A DNA stretch of 64,000 nucleotides from Paludibacter sp. Its GTDB lineage: Bacteria > Bacteroidota > Bacteroidia > Bacteroidales > Paludibacteraceae. Under the pieces are notes generated by a model. That model worked only from the letters and a program-made list of their open reading frames with translations. It had not been told where the DNA came from and searched no databases. Location: NCBI RefSeq assembly GCF_009712605.1, contig NZ_WASO01000003.1:114523-178522 (forward strand), in the 5' to 3' direction. Positions 1 through 64,000 of the stretch are shown piece by piece; the first letter of the stretch is position 1; each line of letters begins with the position of its first letter. The translations under genes and the position numbers were made by a program.

Positions 1-516
1 GTGGCAACCAAATCGATAGATATTTCGTCGTCTTTTCTTATCGTTTGCGGAACAGCACACCCTCAGGGTCAACGATTTCTCGAACGTCTTAAGACCGAAG
101 CAGGTTGCCCGATTCGTTATTTCCCATCTCAATTCTTGCAGGAAAAAATCTCGGAAGGCGAATTCTCCCGTTGGGCAAAATCATTGATTCCCGACTGGAA
201 ATGGAGCAATAAAATGGCGATTTCCGTCTCTCAGTCCAAGGTCTCGTTCCCGGGAAGCTCTTCTTTGTTGCGCTTGCGTATGGATGAGGTGGTTGCCGAA
301 CTGGTGAAGAATTGTCCGGTGCAGGAATTATTGATTGAAGGTGGTGCTACTGCTTACAGTGTGTTGAATTACCTGAAGTGGAAAACGCTGATTCCCGAAC
401 AGGAGCTCGAACCCGGCGTTGTGCGTATGCGGGTAGGACGGAAACCTTCGCTGTTTCTCACGATCAAACCGGGAAGCTATTCCTGGCCGTCGGGCATTGC
501 CGGAATCAAAAACTAA
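1..516 (+). CDS. C-terminal part of a four-carbon acid sugar kinase (DUF1537/OtnK type), cut by window start
   Basis: The 5' end lies outside the window, so the GTG at base 1 is not a supported start. The visible 171 residues look like the C-terminal nucleotide-binding domain (PF17042 type) of four-carbon acid sugar kinases. Diagnostic features are a Gly-rich stretch LLIEGGATAYSVLNYL (about residues 111-126), an E-PGVVRMRVG segment, and an end LTIKPGSYSWPSGI that resembles the conserved LxLKxGxFG ending of the family. Members phosphorylate tetronates such as D-erythronate or D-threonate, and one branch (OiaK) acts on 3-oxo-isoapionate in apiose-derived acid breakdown. The gene stops 47 nt before the GH28 gene on the same strand. 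Because an apiosidase-type GH140 is nearby, a role in apiose or acid-sugar catabolism is plausible, but this is inference from context. Confidence 0.72.
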   Translation: MATKSIDISSSFLIVCGTAHPQGQRFLERLKTEAGCPIRYFPSQFLQEKISEGEFSRWAKSLIPDWKWSNKMAISVSQSKVSFPGSSSLLRLRMDEVVAELVKNCPVQELLIEGGATAYSVLNYLKWKTLIPEQELEPGVVRMRVGRKPSLFLTIKPGSYSWPSGIAGIKN

Positions 517-563
517 ATATGGTAAAACGGGATCTTGAACTTTGAAATTTTGAACTTGAAATA

Positions 564-2150
564 ATGAAAAAACTACTGACAATTTGCCTGTTGGCCTTGT
601 CTGTGCAATGGGCTGTTGCCGAGGTTGTAGACATGCAGAAAGCCGGTGCTGTAGCCGACGGCAAGACTCTCAATACGGCAGTGATTAAGAAAACCATCGA
701 TCGGTTGGCGGCTCATGGCGGTGGAACGCTTTTCTTTCCGGCTGGAACCTATCTGACCGGTCCCATTGTGTTGAAAAGCAATATTACTATCGACATAGAA
801 TCGGGAGCAACAATCCAATTTTCAACAAACTACGACGATTATCTTCCTTATGTCGAAATGCGTTACGAAGGGGTGGTGATGAAAAGTTTCTCACCGCTTT
901 TTTACGCTTACAATCAGGAAAATATAACGATCAAAGGACGGGGTAAAATAGACGGAAACGGTCAGGCGTGGTGGAATGCCGTTTGGGCGCTCGAAGGTGC
1001 CAAGAAAGATGAGGCGCTGGCAGCCCGCGTGCAAAAATACCGTGCGTTGTGGGATAAAGAAAATCCTGATTTCCAGATCGAAGCTAATTCCGATTGGAAA
1101 GGAACGCTGGCAAAGAAATTCTTCCGTCCGTCGTTTATTCAGTTTTACAAAAGCAAAAATATTCGTATCGAGGGGATTACGTTGGTCAACTCGCCGTTCT
1201 GGACTGTCAATCCCGAGTTTTGCGAAAATGTAACGGTTGACGGAATTACGATCAATAATCCTTATTCGCCGAATACTGACGGGATTAACCCCTCGTCGTG
1301 CAAAAATGTACACATAGCCAACTGCCATATCAGCGTGGGCGACGACTGCATCACCATCAAATCGGGCCGCGCTGCACAGGGTCGCAAATACGGTGTCCCC
1401 TGCGAAAACGTTACGGTGACTAACTGCACCATGCTGGCCGGTCACGGCGGAGTGGTTATCGGCAGCGAGATGTCGGGTAGCGTGCGCAAAGTGACCATCT
1501 CTAATTGTGTGTTCGACGGTACTGACCGGGGAATCCGCATCAAATCGGTTCGTGGTCGTGGCGGTTATGTTGAAGAAGTACGGGTGAATAATATTGTGAT
1601 GAAAGATATTAAAAAAGAAGCGATTGTGCTGAGTTTGTTCTACGGAAAAGCACCACTCGAACCGCTTTCCGAACGTACTCCGATCTTCCGGAACATCCAT
1701 ATTTCAGGAATGACCGGCAGTAATGTGAATGCTGCATGTCTGGTCGAGGGAATAGAGGAGATGCCGGTGTCGGATGTCTCATTCGAGGACATCAACATGG
1801 ATGCACAGAGTGGTTTCGATATTAGCCGTACAAAAGATATCCGCCTGAGCAATGTGCAGGTGAATGCTCAGATGGGAGCTGCGTTTAAGCTTTCGGATGT
1901 AACTAACGCTTATCTGGGCAATGTTTCTACGTTGAAATCTATTGCCGATAAATCGGTGATCGAAGCCACCAATGTCTCAGACCTGTTTATCACCGGTTGT
2001 TTCCCACAGACAGGTAGCCGTTCGTTCCTCTCGCTTAACGGAGAAAAGAGCAACAATATCATCTTGTCGGGCAATTATCTGAATCGGATTCCTAATCCAA
2101 TTGAGAAACAGGCTGGTCTGAATAAGAATTGCATTATCGTTGAAAAATAA
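564..2150 (+). CDS. GH28 polygalacturonase, secreted
   Basis: This 528-residue protein starts with a signal peptide (MKKLLTICLLALSVQWAVAE) and folds, by family, as a right-handed beta-helix. The GH28 catalytic signature is complete: NTDG with Asp239, GDD with Asp260/Asp261, GHGG with His294, and R-I-K at about 325-327. GH28 enzymes hydrolyse alpha-1,4-galacturonosyl linkages in homogalacturonan, the backbone of RG-II, or the alternating rhamnogalacturonan-I backbone. The variation of this family in Bacteroides makes the exact target uncertain. It is followed only 9 nt later by the CE19-like methylesterase, so the two are probably co-transcribed; de-esterification and backbone cleavage would act together in the periplasm. 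Start ATG 564 is chosen because it gives a perfect signal peptide. Confidence 0.93.
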   Translation: MKKLLTICLLALSVQWAVAEVVDMQKAGAVADGKTLNTAVIKKTIDRLAAHGGGTLFFPAGTYLTGPIVLKSNITIDIESGATIQFSTNYDDYLPYVEMRYEGVVMKSFSPLFYAYNQENITIKGRGKIDGNGQAWWNAVWALEGAKKDEALAARVQKYRALWDKENPDFQIEANSDWKGTLAKKFFRPSFIQFYKSKNIRIEGITLVNSPFWTVNPEFCENVTVDGITINNPYSPNTDGINPSSCKNVHIANCHISVGDDCITIKSGRAAQGRKYGVPCENVTVTNCTMLAGHGGVVIGSEMSGSVRKVTISNCVFDGTDRGIRIKSVRGRGGYVEEVRVNNIVMKDIKKEAIVLSLFYGKAPLEPLSERTPIFRNIHISGMTGSNVNAACLVEGIEEMPVSDVSFEDINMDAQSGFDISRTKDIRLSNVQVNAQMGAAFKLSDVTNAYLGNVSTLKSIADKSVIEATNVSDLFITGCFPQTGSRSFLSLNGEKSNNIILSGNYLNRIPNPIEKQAGLNKNCIIVEK

Positions 2151-2159
2151 AAGATAGAA

Positions 2160-3551
2160 ATGAAAAAATTACTGACAGCATTTTTGGTGCTTCTGTTTGC
2201 AGCGCCGCTTTTTGCCCAAACAGCCGACGAGGGCAACAGTCGTCCGTTGGCAGATGTACTGCAATCGATCGAAAAGCAGTTTCATATTCAGTTCAAGTAC
2301 GACAAAAAAATGATCGACGGCAAGCAATTGCAGGGTGCCGATTGGCGTATCCGTCCATGGAGCCTCGAAAAAACATTACAGGCAGTGCTCTCTCCGTTCG
2401 ATTACACTTATGTGATGGATCATGGCAAGTACAAAGTTAAGGCTTACGAATATGCTCGCACCACCGATGAAGAGGGGAAGGAGTTTCTCGATTATCTGAA
2501 AACGCTTTACAACGATAAAGATAGCTGGGAGAAACGGAAAGCCGAGCTGAAATCGTGTATGCGTGAGGCCTTGCGTTTCCCGGTACTGGTTCCGGCCAAA
2601 CCCGATTCAAAAATCATTCTCACACCGAAGCGGAAATACGACGGTTATACGGTCGAAAATTTTGCCATCGAAACACTTCCGGGTGTTTACGTGTGTGGTT
2701 CAATCTACAAACCGGCAAAAATAAAGGGTAAATGTCCGGTTATGCTAAATCCGAACGGCCACTTTGGTGACGGGCGTTATCGTGCCGATCAGCAGAAACG
2801 TTGTGCCATGGAGGCTCGCATGGGTATTATTGCGGCCGACTGGGATCTCTTTGCATGGGGCGAAAGTCTTTTGCAGTTCGATGGAACACTGCACCGCATC
2901 AGCGCTGCTCAAAGCATCCAAACCCTTAATACCACTCGCGTACTCGATTATTTGCTGACATTGAAAGAAGCCGATTCGAAACGCGTCGGCATTACAGGCG
3001 GATCGGGTGGTGGTAGCATGACGATGCTGGTTTCGGCCATTGACGACCGTATCACACTGAGTGTACCGGTGGTAATGCTCTCATCGCACTTCTCGGGTGG
3101 ATGTCCCTGCGAAAGCGGAATGCCGACCCATCTTTGCGGTAACCGTACCAACAATGCAGAGGTGGCTGCCATGTTTGCCCCGAAACCGTTGCTGGCCATT
3201 ACCGATGGTGGCGACTGGTCGAGCACCGTTCCGACCTTGGAGTATCCTTTCCTTCAACGCACTTATGGATTTTACGGTGCCGAAAGTCAGGTGGAAGATG
3301 CCCATTTTCCCGCCGAAGGGCATGATTACGGTTTTTCCAAACGCAAAGCGATGTACGAATTTGTGGCAAAGCATTTTGGCTTGAATATCAATGTGTTGAA
3401 AGATGCTGCCGGTGCATTCGATGAAAGCAAAGTGACCATAGAAAAAGAGCCTCAAATGTATGCTTTCGGTCCAAAAGGAGAGAACCTTCCGGTCAATGCC
3501 ATTAAAGGAAAAGAAGCTTTGATGGCGATGCTGAAAAAAATCGGATTTTGA
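2160..3551 (+). CDS. CE19-like pectin methylesterase with N-terminal STN-like domain
   Basis: This 463-residue secreted protein has a signal peptide ending near FAQ (residue 20). Residues about 30-98 (PLADVLQSIEKQFHIQFKYD ... ) resemble an STN (secretin/TonB short N-terminal) domain. The rest is an alpha/beta-hydrolase with nucleophile elbow GGSGGG (Ser282), a Cys-rich insert near 318-330 and a probable catalytic His388 in EGHDYG. The architecture is what I know from BT1017 of B. thetaiotaomicron, the founding CE19 enzyme, which removes methyl esters from the galacturonan backbone carrying RG-II. The reaction would release methanol, relevant to the methyl-transfer genes downstream. The gene lies 9 nt after GH28. 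A general acyl or acetyl-xylan-type esterase is the alternative reading; the family call rests on architecture and context, not on an alignment. Confidence 0.72.
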   Translation: MKKLLTAFLVLLFAAPLFAQTADEGNSRPLADVLQSIEKQFHIQFKYDKKMIDGKQLQGADWRIRPWSLEKTLQAVLSPFDYTYVMDHGKYKVKAYEYARTTDEEGKEFLDYLKTLYNDKDSWEKRKAELKSCMREALRFPVLVPAKPDSKIILTPKRKYDGYTVENFAIETLPGVYVCGSIYKPAKIKGKCPVMLNPNGHFGDGRYRADQQKRCAMEARMGIIAADWDLFAWGESLLQFDGTLHRISAAQSIQTLNTTRVLDYLLTLKEADSKRVGITGGSGGGSMTMLVSAIDDRITLSVPVVMLSSHFSGGCPCESGMPTHLCGNRTNNAEVAAMFAPKPLLAITDGGDWSSTVPTLEYPFLQRTYGFYGAESQVEDAHFPAEGHDYGFSKRKAMYEFVAKHFGLNINVLKDAAGAFDESKVTIEKEPQMYAFGPKGENLPVNAIKGKEALMAMLKKIGF

Positions 3552-3585
3552 TGATTTTTGTCCCGTGATATAAAATTATAGATGA

Positions 3586-6036
3586 ATGAATAAGCGCTTT
3601 TTATTGACTCTTTTATTTTCGACTGTGTTTTTGTCGGCACTTTTTGCTGTCGACAATAACCCGATGGTTCTTTGGTACGATAAGCCGGCAGCCGACTGGA
3701 ATGCTGCTTTGCCTGTGGGGAACGGACGGTTGGGTGCCATGATTTTCGGAACTCCCGCAGTGGAACGCATTCAGTTGAATGAGGCTACCGTTTGGGCCGG
3801 ATCGCCAAATAATAATGCCAATCCTGCTGCAAAAGAGGCTCTTCCGAAGGTTCGACAGTTGATTTTTGAGGGTAAATACGGAGAAGCTCAACGGATGGTC
3901 GACGATAAAATGATGCCGGCGACCAACTCCGGAATGCCTTACCAGTCGATGGGCGATTTTTATATCTCTTTTCCGGGACATAGCAATTACACTGATTATT
4001 ATCGCGATCTCAACATTGGCAAGGCCGTCGCTTCGGTCTCTTACAAGGTGGACGGAGTAACTTTTCGTCGTGAGGTATTTTCGTCGTTTACCGATCAGGT
4101 AGTAATTGTGCGCTTGACGGCAGATAAACCCGGCAGCATTTCCTGTAATACCTTATTGACGACCCCGCATCAAAAGTATGCGATCTTTAACGACAAAGAT
4201 GTTCTGACGCTTTCGGGAACAACCGAAACGCATGAGCGTCAGAGCGGTAAAGTAAAATTTTGTACTCAAATCAAAGCAAAAGTTTTGGGAGGCACGTATT
4301 CGGTGAAAGATGCTATTATTTCCGTGCAAAAAGCCGACGAGGTTATTTTTTATATTTCGATGGCTACCAACTTTACCGATTACAAAACTTTATCGACAGA
4401 TGAAATTGGTAAGTGCTCCGGTTTTCTGACAAAAGCCATGACCGTGCTTTACGAAACAGCAAAACAACAACATACAGCTTATTACAAGAAATTTTTTGAT
4501 CGTGTGGATCTCAACCTCGGTTCGAATGATGCGGTGAACGATCCGATAGATGTGCGGGTAAAAGAATTCCGTTCACGTTTCGATCCGCAACTGGCTGCTC
4601 TCTATTTTCAGTTTGGCCGCTATTTGCTGATTTCCTGTTCGCAGCCCGGTGGGCAACCGGCAACTTTGCAAGGTTTGTGGAATGAACAAATTTTGCCGTC
4701 GTGGGATAGTAAATATACCACCAATATTAATACTGAGATGAACTACTGGCCTTCTGACGTGGCGAATCTTGCAGAAATGGAAGAGCCATTGTTCGGGATG
4801 ATTCGTGAACTTTCGGTGACAGGCCGGGATGCCGCGCGTATTATGTATGGCGCGAGGGGCTGGGTGCTGCATCACAACACCGATATCTGGCGCATAACCG
4901 GCACTGTCGATCATGCACCTTCGGGTATGTGGGTTGCAGGTGGGGCATGGACATCTCAGCATTTGTGGGAACGTTATCTCTATCAGGGAGATCGTAAATT
5001 TCTGGAGTCGGCTTATCCCATCATGAAAGAAGCCGCGCGTTTTTTTGTCGACTATATGGTTCCTGATCCGAAAGAAGGATACTTAGTGGTAACACCTTCA
5101 CTTTCTCCTGAAAATGCATTCGGGAAGGAGAAGAAGTTCAATATTGCTTCAGGATGTACCATGGACAATCAGCTCGTTTTCGATCTTTTTTCCAATGTGA
5201 TACGGGCTTCCGAAATTTTGGGTCAGGATAAGTCGTTTGCTGACTCGATCAGGGTTTTCCGGAGCAAAATTTCGCCAATGCGTATCGGTCGCTTCGGGCA
5301 ATTGCAGGAATGGCAGCAAGACTGGGATGATCCGGCGGATACCCATCGCCATGTCTCTCATCTTTATGGTGTTTTCCCAAGCAATGAAATTTCGCCATAC
5401 CGTACTCCCGAGCTTTTCGATGCGGCACGTACCTCGTTGATTCACAGGGGTGATATTTCCACCGGTTGGGCGATGGCCTGGCGCATTTGCATGTGGGCTC
5501 GCTTCCTCGACGGTGACCATGCGTACAAGTTGCTGACCAATCAATTGGATCTGGTATCGAACGAAAAGAAAAAGGGAGGAACCTATCCTAACCTCTTTGA
5601 TGCTCACCCGCCATTTCAGATTGACGGTAATTTTGGTTGCACAGCCGGTATTGCAGAGATGTTGGTACAGAGTCACGACGGATTTATCTATTTGTTGCCG
5701 GCTTTGCCATCGGTATGGAAGGATGGTTCTGTAAAAGGACTTAAAGTGCGCGGTGGCTTCGAGATTGATATGAGCTGGAAAAACGGGCAGGTGGAAACTC
5801 TTACTATTCATTCTTCGTTGGGACGAAATTGCCGGTTGCGGGTGAAAGCTCCATTAAAGGGTCAAGGGTTGGTTAAAGCCCGGGGAAGCAATCCGAATCC
5901 GCTTTTTGCCGTGCCTGATATAATGAAACCGATCGTTTCGCCCGAAGCAAAATTGAATAGAGTTGTTGTAGCAGATACCTATCTCTACGATATGAAAACG
6001 GAAGCCGGAAAAACCTATGAGGTAAAACGGAAATAA
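3586..6036 (+). CDS. GH95 alpha-L-fucosidase / alpha-L-galactosidase
   Basis: This 816-residue protein has a signal peptide ([21 protein letters not shown]) followed directly by the typical GH95 N-terminus ([20 protein letters not shown]). Other GH95 signatures are [17 protein letters not shown], the [18 protein letters not shown] segment, [13 protein letters not shown], and [17 protein letters not shown], which contains the Asp of the catalytic water-activating set. The length (about 800) is normal and the (alpha/alpha)6 core is complete. GH95 acts by inversion on terminal alpha-L-fucose or alpha-L-galactose; in the RG-II apparatus the B. thetaiotaomicron member is an alpha-L-galactosidase that trims the L-galactose of chain A. 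Context favours that substrate, but sequence reading cannot separate the two. It is 34 nt downstream of the esterase gene in the same orientation. Confidence 0.88.
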
Positions 6037-6237
6037 CTCCGAATAGATGTTTCAGATAGATTTATGGAAACGTATAAAGTGTTAATATTTAGTTTTATAA
6101 TTGATTTTTCCTGAAAAGTGGAAAATATGTTTTTAGTGAAGTTGTGTGGTTTGTCTTTTTTCGTAACGGGACAGAAAAGAGAACCCTCTTACTGTGAAAA
6201 ACAGCTTCTTCTTTCTGTGAATTTCAGCTTTACTTCG

Positions 6238-6245
6238 TATTTTTG
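6238..6245 (+). promoter_or_regulatory. Possible -7 element (TATTTTTG) before GH106
   Basis: TATTTTTG matches the Bacteroidota sigma consensus TAnnTTTG and lies 16 nt before the chosen ATG at 6262. A convincing -33 TTTG is not present (TTTCTG at 6212-6217 is closest), and the leader would be only about 10 nt, so this is a weak candidate. Confidence 0.28.
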
Positions 6246-6261
6246 TAATCCAATTCGTATT

Positions 6262-9200
6262 ATGCAAAAAAGCTCTTCTAAATATCTTCTTTGTACTTCC
6301 GCTATTCTGATTTTTCTTGTCGGATTAACTCCATTTTTTTCGGTCAATATTCGAGCTGCTGTCCCTGAAAAAGGGAAGCTGGCTGAACTTTTCCACAATC
6401 CACCTGAATCCGCAAAGCCATGGGTGTTCTGGTATTGGATGAAGGGAGCCGTTACTCCCGAAGGAATCAAAACCGATTTGAAAGCAATGAAAGAGATGGG
6501 TCTGGAGGGTGCCTATCTTGTTCCTATTCAGGAATCGACCAATCCGCCGATCGTCACTCCGGCTGCCGATACGTTTTCCCCCCGTTGGTGGGAAATGCTA
6601 CGGTGCGCATTCACGGAAGCGGAACGGTTGGGACTGAAATTCACCATGCATCCGGGCGACGGTTTTGCTACCGCCGGAGGAACATGGAATACTCCCGAAA
6701 TGTCGATGCAAAAAGTTACCTGGAGCCAGACTCAGGTGCAGGGAGGACGCTTGTTTTCCGATACACTTCCACAACCGGAAATGCTTCACAACTATTACAA
6801 AGAGATTGCAATTCTGGCATTTCCATCACCGACAGGAACCGGTATTTCTACCGAAACCGTTGTCCCGAAGATTACCACCAGCACTGGCGAAGACGCCTCT
6901 TTTCTGGTGCAGAAGAACGGAAAGGGATCCTTCAAAAGTGATGCTGCATGTTGGGTACAATATGAATTTGCACAGCCATTTACCTGCCGATCGATCCTAA
7001 CCGCAGGAGCTACATATAATTACCGCGCTCACAATTTGCGAATTGAGACCAGCGACGATGGCGTTCATTTCAAACCGTACTACAAGCTGAGTACCGGTCG
7101 TAACGGCTGGTTTGATGCCGATGCCGATTACACGCATTCCGTGCCTGAAGTGACGGCTCGTTATTTCCGTTTTTATTCTGATAAAGACGGAATTGAACCC
7201 GGTAGCGACGACAACGAAATGGGTAAATGGAAACCGACCCTGAAGTTGCAAAAACTGGAACTTTCTTCGGCGGCAGTCATTAACCAGTACGAAGGGAAAA
7301 ACGGTGAAATATGGCGCATTGCACCCAAAACACCGGATAACTTACTGGCAAGCTCGGTTTGCGTACCTTTCGATAAAATCATTGACATTACCGATAAATA
7401 CAAGGACGGAAAACTTACATGGCAGGTCCCTGCCGGTAACTGGACGATTTTCCGTGTCGGTTACACCACCACCGGACATCAGAATATGACTGCCGGAGCC
7501 GGTAAAGGGCTGGAGTGTGATAAGTTTAACCCGGTGGCTGTGAAGCAACAATTCAACAACTGGTACGGTGAAATTCGTCGGCGGATGGGAGACGCGTTGA
7601 CATCCAAAGTTTTGAAACGCATCCATGTCGATAGCTGGGAGAGCGGTAGCCAAAACTGGTCGCCGGTATTTCGTGCCGAATTTATCAAACGCCGCGGTTA
7701 CGATCCCAAGCTCTATCTTCCTGCGATGGCGGGAATTCCGGTGCAGGATGCTGCAACTTCCGAAAAGTTCCTGTACGATGTTCGCCAAACTATTTCCGAC
7801 CTGACGAACGAAAATTTCTTCGGCGTACTCGATTCGTTAGGCAAAAAGAACGGCTACGAGTTTTCGGCCGAATCGGCTGCTCCGGTTATGAGCGGCGACG
7901 GCATGTTGCACTATAAAATTGTGGATGTGCCCATGGGGGAATTTTGGGTGAACAGTCCTACGCACGAGAAGCCGACCGACATGACCGAGGCGGTTTCGGG
8001 CGCTCACATCTATGGCAAAAATATTGTTCAGGCAGAAGCATTTACCACGCTGCGGATGGACTGGAACGAATATCCGGCTATGCTAAAACCGATCGGCGAC
8101 CGCAATTTTGCACTGGGCGTCAACCGTTTTGTTTTTCACGTGTTTACTGAAAATCCGGTTCCCGATAAAAAACCGGGGATGACGCTTGGACCTACCGGCG
8201 TTTTCTTTCAGCCAACGCAAACCTGGTGGAAACCGGCTAAAGCGTGGGTCGACTATACCCGTCGTTGTCAGGCTCTGTTGCAGTTCGGAAAACCGGTGGT
8301 CGACATTGCCGTGTTTACGGGCGAAGAGTTGCCACGCCGTGCCATTGTCCCCGAAAAACTAATCAATACCTTGCCGGGACTGATTGGAGAAGAGGCTGTG
8401 GCGAGAGAAAAGAAGCGCCTAGAAAACAGCGGAGCTCCGATGTGGAGTAAGCCCGATGGCATTATCAATTCGGTGAATACCAGCCATCCTGCCGATTGGG
8501 TCGATCCGTTGCGGGGCTACAAATACGATTCGGTAAATCCCGATGCGTTGTTTAATCAGGCTAAGGTGGCAGATGGCAAATTGAATCTTTCGGCAACCGC
8601 TTCGTATCAATTGCTGGTGTTGCCGCAAAAGAATACAATGATGCCCGACACCACACTGTCGGAAAAAATGCGGACTCAAATAGACAGGTTGAAACGTCAG
8701 GGCATAAAGGTAATTCGCTATTGGGACAAGCCTACATTGGACGCTTTAGGCATCGAACGGGACGTAATCGTGAAAGATAATCAGGGAAAGACGTTGGGTG
8801 ATTTTGCATGGAACCACCGGACGGCTCCGGGAGTCGATATCTATTTTATTGCCAATCAAAAAGCCGGGCAACAGGAAATTTCTTTGTCGTTGCGCGTGAG
8901 CGGTCGCATTCCCGAAATCTGGAATCCGGTGACGGGAGAAATCCGACAGGCCGGGCAATGGGCGATCAAGAACGGACGCACCGAATTGCCCTTGCTTTTG
9001 GATGCCAACGGATCGTTGTTTATTGTGTTGCAAACGCCAACCAAACAGACCGAAAGTGCGAAAGGTACCAATTGGATTGAAACTAAAACTGTTCAAACCG
9101 TACCCGAAAATTGGTCGGTACAATTTGATCCGGCTTTCGGAGGGCCGAAAGAACCTATGAAGTTTTCGACTCTGACCGACTGGACGACAAATGCCGATTC

Positions 9201-9573
9201 GGCAGTGAAATATTATTCCGGAACGGCAGTTTATTCTTCTGATGTCGAAATAAATAAAATAGGAAAAGGTGAGCGGCTTTGGCTTGATTTGGGTCGTGTG
9301 GAGAAAATTGCAGAAGTGAAAATAAACGGCGTTTCTTGTGGCGTTGCCTGGACATCGCCTTATCGGGTTGAGATTTCAAACGCTTTGAAACCTGGCAAAA
9401 ACAAAATAGAAATTGCCGTTTCCAACACATGGATCAACCGTTTGATTGGCGATAGCTTGTTGCCCGAAAAACAACGGATTACTTACACGTACAACCCGAT
9501 TTACCGGTTGGATGATAAGAAAATTACACCGTCGGGTCTGATTGGGCCGGTACGGATTTTGAGTGAAAAATAA
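6262..9573 (+). CDS. GH106 alpha-L-rhamnosidase, secreted
   Basis: I choose ATG 6262 (1103 residues) rather than the in-frame GTG at 6118, because MQKSSSKYLLCTSAILIFLVGL... is a clean signal peptide and a -7-like element lies within the longer reading. The mature N-terminus (LAELFHNPPESAKPWVFWYWMKGAVTPEGIKTDLKAM) is the hallmark of GH106 proteins. A large (beta/alpha)8 core follows, with DSWESGSQNW and FSAESAAP segments typical of the family, and the last ~150 residues form a galactose-binding beta-sandwich (LWLDLGRVEKIAEVKINGVS). GH106 enzymes remove alpha-L-rhamnose with inversion and calcium; one B. thetaiotaomicron member acts on RG-II. The length fits. The gene is separated from GH95 by about 225 nt and from GH140 by 340 nt. 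Confidence 0.87.
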   Translation: MQKSSSKYLLCTSAILIFLVGLTPFFSVNIRAAVPEKGKLAELFHNPPESAKPWVFWYWMKGAVTPEGIKTDLKAMKEMGLEGAYLVPIQESTNPPIVTPAADTFSPRWWEMLRCAFTEAERLGLKFTMHPGDGFATAGGTWNTPEMSMQKVTWSQTQVQGGRLFSDTLPQPEMLHNYYKEIAILAFPSPTGTGISTETVVPKITTSTGEDASFLVQKNGKGSFKSDAACWVQYEFAQPFTCRSILTAGATYNYRAHNLRIETSDDGVHFKPYYKLSTGRNGWFDADADYTHSVPEVTARYFRFYSDKDGIEPGSDDNEMGKWKPTLKLQKLELSSAAVINQYEGKNGEIWRIAPKTPDNLLASSVCVPFDKIIDITDKYKDGKLTWQVPAGNWTIFRVGYTTTGHQNMTAGAGKGLECDKFNPVAVKQQFNNWYGEIRRRMGDALTSKVLKRIHVDSWESGSQNWSPVFRAEFIKRRGYDPKLYLPAMAGIPVQDAATSEKFLYDVRQTISDLTNENFFGVLDSLGKKNGYEFSAESAAPVMSGDGMLHYKIVDVPMGEFWVNSPTHEKPTDMTEAVSGAHIYGKNIVQAEAFTTLRMDWNEYPAMLKPIGDRNFALGVNRFVFHVFTENPVPDKKPGMTLGPTGVFFQPTQTWWKPAKAWVDYTRRCQALLQFGKPVVDIAVFTGEELPRRAIVPEKLINTLPGLIGEEAVAREKKRLENSGAPMWSKPDGIINSVNTSHPADWVDPLRGYKYDSVNPDALFNQAKVADGKLNLSATASYQLLVLPQKNTMMPDTTLSEKMRTQIDRLKRQGIKVIRYWDKPTLDALGIERDVIVKDNQGKTLGDFAWNHRTAPGVDIYFIANQKAGQQEISLSLRVSGRIPEIWNPVTGEIRQAGQWAIKNGRTELPLLLDANGSLFIVLQTPTKQTESAKGTNWIETKTVQTVPENWSVQFDPAFGGPKEPMKFSTLTDWTTNADSAVKYYSGTAVYSSDVEINKIGKGERLWLDLGRVEKIAEVKINGVSCGVAWTSPYRVEISNALKPGKNKIEIAVSNTWINRLIGDSLLPEKQRITYTYNPIYRLDDKKITPSGLIGPVRILSEK

Positions 9574-9913
9574 TAAAACCAGATCTCTCCCTAAAGAGAA
9601 TGTCTCAAAAGTCAATGTTGTTATTGATAAACTTATAAACTGAAAGACTATTTCATTTTTCTGCCCCTAAATCCCCTTAAGGGGACTTTTGCGCCAATAA
9701 AAATAGCAGATTTAAGCCCCTTCAGGGGTTTGGGGTAGAAGGACAAATATCTACTTTCGATTCGTAAGTTATTATAAAATCAATATCCCTTTAGAGACAT
9801 CCTCCAGGGCATCGACAAAAAGAGACTTTTGTCGATTTATTTCACGAACTGTTCTTTCTCTCTATGGGAGAGGAGGTTAGGAGTAGAGATCAGTAATAAA
9901 AATAAAGTATTTT
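9574..9913. repeat. 340-bp intergenic region with REP-like palindromes and a hairpin
   Basis: No gene is seen here. Positions about 9664-9737 hold a composite inverted repeat whose arms contain CCCCTTAAGGGG (9673-9684) and CCCCTTCAGGGG, of the kind repeated elsewhere in this window. A perfect 10-bp hairpin (ATCGACAAAA, 9811-9820, pairing with TTTTGTCGAT, 9827-9836) follows and could act as a terminator or attenuator between GH106 and GH140. A third palindromic remnant (CTCTATGGGAGAGGAGG) lies near 9861-9877. Confidence 0.6.
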
Positions 9914-11347
9914 ATGAATCGAATTCTAACATTGCTTTTCGCAACATTGCTATTGACAACGCTTTCCGCTCAGGAAAAGAAAGACCGGTTTGACATCCCC
10001 TGGAAAAACGGCAAACTGAAAGTGAGTGACAATCACCGTTTTCTTCAGTTTGAAAACGGAAAGCCATTCTTTTGGCTGGGTGAAACCGCCTGGTTATTGC
10101 CTTCGCGCAGTAACCGTGAGGAAGCATCCTACTTTCTGGGCGAAACGGCAAAAAACGGATTCAATGTGGTGCAAATTTCTATCCTGCACGATATCAATGC
10201 GATGAATACCTATGGGCAGTGGGCTTTGCCGAACGGCTTCGACTTCAAAAACATAGACAAAAAAGGCGAATATAACTACTGGCAGCATGTGGACTATATT
10301 GTGAAAGAGGCCGAAAAACGCGGGCTTTATATCGGTCTGGTTTGCGTGTGGGGCGGCAATGTGAAGGCCGGACTTGTTTCGGTGGATGATGCAAAAAAAT
10401 ACGGCAAATTCTTAGCCGAACGCTACAAAGATGCTCCGAACGTTATCTGGATCATCGGCGGAGATCAGCCGGGCAGCATCAAACCGGAAGTGTGGGAAGC
10501 GATGGCTACCACCATCAAAGGCATTGACAAAAATCACCTGACGACCTACCATCCCTTTGGTCGGACGACTTCAGCAACCTGGTTCAACAATGCTCCGTGG
10601 CTCGATTTCAATATGTTCCAGTCGGGACACCGCCGCTACGGACAGGTAAAAGGTGATGGGGATTTGACGGTAGAGCCGAATACCGAAGAGGATAACTGGC
10701 GTTTTGTGGAACGCAGTCAGGCCATTCAACCCGTGAAACCGGTGCTCGATGGAGAACCTTCGTACGAGGATATTCCGCAGGGATTGCACGATTTTACCCA
10801 ACCCCGCTGGAAAGCCGAAGATGTGCGTCGCTATGCTTACTGGTCGGTTTTTGCCGGTTCGTTCGGGCATACCTACGGCAACAATTCTACCATGCAGATG
10901 CTGCATCCGGGTTATTCACCGGCTTATGGGGCTACACGTCCCTGGTACGAAACCATTCACGATGCCGGTTGTCAGCAGATGAAATACCTGAAGTCGCTGA
11001 TGCTGACTTTCCCTTATTTTGATAGAGTGGGAGATCAAAGCGTAATTAGCGGAACGAACGGAACACAATACGAACGTGTCATTGCAACCCGAGGGAACGA
11101 TTACATGCTGATCTACAATTATACAAACCACCCCGTAGAAATCGATCTGTCCAAAATTTCGGGCGAAAAGAAATGCGGCTGGTGGATGAATCCAACCGAC
11201 GGATCGTTGGAATATATCGGTGAACTGAAGAATGCAAAACAGACCTTTTTCCATCCCAGCGGATACCGTGCCGGCAATGACAGAGTGCTGATTATTACCG
11301 ACGCTGCGACATCTTATCTGAGTAAGGATCAGAAAAACATATTGTAA
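9914..11347 (+). CDS. GH140 (DUF4038) apiosidase-type glycosidase
   Basis: This 477-residue secreted protein has a signal peptide ending at LSAQ (about residue 20). The DUF4038/GH140 barrel begins at HRFLQFENGKPFFWLGETAW and carries an Asp in IIGGDQ (Asp184) and a Glu in VLDGEPSYE (Glu281), the pair I take as acid/base and nucleophile. The last ~90 residues (YERVIATRGNDYMLIYNYT...) match the collagen-binding-like beta domain that usually ends these proteins. The characterised family member from B. thetaiotaomicron cleaves the apiosyl-galacturonic acid linkage of RG-II, releasing side chains A and B from the backbone. Length and motif spacing agree with that enzyme. Apiose released here would need a catabolic route, which links it loosely to the kinase fragment at the start of the window. 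Confidence 0.87.
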   Translation: MNRILTLLFATLLLTTLSAQEKKDRFDIPWKNGKLKVSDNHRFLQFENGKPFFWLGETAWLLPSRSNREEASYFLGETAKNGFNVVQISILHDINAMNTYGQWALPNGFDFKNIDKKGEYNYWQHVDYIVKEAEKRGLYIGLVCVWGGNVKAGLVSVDDAKKYGKFLAERYKDAPNVIWIIGGDQPGSIKPEVWEAMATTIKGIDKNHLTTYHPFGRTTSATWFNNAPWLDFNMFQSGHRRYGQVKGDGDLTVEPNTEEDNWRFVERSQAIQPVKPVLDGEPSYEDIPQGLHDFTQPRWKAEDVRRYAYWSVFAGSFGHTYGNNSTMQMLHPGYSPAYGATRPWYETIHDAGCQQMKYLKSLMLTFPYFDRVGDQSVISGTNGTQYERVIATRGNDYMLIYNYTNHPVEIDLSKISGEKKCGWWMNPTDGSLEYIGELKNAKQTFFHPSGYRAGNDRVLIITDAATSYLSKDQKNIL

Positions 11348-11434
11348 CATTAACGTTAAAGAACAAACCCGATTAAACCCAGCTGTGCTGAAACGGGTCA
11401 AAATATAAATTTCCGTTTCCAATAGAAATATAAT

Positions 11435-14400
11435 ATGAAGAAAATTGCTTTATTGATAGTGAGTTATATCTGTTTTCTGACTGCCGGTGCTGTTGGAGTG
11501 ACCAATTTACGAACCGAAATGCTGGTCGATCCGATCGGGATAGACAATCAGCATCCGGCTTTAGGTTGGATATTGACTTCACAGGAACGGAATGTTGTTC
11601 AAACGGCTTATCAGATTGTAGTGGCTTCGTCGCCTGAAAAACTGGCTGCCGGAGAGGGCGATTTGTGGAATTCAGGCAAGGTGGAATCTGACCAGTCGAC
11701 AAAGGTAGTCTACAACGGCACGGCGCTGAAAAGCGGCCAACGTGGCTACTGGAAGGTGAAGGTTTGGACTAACAAAGGCGAAACCGTTTGGAGTACTCCT
11801 GCAAAATGGGGCATGGGTTTGCTTTCCAAAAGCGATTGGAAAGGCAAATGGATTGGTCTTGACAAGGCTTCTTCGTGGGATAGTATCTCGTTCCATTCCC
11901 GTCTCTCCGCACGCTACCTGCGAAAAGAATTTGCAACCACAACCAAAAAGCAGATAAAACAGGCAACTGCAAGCATTGTCGGTCTGGGAATGTACGAACT
12001 CTATATCAATGGCAAGAAAATCGGGAATCAGGTGTTGGCTCCTTGTCCGACCGATTTCGCACAAGATTCAAAATACAACAGCTTTGATGTAACTTCTGAA
12101 CTGAAACAAGGCAAGAATGCGCTGGGCGTGATTTTGGGTAACGGGCGTTATTTCAATATGCGCCAAAAGACAAAACCGCAAAAAATCAAAGTCTTCGGTT
12201 TCCCGCGGATGCTGTTCCAACTGGATGTGGAATATACCGACGGGACTCATTCGGTGGTTGTGAGCGACGAAAGCTGGAAACTTACAGTCGACGGCCCTAT
12301 CCGCAGCAACAACGAGTGGGATGGCGAAGAGTACGATGCCAACAAAGAACTGAGCGGATGGAATTTGGTCGGTTTCAACGATAAGAAATGGAACAAAGCC
12401 GAAGTGGTTGCTGCTCCCGGAGATGTGTTGACCGCTCAGATGAACGAAAATATGATCGTTCATGAGGCATTGAAGCCACAATCCATCACCCGTCTGGCGG
12501 ATGGCAGCTATATCCTCGACATGGGACAAAACATGGTAGGTTGGTTGAGCTTGCAGGCGCGAGGCAAAAAGGGCGACAAGATTACCCTTCGTTTTGCGGA
12601 AACCCTTCAGAAAGATGGTTCGCTCTATCTCGACAACATTCGTACAGCGCAACAAACCGATGTTTATACGATGAAAGGCGAAGGCCTCGAAAGCTGGGAG
12701 CCCCGTTTTATGTATCACGGATTCCGTTACGTGCAGGTAAAAGGTTATCCCGGAACGCCTACCGTAGATGATTTTGCGGGTAAAGTGGTGTACGACGGTT
12801 TTGCTACGGTCGGTTCGTTTGCCAGTTCCAATTCCTTGCTCAACAAAATATATCACAATGCCTACTGGGGCATTCGTGGTAACTATAAAGGCATGCCTGT
12901 TGATTGTCCGCAGCGCGACGAGCGTCAGCCCTGGTTGGGCGATCGTTCTACCGGTTGCGTGGGCGAAAGCTACATTTTCGACAACGAAAAACTGTACGTA
13001 AAATGGATGGACGACATTCATGAATCGCAAAAGGAGAGCGGACAGTTGCCCGATATGTCACCGGCATTTTACATGACCTACTATGCAGACAACATGACCT
13101 GGCCGGGAACTTACCTGATGGTGGCCGATATGCTTTACAACCAGTTTGGAAACACGCAGGTAGTGGCAAAGCATTATCCCTACATGAAAAAATGGTTGTT
13201 CTATATGCGCGACAACTATTTGAAAGACGGCATTTTAATCAAGGACCGTTCGGGTGATTGGTGTATGCCTCCCGAGTCACCCAAGCTGATTCACTCGGTA
13301 GATCCGGCTCGTCAGACGAACGGCGCGCTGATGTCGACAGCCTATTACTACCATTTTCTGCAATTGATGACCAAATTTGCGAAAGCAACAGGCAATGATG
13401 CTGATATTGACGAATATGCCAAAGAAGCTGTGGTTGTAAAAGAGGCGTTCAATAAGAAATTCCTTAACACAACGACGCATCAGTACGATAACAATACGGT
13501 AACTGCAAATGTGTTGCCGCTGGCTTTCGGCATGGTTCCCGAAAAAGAGGAGGATGCCGTGTTTAAGCAGATGCTCGACAAAATCGTTATCAAAGACAAG
13601 ATACATTTAAGTTCGGGATTGATTGGTATTCAATGGTTAATGCGCGAACTGACCAAACGCGGTCGTGCAGATGTGGCCTTTACCATCGCTACTCAAAAAG
13701 ATTATCCTGGCTGGGGCTATATGGTTGAGAAAGGAGCGACTACCATTTGGGAGCTCTGGAATGGCGATACAGCTAACCCGAGAATGAACTCGCACAACCA
13801 CGTGATGTTGCTGGGCGACCTTATTCCTTGGATGTATGGCGATTTGGCCGGATTGAAAAATCACCCTACTTATTCAGGGTTCAAGCGGATGTGGATGGAA
13901 CCGCGTCCTACCGAAAGTCTTACCTATGCCAAAGCTTCGACTGAAACTCCCTACGGTACGGCCAAGAGTGAATGGATGTTGAATGAAGGAACGTTTACCT
14001 GGCATGTGGTGGTTCCTGCAAATACACGTGCCAACGTGCTGGTTCCTGCCGAATCGGTGGATGCTATCACCGAAAGCGGGAAGCCGGTTATGCAGGTGGA
14101 AGGCCTGAAGTTTGTACGTGTGGAAGATTACCGTGTTAACCTCGAGGTTGGCTCTGGCGATTATACCTTCGTTTGCAAATACGGGCAGGCACAAAACCGC
14201 TGGAGAGAAGGAATCGTGGTGGATGAGTTTATCAATAAAGGAGCGCCGTATCCCGAAAGTCATGCCTCTACCATTGCCGAAATTACCGACGGACATTTGG
14301 TTGCTTCATGGTTTGGCGGAACAAAAGAGAAGAATCCGGATGTCTGTATCTGGGTGAGTCGCTTTGAAGACGGCAAATGGACACAGGGAGAAAATGTTGC

Positions 14401-16045
14401 CAATGGCATTATCAACGACACCTTGCGCGTTGCCTGCTGGAACCCGGTGTTGTATCAGGTGCCCGGTGGCGATTTGCAACTATATTACAAAGTGGGCAAA
14501 GATGTGGCCGACTGGAAAGGTAAAATGCTTACGTCACAAGACGGTGGCAAAACCTGGTCGAAGCCTGTCGATTTGCCGAACGGATTTTTAGGCCCTATCA
14601 AAAATAAACCGGTTTTATTAAAAGATGGAACCTTGATTGCACCTTCTAGCACCGAAGATCATGGCTGGAAAGTCCATTTTGAAACGACGAAGGACTTTGG
14701 TAAAACATGGAAATACGTTGGTCCGATCAACGATGGCAAAACTATTAATGCCATTCAGCCCAGTGTGTTGATTCATAAAAACGGCGATTTGCAGATCCTC
14801 TGTCGCACACAACAACGTGCCATCGGCGAATCGTGGTCGAAAGACGGCGGCAAAACATGGTCGCCGATGCAGAAGTCATCTTTGCCAAACAACAATTCGG
14901 GAACGGATGCCGTTACCCTGAAGGACGGACGTTTTGCTCTGATATACAATCACGTTTTGCCCAACGATACCCTGAAGCGCGGAAAAGGAGAACGGAATCC
15001 TCTCAATCTGGCCATCTCGGAAGACGGCAAAACATGGTATGCAGCCTTGGTGGTGGAAGATTCTCCGATCAACCAATATTCGTATCCATCTATCATTCAG
15101 TCGTCTGACGGACTTATTCACATTGTCTACACCTGGCGTCGTAAAGCTATCAAACATGTGGCCGTTGATCCGGCGAAACTCATTTTCTCGAAAATTGAAG
15201 ACGGCAAATGGCCGGCAGCCAACGAAAAAGAAGAGATTCAGGTGATTAATCCCGATCGCTACAAAGTGTCGGTGTGCGACTGGATGATTCTCAAACGTCA
15301 AAAAGTGGGAGCCATTACATTGGCCAAAGAAATCGGTGCTGATGGTGTTGAAGTGGACATGGGCGGCCTGGGCAAAAAAGTTGACTTTGAAAACAAGCTG
15401 AACGATCAGAAGACGCGTGAACAATTTATTGCCGAATGCAACCGTTTAGGCTTGCAAATCAGTTCTATTGCCATGTCGGCATTTTACGGACAAAATTTTG
15501 CCAAACGCGATAACTATTTGCCTTTGACAGAAGAAACCATTGAGGTAATGAAGGCTCTGAAGGTGAAAAATTGCTTCCTTCCGTTGACCAATATTACCGA
15601 TATGCAGAAAGATGCGCAACTATATGCTTTGGTGGTCGATCGTTTGAAAACAATAGCCAAAAAGGCAGAAGCGGCGGGGGTGGTAATCGGAATCGAGACT
15701 TCGATGCCGGCCAAAGAGGAGGCCAAACTGATCGACAAAGTTGCTTCGCCGTCTATTCGCAGCTATGTGAATGTTTCTACGATTTTGAAAAGAAATGGCG
15801 ATATTTGCAAGGAATTAAAAACGCTGGGAAAAGAGCGGATTGTTCAGATTCATATCACCAATACAGATGGCAACTGGTTGCAAAACGATCCGGCCGTTAA
15901 TATGGTGGAAATCAAAAAGACACTTGACAAAATGGGCTGGGGAGGCTGGCTGGTCATTGAACGTTCGCGCGACACGAAGGATGTGCACAACGTGAAATGG
16001 AATTATGGCGCCAATGCGGCTTACCTGAAAAAGATGTTTCAATAA
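11435..16045 (+). CDS. Three-part fusion: GH78 rhamnosidase + BNR/sialidase-like propeller + sugar-isomerase-like TIM barrel
   Basis: This is one uninterrupted 1536-codon frame with a signal peptide (MKKIALLIVSYICFLTAGA). Residues about 20-910 are a GH78 alpha-L-rhamnosidase with its beta-domains and the core motif DCPQRDERQPWLGDRS. Residues about 925-1265 are a BNR_2/sialidase-like beta-propeller with four Asp-box-like repeats near 1033, 1085, 1133 and 1195 (S/TxDxGxTW). Residues about 1275-1536 are a xylose-isomerase-like TIM barrel (PF01261) with candidate metal ligands Glu in VIGIET, His in VQIHIT and Glu in LVIERS. GH78 removes alpha-L-rhamnose. RG-II also contains Kdo, a sialic-acid-like sugar, so the propeller might act on it; that is speculation. 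An isomerase-like domain on an exported glycosidase is unexpected. No stop or frameshift is seen at either junction. Confidence 0.85.
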   Translation: MKKIALLIVSYICFLTAGAVGVTNLRTEMLVDPIGIDNQHPALGWILTSQERNVVQTAYQIVVASSPEKLAAGEGDLWNSGKVESDQSTKVVYNGTALKSGQRGYWKVKVWTNKGETVWSTPAKWGMGLLSKSDWKGKWIGLDKASSWDSISFHSRLSARYLRKEFATTTKKQIKQATASIVGLGMYELYINGKKIGNQVLAPCPTDFAQDSKYNSFDVTSELKQGKNALGVILGNGRYFNMRQKTKPQKIKVFGFPRMLFQLDVEYTDGTHSVVVSDESWKLTVDGPIRSNNEWDGEEYDANKELSGWNLVGFNDKKWNKAEVVAAPGDVLTAQMNENMIVHEALKPQSITRLADGSYILDMGQNMVGWLSLQARGKKGDKITLRFAETLQKDGSLYLDNIRTAQQTDVYTMKGEGLESWEPRFMYHGFRYVQVKGYPGTPTVDDFAGKVVYDGFATVGSFASSNSLLNKIYHNAYWGIRGNYKGMPVDCPQRDERQPWLGDRSTGCVGESYIFDNEKLYVKWMDDIHESQKESGQLPDMSPAFYMTYYADNMTWPGTYLMVADMLYNQFGNTQVVAKHYPYMKKWLFYMRDNYLKDGILIKDRSGDWCMPPESPKLIHSVDPARQTNGALMSTAYYYHFLQLMTKFAKATGNDADIDEYAKEAVVVKEAFNKKFLNTTTHQYDNNTVTANVLPLAFGMVPEKEEDAVFKQMLDKIVIKDKIHLSSGLIGIQWLMRELTKRGRADVAFTIATQKDYPGWGYMVEKGATTIWELWNGDTANPRMNSHNHVMLLGDLIPWMYGDLAGLKNHPTYSGFKRMWMEPRPTESLTYAKASTETPYGTAKSEWMLNEGTFTWHVVVPANTRANVLVPAESVDAITESGKPVMQVEGLKFVRVEDYRVNLEVGSGDYTFVCKYGQAQNRWREGIVVDEFINKGAPYPESHASTIAEITDGHLVASWFGGTKEKNPDVCIWVSRFEDGKWTQGENVANGIINDTLRVACWNPVLYQVPGGDLQLYYKVGKDVADWKGKMLTSQDGGKTWSKPVDLPNGFLGPIKNKPVLLKDGTLIAPSSTEDHGWKVHFETTKDFGKTWKYVGPINDGKTINAIQPSVLIHKNGDLQILCRTQQRAIGESWSKDGGKTWSPMQKSSLPNNNSGTDAVTLKDGRFALIYNHVLPNDTLKRGKGERNPLNLAISEDGKTWYAALVVEDSPINQYSYPSIIQSSDGLIHIVYTWRRKAIKHVAVDPAKLIFSKIEDGKWPAANEKEEIQVINPDRYKVSVCDWMILKRQKVGAITLAKEIGADGVEVDMGGLGKKVDFENKLNDQKTREQFIAECNRLGLQISSIAMSAFYGQNFAKRDNYLPLTEETIEVMKALKVKNCFLPLTNITDMQKDAQLYALVVDRLKTIAKKAEAAGVVIGIETSMPAKEEAKLIDKVASPSIRSYVNVSTILKRNGDICKELKTLGKERIVQIHITNTDGNWLQNDPAVNMVEIKKTLDKMGWGGWLVIERSRDTKDVHNVKWNYGANAAYLKKMFQ

Positions 16046-16137
16046 GGAATAAAGAACAAAGAATAAAGAGCCAAGACATTAAAGCTCGGATTTGTTTTTT
16101 GAGAATAATATAACGGTTTGATTAATTCTAAAATGAA

Positions 16138-16854
16138 ATGAGAACAAATGATGTAAAGCAGATTTCATTCTCCTCCCTGAGAGGAGTCGGGGGAGCACTT
16201 CTCTTTTTTGTTGTGGTATTGTTGGCCGGTTGTACTCAAAAATCGACACAATATCCGTCGGTGGTTGAGATCATCAACAAAGGAGATGTTCGGTTACATT
16301 TATCCGATTTTGTGAAATTTTGCAAGGACAATAAGCTGGATACTACGTCTGTCTACGAATGGAACAAACACTGGGTGATCTATTCGTATTTCACCGACAT
16401 CAATGCTGTAAAGGCAAAGCTGGAAAAGTCTTTTCCTTCCACTCAGGTGAAGCTTTATGAACGTCCGTTCTATGTTTTCGACCGGAAAAAATGTGCCAAA
16501 GACGATGTTGCCAAAGAGTGGACCAATATTATCATGTCGGCCAATCTGGTGAAAGATACAACCATGCAAAAGCAATACATGGAGTATCACCGTACTCAGT
16601 TCGAAAAGTGGCCGGAAGTATCGAAAGGTTTTTGTAATGCTAACTTTCAACAGCTTTTGGTATTTCGTACCGGCCGTCAGTTGATGCTGGTCATCAGCAT
16701 CCCGAAAGGAGAGAAATTCGAAGACCTTAATCCCAAAACATCGGAGAACAACCCGCGTGTCGATCAATGGAACGCCCTGATGAGCAAATATCAGGAAGGA
16801 ATTGAAGATGCACCCGTAGGAACGAGCTGGGTGTTGTTCGAAAACAGAAAATAG
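16138..16854 (+). CDS. Lipoprotein related to L-rhamnose mutarotase (DUF718)
   Basis: This 238-residue protein carries a lipobox (LLAGC, Cys32), so it is predicted to be a membrane-anchored lipoprotein. Its C-terminal half (about 135-238) resembles the RhaM/DUF718 ferredoxin-like fold: YMEYHRTQFEKWPEV, then LLVFRTGRQLMLVISIP, then DQWNALMSKYQ. The N-terminal half may be a second, divergent copy of the same fold. RhaM interconverts alpha and beta L-rhamnose; such proteins often sit in rhamnose- or fucose-polysaccharide loci of Bacteroides. The residues before the hydrophobic stretch (about 10-20) are encoded by a REP-like palindrome (TCTCCTCCCTGAGAGGAG), so the N-terminus may have been extended by a repeat insertion. 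Catalytic competence is not established. It precedes the GH31 gene by 108 nt. Confidence 0.5.
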   Translation: MRTNDVKQISFSSLRGVGGALLFFVVVLLAGCTQKSTQYPSVVEIINKGDVRLHLSDFVKFCKDNKLDTTSVYEWNKHWVIYSYFTDINAVKAKLEKSFPSTQVKLYERPFYVFDRKKCAKDDVAKEWTNIIMSANLVKDTTMQKQYMEYHRTQFEKWPEVSKGFCNANFQQLLVFRTGRQLMLVISIPKGEKFEDLNPKTSENNPRVDQWNALMSKYQEGIEDAPVGTSWVLFENRK

Positions 16855-16962
16855 ACCTTTAGCACACAGAAAACACAGAAATAACTGAGACAGCAAACTC
16901 GTTGATTTTGTGATATTCCGTTATTTCTGTGTAGTCCGTGTGCGAATTATAATATCAAATCC

Positions 16963-19197
16963 ATGCAGCAGACCAACTATCAACTGTTCGATTTTCTTGA
17001 CTTCAGTACGACGCTCGACAACGGTGATCGCTTGTGGAGAGCGTGTACGCCCACGGAGATTGACGCGAAGAATGGCGACGTGTTTATCACGATCCCTTTT
17101 CAAAAGCAACAGAACTCCAACGAGATAAATCCCGATACCTCAGAGCCCCGCAAAAACTATGTGTTGCGCTTGCGGGCTTACGGCCGAAAAATCGTACGGG
17201 CAGCCATCGGTTTTGGTACCGAATGGATGGAAGACTCTCCGATGTTGGAACTCGATGCACGCCTTACTCCTAGTCCTTTGCATGTTGAAAAAACAGCATT
17301 GGAATGGATTGTAAAGGACTCCCATAACCAAACCAAAGCCATTGTCAGTTTCCGCCAGCCTGAAATAAGCTGGTGGAGCGATCTGGTTCCGGCACCGGCC
17401 GAAACCATCGACCTGACTCTTTTTCCCGATGGCGTGCATGAGGTAAAATTTTCCGCTTACGACATGTTTTCACCTGCCCGCCACGATGCTTTTGCGTTGG
17501 CATTGGTAGAACGAAATGATGTCCCGAATCGTGTGACCTGTTCGTTGAAAGCCAAAGCCGATGAGTGCTTTGTCGGCACCGGCGAACGTTTTGCCAAGAT
17601 GGATCTTTCGGGACGGACATTCCAACTGCGGAATCAGGACGGACAGGGTGTCAACAACCGTCGCGCTTACAAAAATATTCCGTTCTACCTTTCGAGCGAA
17701 CATTACGGACTGTTCCTGCATACCACCTCGTTTGCCAAATTCTCGCTGGCCGATCACTCTACTCGTTCTGCACAGGTGTTGGTGGAAGAGCCGATGCTGG
17801 ATTTGTTCTTTATTGGTGGCGACACCGCCGAGCAGATTTTGTTCGGCTATCGTCAACTGACCGGTTTCCCGACCATGCCTCCGCTCTGGAGCTTTGGAAC
17901 GTGGATGAGCCGCATGACCTATTTCTCTGCCGATGAGGTAAACGATATTTGTCGCCGGATGCGCACGGAGGGTTATCCCTGTGACGTGATTCACCTGGAT
18001 ACAGGTTGGTTTAAAACCGACTGGCTCTGCGAGTGGAAGTTCAACGACGAACGTTTTCCCGATCCGAAGAAATTTATCGCCGACCTGAAGAAGGACGGCT
18101 ACCGTGTGAGTTTGTGGCAATTGCCCTACATTTCATACAATGCCGAGCAATACGAAGAGGCCAACGCCAACGACTATATCAGCAAGAGCGAGCGGAAAAT
18201 TTCCGGCTCGTCCAACTTCAGCATGGAGGATTATGCCGGTACCATCGATTTCACCTACGACAAGGCAACCGAATGGTACAAAAGTTTGTTGAAAAAACTG
18301 CTCGATATGGGTGTCGTTTGCATCAAAACCGACTTTGGTGAAGATATTCACCTGGATGCTGAATACCATTCGATGACACCCGAAAAATTGCACAATCTCT
18401 ATCCGTTATTGTACCAAAAAGCAGCTTACGAAATCACCAAAGAGGTGGCCGGCGACGGCATCGTGTGGGCGCGTGCCGGATGGGCGGGTTGCCAGCGTTA
18501 TCCCCTGCACTGGGGTGGTGATTCGGCCTGTTCATGGGACGGACTGGCCGGTTCGTTGAAAGGTGGCTTGCATATTGGTCTGTCGGGTTTCGGTTTCTGG
18601 AGTCACGACGTACCGGGTTTTCATGGTGTGCCCAACTTTATGAACTCCGTTTTACCCGACGATATTTACGTGCGCTGGACACAGTTCGGGGTCTTTTCGT
18701 CGCACCTGCGCTATCACGGTTCGCACGAGCGCGAACCCTGGCACTATCCCGCCATTGCGCCAATCGTAAAAAAATGGTTGCAGCTGCGCTACCGTTTGAT
18801 TCCCTATATTTTGGAGCAGAGCGAAAAGGTAACCCATACCGGTTATCCGGTGTTGCGAGCATTGTTGTTCCACCATCCCGAAGATAAGACCTGCTGGCAT
18901 ATTGAAGATCAGTACTATTTTGGAGACAACATGCTGGTGGCTCCGGTGATGAATTCGCAGAACCGTCGGGATATTTATCTGCCCGAAGGCAAGTGGGTAA
19001 ACTTTTTTACCGGAGAAATACTGGAAGGGGAACGCTGGTTACGCAACGTGGAAGTTCCTCTGGAACAGATGCCAGTGTACGTGAAATACGGTGCCGAAAT
19101 TCCGGTTTATCCCGAGAATGTGAATTGCACCGACGAAATGGATATGACGAAAGTGGTGAAAATCCGCTTTGATGAAAAAACGGAACGTACGCTATGA
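16963..19197 (+). CDS. GH31 alpha-xylosidase, cytoplasmic
   Basis: This 744-residue GH31 enzyme shows no signal peptide (MQQTNYQLFDFLDFS...), unlike almost every other glycosidase in the window. The catalytic nucleophile is Asp457 in CIKTDFGED and the acid/base is Asp520 in LHWGGDS, and both neighbourhoods match YicI-type alpha-xylosidases (the KTDFGE signature). An N-terminal beta-sandwich (about 1-290) and the proximal and distal C-terminal beta domains are present. It should release alpha-D-xylose from short oligosaccharides inside the cell. In this locus, the alpha-xylosyl target could be the 2-O-methyl-xylosyl-fucose unit of RG-II chain A, since the genes directly downstream encode methyl-transfer proteins. 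Isoprimeverose from xyloglucan is the ordinary alternative. A UroD-family gene follows 59 nt later. Confidence 0.88.
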   Translation: MQQTNYQLFDFLDFSTTLDNGDRLWRACTPTEIDAKNGDVFITIPFQKQQNSNEINPDTSEPRKNYVLRLRAYGRKIVRAAIGFGTEWMEDSPMLELDARLTPSPLHVEKTALEWIVKDSHNQTKAIVSFRQPEISWWSDLVPAPAETIDLTLFPDGVHEVKFSAYDMFSPARHDAFALALVERNDVPNRVTCSLKAKADECFVGTGERFAKMDLSGRTFQLRNQDGQGVNNRRAYKNIPFYLSSEHYGLFLHTTSFAKFSLADHSTRSAQVLVEEPMLDLFFIGGDTAEQILFGYRQLTGFPTMPPLWSFGTWMSRMTYFSADEVNDICRRMRTEGYPCDVIHLDTGWFKTDWLCEWKFNDERFPDPKKFIADLKKDGYRVSLWQLPYISYNAEQYEEANANDYISKSERKISGSSNFSMEDYAGTIDFTYDKATEWYKSLLKKLLDMGVVCIKTDFGEDIHLDAEYHSMTPEKLHNLYPLLYQKAAYEITKEVAGDGIVWARAGWAGCQRYPLHWGGDSACSWDGLAGSLKGGLHIGLSGFGFWSHDVPGFHGVPNFMNSVLPDDIYVRWTQFGVFSSHLRYHGSHEREPWHYPAIAPIVKKWLQLRYRLIPYILEQSEKVTHTGYPVLRALLFHHPEDKTCWHIEDQYYFGDNMLVAPVMNSQNRRDIYLPEGKWVNFFTGEILEGERWLRNVEVPLEQMPVYVKYGAEIPVYPENVNCTDEMDMTKVVKIRFDEKTERTL

Positions 19198-19256
19198 CAC
19201 AAAGACGCAAAAGAATTATAGCGTCATAGCGTCTTTGCGTACAACATATTATATTT

Positions 19257-20321
19257 ATGCAAACCTGGAAAACTAACTTTGAAGAAACCAAACAGCACTA
19301 CCTCAACTGGTGGAACCATAAAGGCATTGTGCTGACCATGTGGGAACACCTGCAAAAAGATGGAGCACCGTATGCCGATGTGGCAGCGCCTGCTCCGCAT
19401 AAAGATATGAATCAGTTTTGGTTCGATCCGCAGTGGCGGGCCGATTACCTGCACTATACCATGTCGCGCAATTCGTACATGGCCGATATTCTCCCGGTTG
19501 CCAATACGCAACTGGGTCCCGGTTCGCTGGCGGCTACCATTGGTGCCGATCTTGAAGGGCGTGAAGACACTATCTGGATCAGAGAAAATGCAGGTTTTGA
19601 CGGTAATATCCGCTTTGACGAAAATAATAAATGGTACCAACTGCATCTCGATTTGCTGAAAGCTTGCAAGGCGAAAGCGCAGGGCAATTATCTGGTAGGC
19701 TGTCCCGATTTGGTGGAAGGCCTCGATACGTTAGCCAGTCTGAAAGGACCGGACAACGTACTGATGGACATGATTCTTGATCCCGACCGTACACTGGAGC
19801 AGTTGCAGGCCATCAACGATGTTTATTTCAAGGTATTCGACGACATTTACGATATAATCAACGTGGATGGTGAGATGGCATTTTGCTATTTTTCTATTTG
19901 GGGACCCGCCAAAACATCCAAGTTGCAGTGCGACATCTCCATTATGATTTCGCCGGAAGATTTCCGGATATTTGCCTTGCCCTTCCTGAAACAGCAATGC
20001 GACAAGATCGATTACACGCTCTATCACCTTGATGGGGTGGATGCTATTCGCCATTTGGATGCGCTGTTGGAGATTGAAAACCTGAGCGCCATTCAGTGGA
20101 CGCCGGGTTACGGTCAGCCGCAGGGAGGCAGTCCGCAATGGTACGACCTGTATAAGAAGATAATAGCCGGAGGAAAATCCATTATGGCCAATTGGGTGAC
20201 ATTGGACGAATTACAACCGTTACTCGATAATGTGGGTAATCAGGGATTGCACATCAACGTCGATTTCAAATCGGAAAAAGAGATTGAGCAGGCATTGAGA
20301 ATTGTAGAAAAATACAGATAA
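19257..20321 (+). CDS. UroD/MtaA-superfamily protein lacking the zinc Cys (UroD-A)
   Basis: This 354-residue cytoplasmic protein has the uroporphyrinogen-decarboxylase-like TIM-barrel layout found in corrinoid methyltransferases (the DLVEGLDTLASLKGPDNVLMD and SPEDFRIFALPFLKQQCDKID segments, then YHLDG). At the position where family methyltransferases have His-X-Cys, it has His257-Leu-Asp259, and the C-terminal zinc Cys is also missing (LHINVDF). The N-terminal motif of true heme-pathway UroD is absent, so heme synthesis is unlikely. It may bind a methylated substrate without zinc thiol chemistry, or be a non-methyltransferase relative. The gene follows the GH31 alpha-xylosidase by 59 nt and precedes a symporter, suggesting one transcription unit for uptake and processing of a small glycoside. 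Exact function is not recognised. Confidence 0.65.
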   Translation: MQTWKTNFEETKQHYLNWWNHKGIVLTMWEHLQKDGAPYADVAAPAPHKDMNQFWFDPQWRADYLHYTMSRNSYMADILPVANTQLGPGSLAATIGADLEGREDTIWIRENAGFDGNIRFDENNKWYQLHLDLLKACKAKAQGNYLVGCPDLVEGLDTLASLKGPDNVLMDMILDPDRTLEQLQAINDVYFKVFDDIYDIINVDGEMAFCYFSIWGPAKTSKLQCDISIMISPEDFRIFALPFLKQQCDKIDYTLYHLDGVDAIRHLDALLEIENLSAIQWTPGYGQPQGGSPQWYDLYKKIIAGGKSIMANWVTLDELQPLLDNVGNQGLHINVDFKSEKEIEQALRIVEKYR

Positions 20322-20605
20322 ATTCATAGACATTATATCGGATAAGAGTTAAGCGATTGAATAATAACATTGTGTTAGGACCTCTCCTCCTAACCTCCTC
20401 TCCCAAGGAGAGGAGGAATACGAAGGTGATAATATGAGATAAGACTCATTAATGCAGATATAAAGCCCCTCTCTTCGGGAGAGGTCAATTGTTGAAATCT
20501 AACAACGATATAATGAGCCAACAGCAGAAATAATTGATTTTCTTGACAAATTACGTGTACGATAACGGACAATACGTTTAACCTTATACTATAAACTGAA
20601 TATTC
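20322..20605. repeat. Intergenic region with palindromic repeats before the symporter gene
   Basis: Positions about 20378-20416 hold a palindromic unit (CCTCTCCTCC... CCAAGGAGAGGAGG), and about 20464-20488 a second, CCCCTCTCTTCGGGAGAGG. Both belong to the REP-like class also seen near 9664-9737 and within the 16138 gene. I see no clear promoter and no B12-box sequence. Confidence 0.55.
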
Positions 20606-22171
20606 ATGAATAACATTTTAGGCACTCTCCAGAGCCTCGATTTTGTGATTATTGCCGTCTACATGGCGACTTTGATCTTTATCGGTTACTGGGTGAGTTT
20701 TGTAAAGAAGAAAAAAGAGAACGAGAATATGTTTCTCGCCGAACACTCGTTGACGTGGCCTTCCATCGGGCTCAATATGTGGGGAACTAACGTTGGACCC
20801 TCCATGTTGTTGGCTTCAGCAAGTGCCGGATACACCACGGGTATCGTGTCGGGAAATTTTGCGTGGTATGCGTTCATTTTCATATTGATGCTGGCGGTGG
20901 TTTTTGCACCGCGTTACATCGGGGCTAAGGTTTCGACTTTGCCCGAATACATGGGAAAACGGTTCGGACAATCGACCCGCCACCTGTTGGCCTGGTACAC
21001 GCTGATCACGATTCTGATTTCGTGGTTGTCGTTGGGATTGTTTGCCGGTGGCATCATGGTGAAACAGTTGCTGGGCATTCCGATGTGGTCGTCTATCATC
21101 ATCATGGTGGTTCTCGCAACGTTGCTGACGGCTGCCGGAGGTTTGAAAGCGATTGCATATACCAGTGTTTTTCAGATGATTTTGCTGATCATTGTCTCGC
21201 TAACGTTGACGCTGATCGGACTCGATAAAGTAGGCGGTCCTTCGGAATTGTTTCGTCAAACGCCGGGACACTACTGGCAGATGTTTTTGCCGAACTCGGA
21301 CAAAGACTTTCCGTGGTTGGCCATTATCCTGGGTTATCCCATTATGGGAGTCTGGTTCTGGTGTACCGAGCAGTCGATGGTGCAGTCGGTTCTTGGGGCT
21401 AAAAATCTGAAACAAGGACAATTGGGTGCCAGTTTTATCGGTTGGTTGAAGATTCTGGATGTACCTTTGTTTATTTTACCGGGGGTGATTTGCTTTGTGC
21501 TCTATCCGCATTTGGCAAATCCGGACGCAGCGTATCTCACACTGGTAACCAATATTTTCCCGATGGGGATGAAGGGGCTGATTATCGTAGTGCTGATGGC
21601 GGCGTTGATCGGCAATGTTGGTTCGTCGCTCAATTCGGTGAGTACGGTTTACACGATGGATATCTACCTGAAAAAGCATAAACCAAACGCGACCAATGCC
21701 GATATTATCCGAATCGGGCGTTGGGTGACGGTGGTAAGCGCCGTAGTCTCTGTGGTCATTGCACTGGCAATCGATGGCATCAAGGGATTGAATCTGTTCA
21801 ATGTTTTCCAGTCGGTACTGGGATTCCTGGCTCCGCCGATGTCGGTGGCATTTTTGTTTGCCGTGTTGTGGAAAAAAACATCGCGTCGTGCCATCAATTG
21901 GGTTCTGTCGGCCGGAACGCTGGTTTGCCTGACCATCGGGATATTGTTTTACCTGAAACTGATTTTCGCCGATTTGCATTTCCTCTACCTGTCGTTCTTT
22001 CTGTTTGTGGGACTGTCCCTTTTCACGGTCGTTTATTCACTGATGGACAAAAGAGCCGAGGATCACGAAAATACGCTGGACTACAAACCGATCAAAGTAT
22101 CGAATACGGTAAAAATTGCATGGGGATTGCTTATCGTGGTGATGGTTACATTGTACATCATATTCAATTGA
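20606..22171 (+). CDS. Sodium:solute symporter (SSS family)
   Basis: This 521-residue integral membrane protein has about 13-14 hydrophobic helices, with the SSS-family (PF00474) beginning at VIIAVYMATLIFIGYWVS and the conserved NMWGTNVGPSMLLASASAGYTTG, LPEYMGKRFG and LNSVSTVYTMDIY segments. SSS members couple sodium entry to import of sugars, sugar acids and similar solutes; the SGLT-like subgroup, common in Bacteroidota sugar loci, fits best here. It lies between UroD-A and the corrinoid protein gene, so its cargo is probably the substrate of the methyl-transfer module or the GH31 alpha-xylosidase, for example a methylated mono- or disaccharide. The specificity cannot be read from sequence. 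Confidence 0.9.
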   Translation: MNNILGTLQSLDFVIIAVYMATLIFIGYWVSFVKKKKENENMFLAEHSLTWPSIGLNMWGTNVGPSMLLASASAGYTTGIVSGNFAWYAFIFILMLAVVFAPRYIGAKVSTLPEYMGKRFGQSTRHLLAWYTLITILISWLSLGLFAGGIMVKQLLGIPMWSSIIIMVVLATLLTAAGGLKAIAYTSVFQMILLIIVSLTLTLIGLDKVGGPSELFRQTPGHYWQMFLPNSDKDFPWLAIILGYPIMGVWFWCTEQSMVQSVLGAKNLKQGQLGASFIGWLKILDVPLFILPGVICFVLYPHLANPDAAYLTLVTNIFPMGMKGLIIVVLMAALIGNVGSSLNSVSTVYTMDIYLKKHKPNATNADIIRIGRWVTVVSAVVSVVIALAIDGIKGLNLFNVFQSVLGFLAPPMSVAFLFAVLWKKTSRRAINWVLSAGTLVCLTIGILFYLKLIFADLHFLYLSFFLFVGLSLFTVVYSLMDKRAEDHENTLDYKPIKVSNTVKIAWGLLIVVMVTLYIIFN

Positions 22172-22236
22172 AAGACCTGAGCATAAACGCTAAACACTAA
22201 ACAAAAATATTTACACTAAACAAAACATAGAGCATT

Positions 22237-22905
22237 ATGAATCAGGAATTATTAATGAAACTTTCCGAATGTGTGGAATTCGGGAAAATTAATTTGGCAT
22301 CGCCTTATCCTCCCACTATGAAGGGGCAACCGGGAGCCGACGAATATACCAAAGAAGCGCTGGAAGCCGGTGCACAGCCATCTGAGATTTTGGACGAACT
22401 GGTTGCGGCTATGGGCAAAGTAGGCCAAAAGTTCACTGAAAATAAAATTTTTGTTCCACAAATGTTACTCTCGGCCAAGGCGATGAGCGCGGCAATGGCG
22501 CACCTGAAACCTTTCTTTGCAAGCGGCGCCGTACAGCGTAAAGGTACTTTCATTATCGGAACCGTATTCGGCGATTTGCACGATATCGGCAAAAACTTAG
22601 TTGCCATGATGGTGGAAGGTGCCGGTTGGGAAGTGATTGACCTGGGTATCGACGTGAAGGTCGAAAAATTTGTGGAAGCCGTACAGCAACATCCGGGTGC
22701 AGCACTGGGTATCTCGGCGTTGCTGACCACCACGATGGTGAACATCCAACCGGTGATCGAGGCGGTGAAAGCGGTATCTCCCGACACTAAAATTATTGTT
22801 GGAGGAGCACCTTTGTCAGCCGAGTTTGCTGCTTCCATCGGTGCCGATGCCTACGGCAAAACACCGCAGGACGACATCGTTTGGCTGGACACACTGATTG
22901 CATAA
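22237..22905 (+). CDS. Corrinoid (B12-binding) methyl-carrier protein
   Basis: This 222-residue protein has the two-domain form of MtaC/MtbC/MttC-type corrinoid proteins. Residues about 1-95 form the helical cap domain (ILDELVAAMGKVGQKFTENKIFVPQMLLSAKAM...), and about 103-222 the Rossmann-type cobalamin domain. The cobalamin motif is present as GDLHDIGKN (Asp113-X-His115-X-X-Gly118), with His115 the expected lower axial ligand, followed by SALLTTT (about 160-166) and VGGAPLS (about 188-194). Such proteins carry a methyl group on cobalt between a substrate-specific methyltransferase and a second methyltransferase. There is no fused MetH module, so it is a catabolic-type carrier. Its neighbours (UroD-family methyltransferase 113 nt downstream, then a MetH-activation-like protein) complete a methyl-transfer set. 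It is the only corrinoid protein in the window. Confidence 0.92.
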   Translation: MNQELLMKLSECVEFGKINLASPYPPTMKGQPGADEYTKEALEAGAQPSEILDELVAAMGKVGQKFTENKIFVPQMLLSAKAMSAAMAHLKPFFASGAVQRKGTFIIGTVFGDLHDIGKNLVAMMVEGAGWEVIDLGIDVKVEKFVEAVQQHPGAALGISALLTTTMVNIQPVIEAVKAVSPDTKIIVGGAPLSAEFAASIGADAYGKTPQDDIVWLDTLIA

Positions 22906-23017
22906 TATTTACGATTGACAATTTACAAAGTACGATTTAGAGTCTGCTTAACGGATTTGTTTCTCAAATTCGTAAGGGCTGTCTTTATTCTTGGCTCTTT
23001 GTTCTAATATCTAAAAA

Positions 23018-24016
23018 ATGAAATCCTGGATCGATTCCATTCTTACAAGTAAACAACGCATCGCACTGCCCATTATGACTCATCCGGGCATCGAAGCGAT
23101 CGGTAAAACAGTAAAAGAAGCCGTCAGCGACGGACAGGTACATTACGAGGCTATCAAATCGGTGGCAGAGCAGTTTGCCATGCCGGCCTGCACCTCCATT
23201 ATGGATTTGACGGTAGAGGCCGAAGCTTTCGGAGCAACCATCAATCTCCCGGACAATGAGGTGCCGACGGTAACCGGTCGTCTGGTATCGGATGCCGAAT
23301 CTATTGCCGCACTCGAAGTGCCATCGCTCGAAAAGGGGCGTGTGCCTGCTTACCTGTTGGCCAACAAACTGGCAGCCGAAAATATTACCGACAAACCGGT
23401 CTTTTCGGGGTGCATCGGACCGTTCTCGTTGGCAGGTCGTTTGTACGACATGTCGGAAATCATGGTAGGTATCTACATAGAACCCGATGCCATCAACGAA
23501 CTGTTATCGAAATGTACGCAGTTTCTGATTGACTATTGCAAGGCATTAAAAGCAAGTGGAACACAGGGTGTGGTGATGGCCGAACCTGCTGCCGGCTTAT
23601 TGTCGAATGAAGATTGTCAGATGTATTCCTCGGGATATGTGAAACAGATTGTTGAGGCTGTGCAGGACGATAATTTTACTGTAATTTTGCATAACTGCGG
23701 CAACACGGGTCATTGCACGGAAGCGATGTTGGCAACCGGTGCACGCGCACTCCATTTTGGTAATAAAATCGACATGGTGCAGGCCTTGAACGACTGCCCT
23801 GCCGATGTGATTGTTATGGGAAATCTCGATCCGGTCGGCGTATTCAAAATGGGGACTCCCGATGAGGTGTATGCCCAAACCAAGGAGTTGCTCGAAAAGA
23901 CGACCAGCTATGCCAATTTTGTTATTTCGTCGGGTTGTGATATTCCTCCGCACGCGTCCAATGCCAATATCGAAGCTTTTTTCAGGGCTGTGCAGGAATA
24001 CAATGAGACGATTTGA
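23018..24016 (+). CDS. MtaA/MtbA-like UroD-family corrinoid methyltransferase (UroD-B)
   Basis: This 332-residue protein is a UroD-superfamily TIM barrel with the zinc motif of methylcobamide methyltransferases: His225-X-Cys227 in VILHNCGN and Cys307 in SSGCDIPPH. The beginning (KQRIALPIMTHPGIEAIG), CTSIMDLTVEAEAFGA and GCIGPFSLAGRL are typical of MtaA/CmuA relatives. Family members bind a thiol or a methyl donor through zinc and exchange a methyl group with a corrinoid protein; in methanogens the acceptor is coenzyme M. Bacteroidota are not known to make coenzyme M, so homocysteine or another acceptor is likely, or the protein may be the substrate-side methyltransferase. Adjacent placement to the corrinoid protein makes it the best candidate direct partner. 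Confidence 0.85.
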   Translation: MKSWIDSILTSKQRIALPIMTHPGIEAIGKTVKEAVSDGQVHYEAIKSVAEQFAMPACTSIMDLTVEAEAFGATINLPDNEVPTVTGRLVSDAESIAALEVPSLEKGRVPAYLLANKLAAENITDKPVFSGCIGPFSLAGRLYDMSEIMVGIYIEPDAINELLSKCTQFLIDYCKALKASGTQGVVMAEPAAGLLSNEDCQMYSSGYVKQIVEAVQDDNFTVILHNCGNTGHCTEAMLATGARALHFGNKIDMVQALNDCPADVIVMGNLDPVGVFKMGTPDEVYAQTKELLEKTTSYANFVISSGCDIPPHASNANIEAFFRAVQEYNETI

Positions 24017-24079
24017 AGATTTGAAAATGAAATCTGCTGAAGTCAAATTAGTAGATAACATATTATGAGATAATAATTA

Positions 24080-24156
24080 AGAATAAAGGATAACGAGCAA
24101 AGACTGTAATTCGAACAGGTCAAAGTCTTTGTTCTTTGTTCTTTACTCTTTGTTCT
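24080..24156. repeat. Imperfect inverted repeat of the GAACAAAG/AATAAAG class
   Basis: The left arm (24080-24105, containing GAATAAAGGATAACGAGC) pairs imperfectly with the right arm (24124-24156, built of repeated CTTTGTTCTTTGTTC). The same words recur after the 11435 gene (16047-16078) and before UroD-B (about 22980-23005). It overlaps the TTG at 24136 that an automatic start choice could use for the next gene. Confidence 0.5.
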
Positions 24157-24159
24157 ATA

Positions 24160-24861
24160 ATGCAACATACAGAATTTCAAACATACAGTTACGCTTTTGA
24201 GGAAGTCGCTCCCACGGTAGTGGAAATTTGCGATTTTCTGAAGTTGGATCCTTCGGAAAAGGAGCATCCGGGAATTGTATTTCTGGAAGAGATTTTGCCG
24301 GAGTTGCAATCGAACAAATACATTCGGGGTGGGTATAAAATTCTGCCTGTTAATAAGCTGAGTATTACGGACGGGCAAATTGTTATTGCGGATACAAGCT
24401 TGAGGGTTGAGCGTCAGGTGGCCGGTTACCTGAAAGGATCGGAGTATGCGGCGCTGTTTCTCTGTACGGCAGGTGATCTCTTTTCGGAGTTGTCGACCTA
24501 CCTGAATGATCAGAACGATTTTCTGGAAGCGTATATCGTGGATACTATCGGATCACTTACGGTAGAAAAAGCGATGGACAAGATTCAGGCTGCTTTGGAA
24601 CTGAAAGCGGCAGCCCGTGGCCTTGAGATCAGCAATCGGTACAGTCCGGGTTATTGCAACTGGCATCTCTCGTCGCAGAAAGCATTGTTCAGCCTTATTG
24701 GCGAGAACCCGAGCGGTATTTCGCTCTCCGACTCCTGCCTGATGCAGCCGATCAAATCGGTGAGTGGCATTATCGGCATCGGCAAAACCGTGACCCGTAA
24801 AGAGTACGGTTGTGCTGTTTGCCAAAATGAAAACTGCATTTACCGAAAGATCAAACAGTAA
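24160..24861 (+). CDS. Stand-alone MetH-activation-domain-like protein with C-terminal Cys cluster
   Basis: I use ATG 24160 (233 residues); an upstream TTG at 24136 falls in an inverted repeat and is less likely. The fold resembles the activation (SAM-binding) domain of cobalamin-dependent methionine synthase, especially Arg160-Tyr-Ser-Pro-Gly-Tyr (cf. RxxxGY of MetH), SSQKALFSLIG, and SLSDSCLMQPIKSVSGIIGIG. In MetH this domain rescues oxidised cob(II)alamin by reductive methylation with SAM. A C-terminal Cys cluster (Cys218, Cys221, Cys226) suggests an iron-sulfur or metal site. The protein follows UroD-B by 143 nt and probably reactivates the corrinoid protein encoded at 22237, in place of the ATP-dependent RACo/RamA type used by many acetogens, of which no gene is visible. 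The reactivation role is inference. Confidence 0.75.
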   Translation: MQHTEFQTYSYAFEEVAPTVVEICDFLKLDPSEKEHPGIVFLEEILPELQSNKYIRGGYKILPVNKLSITDGQIVIADTSLRVERQVAGYLKGSEYAALFLCTAGDLFSELSTYLNDQNDFLEAYIVDTIGSLTVEKAMDKIQAALELKAAARGLEISNRYSPGYCNWHLSSQKALFSLIGENPSGISLSDSCLMQPIKSVSGIIGIGKTVTRKEYGCAVCQNENCIYRKIKQ

Positions 24862-24981
24862 ATTTGAGAATTTGAAGATGTGGAAATTTGAAAATGGAAT
24901 CTGATGAACACAAAGCAAACGAAGTTTTCTTTGTGCTCCTTTGTGATGCACTTTGTCCCTTTGTGGTAAGATAATCAAATA

Positions 24982-25002
24982 GTAAATGAATAAATTGTAA
25001 AT
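24982..25002 (+). repeat. 21-bp leader repeat, copy 1 (before GH141)
   Basis: The 21-bp sequence GTAAATGAATAAATTGTAAA plus T ends 7 nt before the ATG at 25010. Identical copies lie at 31330-31350 and 50194-50214, each also 7 nt from its start codon. Confidence 0.85.
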
Positions 25003-25009
25003 TTTATAT

Positions 25010-26845
25010 ATGAAGTCCTTCTTTCTTGCCGGTTTTATGCTGGCATCGGTTTCGCTTTTTGCCACCGATATTTATGTTTCTCCTTCGGGGAACGATGCTG
25101 CCGATGGTTCTGCATCTGCACCCAAAGCCACGCTCTCTGCGGCTTTGCGCGATGCCCGCAACCTGCGTCGTTTGCAGAAAGTAGCCAAAGACGAAGCGAT
25201 TCATATTATTCTCAAAGGAGGAACTTATTTCCAGTACGAACCGGTTTTCGTTCGTCCCGAAGACAACGGAACGGAGAGCAGTCCTACCATCATTGAAGCC
25301 GCTGCGGGCGAACTGCCGGTGCTGAGCGGAGGGATGAAGGTGAGCGGCTGGAAAAAGCAAGGAAAATTCTGGGTAGCCGATGTGCCTGATTTCAACGGCT
25401 GTCGACTTAATTTTCGTCAGTTGTGGGTGAATGGCGCTAAAGCTGTTCGTGCCCGCGATGTGGCCGATTTTACCAAAATGAATACTATTTTGAAAAACGA
25501 CAAAAAGCACCAAACGCTATGGGTGCCGGCAAAGGCCGTCAGAAGTATTGCCAAAGCACCTCATGCCGAACTGGTCATCCATCAGATGTGGGGAGTGGCC
25601 AACCTGCGTATTAAATCGGTCGTTTTTCATGGAGATTCGGCCGGCATCAAATTCCACAATCCCGAATCGCGTATTCAGTTTGAACATCCCTGGCCGTCGC
25701 CGACTGTTGGCAAACCGTTCAACAATTCGGCTTTCTACCTCACCAATGCCCTGGAATTGCTCGATCAACCGGGTGAATGGTTTTACGATCAGGATAAAGC
25801 CAAACTGTATTACATTCCGCGAGCCGGTGAAGATATGAGCAAGTCCGAAGCGATTGTGCCGGCTATCGAAACGCTGGTTACGGTAGAGGGAACGCTTGAA
25901 AAACCGGTTCAATATGTTTATTTCAAAGGCATTGCATTTAACCACACTACCTGGACTCGCCCATCGGAAAAAGGACATGTGCCCCTGCAATCGGGCATGT
26001 TTTTCTACGATGCTTACAGGATAGATCCTCCGGGTGCCTTGGACAATGAAAACCGCGGCCTTGAAAATCAGGCCTGGTTGGGTCGCCAACCGGCTGCCGT
26101 GATGATGAACAATGTGCGTAATATTTCCGTGAGCGGGTGTCGTTTCGAACATCTTGGCGCTGCGGGTATCGATATGGTTACGGGTTGCCAGTACACCAAT
26201 CTGGAGGGGTGCCTCTTCCGCGACATTGCTGCAAATGGTATTGTTACCGGATTTATGGGCAGTAAAACACTGGAGGCACATCTTCCGTACGATCCGTTGG
26301 ATGAACGGGAACTTTGTACCGATCAGCGCATTGCCAATAATTATGTCACCGATGTGGCAAACGAAGACTGGTCGTGTGCAGGCATTGCAGCCGGATTTGT
26401 CCGCAACATTGCCATCGAACACAACGAATTGTACGATATTCCTTACATGGGCATCAGTCTTGGCTGGGCGTGGAGCAAGAGTGTGAACTGCATGCGTAAC
26501 AACCGTGTGTATGCCAACTATATCCACCATTTTGCGACGAAAGAATCAGATGTGGCGGCAATTTATATCTTGTCGGTGCAACCGAAAACAATGGTGACCG
26601 AAAACGTGGTGGACAGCTGTATGGTGCCTCCGTTTGTACACGATCCCGAACACTGGTTCTACCTCTACACCGACGAAGGATCGTCGTTCATCACCATGAA
26701 AGACAACTGGACACCTTCGGAAAAATACCTGAAGAATGCCAACGGTCCCGGCAATACCTGGGAAAACAACGGTCCCCAGGTTTCCGATTCGATCAAAAGC
26801 CGCGCGGGGTTGGAAGCAAAGTATTTGTATTTGAAGAAATTGTAA
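25010..26845 (+). CDS. GH141 family right-handed beta-helix glycosidase
   Basis: This 611-residue secreted protein has a signal peptide (MKSFFLAGFMLASVSLFA) and a parallel beta-helix with many NN-x-V-type turns. The beginning (DIYVSPSGNDAADGSASAPKATLSAALRDAR), the GGMKVSGWKKQGKFWVADVP segment, the LFYD-like QDKAKLYYIPRAGEDM region, and the C-terminal HFATKESDVAAIYILS region match the GH141 family. The best-known member, BT1002 of B. thetaiotaomicron, is an alpha-L-fucosidase that removes L-fucose of RG-II chain A; family members with xylanase activity also exist. The length (about 600) agrees. The gene is followed 15 nt later by a GH78 gene; in B. thetaiotaomicron a GH78 (BT1001) neighbours BT1002, as I recall. 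Catalytic residues are not assigned here. Confidence 0.8.
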   Translation: MKSFFLAGFMLASVSLFATDIYVSPSGNDAADGSASAPKATLSAALRDARNLRRLQKVAKDEAIHIILKGGTYFQYEPVFVRPEDNGTESSPTIIEAAAGELPVLSGGMKVSGWKKQGKFWVADVPDFNGCRLNFRQLWVNGAKAVRARDVADFTKMNTILKNDKKHQTLWVPAKAVRSIAKAPHAELVIHQMWGVANLRIKSVVFHGDSAGIKFHNPESRIQFEHPWPSPTVGKPFNNSAFYLTNALELLDQPGEWFYDQDKAKLYYIPRAGEDMSKSEAIVPAIETLVTVEGTLEKPVQYVYFKGIAFNHTTWTRPSEKGHVPLQSGMFFYDAYRIDPPGALDNENRGLENQAWLGRQPAAVMMNNVRNISVSGCRFEHLGAAGIDMVTGCQYTNLEGCLFRDIAANGIVTGFMGSKTLEAHLPYDPLDERELCTDQRIANNYVTDVANEDWSCAGIAAGFVRNIAIEHNELYDIPYMGISLGWAWSKSVNCMRNNRVYANYIHHFATKESDVAAIYILSVQPKTMVTENVVDSCMVPPFVHDPEHWFYLYTDEGSSFITMKDNWTPSEKYLKNANGPGNTWENNGPQVSDSIKSRAGLEAKYLYLKKL

Positions 26846-26860
26846 TTCGCAATTATATCC

Positions 26861-29017
26861 ATGAGAAAATTATTCTTACTCCTCTTTTTGGCAATTGCCT
26901 CACAAACCCTTTTTGCCGAAAAGGTAGCCACCTGGATCTACTATCCGGGCGATTTTGAGATCTGGCTGAGTAACAACGTGCAAAACCGTCGTACCGCCCG
27001 CGGCGCTTTCTTTCCTCCGTTTTGGAAGGTGGACAGTCACTATGTGCTGGTGGAGTTCTCCAAAAAGCTCGACCTGACGGCTCCCGAAACTGTATCGTTG
27101 AAGGTGGAAGGGCGTTACAACGTGAAGCTCGACGGCAATATGCTGTTCGGTTTTCCCGACAAAGTGACTATTCCGGCAGGCAAGCATTCGCTCAATATCA
27201 AGGTGTTCAATCAGGCCACCGTTCCTTCCATTTACGTCAATGGCCCGACCATCAAGTCGGACGGTTCGTGGAAGGTGACCTACGAGGATAAGGAGTGGAT
27301 CGACGAGTCGGGTAAGGCATCCGACACTTCGTCGGGCACGCTCTATCTGGATGCTGCTTCGTGGAATTTCAATTCGCCCGACGCGCCTCCATCGACTTAC
27401 AAACTTGCAACCAAACCCCAACCGGCCGTTTCGCACAAGCAGGTCGGCAAAGGAGTGTTGTACGATTTTGGTAAAGAGACTTTCGGTTATCCCAAATTTA
27501 ACGGACTGAAAGGTAAAGGAACGCTTAGCGTCTACTACGGCGAATCGCCCGAAGAGGCACTTTCGGTAGACAGTTGCGAAACGCTGGATCATCTCTCCAT
27601 CGATCAACCGGCGGCAAAAGATTACACGGTCGATCTCTCGAAGGCTTTCCGCTATGTTTACGTGGAAAAGGACAATGCACTTTCGTACGATTCGGTGTCG
27701 ATGATGTACGAATATTTGCCGTTGGAATACAAGGGTAATTTCCGTTGCAACGATGCTTTGGTGAATAAAATGTGGGATGTGGGTATTTACACGCTTCACC
27801 TCACTACCCGCGAGTTTTTCATTGACGGCATCAAACGCGACCGCTGGTTGTGGAGTGGCGACGCTTACCAGAGTTACCTGATGAACTACTACTCGTTCTT
27901 CGATCCCGATGCGGCGAGTCGTACCATCTTCGCCTTGCGTGGCAAAGATCCGGTGACCAGCCACGTCAACACCATCATGGATTACACTTTCTACTGGTTC
28001 ATGAGTATTTACGATTTTTATCAATACACCGGAAATAAAAAGATTATCGAACAGCTCTACCCGCGCATGAAGAGCCTGATGGATTTCTGCCTCTCGCGTC
28101 GCGATGCCGACGGAATGATGGAAGGGAAGGCTGGCGACTGGGTATTTATCGACTGGGCCGACTTCAAAATGAGCAAGGCAGGACAGGTGAGTTTCGAACA
28201 GTTGCTCTTCTGCCGTAGCCTCGAAACCATGGCGTTGTGTTCCAATTTATTGAATAACAAGCAGGATGCCGACAGTTATACCAAACTGGCAACTGACCTG
28301 AAGGCAAAACTCTTGCCGGCGTTTTGGTCGGACAAGGCCGGTGCTTTTGTGCATAACCGTGAAAATGGTCAGCAAAGCGCGCAGATAACTCCGTTTACCA
28401 ATATGTTTGCCGTGTTGTTCGGTTATCTCGACAAAACCAAGACCGAAGCGGTGAAGCAAAACGTGTTGCTCAATCCGCATGCACTGAAGATTACAACTCC
28501 GTATATGCGTTTCTACGAACTGGAAGCGTTGTGCGCTCTGGGCGAACAGAAGCATGTGTTGAAAGAGATGCGCGACTACTGGGGCGGCATGATTAAGCTC
28601 GGTGCTACCACCTTCTGGGAAAAATACAATCCTGAACGCACCAATCAGACCGCCATGTACGGACGCCCCTTCGGCAACAGTTTTTGTCATGCCTGGGGAG
28701 CCAGTCCCATCTACCTGTTGGGCAAATATTATCTGGGCGTGAAGCCGACATCGCCGGGTTACAAAACTTACGACATCGAACCGAACCTCGGTGACCTGCA
28801 ATGGATGGAAGGCGATGTGCCGACACCCAACGGTAAGGTGCATATCTATGCAAACACGAAGGAAATCAGGGTAAAAGCCGATGAAGGTACAGGAACGCTC
28901 CGTTTCTCCAGCAAATCGAAACCTTCGTGCAAAGAGGGATCGATCGTTGCCAAAGGCGACAATAAATACGAACTGGAGATTCAGGCCGGGAAAGAATATA
29001 GTGTGAAGTATAAATAA
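26861..29017 (+). CDS. GH78 alpha-L-rhamnosidase (second, single-domain)
   Basis: This 718-residue protein has a signal peptide ending at LFA (residue 19) and starts its mature part with a beta-sandwich (ATWIYYPGDFEIWLSN). The (alpha/alpha)6 core carries DGIKRDRWLWSGDAYQS, the conserved acidic segment of GH78, and a second typical motif GATTFWEKYNPE. It ends in a beta domain with DIEPNLGDLQWMEGDVPTPNG. It removes alpha-L-rhamnose. It differs from the 11435 protein by lacking the BNR and TIM-barrel additions, and is shorter than average, with fewer N-terminal domains. Position 15 nt after GH141 implies co-translation, and together they fit removal of RG-II chain sugars. Linkage specificity is unknown. 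Confidence 0.87.
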   Translation: MRKLFLLLFLAIASQTLFAEKVATWIYYPGDFEIWLSNNVQNRRTARGAFFPPFWKVDSHYVLVEFSKKLDLTAPETVSLKVEGRYNVKLDGNMLFGFPDKVTIPAGKHSLNIKVFNQATVPSIYVNGPTIKSDGSWKVTYEDKEWIDESGKASDTSSGTLYLDAASWNFNSPDAPPSTYKLATKPQPAVSHKQVGKGVLYDFGKETFGYPKFNGLKGKGTLSVYYGESPEEALSVDSCETLDHLSIDQPAAKDYTVDLSKAFRYVYVEKDNALSYDSVSMMYEYLPLEYKGNFRCNDALVNKMWDVGIYTLHLTTREFFIDGIKRDRWLWSGDAYQSYLMNYYSFFDPDAASRTIFALRGKDPVTSHVNTIMDYTFYWFMSIYDFYQYTGNKKIIEQLYPRMKSLMDFCLSRRDADGMMEGKAGDWVFIDWADFKMSKAGQVSFEQLLFCRSLETMALCSNLLNNKQDADSYTKLATDLKAKLLPAFWSDKAGAFVHNRENGQQSAQITPFTNMFAVLFGYLDKTKTEAVKQNVLLNPHALKITTPYMRFYELEALCALGEQKHVLKEMRDYWGGMIKLGATTFWEKYNPERTNQTAMYGRPFGNSFCHAWGASPIYLLGKYYLGVKPTSPGYKTYDIEPNLGDLQWMEGDVPTPNGKVHIYANTKEIRVKADEGTGTLRFSSKSKPSCKEGSIVAKGDNKYELEIQAGKEYSVKYK

Positions 29018-29145
29018 CTTAGTGCGCTTAGTGTGAGCTTTGTGTCCTTTGTGGTTGAATTCAGATTTTACCACAAAGAGCACAAAGAATTTAGCTTAGC
29101 TGACCGTTGGTTCACGAAGAACGCAAAGTTTAGGTAAAAAATTTT

Positions 29146-31179
29146 ATGAGCAAAAAAAGATTACAGATTGTAGTGTGGATGCTGATCGGAGCAGTAACTG
29201 TCTTGACGGCACAAAACAAGAGTTTGGTCAACACTTCGCAAAGTCCGTATGCGAAACTGACTGGGGTAAACATGGGCGATGTGCACTGGACGAAAGGTTT
29301 TTGGGCCGATCGTTTCGAGGTGTGCCGCAACTCCATGTCGCCTAAGTTGTTGAAAACCTACATGGACCCGAAACTGGGTCATGCCATTCAGAATTTTCAG
29401 ATCGCAGCCGGACAGGATACCGGGCGTTTTGTCGGTCCGTCGTTTCAGGACGGCGATTTTTACAAGGAGTTCGAGAGCTTGGTAAGCCTTTATGCCCAGA
29501 CCGGTGATAAAAAACTCGACCAGCTGATGGACGAGATTATTCCGGTGATCGTTAAGGCGCAGCGTGCGGACGGCTATCTTCATACTCCGACTATTATTGC
29601 ACAAAGAAATAATCCGAAAGAAGCCGGGGCTTTCGCCGATCGTCTCAATTTTGAGACCTACAACATGGGTCACCTGATGACAGCGGCTTGCCTGCACTAC
29701 CGGGTTACGGGTAAACGCACTTTGCTGGATGCCGCTATCAAGGCCGCCGATTTTCTCTACGACTTTTACAAAAAAGCTTCGCCCGAACTGGCACGCAATG
29801 CTATCTGCCCTTCGCATTACATGGGTGTGGTGGAGATGTATCGCACTACCCGCGATCCGAAATATCTGGAACTGTCGAAGAGTTTGATCGATATACGCGG
29901 TATGATGAAAGAGGGCACCGACGACAATCAGGATCGGGTGCCGTTCCGTCAGCAAACCAAGGCGATGGGACATGCCGTGCGTGCTAATTACCTCTATGCC
30001 GGTGTGGCCGATGTTTTTGCCGAAACGGGAGATACCTCACTGCTCCGTCCGTTGAACCTGATTTGGAACAATATGGTGGATACCAAAATGTACATCACAG
30101 GCGGCTGCGGAGCCCTGTATGACGGCGTTTCTCCTTACGGTACGTCTTACAATCCGGTTGAGATTCAGAAAACGCATCAGTCTTTTGGTCGTGACTATCA
30201 GTTGCCCAATATGACAGCCTACAACGAAACTTGTGCCAACATCGGAAACCTGTTGTTCAACTGGCGCATGTTGCAAATTACCGGCGACGCCAAATACGCC
30301 GATGTGGTGGAACTGGTTTTGTACAATAGCCTTTTGTCCGGCGTTAGCCTCGACGGAGTCGATTTTTGCTACACCAATCCGTTAAGTCAGTCCACCAATT
30401 TTCCGTATAAAATGCGCTGGATGGGAGGCCGTATTCCGTATATCGCCTTGTCCAACTGCTGTCCGCCGAATACCACCCGTACCGTTTCCGAGGTACAGGA
30501 TTATGCTTACAACCTTTCCAAAGAGGGTTTGTGGGTGAATCTTTACGGAGGTAACGAAATAAATACCACGCTCGAAAACGGCGAAAAAATTCAGGTTGTC
30601 CAGACCACCGATTATCCTTGGGAGGGTGCAGTTTCTCTCGAATTGAAGAAAGCCCCGAAAAAAGCATTTGCACTTTTTGTCCGCATTCCGGGCTGGTGCA
30701 AGGGTGCTTCATTGACGGTGAACGGAAAAGAAGAGCAAACGAATATGGCGTCTTCTTCGTATGTAAAACTGGAACGGAAATGGAAAGCCGGCGACAAGGT
30801 GGAACTCAATTTGCCGATGGAAGCCAAACTGATGGAGGCTAATCCGCTGGTAGAAGAGTCGCGCAACCAGGTAGCCGTAAAACGCGGTCCGGTGGTCTAT
30901 TGCATGGAAGGCGTCGATCTGCCGGGCAGCAACATCTTTGGTGTGACATTGCCTTCCGACATTAAGTTTGCGCCCAAACCAATTGAAATTGATGGTGCCA
31001 AACTGGCTGCTCTTGAAGGCAAAGCTTTTGTTGAAAATACGGGAGATTGGAGCAATACGCTTTACCGTGAAGTATCGCCATTGAAGAAAGAGGTTACAGT
31101 TCGCCTGATTCCTTACTTTGCATGGGGTAACCGCGGACAGGGTGACATGACCGTTTGGATGAATTTGCTGAGAAAATAA
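29146..31179 (+). CDS. GH127 (DUF1680) glycosidase
   Basis: This 677-residue protein has an N-terminal signal segment (RLQIVVWMLIGAVTVLTAQ) and an (alpha/alpha)6 barrel of the DUF1680 family. The zinc-cysteine catalytic set of GH127 is present: Glu361 and Cys363 in YNETCANIGN, and Cys438/Cys439 in LSNCCPPNTTRT. Family members are beta-L-arabinofuranosidases using a cysteine nucleophile; the B. thetaiotaomicron RG-II member (BT1003, as I recall) acts on the rare aceric acid of chain B. In this neighbourhood (after GH141 and GH78) the RG-II role is more probable than a plant glycoprotein arabinan role, but this is context-based. Its 128-nt upstream gap contains CACAAAG-type repeats. It precedes the paired UroD-C/UroD-D genes. 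Confidence 0.9.
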   Translation: MSKKRLQIVVWMLIGAVTVLTAQNKSLVNTSQSPYAKLTGVNMGDVHWTKGFWADRFEVCRNSMSPKLLKTYMDPKLGHAIQNFQIAAGQDTGRFVGPSFQDGDFYKEFESLVSLYAQTGDKKLDQLMDEIIPVIVKAQRADGYLHTPTIIAQRNNPKEAGAFADRLNFETYNMGHLMTAACLHYRVTGKRTLLDAAIKAADFLYDFYKKASPELARNAICPSHYMGVVEMYRTTRDPKYLELSKSLIDIRGMMKEGTDDNQDRVPFRQQTKAMGHAVRANYLYAGVADVFAETGDTSLLRPLNLIWNNMVDTKMYITGGCGALYDGVSPYGTSYNPVEIQKTHQSFGRDYQLPNMTAYNETCANIGNLLFNWRMLQITGDAKYADVVELVLYNSLLSGVSLDGVDFCYTNPLSQSTNFPYKMRWMGGRIPYIALSNCCPPNTTRTVSEVQDYAYNLSKEGLWVNLYGGNEINTTLENGEKIQVVQTTDYPWEGAVSLELKKAPKKAFALFVRIPGWCKGASLTVNGKEEQTNMASSSYVKLERKWKAGDKVELNLPMEAKLMEANPLVEESRNQVAVKRGPVVYCMEGVDLPGSNIFGVTLPSDIKFAPKPIEIDGAKLAALEGKAFVENTGDWSNTLYREVSPLKKEVTVRLIPYFAWGNRGQGDMTVWMNLLRK

Positions 31180-31329
31180 ATTCGATTTGAAGATTTGAGA
31201 ATGTGAAAATTTGAAGATGAAATCTGATGAACCACGAAGAACACCAAGGATGCACAAAGAACACTAAGTTTTTGTTGCGTTCCTTTGTGATGCTCTTTGT
31301 GCCCTTTGTGGTAGAGGCAGTTTGTATTC

Positions 31330-31350
31330 GTAAATGAATAAATTGTAAAT
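31330..31350 (+). repeat. 21-bp leader repeat, copy 2 (before UroD-C)
   Basis: Identical to the copy at 24982-25002; it ends 7 nt before the ATG at 31358. A shortened form, AATTGTAAAT, at 33737-33746, lies 6 nt before the SemiSWEET ATG at 33753. Confidence 0.85.
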
Positions 31351-31357
31351 CAAAAAT

Positions 31358-32434
31358 ATGTCTTTTAAATCAAATTCCTTATTGGGGAACAATATACTTC
31401 CGGTCGATATTGTGCTGGCACCGGAGTGGTGGAATAAAAACGAAGGAATCACCTTCGATCGCGATTTCTTTTTCAATCCGTTGAAACGGGTGGAAGAGGA
31501 GCAACACATGGAAAAGGTGTTGTACGATCGTTGGGGGAAATACGGCTTGGGAGAATACCGCAACGAAGCACGTCCTGAGATCGGGGCGGTGCATTTGGCT
31601 TCAGGATTTTTGTTGTCGGAGATGCTCGGTTGCACGGTCAATTATACCGAATCGCATCCGCCACAGGTAGTTTGTGCCAATGCAGATGCTCTTGAAATTG
31701 AAGTTGAGAAAGCATTTGCTTCGGAACCGTTTCAGCGATTGGAGAAATTGGTTGCAGCTTTAAAAGAAAAATATGGCTACCTTACCGGCGATATCAACTG
31801 GGGTGGCATTCTCAACCTGGCGCTTGACGTGCGGGGCGAGAACATCTTTATCGATATGATGATGACGCCCGATGAGGTGAAGGAATACTTTGCCAAAATC
31901 GCACAGGTGATCGAACGCTTTACAGCCTATGTACAGAACCTGACCGGAACGTCATCGATCTCGGTAACGCGCAATGTCCGTTTGCTGAAAGAGCCGGTGT
32001 TGTTGCATTCCGAATGTTCGCATACCATGATTTCGGAGGACGACTATGAAGAGTTTTTGTTGCCTTTCGACGTGAAATGGAGTGCCCGTCGTCCGTACGG
32101 CATCCACTATTGCGGACCCGATCCGCACCGCATGGCAGCCAGTTTTGCCAAAATTCCGCATCTCGACTTTCTCGACCTGGGTTGGGGTGGCGATGTGAAG
32201 TTGCTGCGTGAACAACTGCCCGACACGATGTTCAGTATTCGTCTCAGTCCGGTGGAGTTGGCCAAGCAGTCGCACGACGAAATTCGCGGTCACATCACCC
32301 GTTTGGTGGGCGAGTCCGGCAATCCGTATCTGACAGCTGTTTGCTGCATCAATATGGACGACAGCGTAACCGACGATAAGATCAATGTCATTTTTGAAAC
32401 GGTGGAAGAACTCAGAAAAGAGTATTCAAAATAG
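31358..32434 (+). CDS. UroD-family methyltransferase-like protein (UroD-C)
   Basis: This 358-residue cytoplasmic protein is a UroD-superfamily TIM barrel. The zinc ligands expected for corrinoid methyltransferases are present as His250-X-Cys252 in GIHYCGPDPH and Cys329 or Cys330 in TAVCCINMDD. The N-terminal part (DIVLAPEWWNKNEGITFDRDFFFN, LGEYRNE) differs strongly from UroD-B, so its substrate pocket is probably different. It is followed 6 nt later by UroD-D, and the two probably form a complex or act on related substrates. Known relatives transfer methyl groups to or from corrinoid proteins. No corrinoid protein lies next to this pair; the one encoded at 22237 would have to serve. Role in demethylating sugars is inference. 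Confidence 0.75.
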   Translation: MSFKSNSLLGNNILPVDIVLAPEWWNKNEGITFDRDFFFNPLKRVEEEQHMEKVLYDRWGKYGLGEYRNEARPEIGAVHLASGFLLSEMLGCTVNYTESHPPQVVCANADALEIEVEKAFASEPFQRLEKLVAALKEKYGYLTGDINWGGILNLALDVRGENIFIDMMMTPDEVKEYFAKIAQVIERFTAYVQNLTGTSSISVTRNVRLLKEPVLLHSECSHTMISEDDYEEFLLPFDVKWSARRPYGIHYCGPDPHRMAASFAKIPHLDFLDLGWGGDVKLLREQLPDTMFSIRLSPVELAKQSHDEIRGHITRLVGESGNPYLTAVCCINMDDSVTDDKINVIFETVEELRKEYSK

Positions 32435-32440
32435 ATTGTT

Positions 32441-33562
32441 ATGAAATTTGATAATACTCTTGCCGATGCACAGGCGACAACAGTAGTTCCGGTGAAGCCT
32501 GCCGATTTTGATTTCGATCGTTACGAGGATTATTGCAACGGGTTGAATGCCGGTTGCGAAGCTTTCTGGAAAAGCAATTCAGGGGTGATGGTCTATCGAC
32601 GGATGCGGGTGGCGGAGTGCTTCTCGTACGGTTGCCGCGACAGGGAGCTTTCGTTGGCATTGCAACTGGGTGCACTTGAAAAGAGCATGCTGTTCAAAGC
32701 CGATGTGCCCAATTTTCTGGAACCTTGGTATGGTATCGGAACTATTGCGAGTGCTTTTGGCGGTGATTACCATTGGGTGGAAGGAAATGCCCCTGCCATG
32801 AAGCCTCGGTTTACGTCGATCGATGAAGTGTTGGCAAGCGATTACAAAGAAGTTGCAGAAACACCCATTGGGCGACATACGTTGGAGATGATCGAATATT
32901 TTATGGATCAAACCAAAGGGCGGGTGCCGGTGTCGTTTACCGATATGCAGTCGCCGCTCAATATTGTGGCGAGCCTGCTACCGTTGGACAGCTTTTTTAT
33001 GGATCTGATGATGGCTCCCGAAAAGGTACAGGCGTTGTTCGATTTGCTGTCCGACCTGACTATCCGTTTCGACGAAAAACAAAAGGCATTGATTGGAGAT
33101 GCATTGGTGTTGCCGGGACATGGTTTTGCTTCGTCAACAAAATGGAGTGGGCTGGGCATGAGCGACGACAATGCCATCATGATCGCACCCGAACAATATG
33201 CCGAAATGGCAGCGCCTTATGTGGAAAAGATTTGTGCTCCGCTGGGTGGCCCGGTGTTCCACTCGTGTGGCGACTGGTCGGGCTGGATTGATGCCGTGTT
33301 GGCAACCAAAGGTCTCAAGATGGCCGATGGTGCTTTCTCTCCGCAAACCGATCCGGGAGCGACCGACAATCTGGAGGCTTTTCACCGTTTTGCCAATACC
33401 GGTGTAGCACTCAATGCCCGTATTGTGGGCGATGTAGCAACTATTCGCGAACAACTCTCCCGTCTTTGGACGAAAGGGATGAAAATGGTCGTTGTAACTT
33501 ATTGTGCCACACCTGCCGAGCAGGAAGAAGCGTATAAGTTGGTGCATGAGATGTGTGAATAA
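32441..33562 (+). CDS. UroD-family methyltransferase-like protein (UroD-D)
   Basis: This 373-residue UroD-superfamily protein has the zinc motif His274-X-Cys276 in VFHSCGDWSGW and Cys355 in VTYCATPAE. The middle region (VPVSFTDMQSPLNIVASLLP, DLMMAPEKVQALFDLLSDL) is typical of the methyltransferase branch; the heme-pathway UroD active-site arginines near the N-terminus are not seen. The gene starts 6 nt after UroD-C, so translation is likely coupled. Both proteins are probably substrate-side or acceptor-side methyltransferases using the corrinoid carrier. Its position between GH127 and a SemiSWEET ties it to sugar import. Substrate cannot be read from sequence; 2-O-methyl sugars from RG-II are one hypothesis, methanol from methyl esters another. 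Confidence 0.78.
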   Translation: MKFDNTLADAQATTVVPVKPADFDFDRYEDYCNGLNAGCEAFWKSNSGVMVYRRMRVAECFSYGCRDRELSLALQLGALEKSMLFKADVPNFLEPWYGIGTIASAFGGDYHWVEGNAPAMKPRFTSIDEVLASDYKEVAETPIGRHTLEMIEYFMDQTKGRVPVSFTDMQSPLNIVASLLPLDSFFMDLMMAPEKVQALFDLLSDLTIRFDEKQKALIGDALVLPGHGFASSTKWSGLGMSDDNAIMIAPEQYAEMAAPYVEKICAPLGGPVFHSCGDWSGWIDAVLATKGLKMADGAFSPQTDPGATDNLEAFHRFANTGVALNARIVGDVATIREQLSRLWTKGMKMVVVTYCATPAEQEEAYKLVHEMCE

Positions 33563-33568
33563 ATTTAG

Positions 33569-33681
33569 GGAGTAGGGACAAGCGACTTCCTTGTCGCTTG
33601 AAGATATAATATCAAGCGGTTAGGAAACCGCTTAACCCATAAATAAAGACATTAATTCTTGTCAAGGACGTAGTCCTGATG
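33569..33681. repeat. Intergenic palindromes between UroD-D and SemiSWEET
   Basis: ACAAGCGACTTCCTTGTCGCTTG (positions about 33578-33600; arms CAAGCGAC and GTCGCTTG) and CAAGCGGTTAGGAAACCGCTT (33614-33634) form two stem-loops. A related AAGCGATTTCCAAATCGCTT unit lies at about 41411-41430. They may stabilise 3' ends of mRNA or terminate transcription; no clear T-run follows. Confidence 0.5.
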
Positions 33682-33752
33682 TCTGCTGAAAATACAGATT
33701 TTAATCGTAAATTGTAATTCCGATAACTATCGGGAAAATTGTAAATAGAAAT

Positions 33753-34046
33753 ATGGAATTTAATGTTGCTATAGTCGGTTATACCGCAGGTGTCTGCTCG
33801 GCAATTTGCCAGTTCCCGCAGGCTTACAAAGTGTTTAAGACAAAAGACACGCACAGCATTTCGTTGGGCATGTATCTCACAATGACGATAGGCGTCATTT
33901 TGTGGTTTACCTATGGAGTGCTCATTGAAGATATGCCGATGATGTTGGCGAATGGTGTCGGATTGGTACCATCGTTTTATACTTTATATGTAACAATCCG
34001 GAATAGTAAGTCGAAAAATAATTTGAATAACGATATAACTAAATGA
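33753..34046 (+). CDS. SemiSWEET sugar transporter (PQ-loop family)
   Basis: This 97-residue protein has three hydrophobic helices and the PQ-loop motif in ICQFPQAYKVFKTKDTHSISLGMYL, followed by GVILWFTYGVLIEDMPMMLANGVGLVPSFYTLY, all typical of bacterial SemiSWEETs. These dimerise to form a bidirectional, energy-independent sugar pore in the inner membrane. Its stop codon overlaps the start of the next gene (ATGA, 34043-34046), so the two are translationally coupled. A small facilitator between methyltransferase-like genes and a probable galacturonidase suggests that a monosaccharide, perhaps a methylated or uncommon one, crosses the membrane here. The short leader repeat before it resembles that of GH141 and UroD-C. 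Confidence 0.88.
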   Translation: MEFNVAIVGYTAGVCSAICQFPQAYKVFKTKDTHSISLGMYLTMTIGVILWFTYGVLIEDMPMMLANGVGLVPSFYTLYVTIRNSKSKNNLNNDITK

Positions 34047-36727
34047 TAATGAGAAATATTTTATTATTTCTGAGCTTTTTATCTATCACGGCGTTTGCCG
34101 CCGAAAAAGTGGTGGTAGTCAATACTTCTCCCGGCAATGCAAGGGTGGAATACGGCATCGAACGTGTAAAAACGGCTCTTGAAAAGCAGGGTTACCTTGC
34201 GGATGCCTCTCCCAAAGCCAAAGCATCGAAGAAAGATTGGAAAATTTCAGTAGCCATAGATACCACACAAACCATTGCAAAAGAGGGCTATTCGGTGAAA
34301 ACCGTCGGGCAGTGGATCGCCATCAAAGGGAAAGATGCTTCGGGCGCATTGTATGGTTGCATCGACCTGATTGCCAAACTGAACGAAAAGAAGGCTTTGC
34401 CTGCTGATCTGAATTATTCCGATCATCCGGAGATGGTGTTGCGTGGCGCATGTATAGGCGTGCAGAAACCCTATTACCTACCCGGTCGTACGGTTTACGA
34501 ATATCCCTACACTCCCGAAGTCTTTCCATGGTTGTACGACAAAGCCATGTGGATCAAGTATCTGGATATGCTGGTGGACAACAAGATGAATTCGGTTTAT
34601 CTTTGGAACGGCCATCCGTTTGCTTCGTTAGTCAAATTGAAGGATTATCCGTTTGCCGTGGAAGTTTCCGATGAAGATTTCAAGAAGAACGAAGAACTCT
34701 TTGCTTTCCTGACGAAGGAGGCCAACAAACGGGGCATCTGGGTGATCCAGATGTTTTACAATATTTTAGTATCCAAACCATTTGCCGAACATTACGGCAT
34801 CAAAACGCAGGATCGTAGCCGTCCCATCACGCCGCTGATTGCCGATTATACCCGTAAATCGATTGCGGCATTTATCGAAAAATATCCTAACGTTGGTCTG
34901 CTCGTTTGCCTTGGCGAGGCAATGGATACCTACGACGATGACCGTGAATGGTTTACAAAAACAATTATACCTGGAGTGAAAGATGGTCTGAAAGCGTTGG
35001 GTCGTACTGACGAGCCGCCCATCATTCTACGTAACCACGATACGGATGCCAAGATGGTAATAACAGCAGCCAAGCCCTTGTATCACAATCTTTACACGAT
35101 GAACAAATACAACGGCGAATCACTGACCACCTATCAGCCGCGCGGCCCCTGGACTGCCGTCAATAAGGGATTGAGTGAACTTGGTTCGGTCTTTATCGAG
35201 AATGTCCATATTCTGGCCAACCTTGAGCCGTTCCGTTACGGTTCGCCCGATTTTATACAGAAGGCTGTGAAAGCAATGCACAGTGCACAGGGTGCTAATG
35301 CGCTTCATCTCTACCCACAGGCATCGTACTGGGATTGGCCTTATTCTGCCGACAAGGCGGATAAACGCCTGTTGGAGATGGATCGCGATTGGATCTGGTA
35401 TAGTGCATGGTCGCGCTACGCGTGGAAAGCCGATCGTGATCGTTCGGATGAAATCAATTACTGGAGCGCACGTTTGGATTCAATGTATCAATGCGGTACC
35501 GATGCGGCGAAAAATATTCTGGCAGCCTACGAAGAGGACGGAGAGATTTCTCCGCAACTGCTCCGTAAGTTTGGCATCACCGAAGGAAACCGTCAGACAT
35601 TCTTATTGGGGATGTTTATGAGCCAGTTGGTGAATCCGAAAAAATGGACAACATACCCCGAATTTTTTGCATCCTGCGGACCCGAAGGTGAACTGCTTGC
35701 CGATTACATGACCAAAGAGTGGAATCACCAGCCGCATGTGGGTGAGATTCCGCCGCAGATGATAGCTACAGCTGTGGCGCACGGTGCTGCCGGGGTGAAA
35801 GCCATCGAACTGGCGGCTCCGCATGTGACGAAAAACCGTGCCGAGTTCGAGCGCTTGCGCAACGATGTGCATTGTTACGATGCGTTTGCCAATTTCTTTG
35901 CCTTGAAGGTGAAAGCGGCTATGTTGGCCATGGAGTATGGTCATTCCGGTCGTATTGCCGACCTCGACAGTGCAGCGACTCTTCTGGAAAAGAGTCTGGT
36001 TTACTATCGTCGTCTGGTCGAATTGACAAAAGATACCTATCTGTATGCCAATAGCATGCAAACGGGTCAGCGTAAAATTCCCATCAGCAGTGCTGGCGGT
36101 AAAAATAAAACCTGGGCAGAGCTGTTGCCTCATTTTGAAGAAGAATTGGCCACGTTCCGTAAAAATATCGCTTTTGTGAAACAAAACGGAGCGAATGCTG
36201 TGCGCACCGTTCAACCGCTGAAGGCGGCAGAGGTGACTTTGCTCGACAAATCGCAGCAATTTTATCCGTTGATGAAAGGCGAAAAGGTTTTTGGCGACAA
36301 AGATTATCTGATCAATGCTGTATCCGATGAGCTGAAACAGTTGAAAGGAATTCGCTTTAACTTTGAAAACCAAGCTAAAGAGGGCACTACCGTTGCCTTT
36401 GAAAACAAGAAGCCGGTGAATGTGCTGGTGGGCTATTTTAATACCCCCAAGGGTGAATATGCCAAAGCGCCGAAATTGGAAATTGATGCCAGCGCCAACG
36501 ATTTTGGACAGGCCGACGTGAAGATATTCAATGCGGTGGAGATTCCCGATCGTGCAGCGGTCAATGTACACAGCTATACTTTCCCGGCGGGTAAAAATAA
36601 GCTTACACTAGGCAAAGGAGCTTTGATGATTCTCGGCTTTACCGATGCTTCGGAAAAGATCACGCCCCGCAATGCCGGATTAGGTGGCGAAGGTGATGCC
36701 GGTAACGTGGACTGGTTGTTTAATTAA
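34043..36727 (+). CDS. Large secreted probable glycoside hydrolase (GH138 candidate)
   Basis: This 894-residue protein has a signal peptide (MIMRNILLFLSFLSITAFA). Residues about 20-120 look like the alpha/beta non-catalytic domain found before GH20- and GH67-type barrels (VKTVGQWIAIKGKDASGALYG). A TIM-barrel region follows (YLDMLVDNKMNSVYLWNGHPF, KRGIWVIQMFYNI, VGLLVCLGEAMDTYDDDREW, NVHILANLEPFRYGSPDFIQ), then a helical region and a C-terminal beta domain. I cannot assign the family with certainty. GH138 (alpha-galacturonidase of RG-II, about 900 residues, adjacent to the GH137-GH2 gene in B. thetaiotaomicron) is the best guess from size and neighbourhood; a GH67/GH115-like alpha-glucuronidase relative is the alternative. 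Candidate acids include the Glu in CLGEAMD. ATG 34049 is an alternative start. Confidence 0.5.
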   Translation: MIMRNILLFLSFLSITAFAAEKVVVVNTSPGNARVEYGIERVKTALEKQGYLADASPKAKASKKDWKISVAIDTTQTIAKEGYSVKTVGQWIAIKGKDASGALYGCIDLIAKLNEKKALPADLNYSDHPEMVLRGACIGVQKPYYLPGRTVYEYPYTPEVFPWLYDKAMWIKYLDMLVDNKMNSVYLWNGHPFASLVKLKDYPFAVEVSDEDFKKNEELFAFLTKEANKRGIWVIQMFYNILVSKPFAEHYGIKTQDRSRPITPLIADYTRKSIAAFIEKYPNVGLLVCLGEAMDTYDDDREWFTKTIIPGVKDGLKALGRTDEPPIILRNHDTDAKMVITAAKPLYHNLYTMNKYNGESLTTYQPRGPWTAVNKGLSELGSVFIENVHILANLEPFRYGSPDFIQKAVKAMHSAQGANALHLYPQASYWDWPYSADKADKRLLEMDRDWIWYSAWSRYAWKADRDRSDEINYWSARLDSMYQCGTDAAKNILAAYEEDGEISPQLLRKFGITEGNRQTFLLGMFMSQLVNPKKWTTYPEFFASCGPEGELLADYMTKEWNHQPHVGEIPPQMIATAVAHGAAGVKAIELAAPHVTKNRAEFERLRNDVHCYDAFANFFALKVKAAMLAMEYGHSGRIADLDSAATLLEKSLVYYRRLVELTKDTYLYANSMQTGQRKIPISSAGGKNKTWAELLPHFEEELATFRKNIAFVKQNGANAVRTVQPLKAAEVTLLDKSQQFYPLMKGEKVFGDKDYLINAVSDELKQLKGIRFNFENQAKEGTTVAFENKKPVNVLVGYFNTPKGEYAKAPKLEIDASANDFGQADVKIFNAVEIPDRAAVNVHSYTFPAGKNKLTLGKGALMILGFTDASEKITPRNAGLGGEGDAGNVDWLFN

Positions 36728-36787
36728 GATATATCGCACACGGAATACACGGATAAATATTTGAATATAAAAATATTAACGTTTTGT

Positions 36788-36937
36788 TGTTATCCAACCC
36801 CTCCGCTTCGCTCGTCCCCTTTATCAAAGGGGACACCCTTGTTTGCAAGATTCTGGTTCAATTTTAGGATATTGCTTAAATTGCAGATTAGTCTCCCCTT
36901 TTGATAAAGGGGAGTACCCGCAGGGGGTGGGGTTAGA
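36788..36937 (+). repeat. About 145-bp intergenic element, copy A
   Basis: The unit begins with ACCCCTCCGCTTCGCTCGTC and ends with GTACCCGCAGGGGGTGGGGT; internal arms CCCCTTTATCAAAGGGG and CTCCCCTTTTGATAAAGGGGAG give it stem-loops at both ends. A second copy, in the opposite orientation, lies at about 49370-49512. It is non-autonomous and MITE- or REP-like, with no coding capacity. Confidence 0.75.
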
Positions 36938-36942
36938 TAAAG

Positions 36943-39900
36943 ATGATTATGAAGAAATTTTTTATTATACTGAGTTTTTTTGTCGTAGTGTGTACGACTT
37001 TGTTTGCTGCGCCGACTACCGTGCCGCAGGAGGTGATGAAACGTGTTTATGAGGAGGTGAAAACGCCTTACAAATACGGTTTGGTGGTGGCACCAGCCGA
37101 CAATTATCACAAAATAGACTGTCCTACCGTTTTCCGCGAAAAGGGAAAGTGGTACATGAGCTATATCGTTTACAATGGTAAGGAAGGACAGGATGGTCGT
37201 GGGTATGAAACCTGGTTGGCCACCAGCGATGACCTGTTGCACTGGCAGACGCTCGGGCGCATTCTTTCCTATCTGAAGGGCGAAGAATGGGATAAAAACC
37301 AGCGTGCCGGTTACATCTCGTTGATTGATATGCAGTGGGGTGGAAGCTATAAAGCGCAGGAATTTAACGGGAAACATTGGATGTCTTATTTTGGGGGCAA
37401 TGTCACCGGCTACGAAATGGGAATGCTCAAGGAGTGCATGGCCTACACCGACGGCGACATAACAAAGGCCCATGAATGGACACCGCTGGAAAAACCGGTT
37501 CTGACTCCTACCGATCCCGATGCGGGTTGGTGGGAGAGCCTTACACAGTACAAATCGTCCGTTATCTGGGATAAATCGAAGAAACTCGGGCATCCGTTTG
37601 TGATGTATTACAATGCCGGAGGGGTTAATCCGACCAACAAAGTGAAGGCCGAGCGTATCAGCATTGCTCTTTCCGACGACATGGTGCACTGGCAACGTTA
37701 CAAGGGTAATCCTATTGTCAATCACGAGGAGGGAATTACCGGCGATGCGGTGATTCAGCAGATCGGCGATGTCTACGTGATGTTTTATTTTAGTGCGTTC
37801 CGGAAAAATCGTCCCTACAAGGCTTTCAACACTTTTGCCTGCTCCTACGATTTGGTGCACTGGACCGATTGGACGGGTGCCGATCTGGTCATTCCGGGCG
37901 AAAAATACGACAACCTCTTTGCACATAAATCGTATGTAGTAAAATGGAACGGCGTGGTCTATCATTTCTATTGCGCCGTGAATGACGATAATCAACGGGG
38001 CATTGCGGTGGCAGTTTCCAAAGATATGGGCAAAAGCATCGTTCGTTTTCCGAAGCCCGAAAAGGTGACTTTCCGCAAGGAAATTTCGTTGAATAAAGGA
38101 TGGTTGACCGCAGAAAATGACTCAAACCGTACGGCCTGCTCCGGTTTTGAAAAAGCCAGTTACAGCACTGCCGGATGGAAGCAAGTGGATGTGCCGCACA
38201 ATTGGGACACCTACGATGGTGCCCGTCGCCTGAAGCATGGCAATAAACACGGATACGCTTGGTATAAAAAGAGTTTCACGGTGCAGAATCTGGGTGCCGA
38301 CAAGCGCTATTTTCTCTATTTCGAAGGGGTCGGTTCCTACGCTACCGTTTGGCTCAATGGCAAGCAGGTGGGTTACCATGCCGGTGGGCGCACTACCTTT
38401 ACGCTCGACGTGACCGACGCTATCCATTTTGATGCGCCTAATGAACTGGCCGTAAAGGCCGATCATCCGGCAATGATTACCGATCTGCCGTGGGTATGCG
38501 GTGGCTGTTCGTCTGAAATCGGCTTTTCAGAAGGTTCGCAGCCTATGGGTATTTTCCGTCCAGTGACACTGGTAGTGAGCAATTCGTTGCGGGTGGAGCC
38601 TTTTGGCGTGCATGTTTGGAACGATGCCCCGAAGGACGAAAAGAATCCCTCGTTTGCCCTGAATTTTGAGACGGAGGTAAAAAACTACAGCGATCGTACC
38701 CGTCGTTTTGTGTTGGTAAACAAACTGTTGAATAAAGAAAATATTCAGCAAGTGCGGGTAGCTGATACGCTGGAACTCAAACCGGGTGAAGTGAAGATCG
38801 TGAAGCAGACCTCGCCAGATGTGAAGAATCCGATCCTCTGGAGTCCCGAAAATCCCTTCCTTTACAAGGTGGTGACCATGGTACGCGAAAATGGCAAAAC
38901 GGTGGACGAGGAATATACCCCTTACGGTCTGCGCTGGATTAGCTGGCCGCAAAGTCGCAGCGACAAGGATAAACGTTTTTACTTGAATGGAAAGCCGCTG
39001 CTTATCAATGGCGTCGGCGAATACGAACATCAGTTGGGCAACAGCAGTGCGCTCGACAGTACCGAAATCGAAGCGCGCATCAGCCTGATCAAAGCGGCCG
39101 GTTTCAATGCATTTCGTGATGCGCACCAGCCGCACAATCTCTACTACAAAGATTTGATCGACAAAAATGGATTGCTATTCTGGTCGCAACTCTCGGCACA
39201 CATCTGGTACGATACGCCTGAATTTCGTAAAAACTTTAAGAATAATCTGATTGAATGGGTAAAAGAACGTCGTAATTCTCCCTCAGTCATAATGTGGGGA
39301 TTGCAGAACGAAAGCGCTTTGCCCGAAGATTTTGCCCGTGAATGTACCGAACTGATTCGGCAACTTGACCCGACTTCGCCGTCGCAACGGCTGGTGACTA
39401 CCTGCAATTTCGGCAGCGGTACCGACTGGAACGTGATACAGAACTGGTCGGGCACCTACATCAACAGCGGCGATCCGAATAATTATCCCGGGGTGCTGAA
39501 AAAAGAATTGCTGAACGGCGAATATGGGGCATGGCGCAGCCTCGATCTGCATATCGAAGGAGCTTTCGATCAAAACGGAAAACTGAGTGAAGACCGCATG
39601 AGTCAGTTGCTGGAGATGAAAATCCGTCAGCTCGATCAGGTGAAGGACAGCACTTGCGGGCAGTTCCTCTGGACCTACAATTCGCACGACAATCCCGGTC
39701 GTGTGCAAAACGAAGAGGGTCTCCGCGAAATCGACCGCATCGGACCTTTCAATTACAAAGGCCTGCTCACTTTGTGGGGCGAACCGGTGGATGCGTTCTA
39801 TCTCTACCGTTCCAATTATGCACCGAAAGAGAAGGAGCCGATGGTTTATATCGTGTCGCATACCTGGCTCGATCGTTGGGACAAACCGGGCGTGAAAAAC

Positions 39901-41400
39901 GGCTTGACGGTTTACTCCAATTGCGATGAGGTGGAATTGTTCAATGACGTGAAATCGTTATCATTGGGCAAACGCACCAAAAAATGCATAGGTACTCATT
40001 TCCAATGGGATAACGTCGACCTGAGATACAACGTTCTCTATGCTGTGGGTTATGTCAACGGAAAAGCCGTGGCCGAAGACGCGATTGTGTTGAACAATCT
40101 TCCCCGTGCTCCTCATTTTAATCAATTGGTTGACAAGGATAATGTTACAAAACCGGAAGCCGGTTATAACTATATTTACCGCGTCAACTGCGGTGGCGCC
40201 GATTATACTGACATCAATAAGAATAAGTGGTCGGCCGATCGTCATTTGAGCGGCAAAGATCGTTGGGGATCGCTCTCGTGGACGGACGATTACGGCAACC
40301 TGCCGTCGTTCATGGCTTCGCAACGTTACACCAAAGATCCGATTGCCGGCACATCCGACTGGCCGCTGTTCCAGACTTTCCGCTACGGTCGCGATCGCTT
40401 GCGTTATCGCTTTCCTTTGCCCGATGGCGATTACCGTGTGGAGCTCTACTTTGTGGAGCCGTGGTACGGAACGGGTGGCGGAATGGATTGCGAAGGTTAT
40501 CGCGTGTTTGATGTGGCAGCCAACGGCAAAGTGTTGCTCCACGATCTCGATATCTGGAAAGAGGCTGGTCACGACCGTGTGTTGAAGAAAACGGTGACGG
40601 CCAGAGCCGAAAACGGCATGCTGGAGATCAGCTTCCCGGGCGTAAAGGCCGGACAGGCAGTTATCTCGGCCATTGCCGTCGCTTCGACCGACAAATCGAT
40701 ACAACCGGCTCCGCAGTCCGAATCGGTTTTTGCCAACGTGAAAGGGGCGGTGACCGGTACTTGGCTCGAACCGAATGCCGATTTTCCCAACCTGAAGCCG
40801 GAGATGTACGGTGCCGAATGGCTCGCTTCCGATCCGAAAACGAATGCAGCGCAGATAACTTTTACGCTTACGGCCGATGCTGACGTTTATCTCCGTCAGG
40901 ATACCGGTTATGTAAAAACAACCTACCGCAAAGGTGAGACAGTAACGCTCCAAAAAGGAAGTCGTGCAGCCGTGGTGCCGGTGGTGAAGTGGGCGGTAGA
41001 ACCCAACCTTCGTCCCGAACTGACTTTTGAAGCCGAAGCGGCACAGTTGCAGGGCAGCGGTTGGCAGAAAATGGCATTGAAAAACAAAGCAGGAGAAAAA
41101 GTTACTGCCGACGGTGCACACAGCATTACCTGGTCGGTAGCACCCGGTGTAGCCAATGTATATGCTTTGCGTTTTAACTATCTGAATCTTACTCCGAATC
41201 CGATAGATGCCCGCATCAGAATAACCGACCAGGCCGGTAACGTCGTGCGCGACGATGCCATCCGTTTCCCGGCCACGCCCGAAAAATGGCGCGTGTTGGG
41301 AACCTCCACCGGTTCGTATATCAATGCCGGTCATTATAAAGTAATTATCAGCGGCGACAAACTGAGCGGACTGGCTTTTGAGTCGCTGGTGATGCAGTAA
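36943..41400 (+). CDS. GH137-like / GH2 / malectin / CBM multidomain enzyme
   Basis: This 1485-residue secreted protein has a signal peptide (KKFFIILSFFVVVCTTLFA). Residues about 25-370 look like a five-bladed beta-propeller (DCPTVFREKGKWYMSYIVYN, repeated blades ending in YHFYCAVNDD) as in GH137. From about 383 a GH2 module follows: sugar-binding sandwich, Ig-like domain, then TIM barrel with acid/base Glu790 in WGLQNES and candidate nucleophile Glu860 in LLNGEYGAW. Residues about 1077-1245 form a malectin-like domain and about 1355-1485 a CBM6/35-like sandwich. The propeller-GH2 order matches BT0996 of B. thetaiotaomicron, in which GH137 is a beta-L-arabinofuranosidase and GH2 a beta-glucuronidase, both for RG-II. 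Assignment of the propeller to GH137 rather than GH43-like is by architecture. Confidence 0.72.
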   Translation: MIMKKFFIILSFFVVVCTTLFAAPTTVPQEVMKRVYEEVKTPYKYGLVVAPADNYHKIDCPTVFREKGKWYMSYIVYNGKEGQDGRGYETWLATSDDLLHWQTLGRILSYLKGEEWDKNQRAGYISLIDMQWGGSYKAQEFNGKHWMSYFGGNVTGYEMGMLKECMAYTDGDITKAHEWTPLEKPVLTPTDPDAGWWESLTQYKSSVIWDKSKKLGHPFVMYYNAGGVNPTNKVKAERISIALSDDMVHWQRYKGNPIVNHEEGITGDAVIQQIGDVYVMFYFSAFRKNRPYKAFNTFACSYDLVHWTDWTGADLVIPGEKYDNLFAHKSYVVKWNGVVYHFYCAVNDDNQRGIAVAVSKDMGKSIVRFPKPEKVTFRKEISLNKGWLTAENDSNRTACSGFEKASYSTAGWKQVDVPHNWDTYDGARRLKHGNKHGYAWYKKSFTVQNLGADKRYFLYFEGVGSYATVWLNGKQVGYHAGGRTTFTLDVTDAIHFDAPNELAVKADHPAMITDLPWVCGGCSSEIGFSEGSQPMGIFRPVTLVVSNSLRVEPFGVHVWNDAPKDEKNPSFALNFETEVKNYSDRTRRFVLVNKLLNKENIQQVRVADTLELKPGEVKIVKQTSPDVKNPILWSPENPFLYKVVTMVRENGKTVDEEYTPYGLRWISWPQSRSDKDKRFYLNGKPLLINGVGEYEHQLGNSSALDSTEIEARISLIKAAGFNAFRDAHQPHNLYYKDLIDKNGLLFWSQLSAHIWYDTPEFRKNFKNNLIEWVKERRNSPSVIMWGLQNESALPEDFARECTELIRQLDPTSPSQRLVTTCNFGSGTDWNVIQNWSGTYINSGDPNNYPGVLKKELLNGEYGAWRSLDLHIEGAFDQNGKLSEDRMSQLLEMKIRQLDQVKDSTCGQFLWTYNSHDNPGRVQNEEGLREIDRIGPFNYKGLLTLWGEPVDAFYLYRSNYAPKEKEPMVYIVSHTWLDRWDKPGVKNGLTVYSNCDEVELFNDVKSLSLGKRTKKCIGTHFQWDNVDLRYNVLYAVGYVNGKAVAEDAIVLNNLPRAPHFNQLVDKDNVTKPEAGYNYIYRVNCGGADYTDINKNKWSADRHLSGKDRWGSLSWTDDYGNLPSFMASQRYTKDPIAGTSDWPLFQTFRYGRDRLRYRFPLPDGDYRVELYFVEPWYGTGGGMDCEGYRVFDVAANGKVLLHDLDIWKEAGHDRVLKKTVTARAENGMLEISFPGVKAGQAVISAIAVASTDKSIQPAPQSESVFANVKGAVTGTWLEPNADFPNLKPEMYGAEWLASDPKTNAAQITFTLTADADVYLRQDTGYVKTTYRKGETVTLQKGSRAAVVPVVKWAVEPNLRPELTFEAEAAQLQGSGWQKMALKNKAGEKVTADGAHSITWSVAPGVANVYALRFNYLNLTPNPIDARIRITDQAGNVVRDDAIRFPATPEKWRVLGTSTGSYINAGHYKVIISGDKLSGLAFESLVMQ

Positions 41401-41537
41401 ATTCAGGGTCAAGCGATTTCCAAATCGCTTATTGAAATACCTGATAGATTGTAAAATATGGGAAGTGAATTTTACTGAAGACAAAGATGGGATTAATTTG
41501 TATTTGAAAAGATACAAAACGACAGTTAGAGAATTAA

Positions 41538-44855
<3,318 letters not shown>

Positions 44856-44940
44856 TTAGTGGATGTGAAAATTTGAGGATGTGAAAATAACCAGATTTTT
44901 ATTCCCAAATCTTCAAATCCTCAAATTCCCAAATTGGAAA

Positions 44941-47817
44941 ATGAAACAATTGAAATTACAGATGGGTTTGCTGCTTGTTGCAGCGTTTGTGAGTGTCCTG
45001 AATGTGCAGGCGCAAAAGAAAAGTCCGGCGGTTGCTACGTCGACCGAAACGGCTATTCAGTACCTCTCGGGGCATGGTTCCGACGATGCCGTGGATTGGG
45101 ATTTCTTTTGTACCGACGGTCGCAACAGCGGTAAATGGACGAAAATTAAAGTGCCTTCCTGTTGGGAATTGCAAGGCTTTGGTACCTACCAATACGGGAT
45201 GGCGTTCTACGGCAAGGCCGATCCTCCGGGCGTTGCCAAGGAGCAGGGCAAGTACAAATACAAGTTTAAACTGCCGAAAGAGTGGGCGGGTCGCGTGGTG
45301 CGCATCGTCTTCGACGGGGTAATGACCGACTGTTCGGCTCAGATCAATGGGCGCAAATGTGTGGGTTTGCATCAGGGTTCGTTCTACCGTTTCAAGGCCG
45401 ATGTGAGCGACCGCGTTTTCTTCGGCGACAAGGAAAATCTGCTGGAGGTAACCGTCAGCAAGGAATCGGCCAACACGAGTGTCAACATGGCCGAACGCCG
45501 TGCCGATTTCTGGAATTTCGGAGGTATTTTCCGCCCGGTATTTGTAGAAGCGCTTCCGGCGCAGAATATCGAACGCACCGCCATCGATGCCAAAGCCGAC
45601 GGGACTTTTGCTGCCGATGTATATCTTGGTTCGGGGCAGGGATCCGATTTCAAAGTGGTGGCTCAGCTGACGGATAAAGAGGGGAAGAATGTGGGCAAAG
45701 CTATCGAAGTGCCGGTACGTGGTGGGTCCGATCGCGTGAAAGTGGAAGGTGCATTTTCCGGCATCAAAACCTGGTCGCCCGAAACGCCGAATCTCTATAA
45801 TGTGACTTTTTCGTTGATGCAGGGCAACACACTTCGTCATACCGTGAAAGAACGTTTCGGCTTTCGCACCATCGAAGTGCGTCCGAGTGATGGCCTCTAC
45901 ATCAATGGACAGAAGGTGTTGATGAAGGGGGTGAACCGTCACAGTTTCCGCCCGGAGACTGGTCGTACTCTTAGTAAAAAAGATAACTACGATGACGTGA
46001 AACTCATCAAGGAGATGAACATGAATGCCGTGCGTTTGTCCCACTATCCGTCCAATCCCGAGTTTCTGGATGCCTGCGACGAACTGGGGCTTTATGTGAT
46101 GGTGGAACTTTGTGGGTGGCACGGCAACTACGATACGCCCACCGGCAAAAAATTGGTAGAAGAGATGGTGACCCGCGATCTGAACCATCCCTGCGTTACT
46201 TTCTGGTCGAACGGCAACGAGGGTGGCTTCAATTTCGATTTGGATAAAGAGTTTCCGGTGCTCGATCCTCAGAAGCGACCGGTGATTCATCCGTGGGCCA
46301 ACTTCAGCGGCTTCGAAACCATGCACTACCGTTCGTATGGCGAAAGTCAGGAGTATATGCGCAAACCGGAAATTTTTATGCCGACCGAATTTTTACATGG
46401 TCTGTATGATGGCGGCCACGGTGCCGGCCTGTACGACTACTGGGAGATGATGCGCAAACATCCACGGGGCGCGGGCGGTTTCCTCTGGTCGTTTGCCGAT
46501 GAAGGCGTAGTGCGTACCGACCAGAACAACCGGATAGACAACCAGGGCAGCTGGGCGCCCGATGGCATTGTGGGACCGCATTTCGAAAAAGAGGCCAGTT
46601 TCTTTACCATTCGTCAGGTCTGGTCGCCGGTACAGGTCAACGTTGCTTCGTTGCCTGAGAATTTCAACGGCGTGTTACCGCTCGAGAACCGCTATGACTT
46701 TATTAACCTGAAAAACTGTAAGTTTTCCTGGAAACTGGCAAAATTGCCTTACCTGAAAGAAAAACAGGTTGTTGCTTCCGGTGAAGTTGCGTCACCCGAT
46801 GTGGCGGCTCATGCTTCCGGTGAACTGAAACTCAGCCTGCCTTCCGATTGGCACAAGGCCGATGTGCTCTATTTTACCGCCACCGATCCTTTTGGAAAGG
46901 AGATCTGGACATGGGACTGGAGCTGGAAAAAACCGACCGATTTCTTCTCTTTTGCAGGACAAAAAGGCTCTGTATCTGCCCGTGAAGAGGGTGACAACCT
47001 GATTGTAAAAACCGCTTCCGACGAATTGATCTTTAGTAAAAAGTCGGGAGAACTGGTCAACGTGCTTCACGATGGTAAGGCCGTTTCGTTCGGTAAAGGC
47101 CCGCGCTTTACTGCAGCCCGCCGTGGCGACCGCTCCATGGACGTGTTCTACAATCACGACGATAAGGATGCCAAGAGCAAAGAACGCATCTACAACGATA
47201 TTTCGGGCAACGATAAACTTACCGCCTTCACCTTCAAAGCGACGGCCGATAGCGTGACTGTCGATGCAACTTATTTCGGCAACCTGCAAAAAACGCACTG
47301 GACGATTTCGGCTGACGGCAACATTCGTGTCGATTATCAGTATGATTACGAAGGCGAAGTGGAATTGATGGGCGTAAAATTCGATTATCCGGAAGACAAA
47401 GTGGTATCGAAACAATGGCTGGGCAACGGACCTTACCGTGTTTGGCAAAACCGTGTGCATGGCACGCTACTCGATAACTGGCAACGCGATTACAACGATC
47501 CGATTCCCGGCGAGTCGTTCGAATATCCCGAATTCAAAGGCTATTTTGCCAACTGGAAATGGGTGAATTTTACCACCAAAGAAGGTAATTTTGCGCTCGG
47601 CAATGACGATCCCGACAGCTATCTTGGCGTGTTCACCCCGCGTGACGGTCGTGATGCGCAGCTCTTCACCCTGCCGCAAACCGGTATCTCGGTGCTGAAG
47701 GTGATTCCTGCCATGCGCAACAAGGTGAATTCCACCGACCTAATCGGCCCGTCGTCGCAGGCCAAATGGGTGAGTGGTGCGCAGAAGGGAAGCATTTATC
47801 TGAAATTCGGAAAGTGA
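44941..47817 (+). CDS. GH2 family beta-glycosidase
   Basis: I use ATG 44941 (958 residues), not the upstream GTG at 44881, because MKQLKLQMGLLLVAAFVSVLNVQAQ is a signal peptide and the preceding 60 nt are an AT-rich intergenic repeat of the CTTCAAAT class. The domains are sugar-binding, Ig-like and TIM barrel, with acid/base Glu427 in WSNGNEGGF and candidate nucleophile Glu483 in FMPTEFLHG; a long beta-rich C-terminal part (SFAGQKGSVSAREEGDNLIVKT..., YFANWKWVNF) resembles the LacZ small-chain domain. Compared with the 41601 protein it lacks the long N-terminal LacZ extension. The substrate is unknown; RG-II has beta-linked glucuronate, galacturonate and rhamnose-like sugars, and GH2 members of that system cover several. 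Confidence 0.8.
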   Translation: MKQLKLQMGLLLVAAFVSVLNVQAQKKSPAVATSTETAIQYLSGHGSDDAVDWDFFCTDGRNSGKWTKIKVPSCWELQGFGTYQYGMAFYGKADPPGVAKEQGKYKYKFKLPKEWAGRVVRIVFDGVMTDCSAQINGRKCVGLHQGSFYRFKADVSDRVFFGDKENLLEVTVSKESANTSVNMAERRADFWNFGGIFRPVFVEALPAQNIERTAIDAKADGTFAADVYLGSGQGSDFKVVAQLTDKEGKNVGKAIEVPVRGGSDRVKVEGAFSGIKTWSPETPNLYNVTFSLMQGNTLRHTVKERFGFRTIEVRPSDGLYINGQKVLMKGVNRHSFRPETGRTLSKKDNYDDVKLIKEMNMNAVRLSHYPSNPEFLDACDELGLYVMVELCGWHGNYDTPTGKKLVEEMVTRDLNHPCVTFWSNGNEGGFNFDLDKEFPVLDPQKRPVIHPWANFSGFETMHYRSYGESQEYMRKPEIFMPTEFLHGLYDGGHGAGLYDYWEMMRKHPRGAGGFLWSFADEGVVRTDQNNRIDNQGSWAPDGIVGPHFEKEASFFTIRQVWSPVQVNVASLPENFNGVLPLENRYDFINLKNCKFSWKLAKLPYLKEKQVVASGEVASPDVAAHASGELKLSLPSDWHKADVLYFTATDPFGKEIWTWDWSWKKPTDFFSFAGQKGSVSAREEGDNLIVKTASDELIFSKKSGELVNVLHDGKAVSFGKGPRFTAARRGDRSMDVFYNHDDKDAKSKERIYNDISGNDKLTAFTFKATADSVTVDATYFGNLQKTHWTISADGNIRVDYQYDYEGEVELMGVKFDYPEDKVVSKQWLGNGPYRVWQNRVHGTLLDNWQRDYNDPIPGESFEYPEFKGYFANWKWVNFTTKEGNFALGNDDPDSYLGVFTPRDGRDAQLFTLPQTGISVLKVIPAMRNKVNSTDLIGPSSQAKWVSGAQKGSIYLKFGK

Positions 47818-47904
47818 GATCGATTCCAAAATTTATTAATTTCAAGATTCCAAGTCCCGTTCAGGCAGAGGGTGCCCGTGGGGCGGGAGAGGTAAAAATA
47901 AATA

Positions 47905-49335
47905 ATGATGAATAAGTTTTTTTCAATTTTTGTGGCTCTGTTTTTGGTTCTCGGTGCTCATGCCGAAGTGCGTTTGTCCCACATTTTTTCAGACAATATG
48001 GTGCTGCAGCAGCAGTCGAAAGTGGCTCTCTGGGGATGGGCAAAGGCCGGTTCCGTGGTGAGAATTACCCCGTCGTGGGATGGAAAACCGGTCGAAACGA
48101 AAGCCGGTGTCGATGGCAAGTGGAAAGCTTTTGTAGCGACACCGAAAGCCAGCAAAACGGCTTATCACATCACCTTCAGCGACGGCAAACCGGTAACGCT
48201 GAAAAATGTGCTGATCGGCGAAGTGTGGCTTTGCAGCGGTCAGTCCAACATGGAGATGCCGATGAAGGGCTTCAAGGGCAATCCCATTTTGAACGGCAAT
48301 ATGGATATTCTCAAATCGAAGAATCCGATGCTGCGCCTCATCACCGTCAAACGTAACGGACAGCTTGCTCCGGTCGACACCATCTCAGGTAACTGGCAGG
48401 AAGCTGCTCCTGAAACAGTGAAGGAATTCAGTGCCACGGGGTATTACTTCGGCAAACTGCTCAATGAAATGCTCGACACGCCGGTCGGTCTGATTCTTTG
48501 CTCGTGGGGTGGTTCAAACATCGAAGCGTGGATGAACCGTGAGATGCTGAAAGATTTCCCCGAAACGAAATTTGCCAAACAGGGCGACACCATCAAAGCT
48601 CCCAACCGCACACCGCTGATGCTTTTCAACGGGATGCTCAATCCCATCATCGGTTACGGTATCAAAGGCTGCATCTGGTACCAGGGAGAAAGCAATTACG
48701 AAAATCCCGATCAATATCCGGCGTTGATGAAAACCATGGTGAGTAGTTGGCGGCAGCTCTGGGGCGAAGGTGATTTCCCTTTCTATTATTGCCAGATTGC
48801 TCCTTACAACTACGCTTCCATCTCCCCGAAAGAGAAGTGGGGCGGCAAGTTCAATTCGGCTTACCTGCGCGAAGCTCAGTTCAAAGCGCAAAAGCTGATC
48901 CCTAACTCGGGCATGGTTTCGTTGATGGACATCGGCGAGGAATTCTGCATCCACCCCATGCGCAAAAACGTCGGTGGCGAACGGCTGGCATTGATGGCTT
49001 TGGCCAAAACCTACGGACAGAAAGGCTTTGCTTACGAAAGCCCGGAGCTGAAAGAAATGACCATCGATAAGGATGGCAAGGCAATTCTGAACTTCGAGAA
49101 TGCTCCTCTATGGCTTACTTCGTTCGGCAAAGAATTGAAAACATTCGAGATTGCCGGAGAGGATAAGGTGTTCCATCCGGCTAAAGCGGTAATCAACCGT
49201 GCGAAGGTGGAGGTATCTTCTCCCGATGTTCCTAAACCGGTTGCCGTACGCTATGCCTTCAAGGATTTTGTCGTTGGCGATCTTTTCAGCAACGAGGGTC
49301 TGCCGGTATCATCGTTCCGGACGGATAACTGGTAA
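47905..49335 (+). CDS. SGNH-type sialate O-acetylesterase-like protein
   Basis: This 476-residue protein has a signal peptide (MMNKFFSIFVALFLVLGAHA) and the typical beginning VRLSHIFSDNMVLQQQSKVALWGWAKAG. The SGNH hydrolase blocks are GEVWLCSGQSNMEMPMKG (Ser114), WYQGESN, and the C-terminal block with FCIHPMRKNVGGERLA, where His follows the aspartate-like region. It belongs to the sialate 9-O-acetylesterase/CE20-like family common in Bacteroidota polysaccharide loci and removes O-acetyl groups from sugars. RG-II is acetylated on 2-O-methyl-fucose and aceric acid of chain B, so an acetylesterase fits the locus. It lies 87 nt after a GH2 gene. Exact acetyl position is not readable. Confidence 0.85.
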   Translation: MMNKFFSIFVALFLVLGAHAEVRLSHIFSDNMVLQQQSKVALWGWAKAGSVVRITPSWDGKPVETKAGVDGKWKAFVATPKASKTAYHITFSDGKPVTLKNVLIGEVWLCSGQSNMEMPMKGFKGNPILNGNMDILKSKNPMLRLITVKRNGQLAPVDTISGNWQEAAPETVKEFSATGYYFGKLLNEMLDTPVGLILCSWGGSNIEAWMNREMLKDFPETKFAKQGDTIKAPNRTPLMLFNGMLNPIIGYGIKGCIWYQGESNYENPDQYPALMKTMVSSWRQLWGEGDFPFYYCQIAPYNYASISPKEKWGGKFNSAYLREAQFKAQKLIPNSGMVSLMDIGEEFCIHPMRKNVGGERLALMALAKTYGQKGFAYESPELKEMTIDKDGKAILNFENAPLWLTSFGKELKTFEIAGEDKVFHPAKAVINRAKVEVSSPDVPKPVAVRYAFKDFVVGDLFSNEGLPVSSFRTDNW

Positions 49336-49718
49336 TGTGCCAATTTGAAAATCAAATTGATAAAAGAATTCTAGCCCTACCCCCTGCGGGTACTCCCCTT
49401 GGTCACAAGGGGAGACGAATCTGCTTTAGTAGAATTGTGTGAATGAAAATGGAACGCCTTGCATTCGGGTGTCTCCTTTTGTTAAAGAGAACGAGCGCAG
49501 CGGAGGGATTAGAAGGTTAAAAAGACTTTGTGTTCCTTGTGTAATCCTTTGAGTTCTTTGTGGTAGAATAATCATATTCTGATCTTACGATCCGGCACCC
49601 TCTCCTTGGGAGGGAGGTGGGGAGGGGGCAAAAACATACAATTGTAGTATTTTGATGAAATTTATAGGATAAAGATATGTTTCTGTGAAGTTTTCCGAGA
49701 AGATCCGAATTTCAGAGA
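49336..49718 (-). repeat. 383-bp intergenic region with element copy B
   Basis: Positions about 49370-49512 carry the second copy of the ~145-bp element, on the opposite strand to copy A at 36788 (here CCCCTGCGGGTACTCCCC at the left, GAACGAGCGCAGCGGAGGG at the right). A CTTTGTG-type repeat (49520-49565) and a palindrome (CCCTCTCCTTGGGAGGGAGG, 49602-49621) follow. I see no gene or convincing promoter before the 49719 gene. Confidence 0.65.
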
Positions 49719-50171
49719 ATGTCTATATTAAAATGTAGTGTTGAAATGAAAAGTTTATTAGTAATCATAAAAAGCATATTTGTTGTCTGTAACATATATG
49801 CAATTTTCTTTTTATTTATTGGAATGTTGCTTTCTTGGTTTACTCAAAGCAAATTTCATCCGCTTACATTTTGTGATTTTCTGCTCCCCAATTTGATGAG
49901 TGTTATTATATTGATTTGGGGCACTATTGATCTTTTTGTTAAGAAAATGACTTCTACAAAAATAATAATCGCAACTATAATTTTAGTTTCCTTGGAATCA
50001 ATTGCTATTCGTTGGCAAATTGAATATGTAGTTTTGGCAATTGCAAATAATTGGATTCTTGCAGAAACAGTAATTCCTATGATCGTTTGTTGGATGATGA
50101 CTATCTATCTCTTTTTCTCATTAGTGGCAAAGTTTTTGCGTGAGAAGAAAGTTTCACGCTTTAAGTATTAA
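49719..50171 (+). CDS. Small membrane protein, unknown function, AT-rich
   Basis: This 150-residue protein is mostly hydrophobic, with four likely membrane helices (about 12-38, 57-72, 82-97 and 114-137) and a basic C-terminus (LREKKVSRFKY). I do not recognise a family. ATG 49746 (MKSLLVII) is an alternative start. The base composition is clearly lower in GC than in flanking genes, and codons such as ATA and AAT are frequent, so it is probably a recent acquisition or a remnant of another region. It is between the acetylesterase and a GH2 gene, the only non-carbohydrate gene there, and may have no relation to polysaccharide use. Confidence 0.6.
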   Translation: MSILKCSVEMKSLLVIIKSIFVVCNIYAIFFLFIGMLLSWFTQSKFHPLTFCDFLLPNLMSVIILIWGTIDLFVKKMTSTKIIIATIILVSLESIAIRWQIEYVVLAIANNWILAETVIPMIVCWMMTIYLFFSLVAKFLREKKVSRFKY

Positions 50172-50193
50172 ACTCAGATTCCAATCGTACATC

Positions 50194-50214
50194 GTAAATG
50201 AATAAATTGTAAAT
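50194..50214 (+). repeat. 21-bp leader repeat, copy 3 (before GH2)
   Basis: Identical to the copies at 24982 and 31330, ending 7 nt before the ATG at 50222. Confidence 0.85.
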
Positions 50215-50221
50215 CAATTAT

Positions 50222-52825
50222 ATGAAATACAAACAGTTACTTTTAATTCTTTTCCTGCCGTTGGCTTTTAGCCTTAGCGCGAAAGAGTATCAGCCTGCGT
50301 TTTCGGCGGCGGGATTTTACGACCTGCAAAACAGCGGTCGGCAAGTGTATAACTTCAATGTCGGATGGCGTTTTCACAAAGGCGATGTGGCCGGAGCGGA
50401 AAAAGCCGACTTCAAAGATGCCGCGTGGGATGTGGTGAGTACCCCGCACACCGTGGAGTTGGAGCCTGCCGAGGCCAGTGGCTGCCGCAACTATCAGGGC
50501 ACTGCCTGGTACCGCAAGCATTTCACCCTCGACAAAGCCTATGCCGGCAAAAAGGTGATTCTCTACTTCGAGGCGGTGATGGGCAAATGCAAGGTCTATC
50601 TCAACGGTAAGTTGGTGAAACAACACTTAGGTGGCTATCTTCCTTTCAGTATCGATTTGTTGGAAGCCGGAGCGGTGCCGGGTCAGAAATGCGTGGTGGC
50701 TGTTTCAACCGACAACAGCGACGATAAGACCTATCCCCCGGGTAAGAGTCAGAAGACGCTTGACTTTCTCTATCACGGTGGTATCTATCGCGATATCTGG
50801 TTGGTAGTGAAAAATCAAATCAACATTTCAGACCCGAATGAAGCCGGGAAAGTGGCCGGTGGTGGTGTTTTTGTACATTACGGGGAAATCAACGACAAAC
50901 TGGCCGATGTTTTTATCGATACGGATGTGCAGAACCAGTCGGACGGTGCTAAGAGTGTAAGGGTGGAGACCGTGTTGCGTGATCCACAAGGTAATGTCGT
51001 GGCCAAAACGGTTTCTGGTGTTTCATTGAGAAAAGGGGAATCGAAACAGGTAAAACAGGCCGTCAAGGTCAAAAATCCTGTACTTTGGACACCCGACGAG
51101 CCGCTGCTCTATCATGTGGAATCGCGTGTGATTTCGGGTAAAGCTTCGCTCGACGGCGGCATGACCCGCATCGGTATTCGTAAGGCGGAATTCCGTGGTG
51201 TCGATGGATTTTATCTCAACGGAAAACCCTACGAAAAACTGATCGGTGGCAACCGCCATCAGGATTTTGCCTATGTAGGCAATGCCGTTCCTAATTCGCA
51301 GCAATGGCGCGATGCCAAGAAGTTGCGCGATGCCGGTTGCCGCATCATCCGTTCGGCTCACTACCCGCAGGATCCTTCGTTTATGGATGCCTGCGACGAA
51401 CTGGGTTTGTTCGTAATCGTACCGACTCCCGGTTGGCAATTTTGGAACAAAGATCCTGAGTTTGCAAATTTGGTCTATTCCGATATCCGCAACATGATTC
51501 GTCGCGATCGCAACCACACTTCAGTGCTCATGTGGGAACCGATCCTGAACGAGACCCCCTTTCCGCTCGATTTTTCGCTCAACGCATATAAAATTACCAA
51601 AGAAGAGTATCCCTATCCGGGTCGTTACGATGCGGCCGATCTCAACTCCAAGGGTGTGAAAGACAATTTTGAAGTGGTATACGGTTGGCCGCGCGATACA
51701 GGCACCGTGAAACAGAGCATCTTTACCCGCGAATGGGGTGAGTATGTGGACGATTGGTATGCCCACAACACACCCAATCGGGCAGCCCGTGCATGGGGTG
51801 AAGGTCCGCAATTGATTCAGGCCATGCACCTTGCGAAGATTTATAATGAGATGTGCGACGCACCGACTCAGTTTGTGGGTGGCTGCCAATGGCACCCGTT
51901 CGACCATCAGCGGGGCTATCATCCCGATCCGTACTGGGGCGGCATCATGGACAATTTCCGTCAGTACAAGTATTCGTACTATATGTTCCGGAGCCAGATC
52001 GATCCGAAAAAACCGCATCCGTTGGCCGATATTAAACCGGTATTGTATATTGCCAGCGAAATCAGTCCGTTCTCAAGTCCCGATGTGACGGTATTTACCA
52101 ACTGCGATGAGGTACGTCTCATTCGTTACGAACGCGATACGTTGGTGCAGAAGGCTCCGAAAGCGTTGCGAGGAATGCCGCATCCTCCCGTTACTTTCAA
52201 AAATGCGTACGACTTCTACGATATGCGTCAGTACCCTTATGTGCAGAAAAACTGGCAACGTGTCAGCTTCAAGGCCGAGGGATTGATTGATGGCAAAGTG
52301 GTGGTGACAGAAACGAAGATGCCGTCTCGTCGTTCCACACAAATTCGTCTGCGAATTGATAACGAAGGTCAGCAACTTACGGCTGATGGTTCCGATTTTG
52401 CCTGCATCATTGCCGAAGTGACTGACGATCAGGGCAATGTTCGTCGATTGGCCAAAGAACAAATTTTATTTTCGGTTGAAGGTGAAGGCGAGATTATCGG
52501 CGATGCTTCTATTCAGGCCAATCCACGGGTTGTGGAATTCGGTTCGGCGCCGGTACTGATTCGTTCCACCACCAAAGCCGGAAAGATTAAGGTGACTGCC
52601 CGTCCTTTGTTTGAGGGCGAATACGCACCGAAAGCTGCTACGCTTGAATTCTCGAGTGTCACTCCTTCACGCACCTTGTTGTTTGAAGAGAAACCGACAA
52701 TAAATGTCGTTAATCAGGGGCCTAACTCTTCAACTCGCAAAACGTTGACAGACGAAGAGAAGCAGAAACTCCTGAATGAAGTGGAACGGCAACAGACCGA
52801 TTTCGGCGAAGTAAAAGCCAACTAA
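50222..52825 (+). CDS. GH2 family beta-glycosidase with C-terminal Ig-like domain
   Basis: This 867-residue protein has a signal peptide (MKYKQLLLILFLPLAFSLSA) and begins with a GH2 sugar-binding domain (YNFNVGWRFHKGDVAGAEKA ... WYRKHFTLDKAYAGKKVILYF). The catalytic barrel shows acid/base Glu444 in PILNETPFP and nucleophile Glu504 in FTREWGEYV. Residues about 720-800 (IRLRIDNEGQQLTADGSDFACIIAEVTD...) are an Ig-like domain found in many Bacteroidota GH2 enzymes. It is probably a beta-galactosidase, beta-glucuronidase or related exo-enzyme. It is the last carbohydrate gene of the locus: a terminator-like hairpin (52889-52920) follows and housekeeping genes begin. Confidence 0.82.
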   Translation: MKYKQLLLILFLPLAFSLSAKEYQPAFSAAGFYDLQNSGRQVYNFNVGWRFHKGDVAGAEKADFKDAAWDVVSTPHTVELEPAEASGCRNYQGTAWYRKHFTLDKAYAGKKVILYFEAVMGKCKVYLNGKLVKQHLGGYLPFSIDLLEAGAVPGQKCVVAVSTDNSDDKTYPPGKSQKTLDFLYHGGIYRDIWLVVKNQINISDPNEAGKVAGGGVFVHYGEINDKLADVFIDTDVQNQSDGAKSVRVETVLRDPQGNVVAKTVSGVSLRKGESKQVKQAVKVKNPVLWTPDEPLLYHVESRVISGKASLDGGMTRIGIRKAEFRGVDGFYLNGKPYEKLIGGNRHQDFAYVGNAVPNSQQWRDAKKLRDAGCRIIRSAHYPQDPSFMDACDELGLFVIVPTPGWQFWNKDPEFANLVYSDIRNMIRRDRNHTSVLMWEPILNETPFPLDFSLNAYKITKEEYPYPGRYDAADLNSKGVKDNFEVVYGWPRDTGTVKQSIFTREWGEYVDDWYAHNTPNRAARAWGEGPQLIQAMHLAKIYNEMCDAPTQFVGGCQWHPFDHQRGYHPDPYWGGIMDNFRQYKYSYYMFRSQIDPKKPHPLADIKPVLYIASEISPFSSPDVTVFTNCDEVRLIRYERDTLVQKAPKALRGMPHPPVTFKNAYDFYDMRQYPYVQKNWQRVSFKAEGLIDGKVVVTETKMPSRRSTQIRLRIDNEGQQLTADGSDFACIIAEVTDDQGNVRRLAKEQILFSVEGEGEIIGDASIQANPRVVEFGSAPVLIRSTTKAGKIKVTARPLFEGEYAPKAATLEFSSVTPSRTLLFEEKPTINVVNQGPNSSTRKTLTDEEKQKLLNEVERQQTDFGEVKAN

Positions 52826-52888
52826 TTTACGATTTAAACATTGACAATTTACGATTGGAACTTGCAATAATCTGTTGATCAGGAAATG

Positions 52889-52925
52889 AAAGTCGGGACG
52901 TTATTTTTCGTTCCGGCTTTTTTTA
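52889..52925 (+). terminator. Rho-independent-like terminator after the last GH2 gene
   Basis: Arms AAAGTCGGGACG (52889-52900) and CGTTCCGGCTTT (52909-52920) pair with two G-U positions, loop TTATTTTT, followed by a T-run to 52924. It separates the glycosidase locus from dgt. Confidence 0.75.
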
Positions 52926-53028
52926 TTCAAAAGTTTCCGACTACGAACTAAAATACGGAACTTTGTGTTGAAATATGGAGATTTCATCTTCAAATTTTCA
53001 AATCTCCACATCCTCAAATTTTGAAAAT

Positions 53029-54363
53029 ATGAATAGAATGGACTGGTCGCGTTTGCTGACTAATAAACGACTGGGAATGGAGCACTACCACTCCGAATGT
53101 GCCGACGATCGCACCGAATTTCAACGCGATTACGACCGGCTGATTTTTTCGGCTCCTTTTCGTCGTTTGCAAAATAAAACCCAGGTGTTCCCGCTTCCGG
53201 GTAGTATTTTTGTACACAATCGTTTGACTCACAGCTTGGAAGTGGCCTGTGTGGGTCGTTCGTTGGGTGATAACGTAAGCCGCAAGCTCAAAACAAAATA
53301 CAAAGATTCGGTGCCCTTTATCGACGAAATCGGTTCGATTGTTTCGGCAGCCTGTCTGGCGCACGATCTGGGTAATCCACCTTTTGGTCACTCGGGTGAG
53401 AATGCCATCTCTACCTATTTTTCGGAAGGGAAAGGGCTGGCGCTGAAAGAAAAAGTGGGCGACGAATTGTGGATTGATTTTACCAAATTTGAGGGGAATG
53501 CCAATGCGTTTCGTCTCTTGACGCACCAGTTCAACGGCCGCCGCGAAGGGGGCTTTGCGCTCACCTATTCCACGCTGGCATCCATCGTGAAATATCCTTA
53601 TCTCTCCAATTTTGCCGATCCGAAGAAGTCCAAGTTCGGCTTCTTTCATTCCGAAGAGGAGACTTACCTGAAAATCGCCGATGATTTGGGTATCGTGTCC
53701 AATCCCGAAAATCCAAACCGTTTTGCCCGCTACCCGTTAGTCTATCTGCTCGAAGCTGCCGACGATATTTGCTATCAGTTGATGGATATCGAAGATGCAC
53801 ACAAACTTAAAATTCTCACTTCGGAAGAGACGAAAGAGCTTTTGTTAGGTTATCTATCGGAGGAGAAACAAGTAAAAACGAAGGAGATTTTCTCTGTGGT
53901 GACTGATATTAACGAACAAATTGCCTACCTGCGATCTTCGGTGGTGGGAATTTTGGTAAGGGAGTGCTCCCAGATTTTTGTCGACAAAGAAGAAGAAATT
54001 CTGGCAGGGCAATTTACCGGCTCGTTGATCAAACATTTGCCCGAACGTTCGGCGAAGGCCTATCAACACTGTTCTGATGTCGCTTTCAAAAAAATATACT
54101 GTGCTACTGAGGTGCTCGACATTGAACTGGCCGGTTACAAGATTATTCTCACCCTGTTGGATGAATTGATTCAGGCTGTGTTGGCTCCGCAGAAATCGTA
54201 TTCCAAGCAACTTTTGCGCCGCATTCCGTTGCAGTACGAGACCAAAAGTGATACAATCTATGGCAAAGTGCAGTCGGTGCTCGACTACATTTCGGGCATG
54301 ACCGACGTGTATGCTCTCGATTTATACCGGAAAATAACGGGCATGAGTCTTCCGTCGCTTTAG
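53029..54363 (+). CDS. dgt: dGTP triphosphohydrolase (HD superfamily)
   Basis: I take ATG 53029 (444 residues) because the 18 preceding in-frame codons consist of the intergenic CTTCAAAT repeat. The HD-domain metal motif is complete: RLQNKTQVFPL and RLTHSLEVACVGRSLG in the N-terminal part, then AHDLGNPPFGHSGE (His-Asp) and a later Asp in LEAADDICYQ. The length is near that of typical dGTPases. The enzyme hydrolyses dGTP (or other dNTPs) to deoxynucleoside and triphosphate. It is not part of the carbohydrate locus; it is followed by rpsP after 144 nt. Confidence 0.88.
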   Translation: MNRMDWSRLLTNKRLGMEHYHSECADDRTEFQRDYDRLIFSAPFRRLQNKTQVFPLPGSIFVHNRLTHSLEVACVGRSLGDNVSRKLKTKYKDSVPFIDEIGSIVSAACLAHDLGNPPFGHSGENAISTYFSEGKGLALKEKVGDELWIDFTKFEGNANAFRLLTHQFNGRREGGFALTYSTLASIVKYPYLSNFADPKKSKFGFFHSEEETYLKIADDLGIVSNPENPNRFARYPLVYLLEAADDICYQLMDIEDAHKLKILTSEETKELLLGYLSEEKQVKTKEIFSVVTDINEQIAYLRSSVVGILVRECSQIFVDKEEEILAGQFTGSLIKHLPERSAKAYQHCSDVAFKKIYCATEVLDIELAGYKIILTLLDELIQAVLAPQKSYSKQLLRRIPLQYETKSDTIYGKVQSVLDYISGMTDVYALDLYRKITGMSLPSL

Positions 54364-54440
54364 AAGCGGAGGTAAAAACGGAAGTCAAAGATTTTCACAG
54401 AAATAATTCACCGGCGTAGTATTTTCTGATAAATAATGCC

Positions 54441-54448
54441 TATCTTTG
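54441..54448 (+). promoter_or_regulatory. -7 element TATCTTTG before rpsP
   Basis: TATCTTTG is an exact match to the Bacteroidota -7 consensus TAnnTTTG and lies 59 nt before the rpsP ATG (54508). The -33 box is weak (TTTTCTG near 54422-54428). Confidence 0.6.
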
Positions 54449-54507
54449 CACCGCTTTTCGTGTAAAAGCAATTAGGTTTTTATTTACAAATCATTTTACA
54501 ACCAATC

Positions 54508-55077
54508 ATGGCAACAAAAATCAGATTACAAAGACACGGCCGTAAAGGGTATGCCTATTACCACATTGTTATTGCCGATAGTCGTGCACCACGCAACGGT
54601 AAATTTACAGAACGTATCGGTTCTTACAACCCTAACACAAATCCTGCAACTGTAGAAGTTAACTTCGAACGTGCATTGTATTGGGTAAATACCGGTGCTC
54701 AACCTACAGACACTGTTCGCACCATCCTTTCTGACGAAGGTGTATTGATGATGAAACATTTACAGGGCGGTGTTAAAAAAGGTGCTTTTGACGAAGCCGA
54801 AGCTCAAAAACGTTTCGAAGCTTGGAAAAACGCAAAAGTAGCTTCAACCGAATCTGTAAAAGATAAATTGGCTGCTGCCGCTGCTGCAAAAGCAAAACAA
54901 GCACTTGAGGCTGAAATTGCTAAAAATCAGGCTAAAGCCGCTGAAATAGCACAAAAACGCGCTGAAGAATCAGCTGCTCTTGCTGCCGCTGCTGCTGAAG
55001 CAGCACAAGAGGCCGCAGCTGCTGAAGCTCCTGCCGCAGAAGAAACTCCTGCCGCAGAAGAAACTCCTGCCGAATAA
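54508..55077 (+). CDS. rpsP: 30S ribosomal protein S16 with Ala/Glu-rich tail
   Basis: The first ~80 residues ([42 protein letters not shown]) are S16. The total length is 189, far above the ~80-90 of E. coli, because the Bacteroidota form has a long extension; here residues about 115-189 are dominated by Ala, Glu and Lys ([14 protein letters not shown]..., repeated AAEETPAE at the end). The extension probably lies on the ribosome surface. A Bacteroidota -7 element precedes it and a strong terminator follows. Confidence 0.97.
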
Positions 55078-55110
55078 TAGTAAGCAGCGAATAAAAATCA
55101 TTTTCTTGTA

Positions 55111-55143
55111 AAGCTGTTCCACGGGTTGGAACAGCTTTTTTTA
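55111..55143 (+). terminator. Rho-independent terminator after rpsP
   Basis: Perfect 10-bp stem AAGCTGTTCC (55111-55120) and GGAACAGCTT (55128-55137), 7-nt loop, followed by a T-run to 55142. Confidence 0.9.
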
Positions 55144-55159
55144 TTGAAAGAGATCTGTT

Positions 55160-55193
55160 TTTGTGGTTCATTCTCATTAAATATGTATCTTTG
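55160..55193 (+). promoter_or_regulatory. Bacteroidota-type promoter before the GT2 gene
   Basis: TTTG at 55160-55163 (-33) and TATCTTTG at 55186-55193 (-7), spaced 22 nt, both match the Bacteroidota primary sigma consensus. It lies about 95 nt before the ATG at 55289. Confidence 0.7.
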
Positions 55194-55288
55194 CCAGCGT
55201 TTATTTCCAAATAAACGTTTCAGGTATTACCCCTCGAAGCCTGCCGCTAAACAGAACTGTTGGGGCGTTTTCAAACTATCAATAATCA

Positions 55289-56230
55289 ATGAAGAAGCTA
55301 GTCTCTATAGTATTGCCTGCCCATAACGAATCAGGAAATGTTGGTGTCATTAAAAATAGAATTCAGGAATGTTTTCCGTTTGAATCATATGATCTGGAAC
55401 TGATTTTTGTTAATGATGGCAGTACTGACGATACCATGGAACAGCTTTATAAGCTGTCGCAGGAAGACAAAAGCGTTTTCTACATTGAACTTTCACGTAA
55501 TTTTGGGCATCAATGTGCGTTGAAGGCAGGTCTTGATTATGCCCATGGCGATTGTGTTATCTCCATGGATTGCGATATGCAGCATCCGCCCGAATTGATC
55601 AAGCCTCTTATAGAAAAATGGGAGCAGGGGTATGATATAGTCTATACCTGTCGTGCGGAATCGGAAACGGCATCCTATATGAAACGTAAAACATCCAATG
55701 CGTTTTATCATATTTTTAATTCGTTTTCGGATGTTCAAATTGAGAAAGGGACGGCTGATTTTCGTTTAATGTCCAGAAATGTTGCTGATGTGTTTAAGCG
55801 ATTTCGGGAGAACGATCTGTTTATTCGTGGAATGATAAAATGGATGGGTTTCCGTCAGGCGCATATTGATTATGAACCGAATGAACGTTTCTCAGGTACA
55901 ACTAAATATACGGTGCGGAAGATGCTTCGTCTGGCTGTACATGCTGTGACCTCGTTTAGCGTTCGTCCTTTGTATTTGGCAATTTATATCGGATTCGGAC
56001 TTTCTTTGCTTGCTTTGCTGTATCTCCCCTATGTGCTGTATTCATTCTTCTATTCAGGACATTATGCGTATGGATGGGGATCTGTTATTCTTACCATTGT
56101 CTTTTTTTCCGGATTGCAACTTTGTGTTCTGGGTGTCATTGGTTTGTATCTTGGGAAATTGTTTATTCAGGTTAAAGACAGACCTTTATACATAGTTCGT
56201 TCGAGTAACTTTGACAATGTTCCTGCTTAA
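55289..56230 (+). CDS. GT2 glycosyltransferase, polyprenyl-phosphate type
   Basis: This 313-residue protein starts as a GT-A enzyme (VSIVLPAHNESGNVGVIKNR), with FVNDGSTDDTME and DCDMQHPPEL carrying the nucleotide- and metal-binding Asp residues. Two C-terminal membrane helices (about 230-255 and 265-295) are typical of DPM1/ArnC-like transferases that attach a sugar to undecaprenyl phosphate. It is followed by a polysaccharide-deacetylase gene (14 nt gap) and a GtrA-like gene, which together look like a lipid-linked sugar modification pathway: transfer, deacylation, flipping. The sugar is unknown. GC content is lower than in the glycosidase locus. Confidence 0.85.
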   Translation: MKKLVSIVLPAHNESGNVGVIKNRIQECFPFESYDLELIFVNDGSTDDTMEQLYKLSQEDKSVFYIELSRNFGHQCALKAGLDYAHGDCVISMDCDMQHPPELIKPLIEKWEQGYDIVYTCRAESETASYMKRKTSNAFYHIFNSFSDVQIEKGTADFRLMSRNVADVFKRFRENDLFIRGMIKWMGFRQAHIDYEPNERFSGTTKYTVRKMLRLAVHAVTSFSVRPLYLAIYIGFGLSLLALLYLPYVLYSFFYSGHYAYGWGSVILTIVFFSGLQLCVLGVIGLYLGKLFIQVKDRPLYIVRSSNFDNVPA

Positions 56231-56244
56231 TAGTTCTGATTCAG

Positions 56245-57030
56245 ATGATATTTCTAAGCTTTGATATAGAGGAATTTGATAATCCCTTTCCTTGTTCACA
56301 ATTACTTACTTTCGATCGACAGATGGAGATTTCCATGGTCGGGACGGAGCGGATTCTCGATTTACTTGCCGGACAGAATGTTGTTGCCACATTTTTTTGC
56401 ACGGCCAATTTTGCTGAACATGCTCCTCATCTTATTTCCCGAATGGTGGCAGAAGGGCATGAAGTGGCTTCGCACGGTTATTATCACAATCGCTTTGAAC
56501 CTGCTCACCTAAAACAATCACGAGAAGTTCTCGAACGATTGACCGGGTGCAGGGTTACCGGATTTCGCATGCCAAATATGGGAAAGATCAGCGTTGACGA
56601 GCTAATAAGCGCTGGTTATTCCTACAATTCCTCCCTTCATCCTACTTACCTGCCCGGGAAGTATAATAATTTTACCAAGCCCAGACGAATCTTTCAGGAA
56701 GGTGCTCTCTATCAGATTCCGGCTTCTGTATCTCCTGTGGTGCGTTTGCCTTTGTTTTGGCTGGCGTTGCACAATTATCCTTTATCAATCTATAAGATGC
56801 TGGCTCAGGCTTCTCTGAAAAAAGATGGCTACCTGAATCTCTATTTTCATCCATGGGAGTTTATTGATCTTAACAACGCGGGGCTTGATTTGCCGCTATA
56901 TGTCAAGCGCAATTCGGGCGATGCAATGGTTGACAGGCTAACTTCGTTTATAGCATGTTTTAAGGCTAAAAACGAGCAATTCGGACGGCTGAATGAGTGT
57001 GCAGAGGTATTTCTGAATGCTAAATCTTAG
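56245..57030 (+). CDS. Polysaccharide deacetylase family protein (NodB/ArnD-like)
   Basis: This 261-residue protein has the NodB-homology features: FDIEEFDNPF (first Asp pair), VATFFCTANFAEHAP, HEVASHGYYHNRF (metal His residues), and FRMPNMGKISVDELISAGYSYNSS. These are the metal-dependent carbohydrate deacetylases of PF01522; it shows no signal peptide, so it acts in the cytoplasm. It overlaps the next gene by 14 nt and follows the GT2 gene by 14 nt. By analogy with ArnC-ArnD, it may remove an N-acyl group from the sugar attached by the GT2 enzyme. Confidence 0.82.
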   Translation: MIFLSFDIEEFDNPFPCSQLLTFDRQMEISMVGTERILDLLAGQNVVATFFCTANFAEHAPHLISRMVAEGHEVASHGYYHNRFEPAHLKQSREVLERLTGCRVTGFRMPNMGKISVDELISAGYSYNSSLHPTYLPGKYNNFTKPRRIFQEGALYQIPASVSPVVRLPLFWLALHNYPLSIYKMLAQASLKKDGYLNLYFHPWEFIDLNNAGLDLPLYVKRNSGDAMVDRLTSFIACFKAKNEQFGRLNECAEVFLNAKS

Positions 57031-57466
57031 GGCTTTGAATATACTTTTCCGCAACCGTTATACCCGCGCAATCGTACAAAATGAGACGACAATGCAAGCT
57101 GCCAAATATTTTATAGTGGGTGGTTCCTGTACCGTCTTCGACTTTTCGATGTTATTTGGTTTTACCCACTTTCTCCATATCAATTACCTTATCTCATCCG
57201 TTCTTTCTTTTACTATCAGTGCAATTGTCAACTATTATCTCTGTGTAAATTGGGTGTTCAATATTCGGGTGGTTGAGAAACGCCATCGCGAATTTATCTA
57301 CTATTTCATTCTTTCGGTCATCGGCTTAGGACTGAGTACTTTGCTTATCTGGATGTTTACCGAATTAGTTGGACTGTATTATATGTTGTCTAAGTTAATT
57401 GCAACATTTATAACGTATTGGGTGAATTTTGGAACAAGAAAATATTTCCTGCATACCCGAAAATAA
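57017..57466 (+). CDS. GtrA-family membrane protein (possible flippase)
   Basis: This 149-residue protein has four membrane helices and the GtrA (PF04138) pattern: AAKYFIVGGSCTVFDFSMLFGF, INYLISSVLSFTISAIVNYYLCVNWVF, and a C-terminal KYFLHTRK. GtrA proteins are thought to flip undecaprenyl-phosphate-linked sugars. It starts 14 nt before the deacetylase stop, in another frame, so the two are translationally coupled. Confidence 0.85.
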   Translation: MLNLRALNILFRNRYTRAIVQNETTMQAAKYFIVGGSCTVFDFSMLFGFTHFLHINYLISSVLSFTISAIVNYYLCVNWVFNIRVVEKRHREFIYYFILSVIGLGLSTLLIWMFTELVGLYYMLSKLIATFITYWVNFGTRKYFLHTRK

Positions 57467-57768
57467 TCGTTTCTTAGAATTGTAAAACATAGGAATGTTA
57501 CATTTGTTATATTTCACAACTGTATCATTATTTGAGTGTGTTTTGGGTTATTAAAATTCTTTCGATCCTTTATTTATTTGGATTGATAATTTTTTTACAA
57601 GTATAAAATTGTACAGTTGTATTTTCCGATGCCGGATTTCTATCTTTTTTGTAACATTATTTCAGGAGATTGTCTTCTGAATGTGAAGTCTTCTTATTTT
57701 TTATCCGCTGTTATACGATAGGTCCAATTTATTGCGTTATTCAATATCATAAGCTTAAATTAATCGAC
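57467..57768 (+). promoter_or_regulatory. 302-bp AT-rich gap with possible promoter for the beta-barrel gene
   Basis: No gene is seen. TTG at 57617-57619 and TATCTTTTTTG at 57641-57651 (21 nt between) could serve as -33/-7 for the 57769 gene, giving a leader of about 110 nt; the -7 box is not exact. The rest shows nothing I can name. Confidence 0.35.
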
Positions 57769-58410
57769 ATGAAGAAATCTATCTTATTTATTTTGTTGTT
57801 GGGTATTACAGGTATAATGTCGGCACAGACATTTGCTCTTGGACTCAAAGGGGGATACGAAGCGGCAATGAGTTATAATGATTTGCTCAATACCAATCTG
57901 GTTACATCCACCGGAGATCAGATTAAATCGGGTTTTGCAAGCGGTTATCAGGTTGGAGCCTGGATGCGATTGGGAGGTAAAAAGGTTTATCTTCAACCGG
58001 AGGTTCTTTTGAATGTCAAGAAAACATCTCAGACTTTCAATGTGGGAGGATCAACCTATATGGCAACATACAAAACTCAGGCTATTGAAATTCCGCTTTT
58101 GGTTGGCTATAAGGTGTTGTGCGTTGGTCCGCTTGCCCTACGCCTCAATGCAGGCCCGAAAGCTATTATTGACGCCGGATCGAGCTCGAATCTGAATCAG
58201 TATGCCGCAGTGGTTTCACAGGACTTTAAAAAAGCTACTTGGGCGGCTGAGGGTGGTATCGGTGTTGACATACTTTCTGTTTCGCTTGATTTGCGCTACT
58301 CACAATACCTTTCCAATTCTTACTCGGTGACATTCAATAATGCGCCGGTTATAAACATGAAGAGTAATAAACAAAGCATTTACCTCACTTTGGGGTGGAG
58401 GTTGTTTTGA
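57769..58410 (+). CDS. Outer-membrane beta-barrel protein (PF13568 type)
   Basis: I use ATG 57769 (213 residues); a longer start at 57670 would add 33 residues before a clean signal peptide (MKKSILFILLLGITGIMSAQ). The rest shows alternating beta strands (FALGLKGGYEAAMSYNDLL, YQVGAWMRLGGKKVYLQPEVLLNV, YKVLCVGPLALRLNAGPKA, SIYLTLGWRLF), a typical 8-stranded barrel of the porin-family/PorT group, ending in an aromatic residue. Function is unknown; it is common in Bacteroidota. A bidirectional terminator follows it. Confidence 0.8.
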   Translation: MKKSILFILLLGITGIMSAQTFALGLKGGYEAAMSYNDLLNTNLVTSTGDQIKSGFASGYQVGAWMRLGGKKVYLQPEVLLNVKKTSQTFNVGGSTYMATYKTQAIEIPLLVGYKVLCVGPLALRLNAGPKAIIDAGSSSNLNQYAAVVSQDFKKATWAAEGGIGVDILSVSLDLRYSQYLSNSYSVTFNNAPVINMKSNKQSIYLTLGWRLF

Positions 58411-58426
58411 TATTATTACTACATAA

Positions 58427-58468
58427 AAAACGAGGGGAGAGTGTTTCAAAACATTCTCCCCTCGTTTT
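58427..58468. terminator. Bidirectional terminator between beta-barrel gene and glnS
   Basis: Arms 58427-58445 and 58450-58468 (AAAACGAGGGGAGA... pairing with ...TCTCCCCTCGTTTT) form a 19-bp stem with one G-U pair and a 4-nt loop. A-run on the left and T-run on the right let it end the + strand 57769 gene and the - strand pheT-glnS operon. Confidence 0.92.
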
Positions 58469-58486
58469 ATTGTGACCTTTGTAGTT

Positions 58487-60175
58487 TTATTTATTGGCTT
58501 TTGCCCAACTGTCTTTCAAAGAAACAGTACGATTGAAAACTAAATTTTCAGGTGTTGAGTCGGGATCTACGTTGAAATATCCGATACGTTGGAACTGGAA
58601 GTTGTCCAATGCTTTCGCATTCTTCAACCATGGCTCTACCTTCACATTATTCAGCACCTTCAACGAATCAGGATTTAGTAATTCACGGAAATCCTTGTCT
58701 TTTTCTTCCGACGGGTTTTCAACGGCAAACAGACGGTCGTACAAGCGAACTTCTGCATCGATAGCATCATTAACGGTTACCCAGTGGATAGTGCCTTTCA
58801 CCTTGCGGCTACTGCCTTCCAGTCCGCTACGGGTTTCGGGATCGTATTCCGCGTATACTTCGGTTACTTTTCCTTCCGCATCTTTCTTACAGCCGGTACA
58901 TTTTACGATGTAAGCGCCTTTCAGGCGTACTTCCTGACCAGGAGTCATGCGGAAATACTTCTTAGGAGCATCTTCCATAAAGTCATCGCGTTCTACGTAT
59001 AACTCTTTCGAGAATGGCGCTTCATGCGTTCCTCCGTTTTCATCTTCAGGGTTGTTGACCATTGTTACCGTTTCGGTTTGTCCTTCGGGATAGTTGGTCA
59101 AAATCAATTTTACCGGATCGAGCACGGCACTTACGCGGGTTGCTTTGGCATTCAGCACTTCACGGGCGGCGTGTTCAAGCAAAGAGACATCAATGATTCC
59201 TTCGTATTTGGTATAACCGATTTTTTCGATGAAGTTGTGGATTGCTTCGGGGGTATATCCGCGACGACGCAAACCGCAAAGGGTCGGCATACGGGGGTCG
59301 TCCCATCCACTAACCAAACCTTCCTGAACCAATTGCAACATCTTTCGTTTACTCATTACTGTGTAGGTAATGTTCAGACGATTGAACTCGATCTGCTGTG
59401 GACGGTAATCATCGGTTTTCAGTTGATCGATAAACCAGTCGTAGAGTGGACGGTGCACCACAAATTCAAGTGTACAGATGGAGTGGGTAACGCCTTCAAA
59501 ATAATCCGATTGACCGTGCGCGAAGTCGTACATCGGATATGCTTTCCATGTGTAGCCTGTGCGGTGGTGCGGATGATCGGTGATGATGCGGTACATGATC
59601 GGATCGCGGAAGTGCATGTTGGGTGAAGCCATATCGACTTTGGCACGCAACACCATTGCTCCTTCGGCAATTTCGCCGCTATTCATTTTTTTGAACAACT
59701 CCAGACTTTCTTCAACAGGACGATTGCGGTACGGGCTTTCGGTTCCCGGAACGGTAGGAGAGCCTTTTTGTTTGGCAATCTCTTCGGCCGATTGTTCGTC
59801 GACGTATGCAAGTCCTCGTTTGATGAGGTCGGTGGCAAAATCCCACAATTGCTGGAAATAGTCGGAAGCATAGTAAACGTTACCCCATTGGTATCCTAAC
59901 CACTGGATGTCTTCCATGATGGAATCCACATACTCCACGTCTTCTTTCACAGGATTGGTGTCGTCGAAACGGAGATTGCAAACGCCGTTGTAGTCGCGTG
60001 CAATACCGAAGTCCATGCAAATGGCTTTGGCATGTCCGATATGAAGGTATCCGTTCGGTTCCGGCGGGAAACGGGTCTGTATCCTTCCTCCGTTTTTACC
60101 ATCACGAATGTCTTCTTCGACAAGGGTCTCAATGAAATTGAGGCTCTTTTTGGGTTGTTCTGTCATTTCACTCAT
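58487..60175 (-). CDS. glnS: Glutaminyl-tRNA synthetase
   Basis: This 562-residue class I synthetase has the HIGH motif in YLHIGHAKA (His45-Ile-Gly-His48) preceded by FPPEPNG, and a KMSKS-like VMSKRKMLQ near residue 275. It charges tRNA-Gln with glutamine. Length is normal. It is the second gene of an operon on the - strand, its ATG 33 nt after the pheT stop. Confidence 0.97.
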   Translation of the reverse strand: MSEMTEQPKKSLNFIETLVEEDIRDGKNGGRIQTRFPPEPNGYLHIGHAKAICMDFGIARDYNGVCNLRFDDTNPVKEDVEYVDSIMEDIQWLGYQWGNVYYASDYFQQLWDFATDLIKRGLAYVDEQSAEEIAKQKGSPTVPGTESPYRNRPVEESLELFKKMNSGEIAEGAMVLRAKVDMASPNMHFRDPIMYRIITDHPHHRTGYTWKAYPMYDFAHGQSDYFEGVTHSICTLEFVVHRPLYDWFIDQLKTDDYRPQQIEFNRLNITYTVMSKRKMLQLVQEGLVSGWDDPRMPTLCGLRRRGYTPEAIHNFIEKIGYTKYEGIIDVSLLEHAAREVLNAKATRVSAVLDPVKLILTNYPEGQTETVTMVNNPEDENGGTHEAPFSKELYVERDDFMEDAPKKYFRMTPGQEVRLKGAYIVKCTGCKKDAEGKVTEVYAEYDPETRSGLEGSSRKVKGTIHWVTVNDAIDAEVRLYDRLFAVENPSEEKDKDFRELLNPDSLKVLNNVKVEPWLKNAKALDNFQFQRIGYFNVDPDSTPENLVFNRTVSLKDSWAKANK

Positions 60176-60208
60176 ATATGATCGTTTTTGCTCTTTGTTT
60201 AGTGTGGA

Positions 60209-62671
60209 TTACCGCAATTTAGCACCTAGTTTTTCTTCAAACTGTTTGATAAGCTTTTGCATGATTCCGTCAATCTGTTTGTCGTTCAGCGTTTTTGCAT
60301 CGTCCTGCAATGTAAAGCTGACAGCATACGATTTTTTGCCGGCTTCCAGATTTTTGCCTTCGTACACGTCGAACAACTGAACTTTTCTCAACAGGTTCTT
60401 TTCGGTAGCATTGGCCAGTTTTTCGATTTCGGCAAACGAAACATTCTTATCAATCAAGAGTGCCAGGTCGCGTTTTACTTCCGGGAATTTTGATATTTCC
60501 GTGAATGAAACTTTATTGCGGGTACTTTCAACCAACAGGTTGTTCCAGTTCAAATCGGCGAAGAAAACCGGCACGTCGATGTCGAGTGCTTTTAACTGTT
60601 TCTTTGCAATGCTGCCAAAAATGGCCAGTTGTTTTCCTTGTTTGGTTTTGATGACTAAAGCTTCGGCAAACAGGTCATTGGTTGTTTCTGTTTCAACGAT
60701 CAGCTTCTGGAGGTTGACTCCCAGACGACGCAGAATATTCAGCACATATCCTTTCAATTCGAAAACAGATGTTTTCTCGTCGGCACGCACCCAGCTTTGA
60801 GCTGTTTTGTTGCCGGTGAGCCACAATCCGAGGTGCATGTCTTCGGAGTAAGCAGCCAGCGGCTTGCCTTCTGCTTTCTTTTCTGCATTGAAATAGTAGC
60901 AGTTGCCGAATTCGTAAAATTTCAGATCCTGATTTTTACGATTTACGTTGTAGGCAACGCTTTCCAGTCCACCGAACAGCAATGTTTGACGCATGGCGTT
61001 GAGATCGGCGCTGAGCGGATTCATCATCATCACCAGATTGGCAGCGGGGAACGAACTCAATGTTTCGTAGTAACCTGCTTTGGTGAGCGAGTTGTTCAGT
61101 ATTTCGTTGAAACCGCATCCGGTAAGTTGTTCCGAAATAAGATTTTGCAGTTTGTGGCTGTCGGGTTTCGACGAGTAGCTGATCGACGATTTTACCGATT
61201 CACCCGGCAAAACGTTGTTGTAGCCATAGATACGCAGAATATCTTCGATCACGTCCACATCGCGCTGAACATCCACGCGGTAGGTCGGAACGAGCAGTTT
61301 CATGCCTTCAGCCGTTTCGCTGGCAATCTCTATTTCGAGGTGATGCAGTATTTTCTTGATTGTCTCTTTTTCAATCTCCTTTCCAATCAGGCTGCTGATT
61401 TTGTTGAAGGTAATGTCTACTTCAAACGGTTTGATCGGGGTGGGGTAGATGTCCACAATGTCGCTGGAGATGGTGCCTCCGGCCAATTCTTTAATCAACA
61501 GGGCTGCACGTTTCAATACGTACACGTTGTTGTTGGGATCGCAACCGCGTTCAAAACGGAACGATGAATCGGTGTTCAGTCCATGACGACGAGCCGTTTT
61601 GCGCACCCATACCGGATTGAAGTAGGCGCTTTCGAGGAACACGTTGGTGGTGCTGTCCGAAACGCCCGAATCGAGACCTCCGAATACACCGGCAATGCAC
61701 ATGCCACCGTTTGCGTCGCAAATCATCAGGTCTTTGTCGCTGAGGCTGCGTTCGGCTTCGTCGAGCGTGGTGAATTTTGTACCTTCGGGCAATGTTTTTA
61801 CAATCACCTGTTTGCCTGCAATTTTATCAGCATCGAACGAGTGGAGCGGCTGTCCGGTTTCGTGCAAAATGAAATTGGTGATGTCCACCACGTTGTTGAT
61901 GGGGCGCAGACCAATGGCTTTCAGGTAGTTTTGCAGCCATTCGGGCGATTCTTTGATTGTGACACCGGCAATGCTTACACCGGCATAGCGTGGACAAGCC
62001 TCGCTGTTTTCAACGGTTACGCTTACGGATAAATTATGATTCTCAACGGCAAATGCGTCAACCGAAGGTTTGGTGAGTGTTCCTTTCAGCCCGTTTGCAG
62101 CAAGATAAGCAGCCAGGTCGCGGGCTACACCGAAGTGTGATGCAGCATCCACACGGTTGGGAGTGATGTCGACTTCCAGCACATAGTCGTCTTTGACGTT
62201 GTAATATTCTTTGGCGGGTGTGCCCACAACCGCGTCGGCAGGCAGTACGATGATACCGTCGTGGCTGGTTCCGATGCCGATTTCATCTTCGGCACAGATC
62301 ATGCCGAACGACTCTTCGCCGCGGATCTTTGAACGTTTGATGGTAAACGACTCTTCGCCCGAATAAAGTACGGTGCCGATAGTGGCAACCACAACCTTCT
62401 GACCAGCCGCTACATTAGGCGCGCCGCAAACGATTTTCAGCGGTTCAGCTGCACCCACATTGACGGTGGTTACGTGCAGGTGGTCTGAATTCGGGTGCTC
62501 ATCACAAGTGAGCACTTCGCCGATAACCAGCCCTTCGAGGCCGCCTTTGATGGTTTGTACTTTTTCAATGCCACCGGTTTCGAGTCCAATGGAAGTTAAC
62601 GCTTTGGATAACTCTTCGGGAGTTAAATCAGTATCAATGTATTGTTTTAGCCAGTTGTAAGAAATGTTCAT
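60209..62671 (-). CDS. pheT: Phenylalanyl-tRNA synthetase beta subunit
   Basis: This 820-residue protein is complete: N-terminal MNISYNWLKQYIDTDLTPEEL, tRNA-binding OB domain (about 40-150, with CDEHPNSDHLHV), B3/B4 editing domain, B5 domain, catalytic-like core, and the C-terminal anticodon-binding FDX-ACB domain (about 727-820, FPEVKRDLALLIDKNVSFAEIE). With the alpha subunit (pheS, not in the window) it charges tRNA-Phe. It heads the - strand operon with glnS. Confidence 0.97.
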   Translation of the reverse strand: MNISYNWLKQYIDTDLTPEELSKALTSIGLETGGIEKVQTIKGGLEGLVIGEVLTCDEHPNSDHLHVTTVNVGAAEPLKIVCGAPNVAAGQKVVVATIGTVLYSGEESFTIKRSKIRGEESFGMICAEDEIGIGTSHDGIIVLPADAVVGTPAKEYYNVKDDYVLEVDITPNRVDAASHFGVARDLAAYLAANGLKGTLTKPSVDAFAVENHNLSVSVTVENSEACPRYAGVSIAGVTIKESPEWLQNYLKAIGLRPINNVVDITNFILHETGQPLHSFDADKIAGKQVIVKTLPEGTKFTTLDEAERSLSDKDLMICDANGGMCIAGVFGGLDSGVSDSTTNVFLESAYFNPVWVRKTARRHGLNTDSSFRFERGCDPNNNVYVLKRAALLIKELAGGTISSDIVDIYPTPIKPFEVDITFNKISSLIGKEIEKETIKKILHHLEIEIASETAEGMKLLVPTYRVDVQRDVDVIEDILRIYGYNNVLPGESVKSSISYSSKPDSHKLQNLISEQLTGCGFNEILNNSLTKAGYYETLSSFPAANLVMMMNPLSADLNAMRQTLLFGGLESVAYNVNRKNQDLKFYEFGNCYYFNAEKKAEGKPLAAYSEDMHLGLWLTGNKTAQSWVRADEKTSVFELKGYVLNILRRLGVNLQKLIVETETTNDLFAEALVIKTKQGKQLAIFGSIAKKQLKALDIDVPVFFADLNWNNLLVESTRNKVSFTEISKFPEVKRDLALLIDKNVSFAEIEKLANATEKNLLRKVQLFDVYEGKNLEAGKKSYAVSFTLQDDAKTLNDKQIDGIMQKLIKQFEEKLGAKLR

Positions 62672-62981
62672 TGCAAAAACTATGCTTATAAATGTGGTTT
62701 ATTTCTCATTATATCAAACGAATAGTGTTTTCCTTAGAGAAATAAAAGGTGATTTGTGATTTTTTTAAATGGAACTGCAAATGTACATTTTTTGCACTAA
62801 AAACCGGAAGATTTTGTGTGAAAAACGCTGACAAATACGATTTTGGTGAGTTTAGCCTCTGTTTTTTCATTGCTTTTTTGCAGTTTAGTGGTTTGGCTGC
62901 GATGCTATAAGTCAATGGATTGTCGCTCGTTCACAAAAAAACTCGTATCTTCGTAGCTCAAAACCGAACCTCTTACAGACT
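62672..62981. promoter_or_regulatory. Divergent promoter region between pheT and dut (310 bp)
   Basis: No gene seen. On the - strand TACATTTG (62785-62778) fits the -7 consensus TAnnTTTG and could drive pheT-glnS. On the + strand TATCTTCG (62946-62953), with TTG at 62920-62922, could drive dut, 29 nt before its ATG. -33 boxes are weak for both. Confidence 0.45.
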
Positions 62982-63416
62982 ATGAAAATTAAGATCGTAA
63001 ATCAATCGAAACATCCTTTGCCTCAGTATGCTACCTCCCTTTCTGCCGGAGTAGATCTCCGCGCTAATCTTGACGAACCGGTTACCATGCTTCCGCTGGA
63101 ACGCAAATTGATTCCTACCGGATTGTTCATAGAATTGCCCGAAGGTTATGAGGCTCAGATTCGTCCGCGCAGTGGTTTGGCTATCAAAAAAGGGATTACT
63201 GTATTGAACTCACCGGGTACGATTGATGCCGATTACCGTGGCGAAATTTGTGTGATTCTGGTTAATCTTTCTAACGAACCGTTTGTAATCGAAGACGGCG
63301 AGCGTATCTGCCAGATGGTGATTGCTGCTCACGAACAAGCCGAATGGATCGAAGCTGAAGAACTTTCGGAAACAGATCGTGGTGCCGGAGGTTTCGGACA
63401 TACAGGGAAACATTAA
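62982..63416 (+). CDS. dut: Deoxyuridine 5'-triphosphate nucleotidohydrolase (dUTPase)
   Basis: This 144-residue protein has all five trimeric dUTPase motifs: [48 protein letters not shown] and [12 protein letters not shown]. It hydrolyses dUTP to dUMP and pyrophosphate. Length is typical and it is complete. Confidence 0.97.
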
Positions 63417-63504
63417 CAAATCCCAGAATCTAAAAGTTCCACAATTCCAGGCAAGCTTAGTTTCGTTTGGGATGTTGAAATACTGAACCTTGAAATAGAC
63501 AGGA

Positions 63505-64000
63505 ATGCCAGAATCGAACAGGATAGAATACAAACTGGAACTTACCGATAATTTGGAGAAAGAGGTGGTTGCCTTTCTGAATTACCGGGAGGGAGGCTTT
63601 ATCTATCTTGGCGTCGACGATTCGGGCAATTCCATTGGATTGAAAGACATTGACGGAGACCAGCTCAAGGTGAAAGACAGGCTGAAAAATAACATCTTAC
63701 CATCCTGTATGGGTCTGTTTGATGTGGTTGTTGAAAAAAGAGCTGGCGTTGATATCCTGAAAATTATTGTGGCCGGAGGCAGCGAGAAACCTTACTTTCT
63801 GAAAAAATACGGCATGACCGAAAAAGGATGCTTTATCCGTACGGGCAGTGCTGCCGAGCCTATGCCTCAACAGATGATAGAGGAATTGTTTTCGCGCCGG
63901 ACTCGCAATTCTATTGGCAAAATTGTCTCCAACCGTCAGGATCTGAGTTTTGAGCAATTGAAGATATATTACGAGAGTAAGGGCATTGTATTGAATGACA
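63505..64000 (+). CDS. AlbA_2 (Schlafen AlbA-like) domain protein, cut by window end
   Basis: An open frame from ATG 63505 runs 165 codons to the window end without a stop. It begins MPESNRIEYKLELTDNLEKE and continues VVAFLNYREGGFIYLGVDDSGN, the typical AlbA_2 (PF04326) pattern of putative ATP-binding or DNA-binding regulators; GCFIRTGSAAEPMPQQMI is also characteristic. Such proteins often end in a winged-helix domain; that part is not visible. Often called ATP-binding or transcriptional regulator-like; function is unknown. It lies 88 nt after dut. Confidence 0.85.
   Translation, partial: MPESNRIEYKLELTDNLEKEVVAFLNYREGGFIYLGVDDSGNSIGLKDIDGDQLKVKDRLKNNILPSCMGLFDVVVEKRAGVDILKIIVAGGSEKPYFLKKYGMTEKGCFIRTGSAAEPMPQQMIEELFSRRTRNSIGKIVSNRQDLSFEQLKIYYESKGIVLND

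Follow-up and report, generated by a model that had tools for sequence, protein, structure and literature searches.

RG-II carries methyl ethers on some of its sugars, among them 2-O-methyl-xylose and 2-O-methyl-fucose, and an explanation of the anaerobic fate of these methyl groups was not found in the open-licence literature. Sugar O-demethylases are not known to work without oxygen. In marine Bacteroidota, P450 enzymes demethylate 6-O-methyl-D-galactose in an oxidative, oxygen-dependent reaction, in which the methyl group is lost as formaldehyde. Can such groups also be removed, and kept, without oxygen? The question is raised by a locus in a 64,000-nucleotide stretch of a Paludibacter sp. 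genome (hereafter, the window), where genes for corrinoid-dependent methyl transfer lie among genes for RG-II degradation. We propose, with a probability of roughly 60%, that it encodes an anaerobic, corrinoid-dependent O-demethylation module that acts on methylated RG-II sugars and passes the methyl group to homocysteine.

The locus and its surroundings

Eleven genes, all on the + strand, occupy positions 16963-33562. The first is a GH31 glycosidase (16963..19197; PF01055, E 3.1e-88), followed by UroA, a UroD-superfamily protein without His-X-Cys (19257..20321), an SSF sodium:solute symporter (20606..22171; PF00474, E 1.1e-51), a free-standing corrinoid protein, CP (22237..22905), the MtaA/CmuA-like zinc-motif protein UroB (23018..24016; PF01208, E 2.6e-56) and ACT, which resembles the activation domain of MetH (24136..24861). 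Next come a GH141 enzyme (25010..26845; PF21231, E 8.8e-71) and a GH78-like alpha-L-rhamnosidase (26861..29017; PF21209 and PF17389), both with a hydrophobic N-terminus and apparently secreted, and a GH127 aceric acid hydrolase that serves as RG-II marker (29146..31179; NF049879, 1160.1 bits against a cut-off of 950). The series ends with two UroD-superfamily proteins that carry His-X-Cys...Cys, UroC (31358..32434) and UroD (32441..33562; PF01208, E 9.2e-13). The original prediction had described corrinoid and UroD-type genes interleaved, in one orientation, with GH31, GH141, GH78 and GH127, and this arrangement is confirmed. It had also counted two transporters; the interval holds one, the SSF symporter.

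The wider setting is an RG-II degradation locus. Besides the aceric acid hydrolase and GH141, it contains a GH140-type apiosidase (9914..11347, + strand; PF13204, E 5.5e-112) and a relative of the RG-II enzyme BPa0997 (34043..36727, + strand; PDB 6hzf/6hze, 1106 bits), which we take to be a GH138 protein. The latter (p894) had been considered as a GH139 2-O-methyl-fucosidase and a partner of UroC and UroD, an assignment set aside in view of its relationship to BPa0997. A RhaM-domain protein with a lipoprotein-like N-terminus lies immediately before the interval (16138..16854, + strand; PF05336, E 1.9e-10). The RG-II loci of B. thetaiotaomicron encode GH141, GH127 aceric acid hydrolase, GH138, GH140, GH78, GH106, GH95 and GH2 enzymes; compared with descriptions of those loci, the Paludibacter locus differs in having corrinoid methyltransferase genes interleaved.

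Four other genomes of the genus keep the order from GH31 to GH127, although genes are inserted, and Dysgonomonas sp. 511, which belongs to another family, keeps most of it. Because this order recurs in other genomes, and is conserved across families, the cluster is not a product of chance.

The methyltransferase-like and corrinoid proteins

Four UroD-superfamily proteins had been predicted and all four stand, UroB and UroD by their PF01208 scores (191.6 and 48.3 bits against a cut-off of 23.9) and UroA and UroC by fold alone. The His-X-Cys motif is present in UroB, UroC and UroD and absent from UroA, again as foreseen. UroA has no Pfam match at E 0.1. Its AlphaFold (AF2) model (pLDDT 94.3) matches MtaA (4ay8) with a Foldseek E of 1.5e-9, and aligns with HemE at Z 20.5 (rmsd 3.7) and with MtaA at Z 19.9 (rmsd 3.8), over 295 residues in each case. 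The predicted structure is a TIM barrel of the UroD/MtaA type, and on this model UroA is a member of the superfamily. UroC scores 19.8 bits with PF01208, below the cut-off, and its model was built from four sequences (pLDDT 70.6); Foldseek relates it to UROD (E 7.1e-8) and MtaA (E 3.3e-7), so that by its modelled fold it too is a superfamily member.

The single corrinoid protein combines cap and B12 domains (PF02607 and PF02310) with a DxHxxG motif which begins at residue 113, exactly where it had been placed. Its best PDB match is 1y80, and it falls below the cut-offs of the named NCBIfam subfamilies. Every one of the 52 CP copies in the named loci described below has the longer form DxHDIGKN. 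ACT matches the MetH activation domain over 69 residues (PF02965, E 3.1e-8), in agreement with the earlier assignment, and carries RxxPGY and CxxCx4C. RxxPGY is found in 38/39 relatives, the remaining one being cut short. We propose that ACT is a SAM-dependent reactivator of the corrinoid.

Distribution and association with RG-II degradation

Of 80 named loci, 78 have a readable UroA ORF (L092 and L111 do not), and these 78 are the base for the locus counts that follow. The gene set is widespread among bacteria of gut and sediment that live on plant fibre, and its range extends to one genome each of Planctomycetota and Verrucomicrobiota. CP is encoded locally, in fused form or elsewhere in 75/78 UroA genomes; a search for a free-standing CP found none in the other three. 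Within the genus, CP is absent from two of eight genomes (G003 and G004). GH141 is present in 28/78 loci, and the RhaM-domain gene, often found upstream of GH31-UroA, in 19/78. A broader 'RGII' flag was raised by 50/78 loci; as it takes in broad GH families at low identity, it was set aside as evidence.

Association with RG-II degradation was instead assessed over 295 genomes of the order, using aceric acid hydrolase over its cut-off as the marker in place of GH137/GH139/GH140. The marker is present in 7/8 genomes with a strong UroA match but in only 4/287 of the others (p 7e-11), in 5/8 UroC genomes and in 5/6 UroD genomes. For each of these three proteins there is thus an association with the marker, and the predicted co-occurrence with RG-II genes is borne out. 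The association is not absolute. UroA is absent from four of the 11 genomes with aceric acid hydrolase, three of which also have neither UroC nor UroD, and in G042 UroA is present and the hydrolase is not over the cut-off. Some named loci come from genomes of this set (L049=G002, L050=G006, L060=G055, L076=G143 and L084=G099), and the two data sets are therefore not independent. In gut Bacteroides, Phocaeicola and Prevotella the core set is also found, in small loci that are without most RG-II genes, and the donor in these could therefore be a different xyloside.

The methyl donor

UroA is proposed to be a methyl-sugar:corrinoid methyltransferase (MT I), its donor being one that we infer from gene neighbours only. 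GH31 is the immediate upstream neighbour of UroA in 51/78 loci and is present somewhere in the locus in 60/78. The substrates of GH31 enzymes are alpha-D-glucosides and xylosides. The closest solved chain to the window enzyme is 5f7c (1178 bits), and a comparison of its active site with that of YicI gave nothing decisive. All other glycosidases of the window begin with a hydrophobic N-terminus and this one does not, by a crude check that takes a 12-residue hydropathy maximum and is not a signal-peptide predictor; the enzyme is thus apparently cytoplasmic. By the same check, the GH141 ORF of P. vulgatus has no hydrophobic start and the GH31 ORFs of Prevotella loci L113 and L124 have one; these exceptions are probably due to wrong start codons. 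An SSF symporter gene lies within two ORFs after UroA in 49/78 loci. We propose that GH31 is the alpha-xylosidase partner of UroA, and that the symporter imports the methylated (oligo)saccharide.

UroA might also take its methyl group from a different O-methyl sugar, for example 2-O-methyl-fucose or a uronic acid that is methylated, GH31 then being no more than an adjacent gene. Of these, 2-O-methyl-fucose is an RG-II constituent (PMC12282258), and Paludibacter-like loci add the genes of a deoxysugar set, UroE, RhaM and RhaT. UroE is nevertheless found in 12/78 loci and RhaT in 10/78, far fewer than have GH31 beside UroA, and the known substrates of GH31 enzymes also speak against this donor, which we regard as unlikely though worth keeping in view.

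Pectin degradation releases methanol. It could therefore be supposed that the corrinoid system uses methanol from pectin esters, or phenolic methoxyl groups, and rides along in a pectin locus. The characterised UroD-type O-demethylases MtvB, OdmB, VdmB and MtoB do act on methoxyaromatics, according to PMC13222342. Against this, no methanol-methyltransferase family was detected among the scanned window genes, and GH31 and the SSF symporter, the usual partners of UroA, would serve no purpose with methanol or with phenolics. Next to a UroA relative with 28% identity there are, moreover, again a GH31-like gene and a gene for a RhaT permease. A methanol or phenolic donor thus appears improbable.

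More improbable still is a methyl-sulfur or methionine-salvage cluster, resembling the type 1 mlp clusters, for which the RG-II setting would be incidental. Such clusters combine several Mlps with CP and a Ram/RACE activase; the locus has CP and one Mlp-like protein, UroB, and a scan of the interval showed no RACE gene. For MtaA-like proteins, of which UroB is one, roles in methyl-sulfur/selenium metabolism have been proposed by Kountz and Balskus (PMC10418091). The activase described in that article is of the Ram/RACE type, however, in contrast to the MetH-type activator found here, and its text contains no words beginning 'Bacteroid' or 'sugar'. UroA, a conserved and often fused partner that Pfam does not recognise, tracks both GH31 and the RG-II marker, which also tells against a sulfur role.

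Other methylated RG-II sugars are probably served by UroC and UroD as additional donor modules. UroC lies near relatives of GH138, GH95, GH2 and GH106 in 5/7 other genomes examined and is without RG-II neighbours in L165 and L168. UroD is beside, or one gene from, an MFS transporter in 3/5 other genomes examined; no such gene accompanies it in L160, L162 or the window. The idea that either is the strict partner of one glycosidase was rejected, as their neighbourhoods vary.

The methyl acceptor

Natural gene fusions point to homocysteine as the likely acceptor. UroA is fused in 31/78 loci: to CP in seven, and to a homocysteine-methyltransferase domain in 24, where CP then follows in 23 and one is cut at a contig end. 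Two further fusions, with domains confirmed by Pfam, occur in G146 and G245; both have the build UroA-Hcy-B12, with no pterin-binding domain at E 0.01. In the phylogeny, the fused group makes up one side of one branch (100/99).

The window genome encodes a stand-alone homocysteine methyltransferase (HcyMT) outside the locus. In a set of 61 relatives, such an enzyme is found in 7/13 that bear CP compared with 0/48 others (p 4e-6). Among 74 tested UroA genomes (the 78 minus L051, L055, L075 and L102), HcyMT is present in 51, locally in 27 and elsewhere in 24, and absent from 23, ten of which also have no UroB in the locus. Stand-alone HcyMT and CP occur without UroA in G043 and G058, and G042 has UroA and CP without HcyMT; therefore, HcyMT pairs with CP and not with UroA.

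UroB is possibly a second thiol (homocysteine) methyltransferase, judging from its sequence, and is probably not sugar-specific. MtaA (4ay7) is its best PDB match, and like MtaA, MtbA and the Mlps it belongs to the UroD family and has HxC...C, here H225-x-C227 and C307, a putative zinc site. It differs in falling below the NCBIfam cut-offs for MtaA (121.8 vs 400), MtbA (126.3 vs 600) and mtaA_cmuA (144.9 vs 235.4). In UroB ORFs of the named loci HNCG is found in 40/42 and SSGC in 38/42, two ORFs being cut at contig ends. Bacteroidota, to our knowledge, are not expected to have CoM. In 17 loci a UroB that retains both parts of the motif adjoins a fused HcyMT; UroB is therefore not a simple substitute for HcyMT. 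That UroB is the sole acceptor enzyme, with HcyMT replacing it elsewhere, was considered and dropped, since these 17 loci and the window genome have both.

Could the sugars be demethylated with another thiol (via UroB) or folate as acceptor, HcyMT serving some other role? UroB, with its intact motif, does lie between CP and ACT, and HcyMT is missing from 13 UroA genomes whose locus encodes UroB. The fusions of the homocysteine domain to UroA and the confinement of stand-alone HcyMT to CP-bearing relatives argue against this, as does the fact that MtaA-type enzymes methylate thiols. In the window genome, PF00809 is found in a full-length MetH frame (1234 aa) and one 336-aa frame outside the locus and nowhere else, leaving a folate acceptor via a PF00809 MT II unsupported; methyl-pterin transferases of the MtrH family (PF02007) may offer another route to folate. 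Overall, a different acceptor is rather unlikely, and transfer to homocysteine is the reading retained.

Comparison with known systems

The O-demethylase and Cdm systems of acetogens and archaea (OdmB, VdmB, MtvB, MtoB, CdmB) comprise a corrinoid protein, an MT II and an activating enzyme. The Paludibacter locus would share with them a UroD-superfamily MT I that acts on a separate cognate corrinoid protein, fused to it in relatives, and dedicated reactivation. CdmB (9rui) resembles UroB weakly in sequence (E 8.6e-4) and does not appear in the matches listed for the UroA fold. Unlike the acetogen enzymes, those described here have sugar-locus partners and a fused or linked homocysteine methyltransferase, and, as far as PF00809 covers such enzymes, no methyl-folate transferase besides MetH and the 336-aa frame. 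In the acetogen type, MT II delivers the methyl to tetrahydrofolate and an ATP-dependent RACE enzyme does the activating, whereas the putative activator of this locus resembles that of MetH.

MetH itself combines homocysteine, pterin-binding, B12 and activation modules in one protein. The two fused relatives that were scanned do not have this full complement, although their modular build mirrors it in the homocysteine domain, cap/B12 and activation function; the methyl-folate domain is missing, with UroA in its position, and the activation protein is separate. The P450 system is similar in that an O-methyl group is taken off a polysaccharide-derived sugar beside glycosidases, but the Paludibacter route is proposed to be anaerobic and to retain the methyl.

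A proposed pathway

The predicted O-demethylation of RG-II sugars gains support from the marker co-occurrence, the conserved gene order and the fusions. In the proposed pathway, secreted RG-II enzymes would free a methylated saccharide, which the SSF symporter would bring into the cell. UroA would then act in the cytoplasm, methylating Co(I) of CP with the sugar O-methyl group in the direction that we infer, before or after cleavage of the xyloside by GH31. The likely donor would be 2-O-methyl-alpha-D-xylose of side chain A, free or as a disaccharide with fucose. From CP the methyl group may pass to homocysteine, giving methionine, by stand-alone HcyMT and/or the MtaA-like UroB, a putative zinc enzyme, and oxidised corrinoid would be rescued by ACT as by the activation domain of MetH. 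The net result would be a methionine synthase in which the folate module is swapped for a sugar-ether module.

A search of the open-licence literature, which takes in few subscription papers, yielded no account of sugars being demethylated by corrinoid chemistry. Whether plant cell-wall sugar methyl ethers serve as methyl donors for methionine by a widespread anaerobic route in Bacteroidota is, in our estimate, evenly balanced. If so, gut bacteria would obtain from dietary pectin not only carbon but also methyl groups, as methionine and hence SAM, use of its methylated sugars would depend on B12, and methionine synthase could change its methyl donor by domain swap. Gut genera that would have the route include Phocaeicola, Bacteroides and Prevotella. 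A UroA-CP fusion is found in Phocaeicola vulgatus ATCC 8482 (L121), and the proposal is therefore directly testable.

Gene content and setting

A gene and Pfam scan places eleven co-directional genes at positions 16963-33562 (+ strand), encoding GH31, UroA, a sodium symporter (SSF), a corrinoid protein (CP), UroB, a MetH-activation-like protein (ACT), GH141, a GH78-like protein, GH127, UroC and UroD, where UroA to UroD are the UroD-superfamily proteins of the interval. The original prediction counted two transporters here; SSF is the only one within the interval. GH127 scores 1160 bits against a curated aceric acid hydrolase cut-off of 950, and the product of the gene after UroD is closely related to BPa0997, an enzyme of solved structure that we take to act on RG-II and to belong to GH138. 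Since these two are surrounded in the window by GH140, GH106, GH95, GH28, another GH78 and several GH2 genes, the setting of the corrinoid genes is, as judged from gene content, an RG-II degradation locus.

Two further frames lie nearby. A single 1536-aa frame (11435-16045) combines GH78, BNR_2 and xylose-isomerase-like (AP_endonuc_2) domains and has long matches in genomes G005, G006 and G055. The other (2160-3551) encodes an esterase-like protein, whose roughly 90 N-terminal residues appear STN-like by eye and have no Pfam match.

Co-occurrence and conservation

Co-occurrence was assessed in 295 genomes of the order, counting aceric acid hydrolase above its cut-off and UroA where the match was strong; the weak UroA matches of G119 and G203, neither of which has the hydrolase above cut-off, were scored as negative. 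UroA is found in eight genomes and the hydrolase in 11, with seven common to both (p = 7e-11), or six when the window genome is left out (p = 2e-9). The hydrolase also accompanies UroC in 5/8 genomes (p = 1e-6) and UroD in 5/6 (p = 2e-7). Counting against the association, four of the 11 hydrolase genomes (G168, G199, G242 and G315) have no UroA, and three of these also lack UroC and UroD.

The gene cluster originally observed is real and recurs far beyond the window. Four of the seven other genomes examined from the genus (G002, G005, G006 and G007) show the order GH31-UroA-SSF-CP-UroB-ACT-GH141-GH78-GH127 with insertions; in G001 a contig end interrupts the locus, and G003 and G004 have no CP. 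It is mostly retained in Dysgonomonas sp. 511, a member of another family, with GH127 on a different contig. In G005, whose locus is otherwise similar, two ORFs separate GH141 from GH78 (L014:15038-16675): a small one that resembles a transposase by eye, and an unknown one.

A scan for UroA relatives gave 277 stretches, of which the best 80 were retained as loci, 78 with a readable UroA gene. These 80 come from Paludibacter, Dysgonomonas, Proteiniphilum, Draconibacterium, Bacteroides, Phocaeicola, Prevotella and others, including one Sedimentisphaerales and one Opitutales record; UroA is present in 9/15 genomes of the family of G146. Among the 78, GH31 lies immediately upstream of UroA in 51 and anywhere in the locus in 60, SSF follows UroA in 49, and CP is present in 52, as a local gene or in a fusion; UroB, ACT and GH141 occur in 42, 39 and 28, respectively. 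A local CP is missing from 26 genomes; 23 of these have a free-standing one elsewhere (at least 46% identity), none being found at that level for L075, L077 and L102. In G203 (L044:72-6486), a remote UroA (28% identity) adjoins a GH31-like gene, alongside a RhaT permease and a GntR plus solute-binding-domain gene, so UroA may have been paired with GH31 before the RG-II module arose.

Fold, fusions and likely methyl acceptor

The window genome (3.7 Mb, 97.8% complete) has three PF01208 matches: UroB, UroD and a protein encoded elsewhere (350 bits) that is probably HemE. UroA and UroC are not picked up by this model, and UroA has no Pfam match. Nevertheless, the predicted structure of UroA (pLDDT 94.3) resembles the corrinoid:CoM methyltransferase MtaA and uroporphyrinogen decarboxylase, and UroC, which falls under the Pfam cut-off, gives a weaker model with the same fold match. 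His-X-Cys and a later Cys are present in UroB, UroC and UroD and absent from UroA. Across the named loci, YHLDGV is kept in 78/78 UroA copies, DxHDIGKN in 52/52 CP copies, RxxPGY in 38/39 ACT copies and both zinc motifs in 26/27 copies of a homocysteine methyltransferase (HcyMT), the exception, L098, being cut at a contig end.

UroA lies within a longer protein in 31/78 loci. Seven of these are UroA-CP fusions of about 600 residues from Bacteroides and Phocaeicola, including P. vulgatus ATCC 8482 (L121:10001-11803). The other 24 contain an HcyMT match, after which comes CP in 23 proteins, with Prevotella among the sources, and a contig end in one. In G146 and G245, Pfam confirms S-methyl_trans, B12-binding_2 and B12-binding after UroA. 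The fused UroA proteins form one side of a single tree branch (support 100/99). The UroA-HcyMT-CP fusion is like methionine synthase, but UroA stands where the pterin domain would be. The fusions point to CP as the partner of UroA and to homocysteine as the likely acceptor.

The window genome has a stand-alone HcyMT of 293 residues, located away from the locus and 59-65% identical to those inside UroA loci L040, L056 and L061. Among 61 relatives, such an HcyMT (at least 58% identity) occurs in 7/13 with a free-standing CP (at least 47%) and in 0/48 others. Because two of the seven (G043 and G058) have both proteins without UroA, CP and HcyMT look like a common core that donor modules join; in G042, UroA and CP are present without HcyMT. 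Related free-standing CPs also lie in settings without RG-II genes (L021-L025, in G042, G043, G050, G058 and G049), accompanied at L021 and L023 by ACT and another UroD-family protein.

Of the 74 UroA genomes tested, 27 have HcyMT in the locus and 24 have it at another site, two of these with no more than 40-42% identity. No HcyMT was found in the remaining 23; 13 of them carry UroB in the locus and 10 do not. UroB, which is MtaA-like, may be a second homocysteine methyltransferase, although in 17 loci it stands beside a fused HcyMT and so would not be just a stand-in for that enzyme. PF00809 matches only MetH and one 336-residue frame in the window genome. Frames of 778-823 aa in G018, G039 and G054, with HcyMT and B12 matches at 36-41% identity, are short MetH-like proteins.

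Likely substrate and cell compartment

In a crude hydropathy check, GH31 is the only window glycosidase without a hydrophobic N-terminus, and so GH31, UroA and CP would share the cytoplasm, supplied by the SSF symporter. To our knowledge, 2-O-methyl-D-xylose, in side chain A, is the only RG-II sugar that is alpha-linked, O-methylated and xylo-configured. Given this and the apparently cytoplasmic GH31 partner, the most likely substrate for demethylation by UroA is 2-O-methyl-xylose or the disaccharide that it forms with fucose; GH141 may be the enzyme that releases it.

Corrinoid demethylation of RG-II sugars, as originally suggested, is supported and sharpened by this genomic evidence, with the chemistry itself as a proposal. 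In the open-licence literature, a search for a corrinoid or methyltransferase link to RG-II, methylated sugars, homocysteine or polysaccharide utilization turned up no relevant report, an absence that is no proof. According to PMC13222342, O-demethylases and CdmB belong to the UroD superfamily and the Cdm methyl acceptor is folate. MtaA-like gene clusters are described in PMC10418091, the text of which has no words starting with 'Bacteroid' or 'sugar'.

Possible further donor modules

UroC lies near GH138, GH2, GH95 or GH106 relatives in 5/7 other genomes examined. In 3/5 others (L159:8249-10724, L161 and L163), an MFS transporter lies next to UroD or one gene away; by eye, one is also near UroD in L057, L080 and L086. 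The window, L160 and L162 have no such neighbour. UroD and the transporter are possibly a methylated uronic acid module. By eye, the transporter is of hexuronate type, and GH88 is also there once.

A fifth UroD-family protein, UroE, occurs in 12/78 loci, often with RhaM and RhaT, and this set probably serves as a second donor module that handles a methylated deoxysugar. We hypothesize that each methylated sugar has a donor module of its own and that all of these share a single CP. At L017:7072-9643, the module contains UroE and, after it, genes for an L-rhamnose-mutarotase-like protein and a RhaT-type permease; parts of the same set are seen in L052-L055, L057-L059, L061, L062 and L070.
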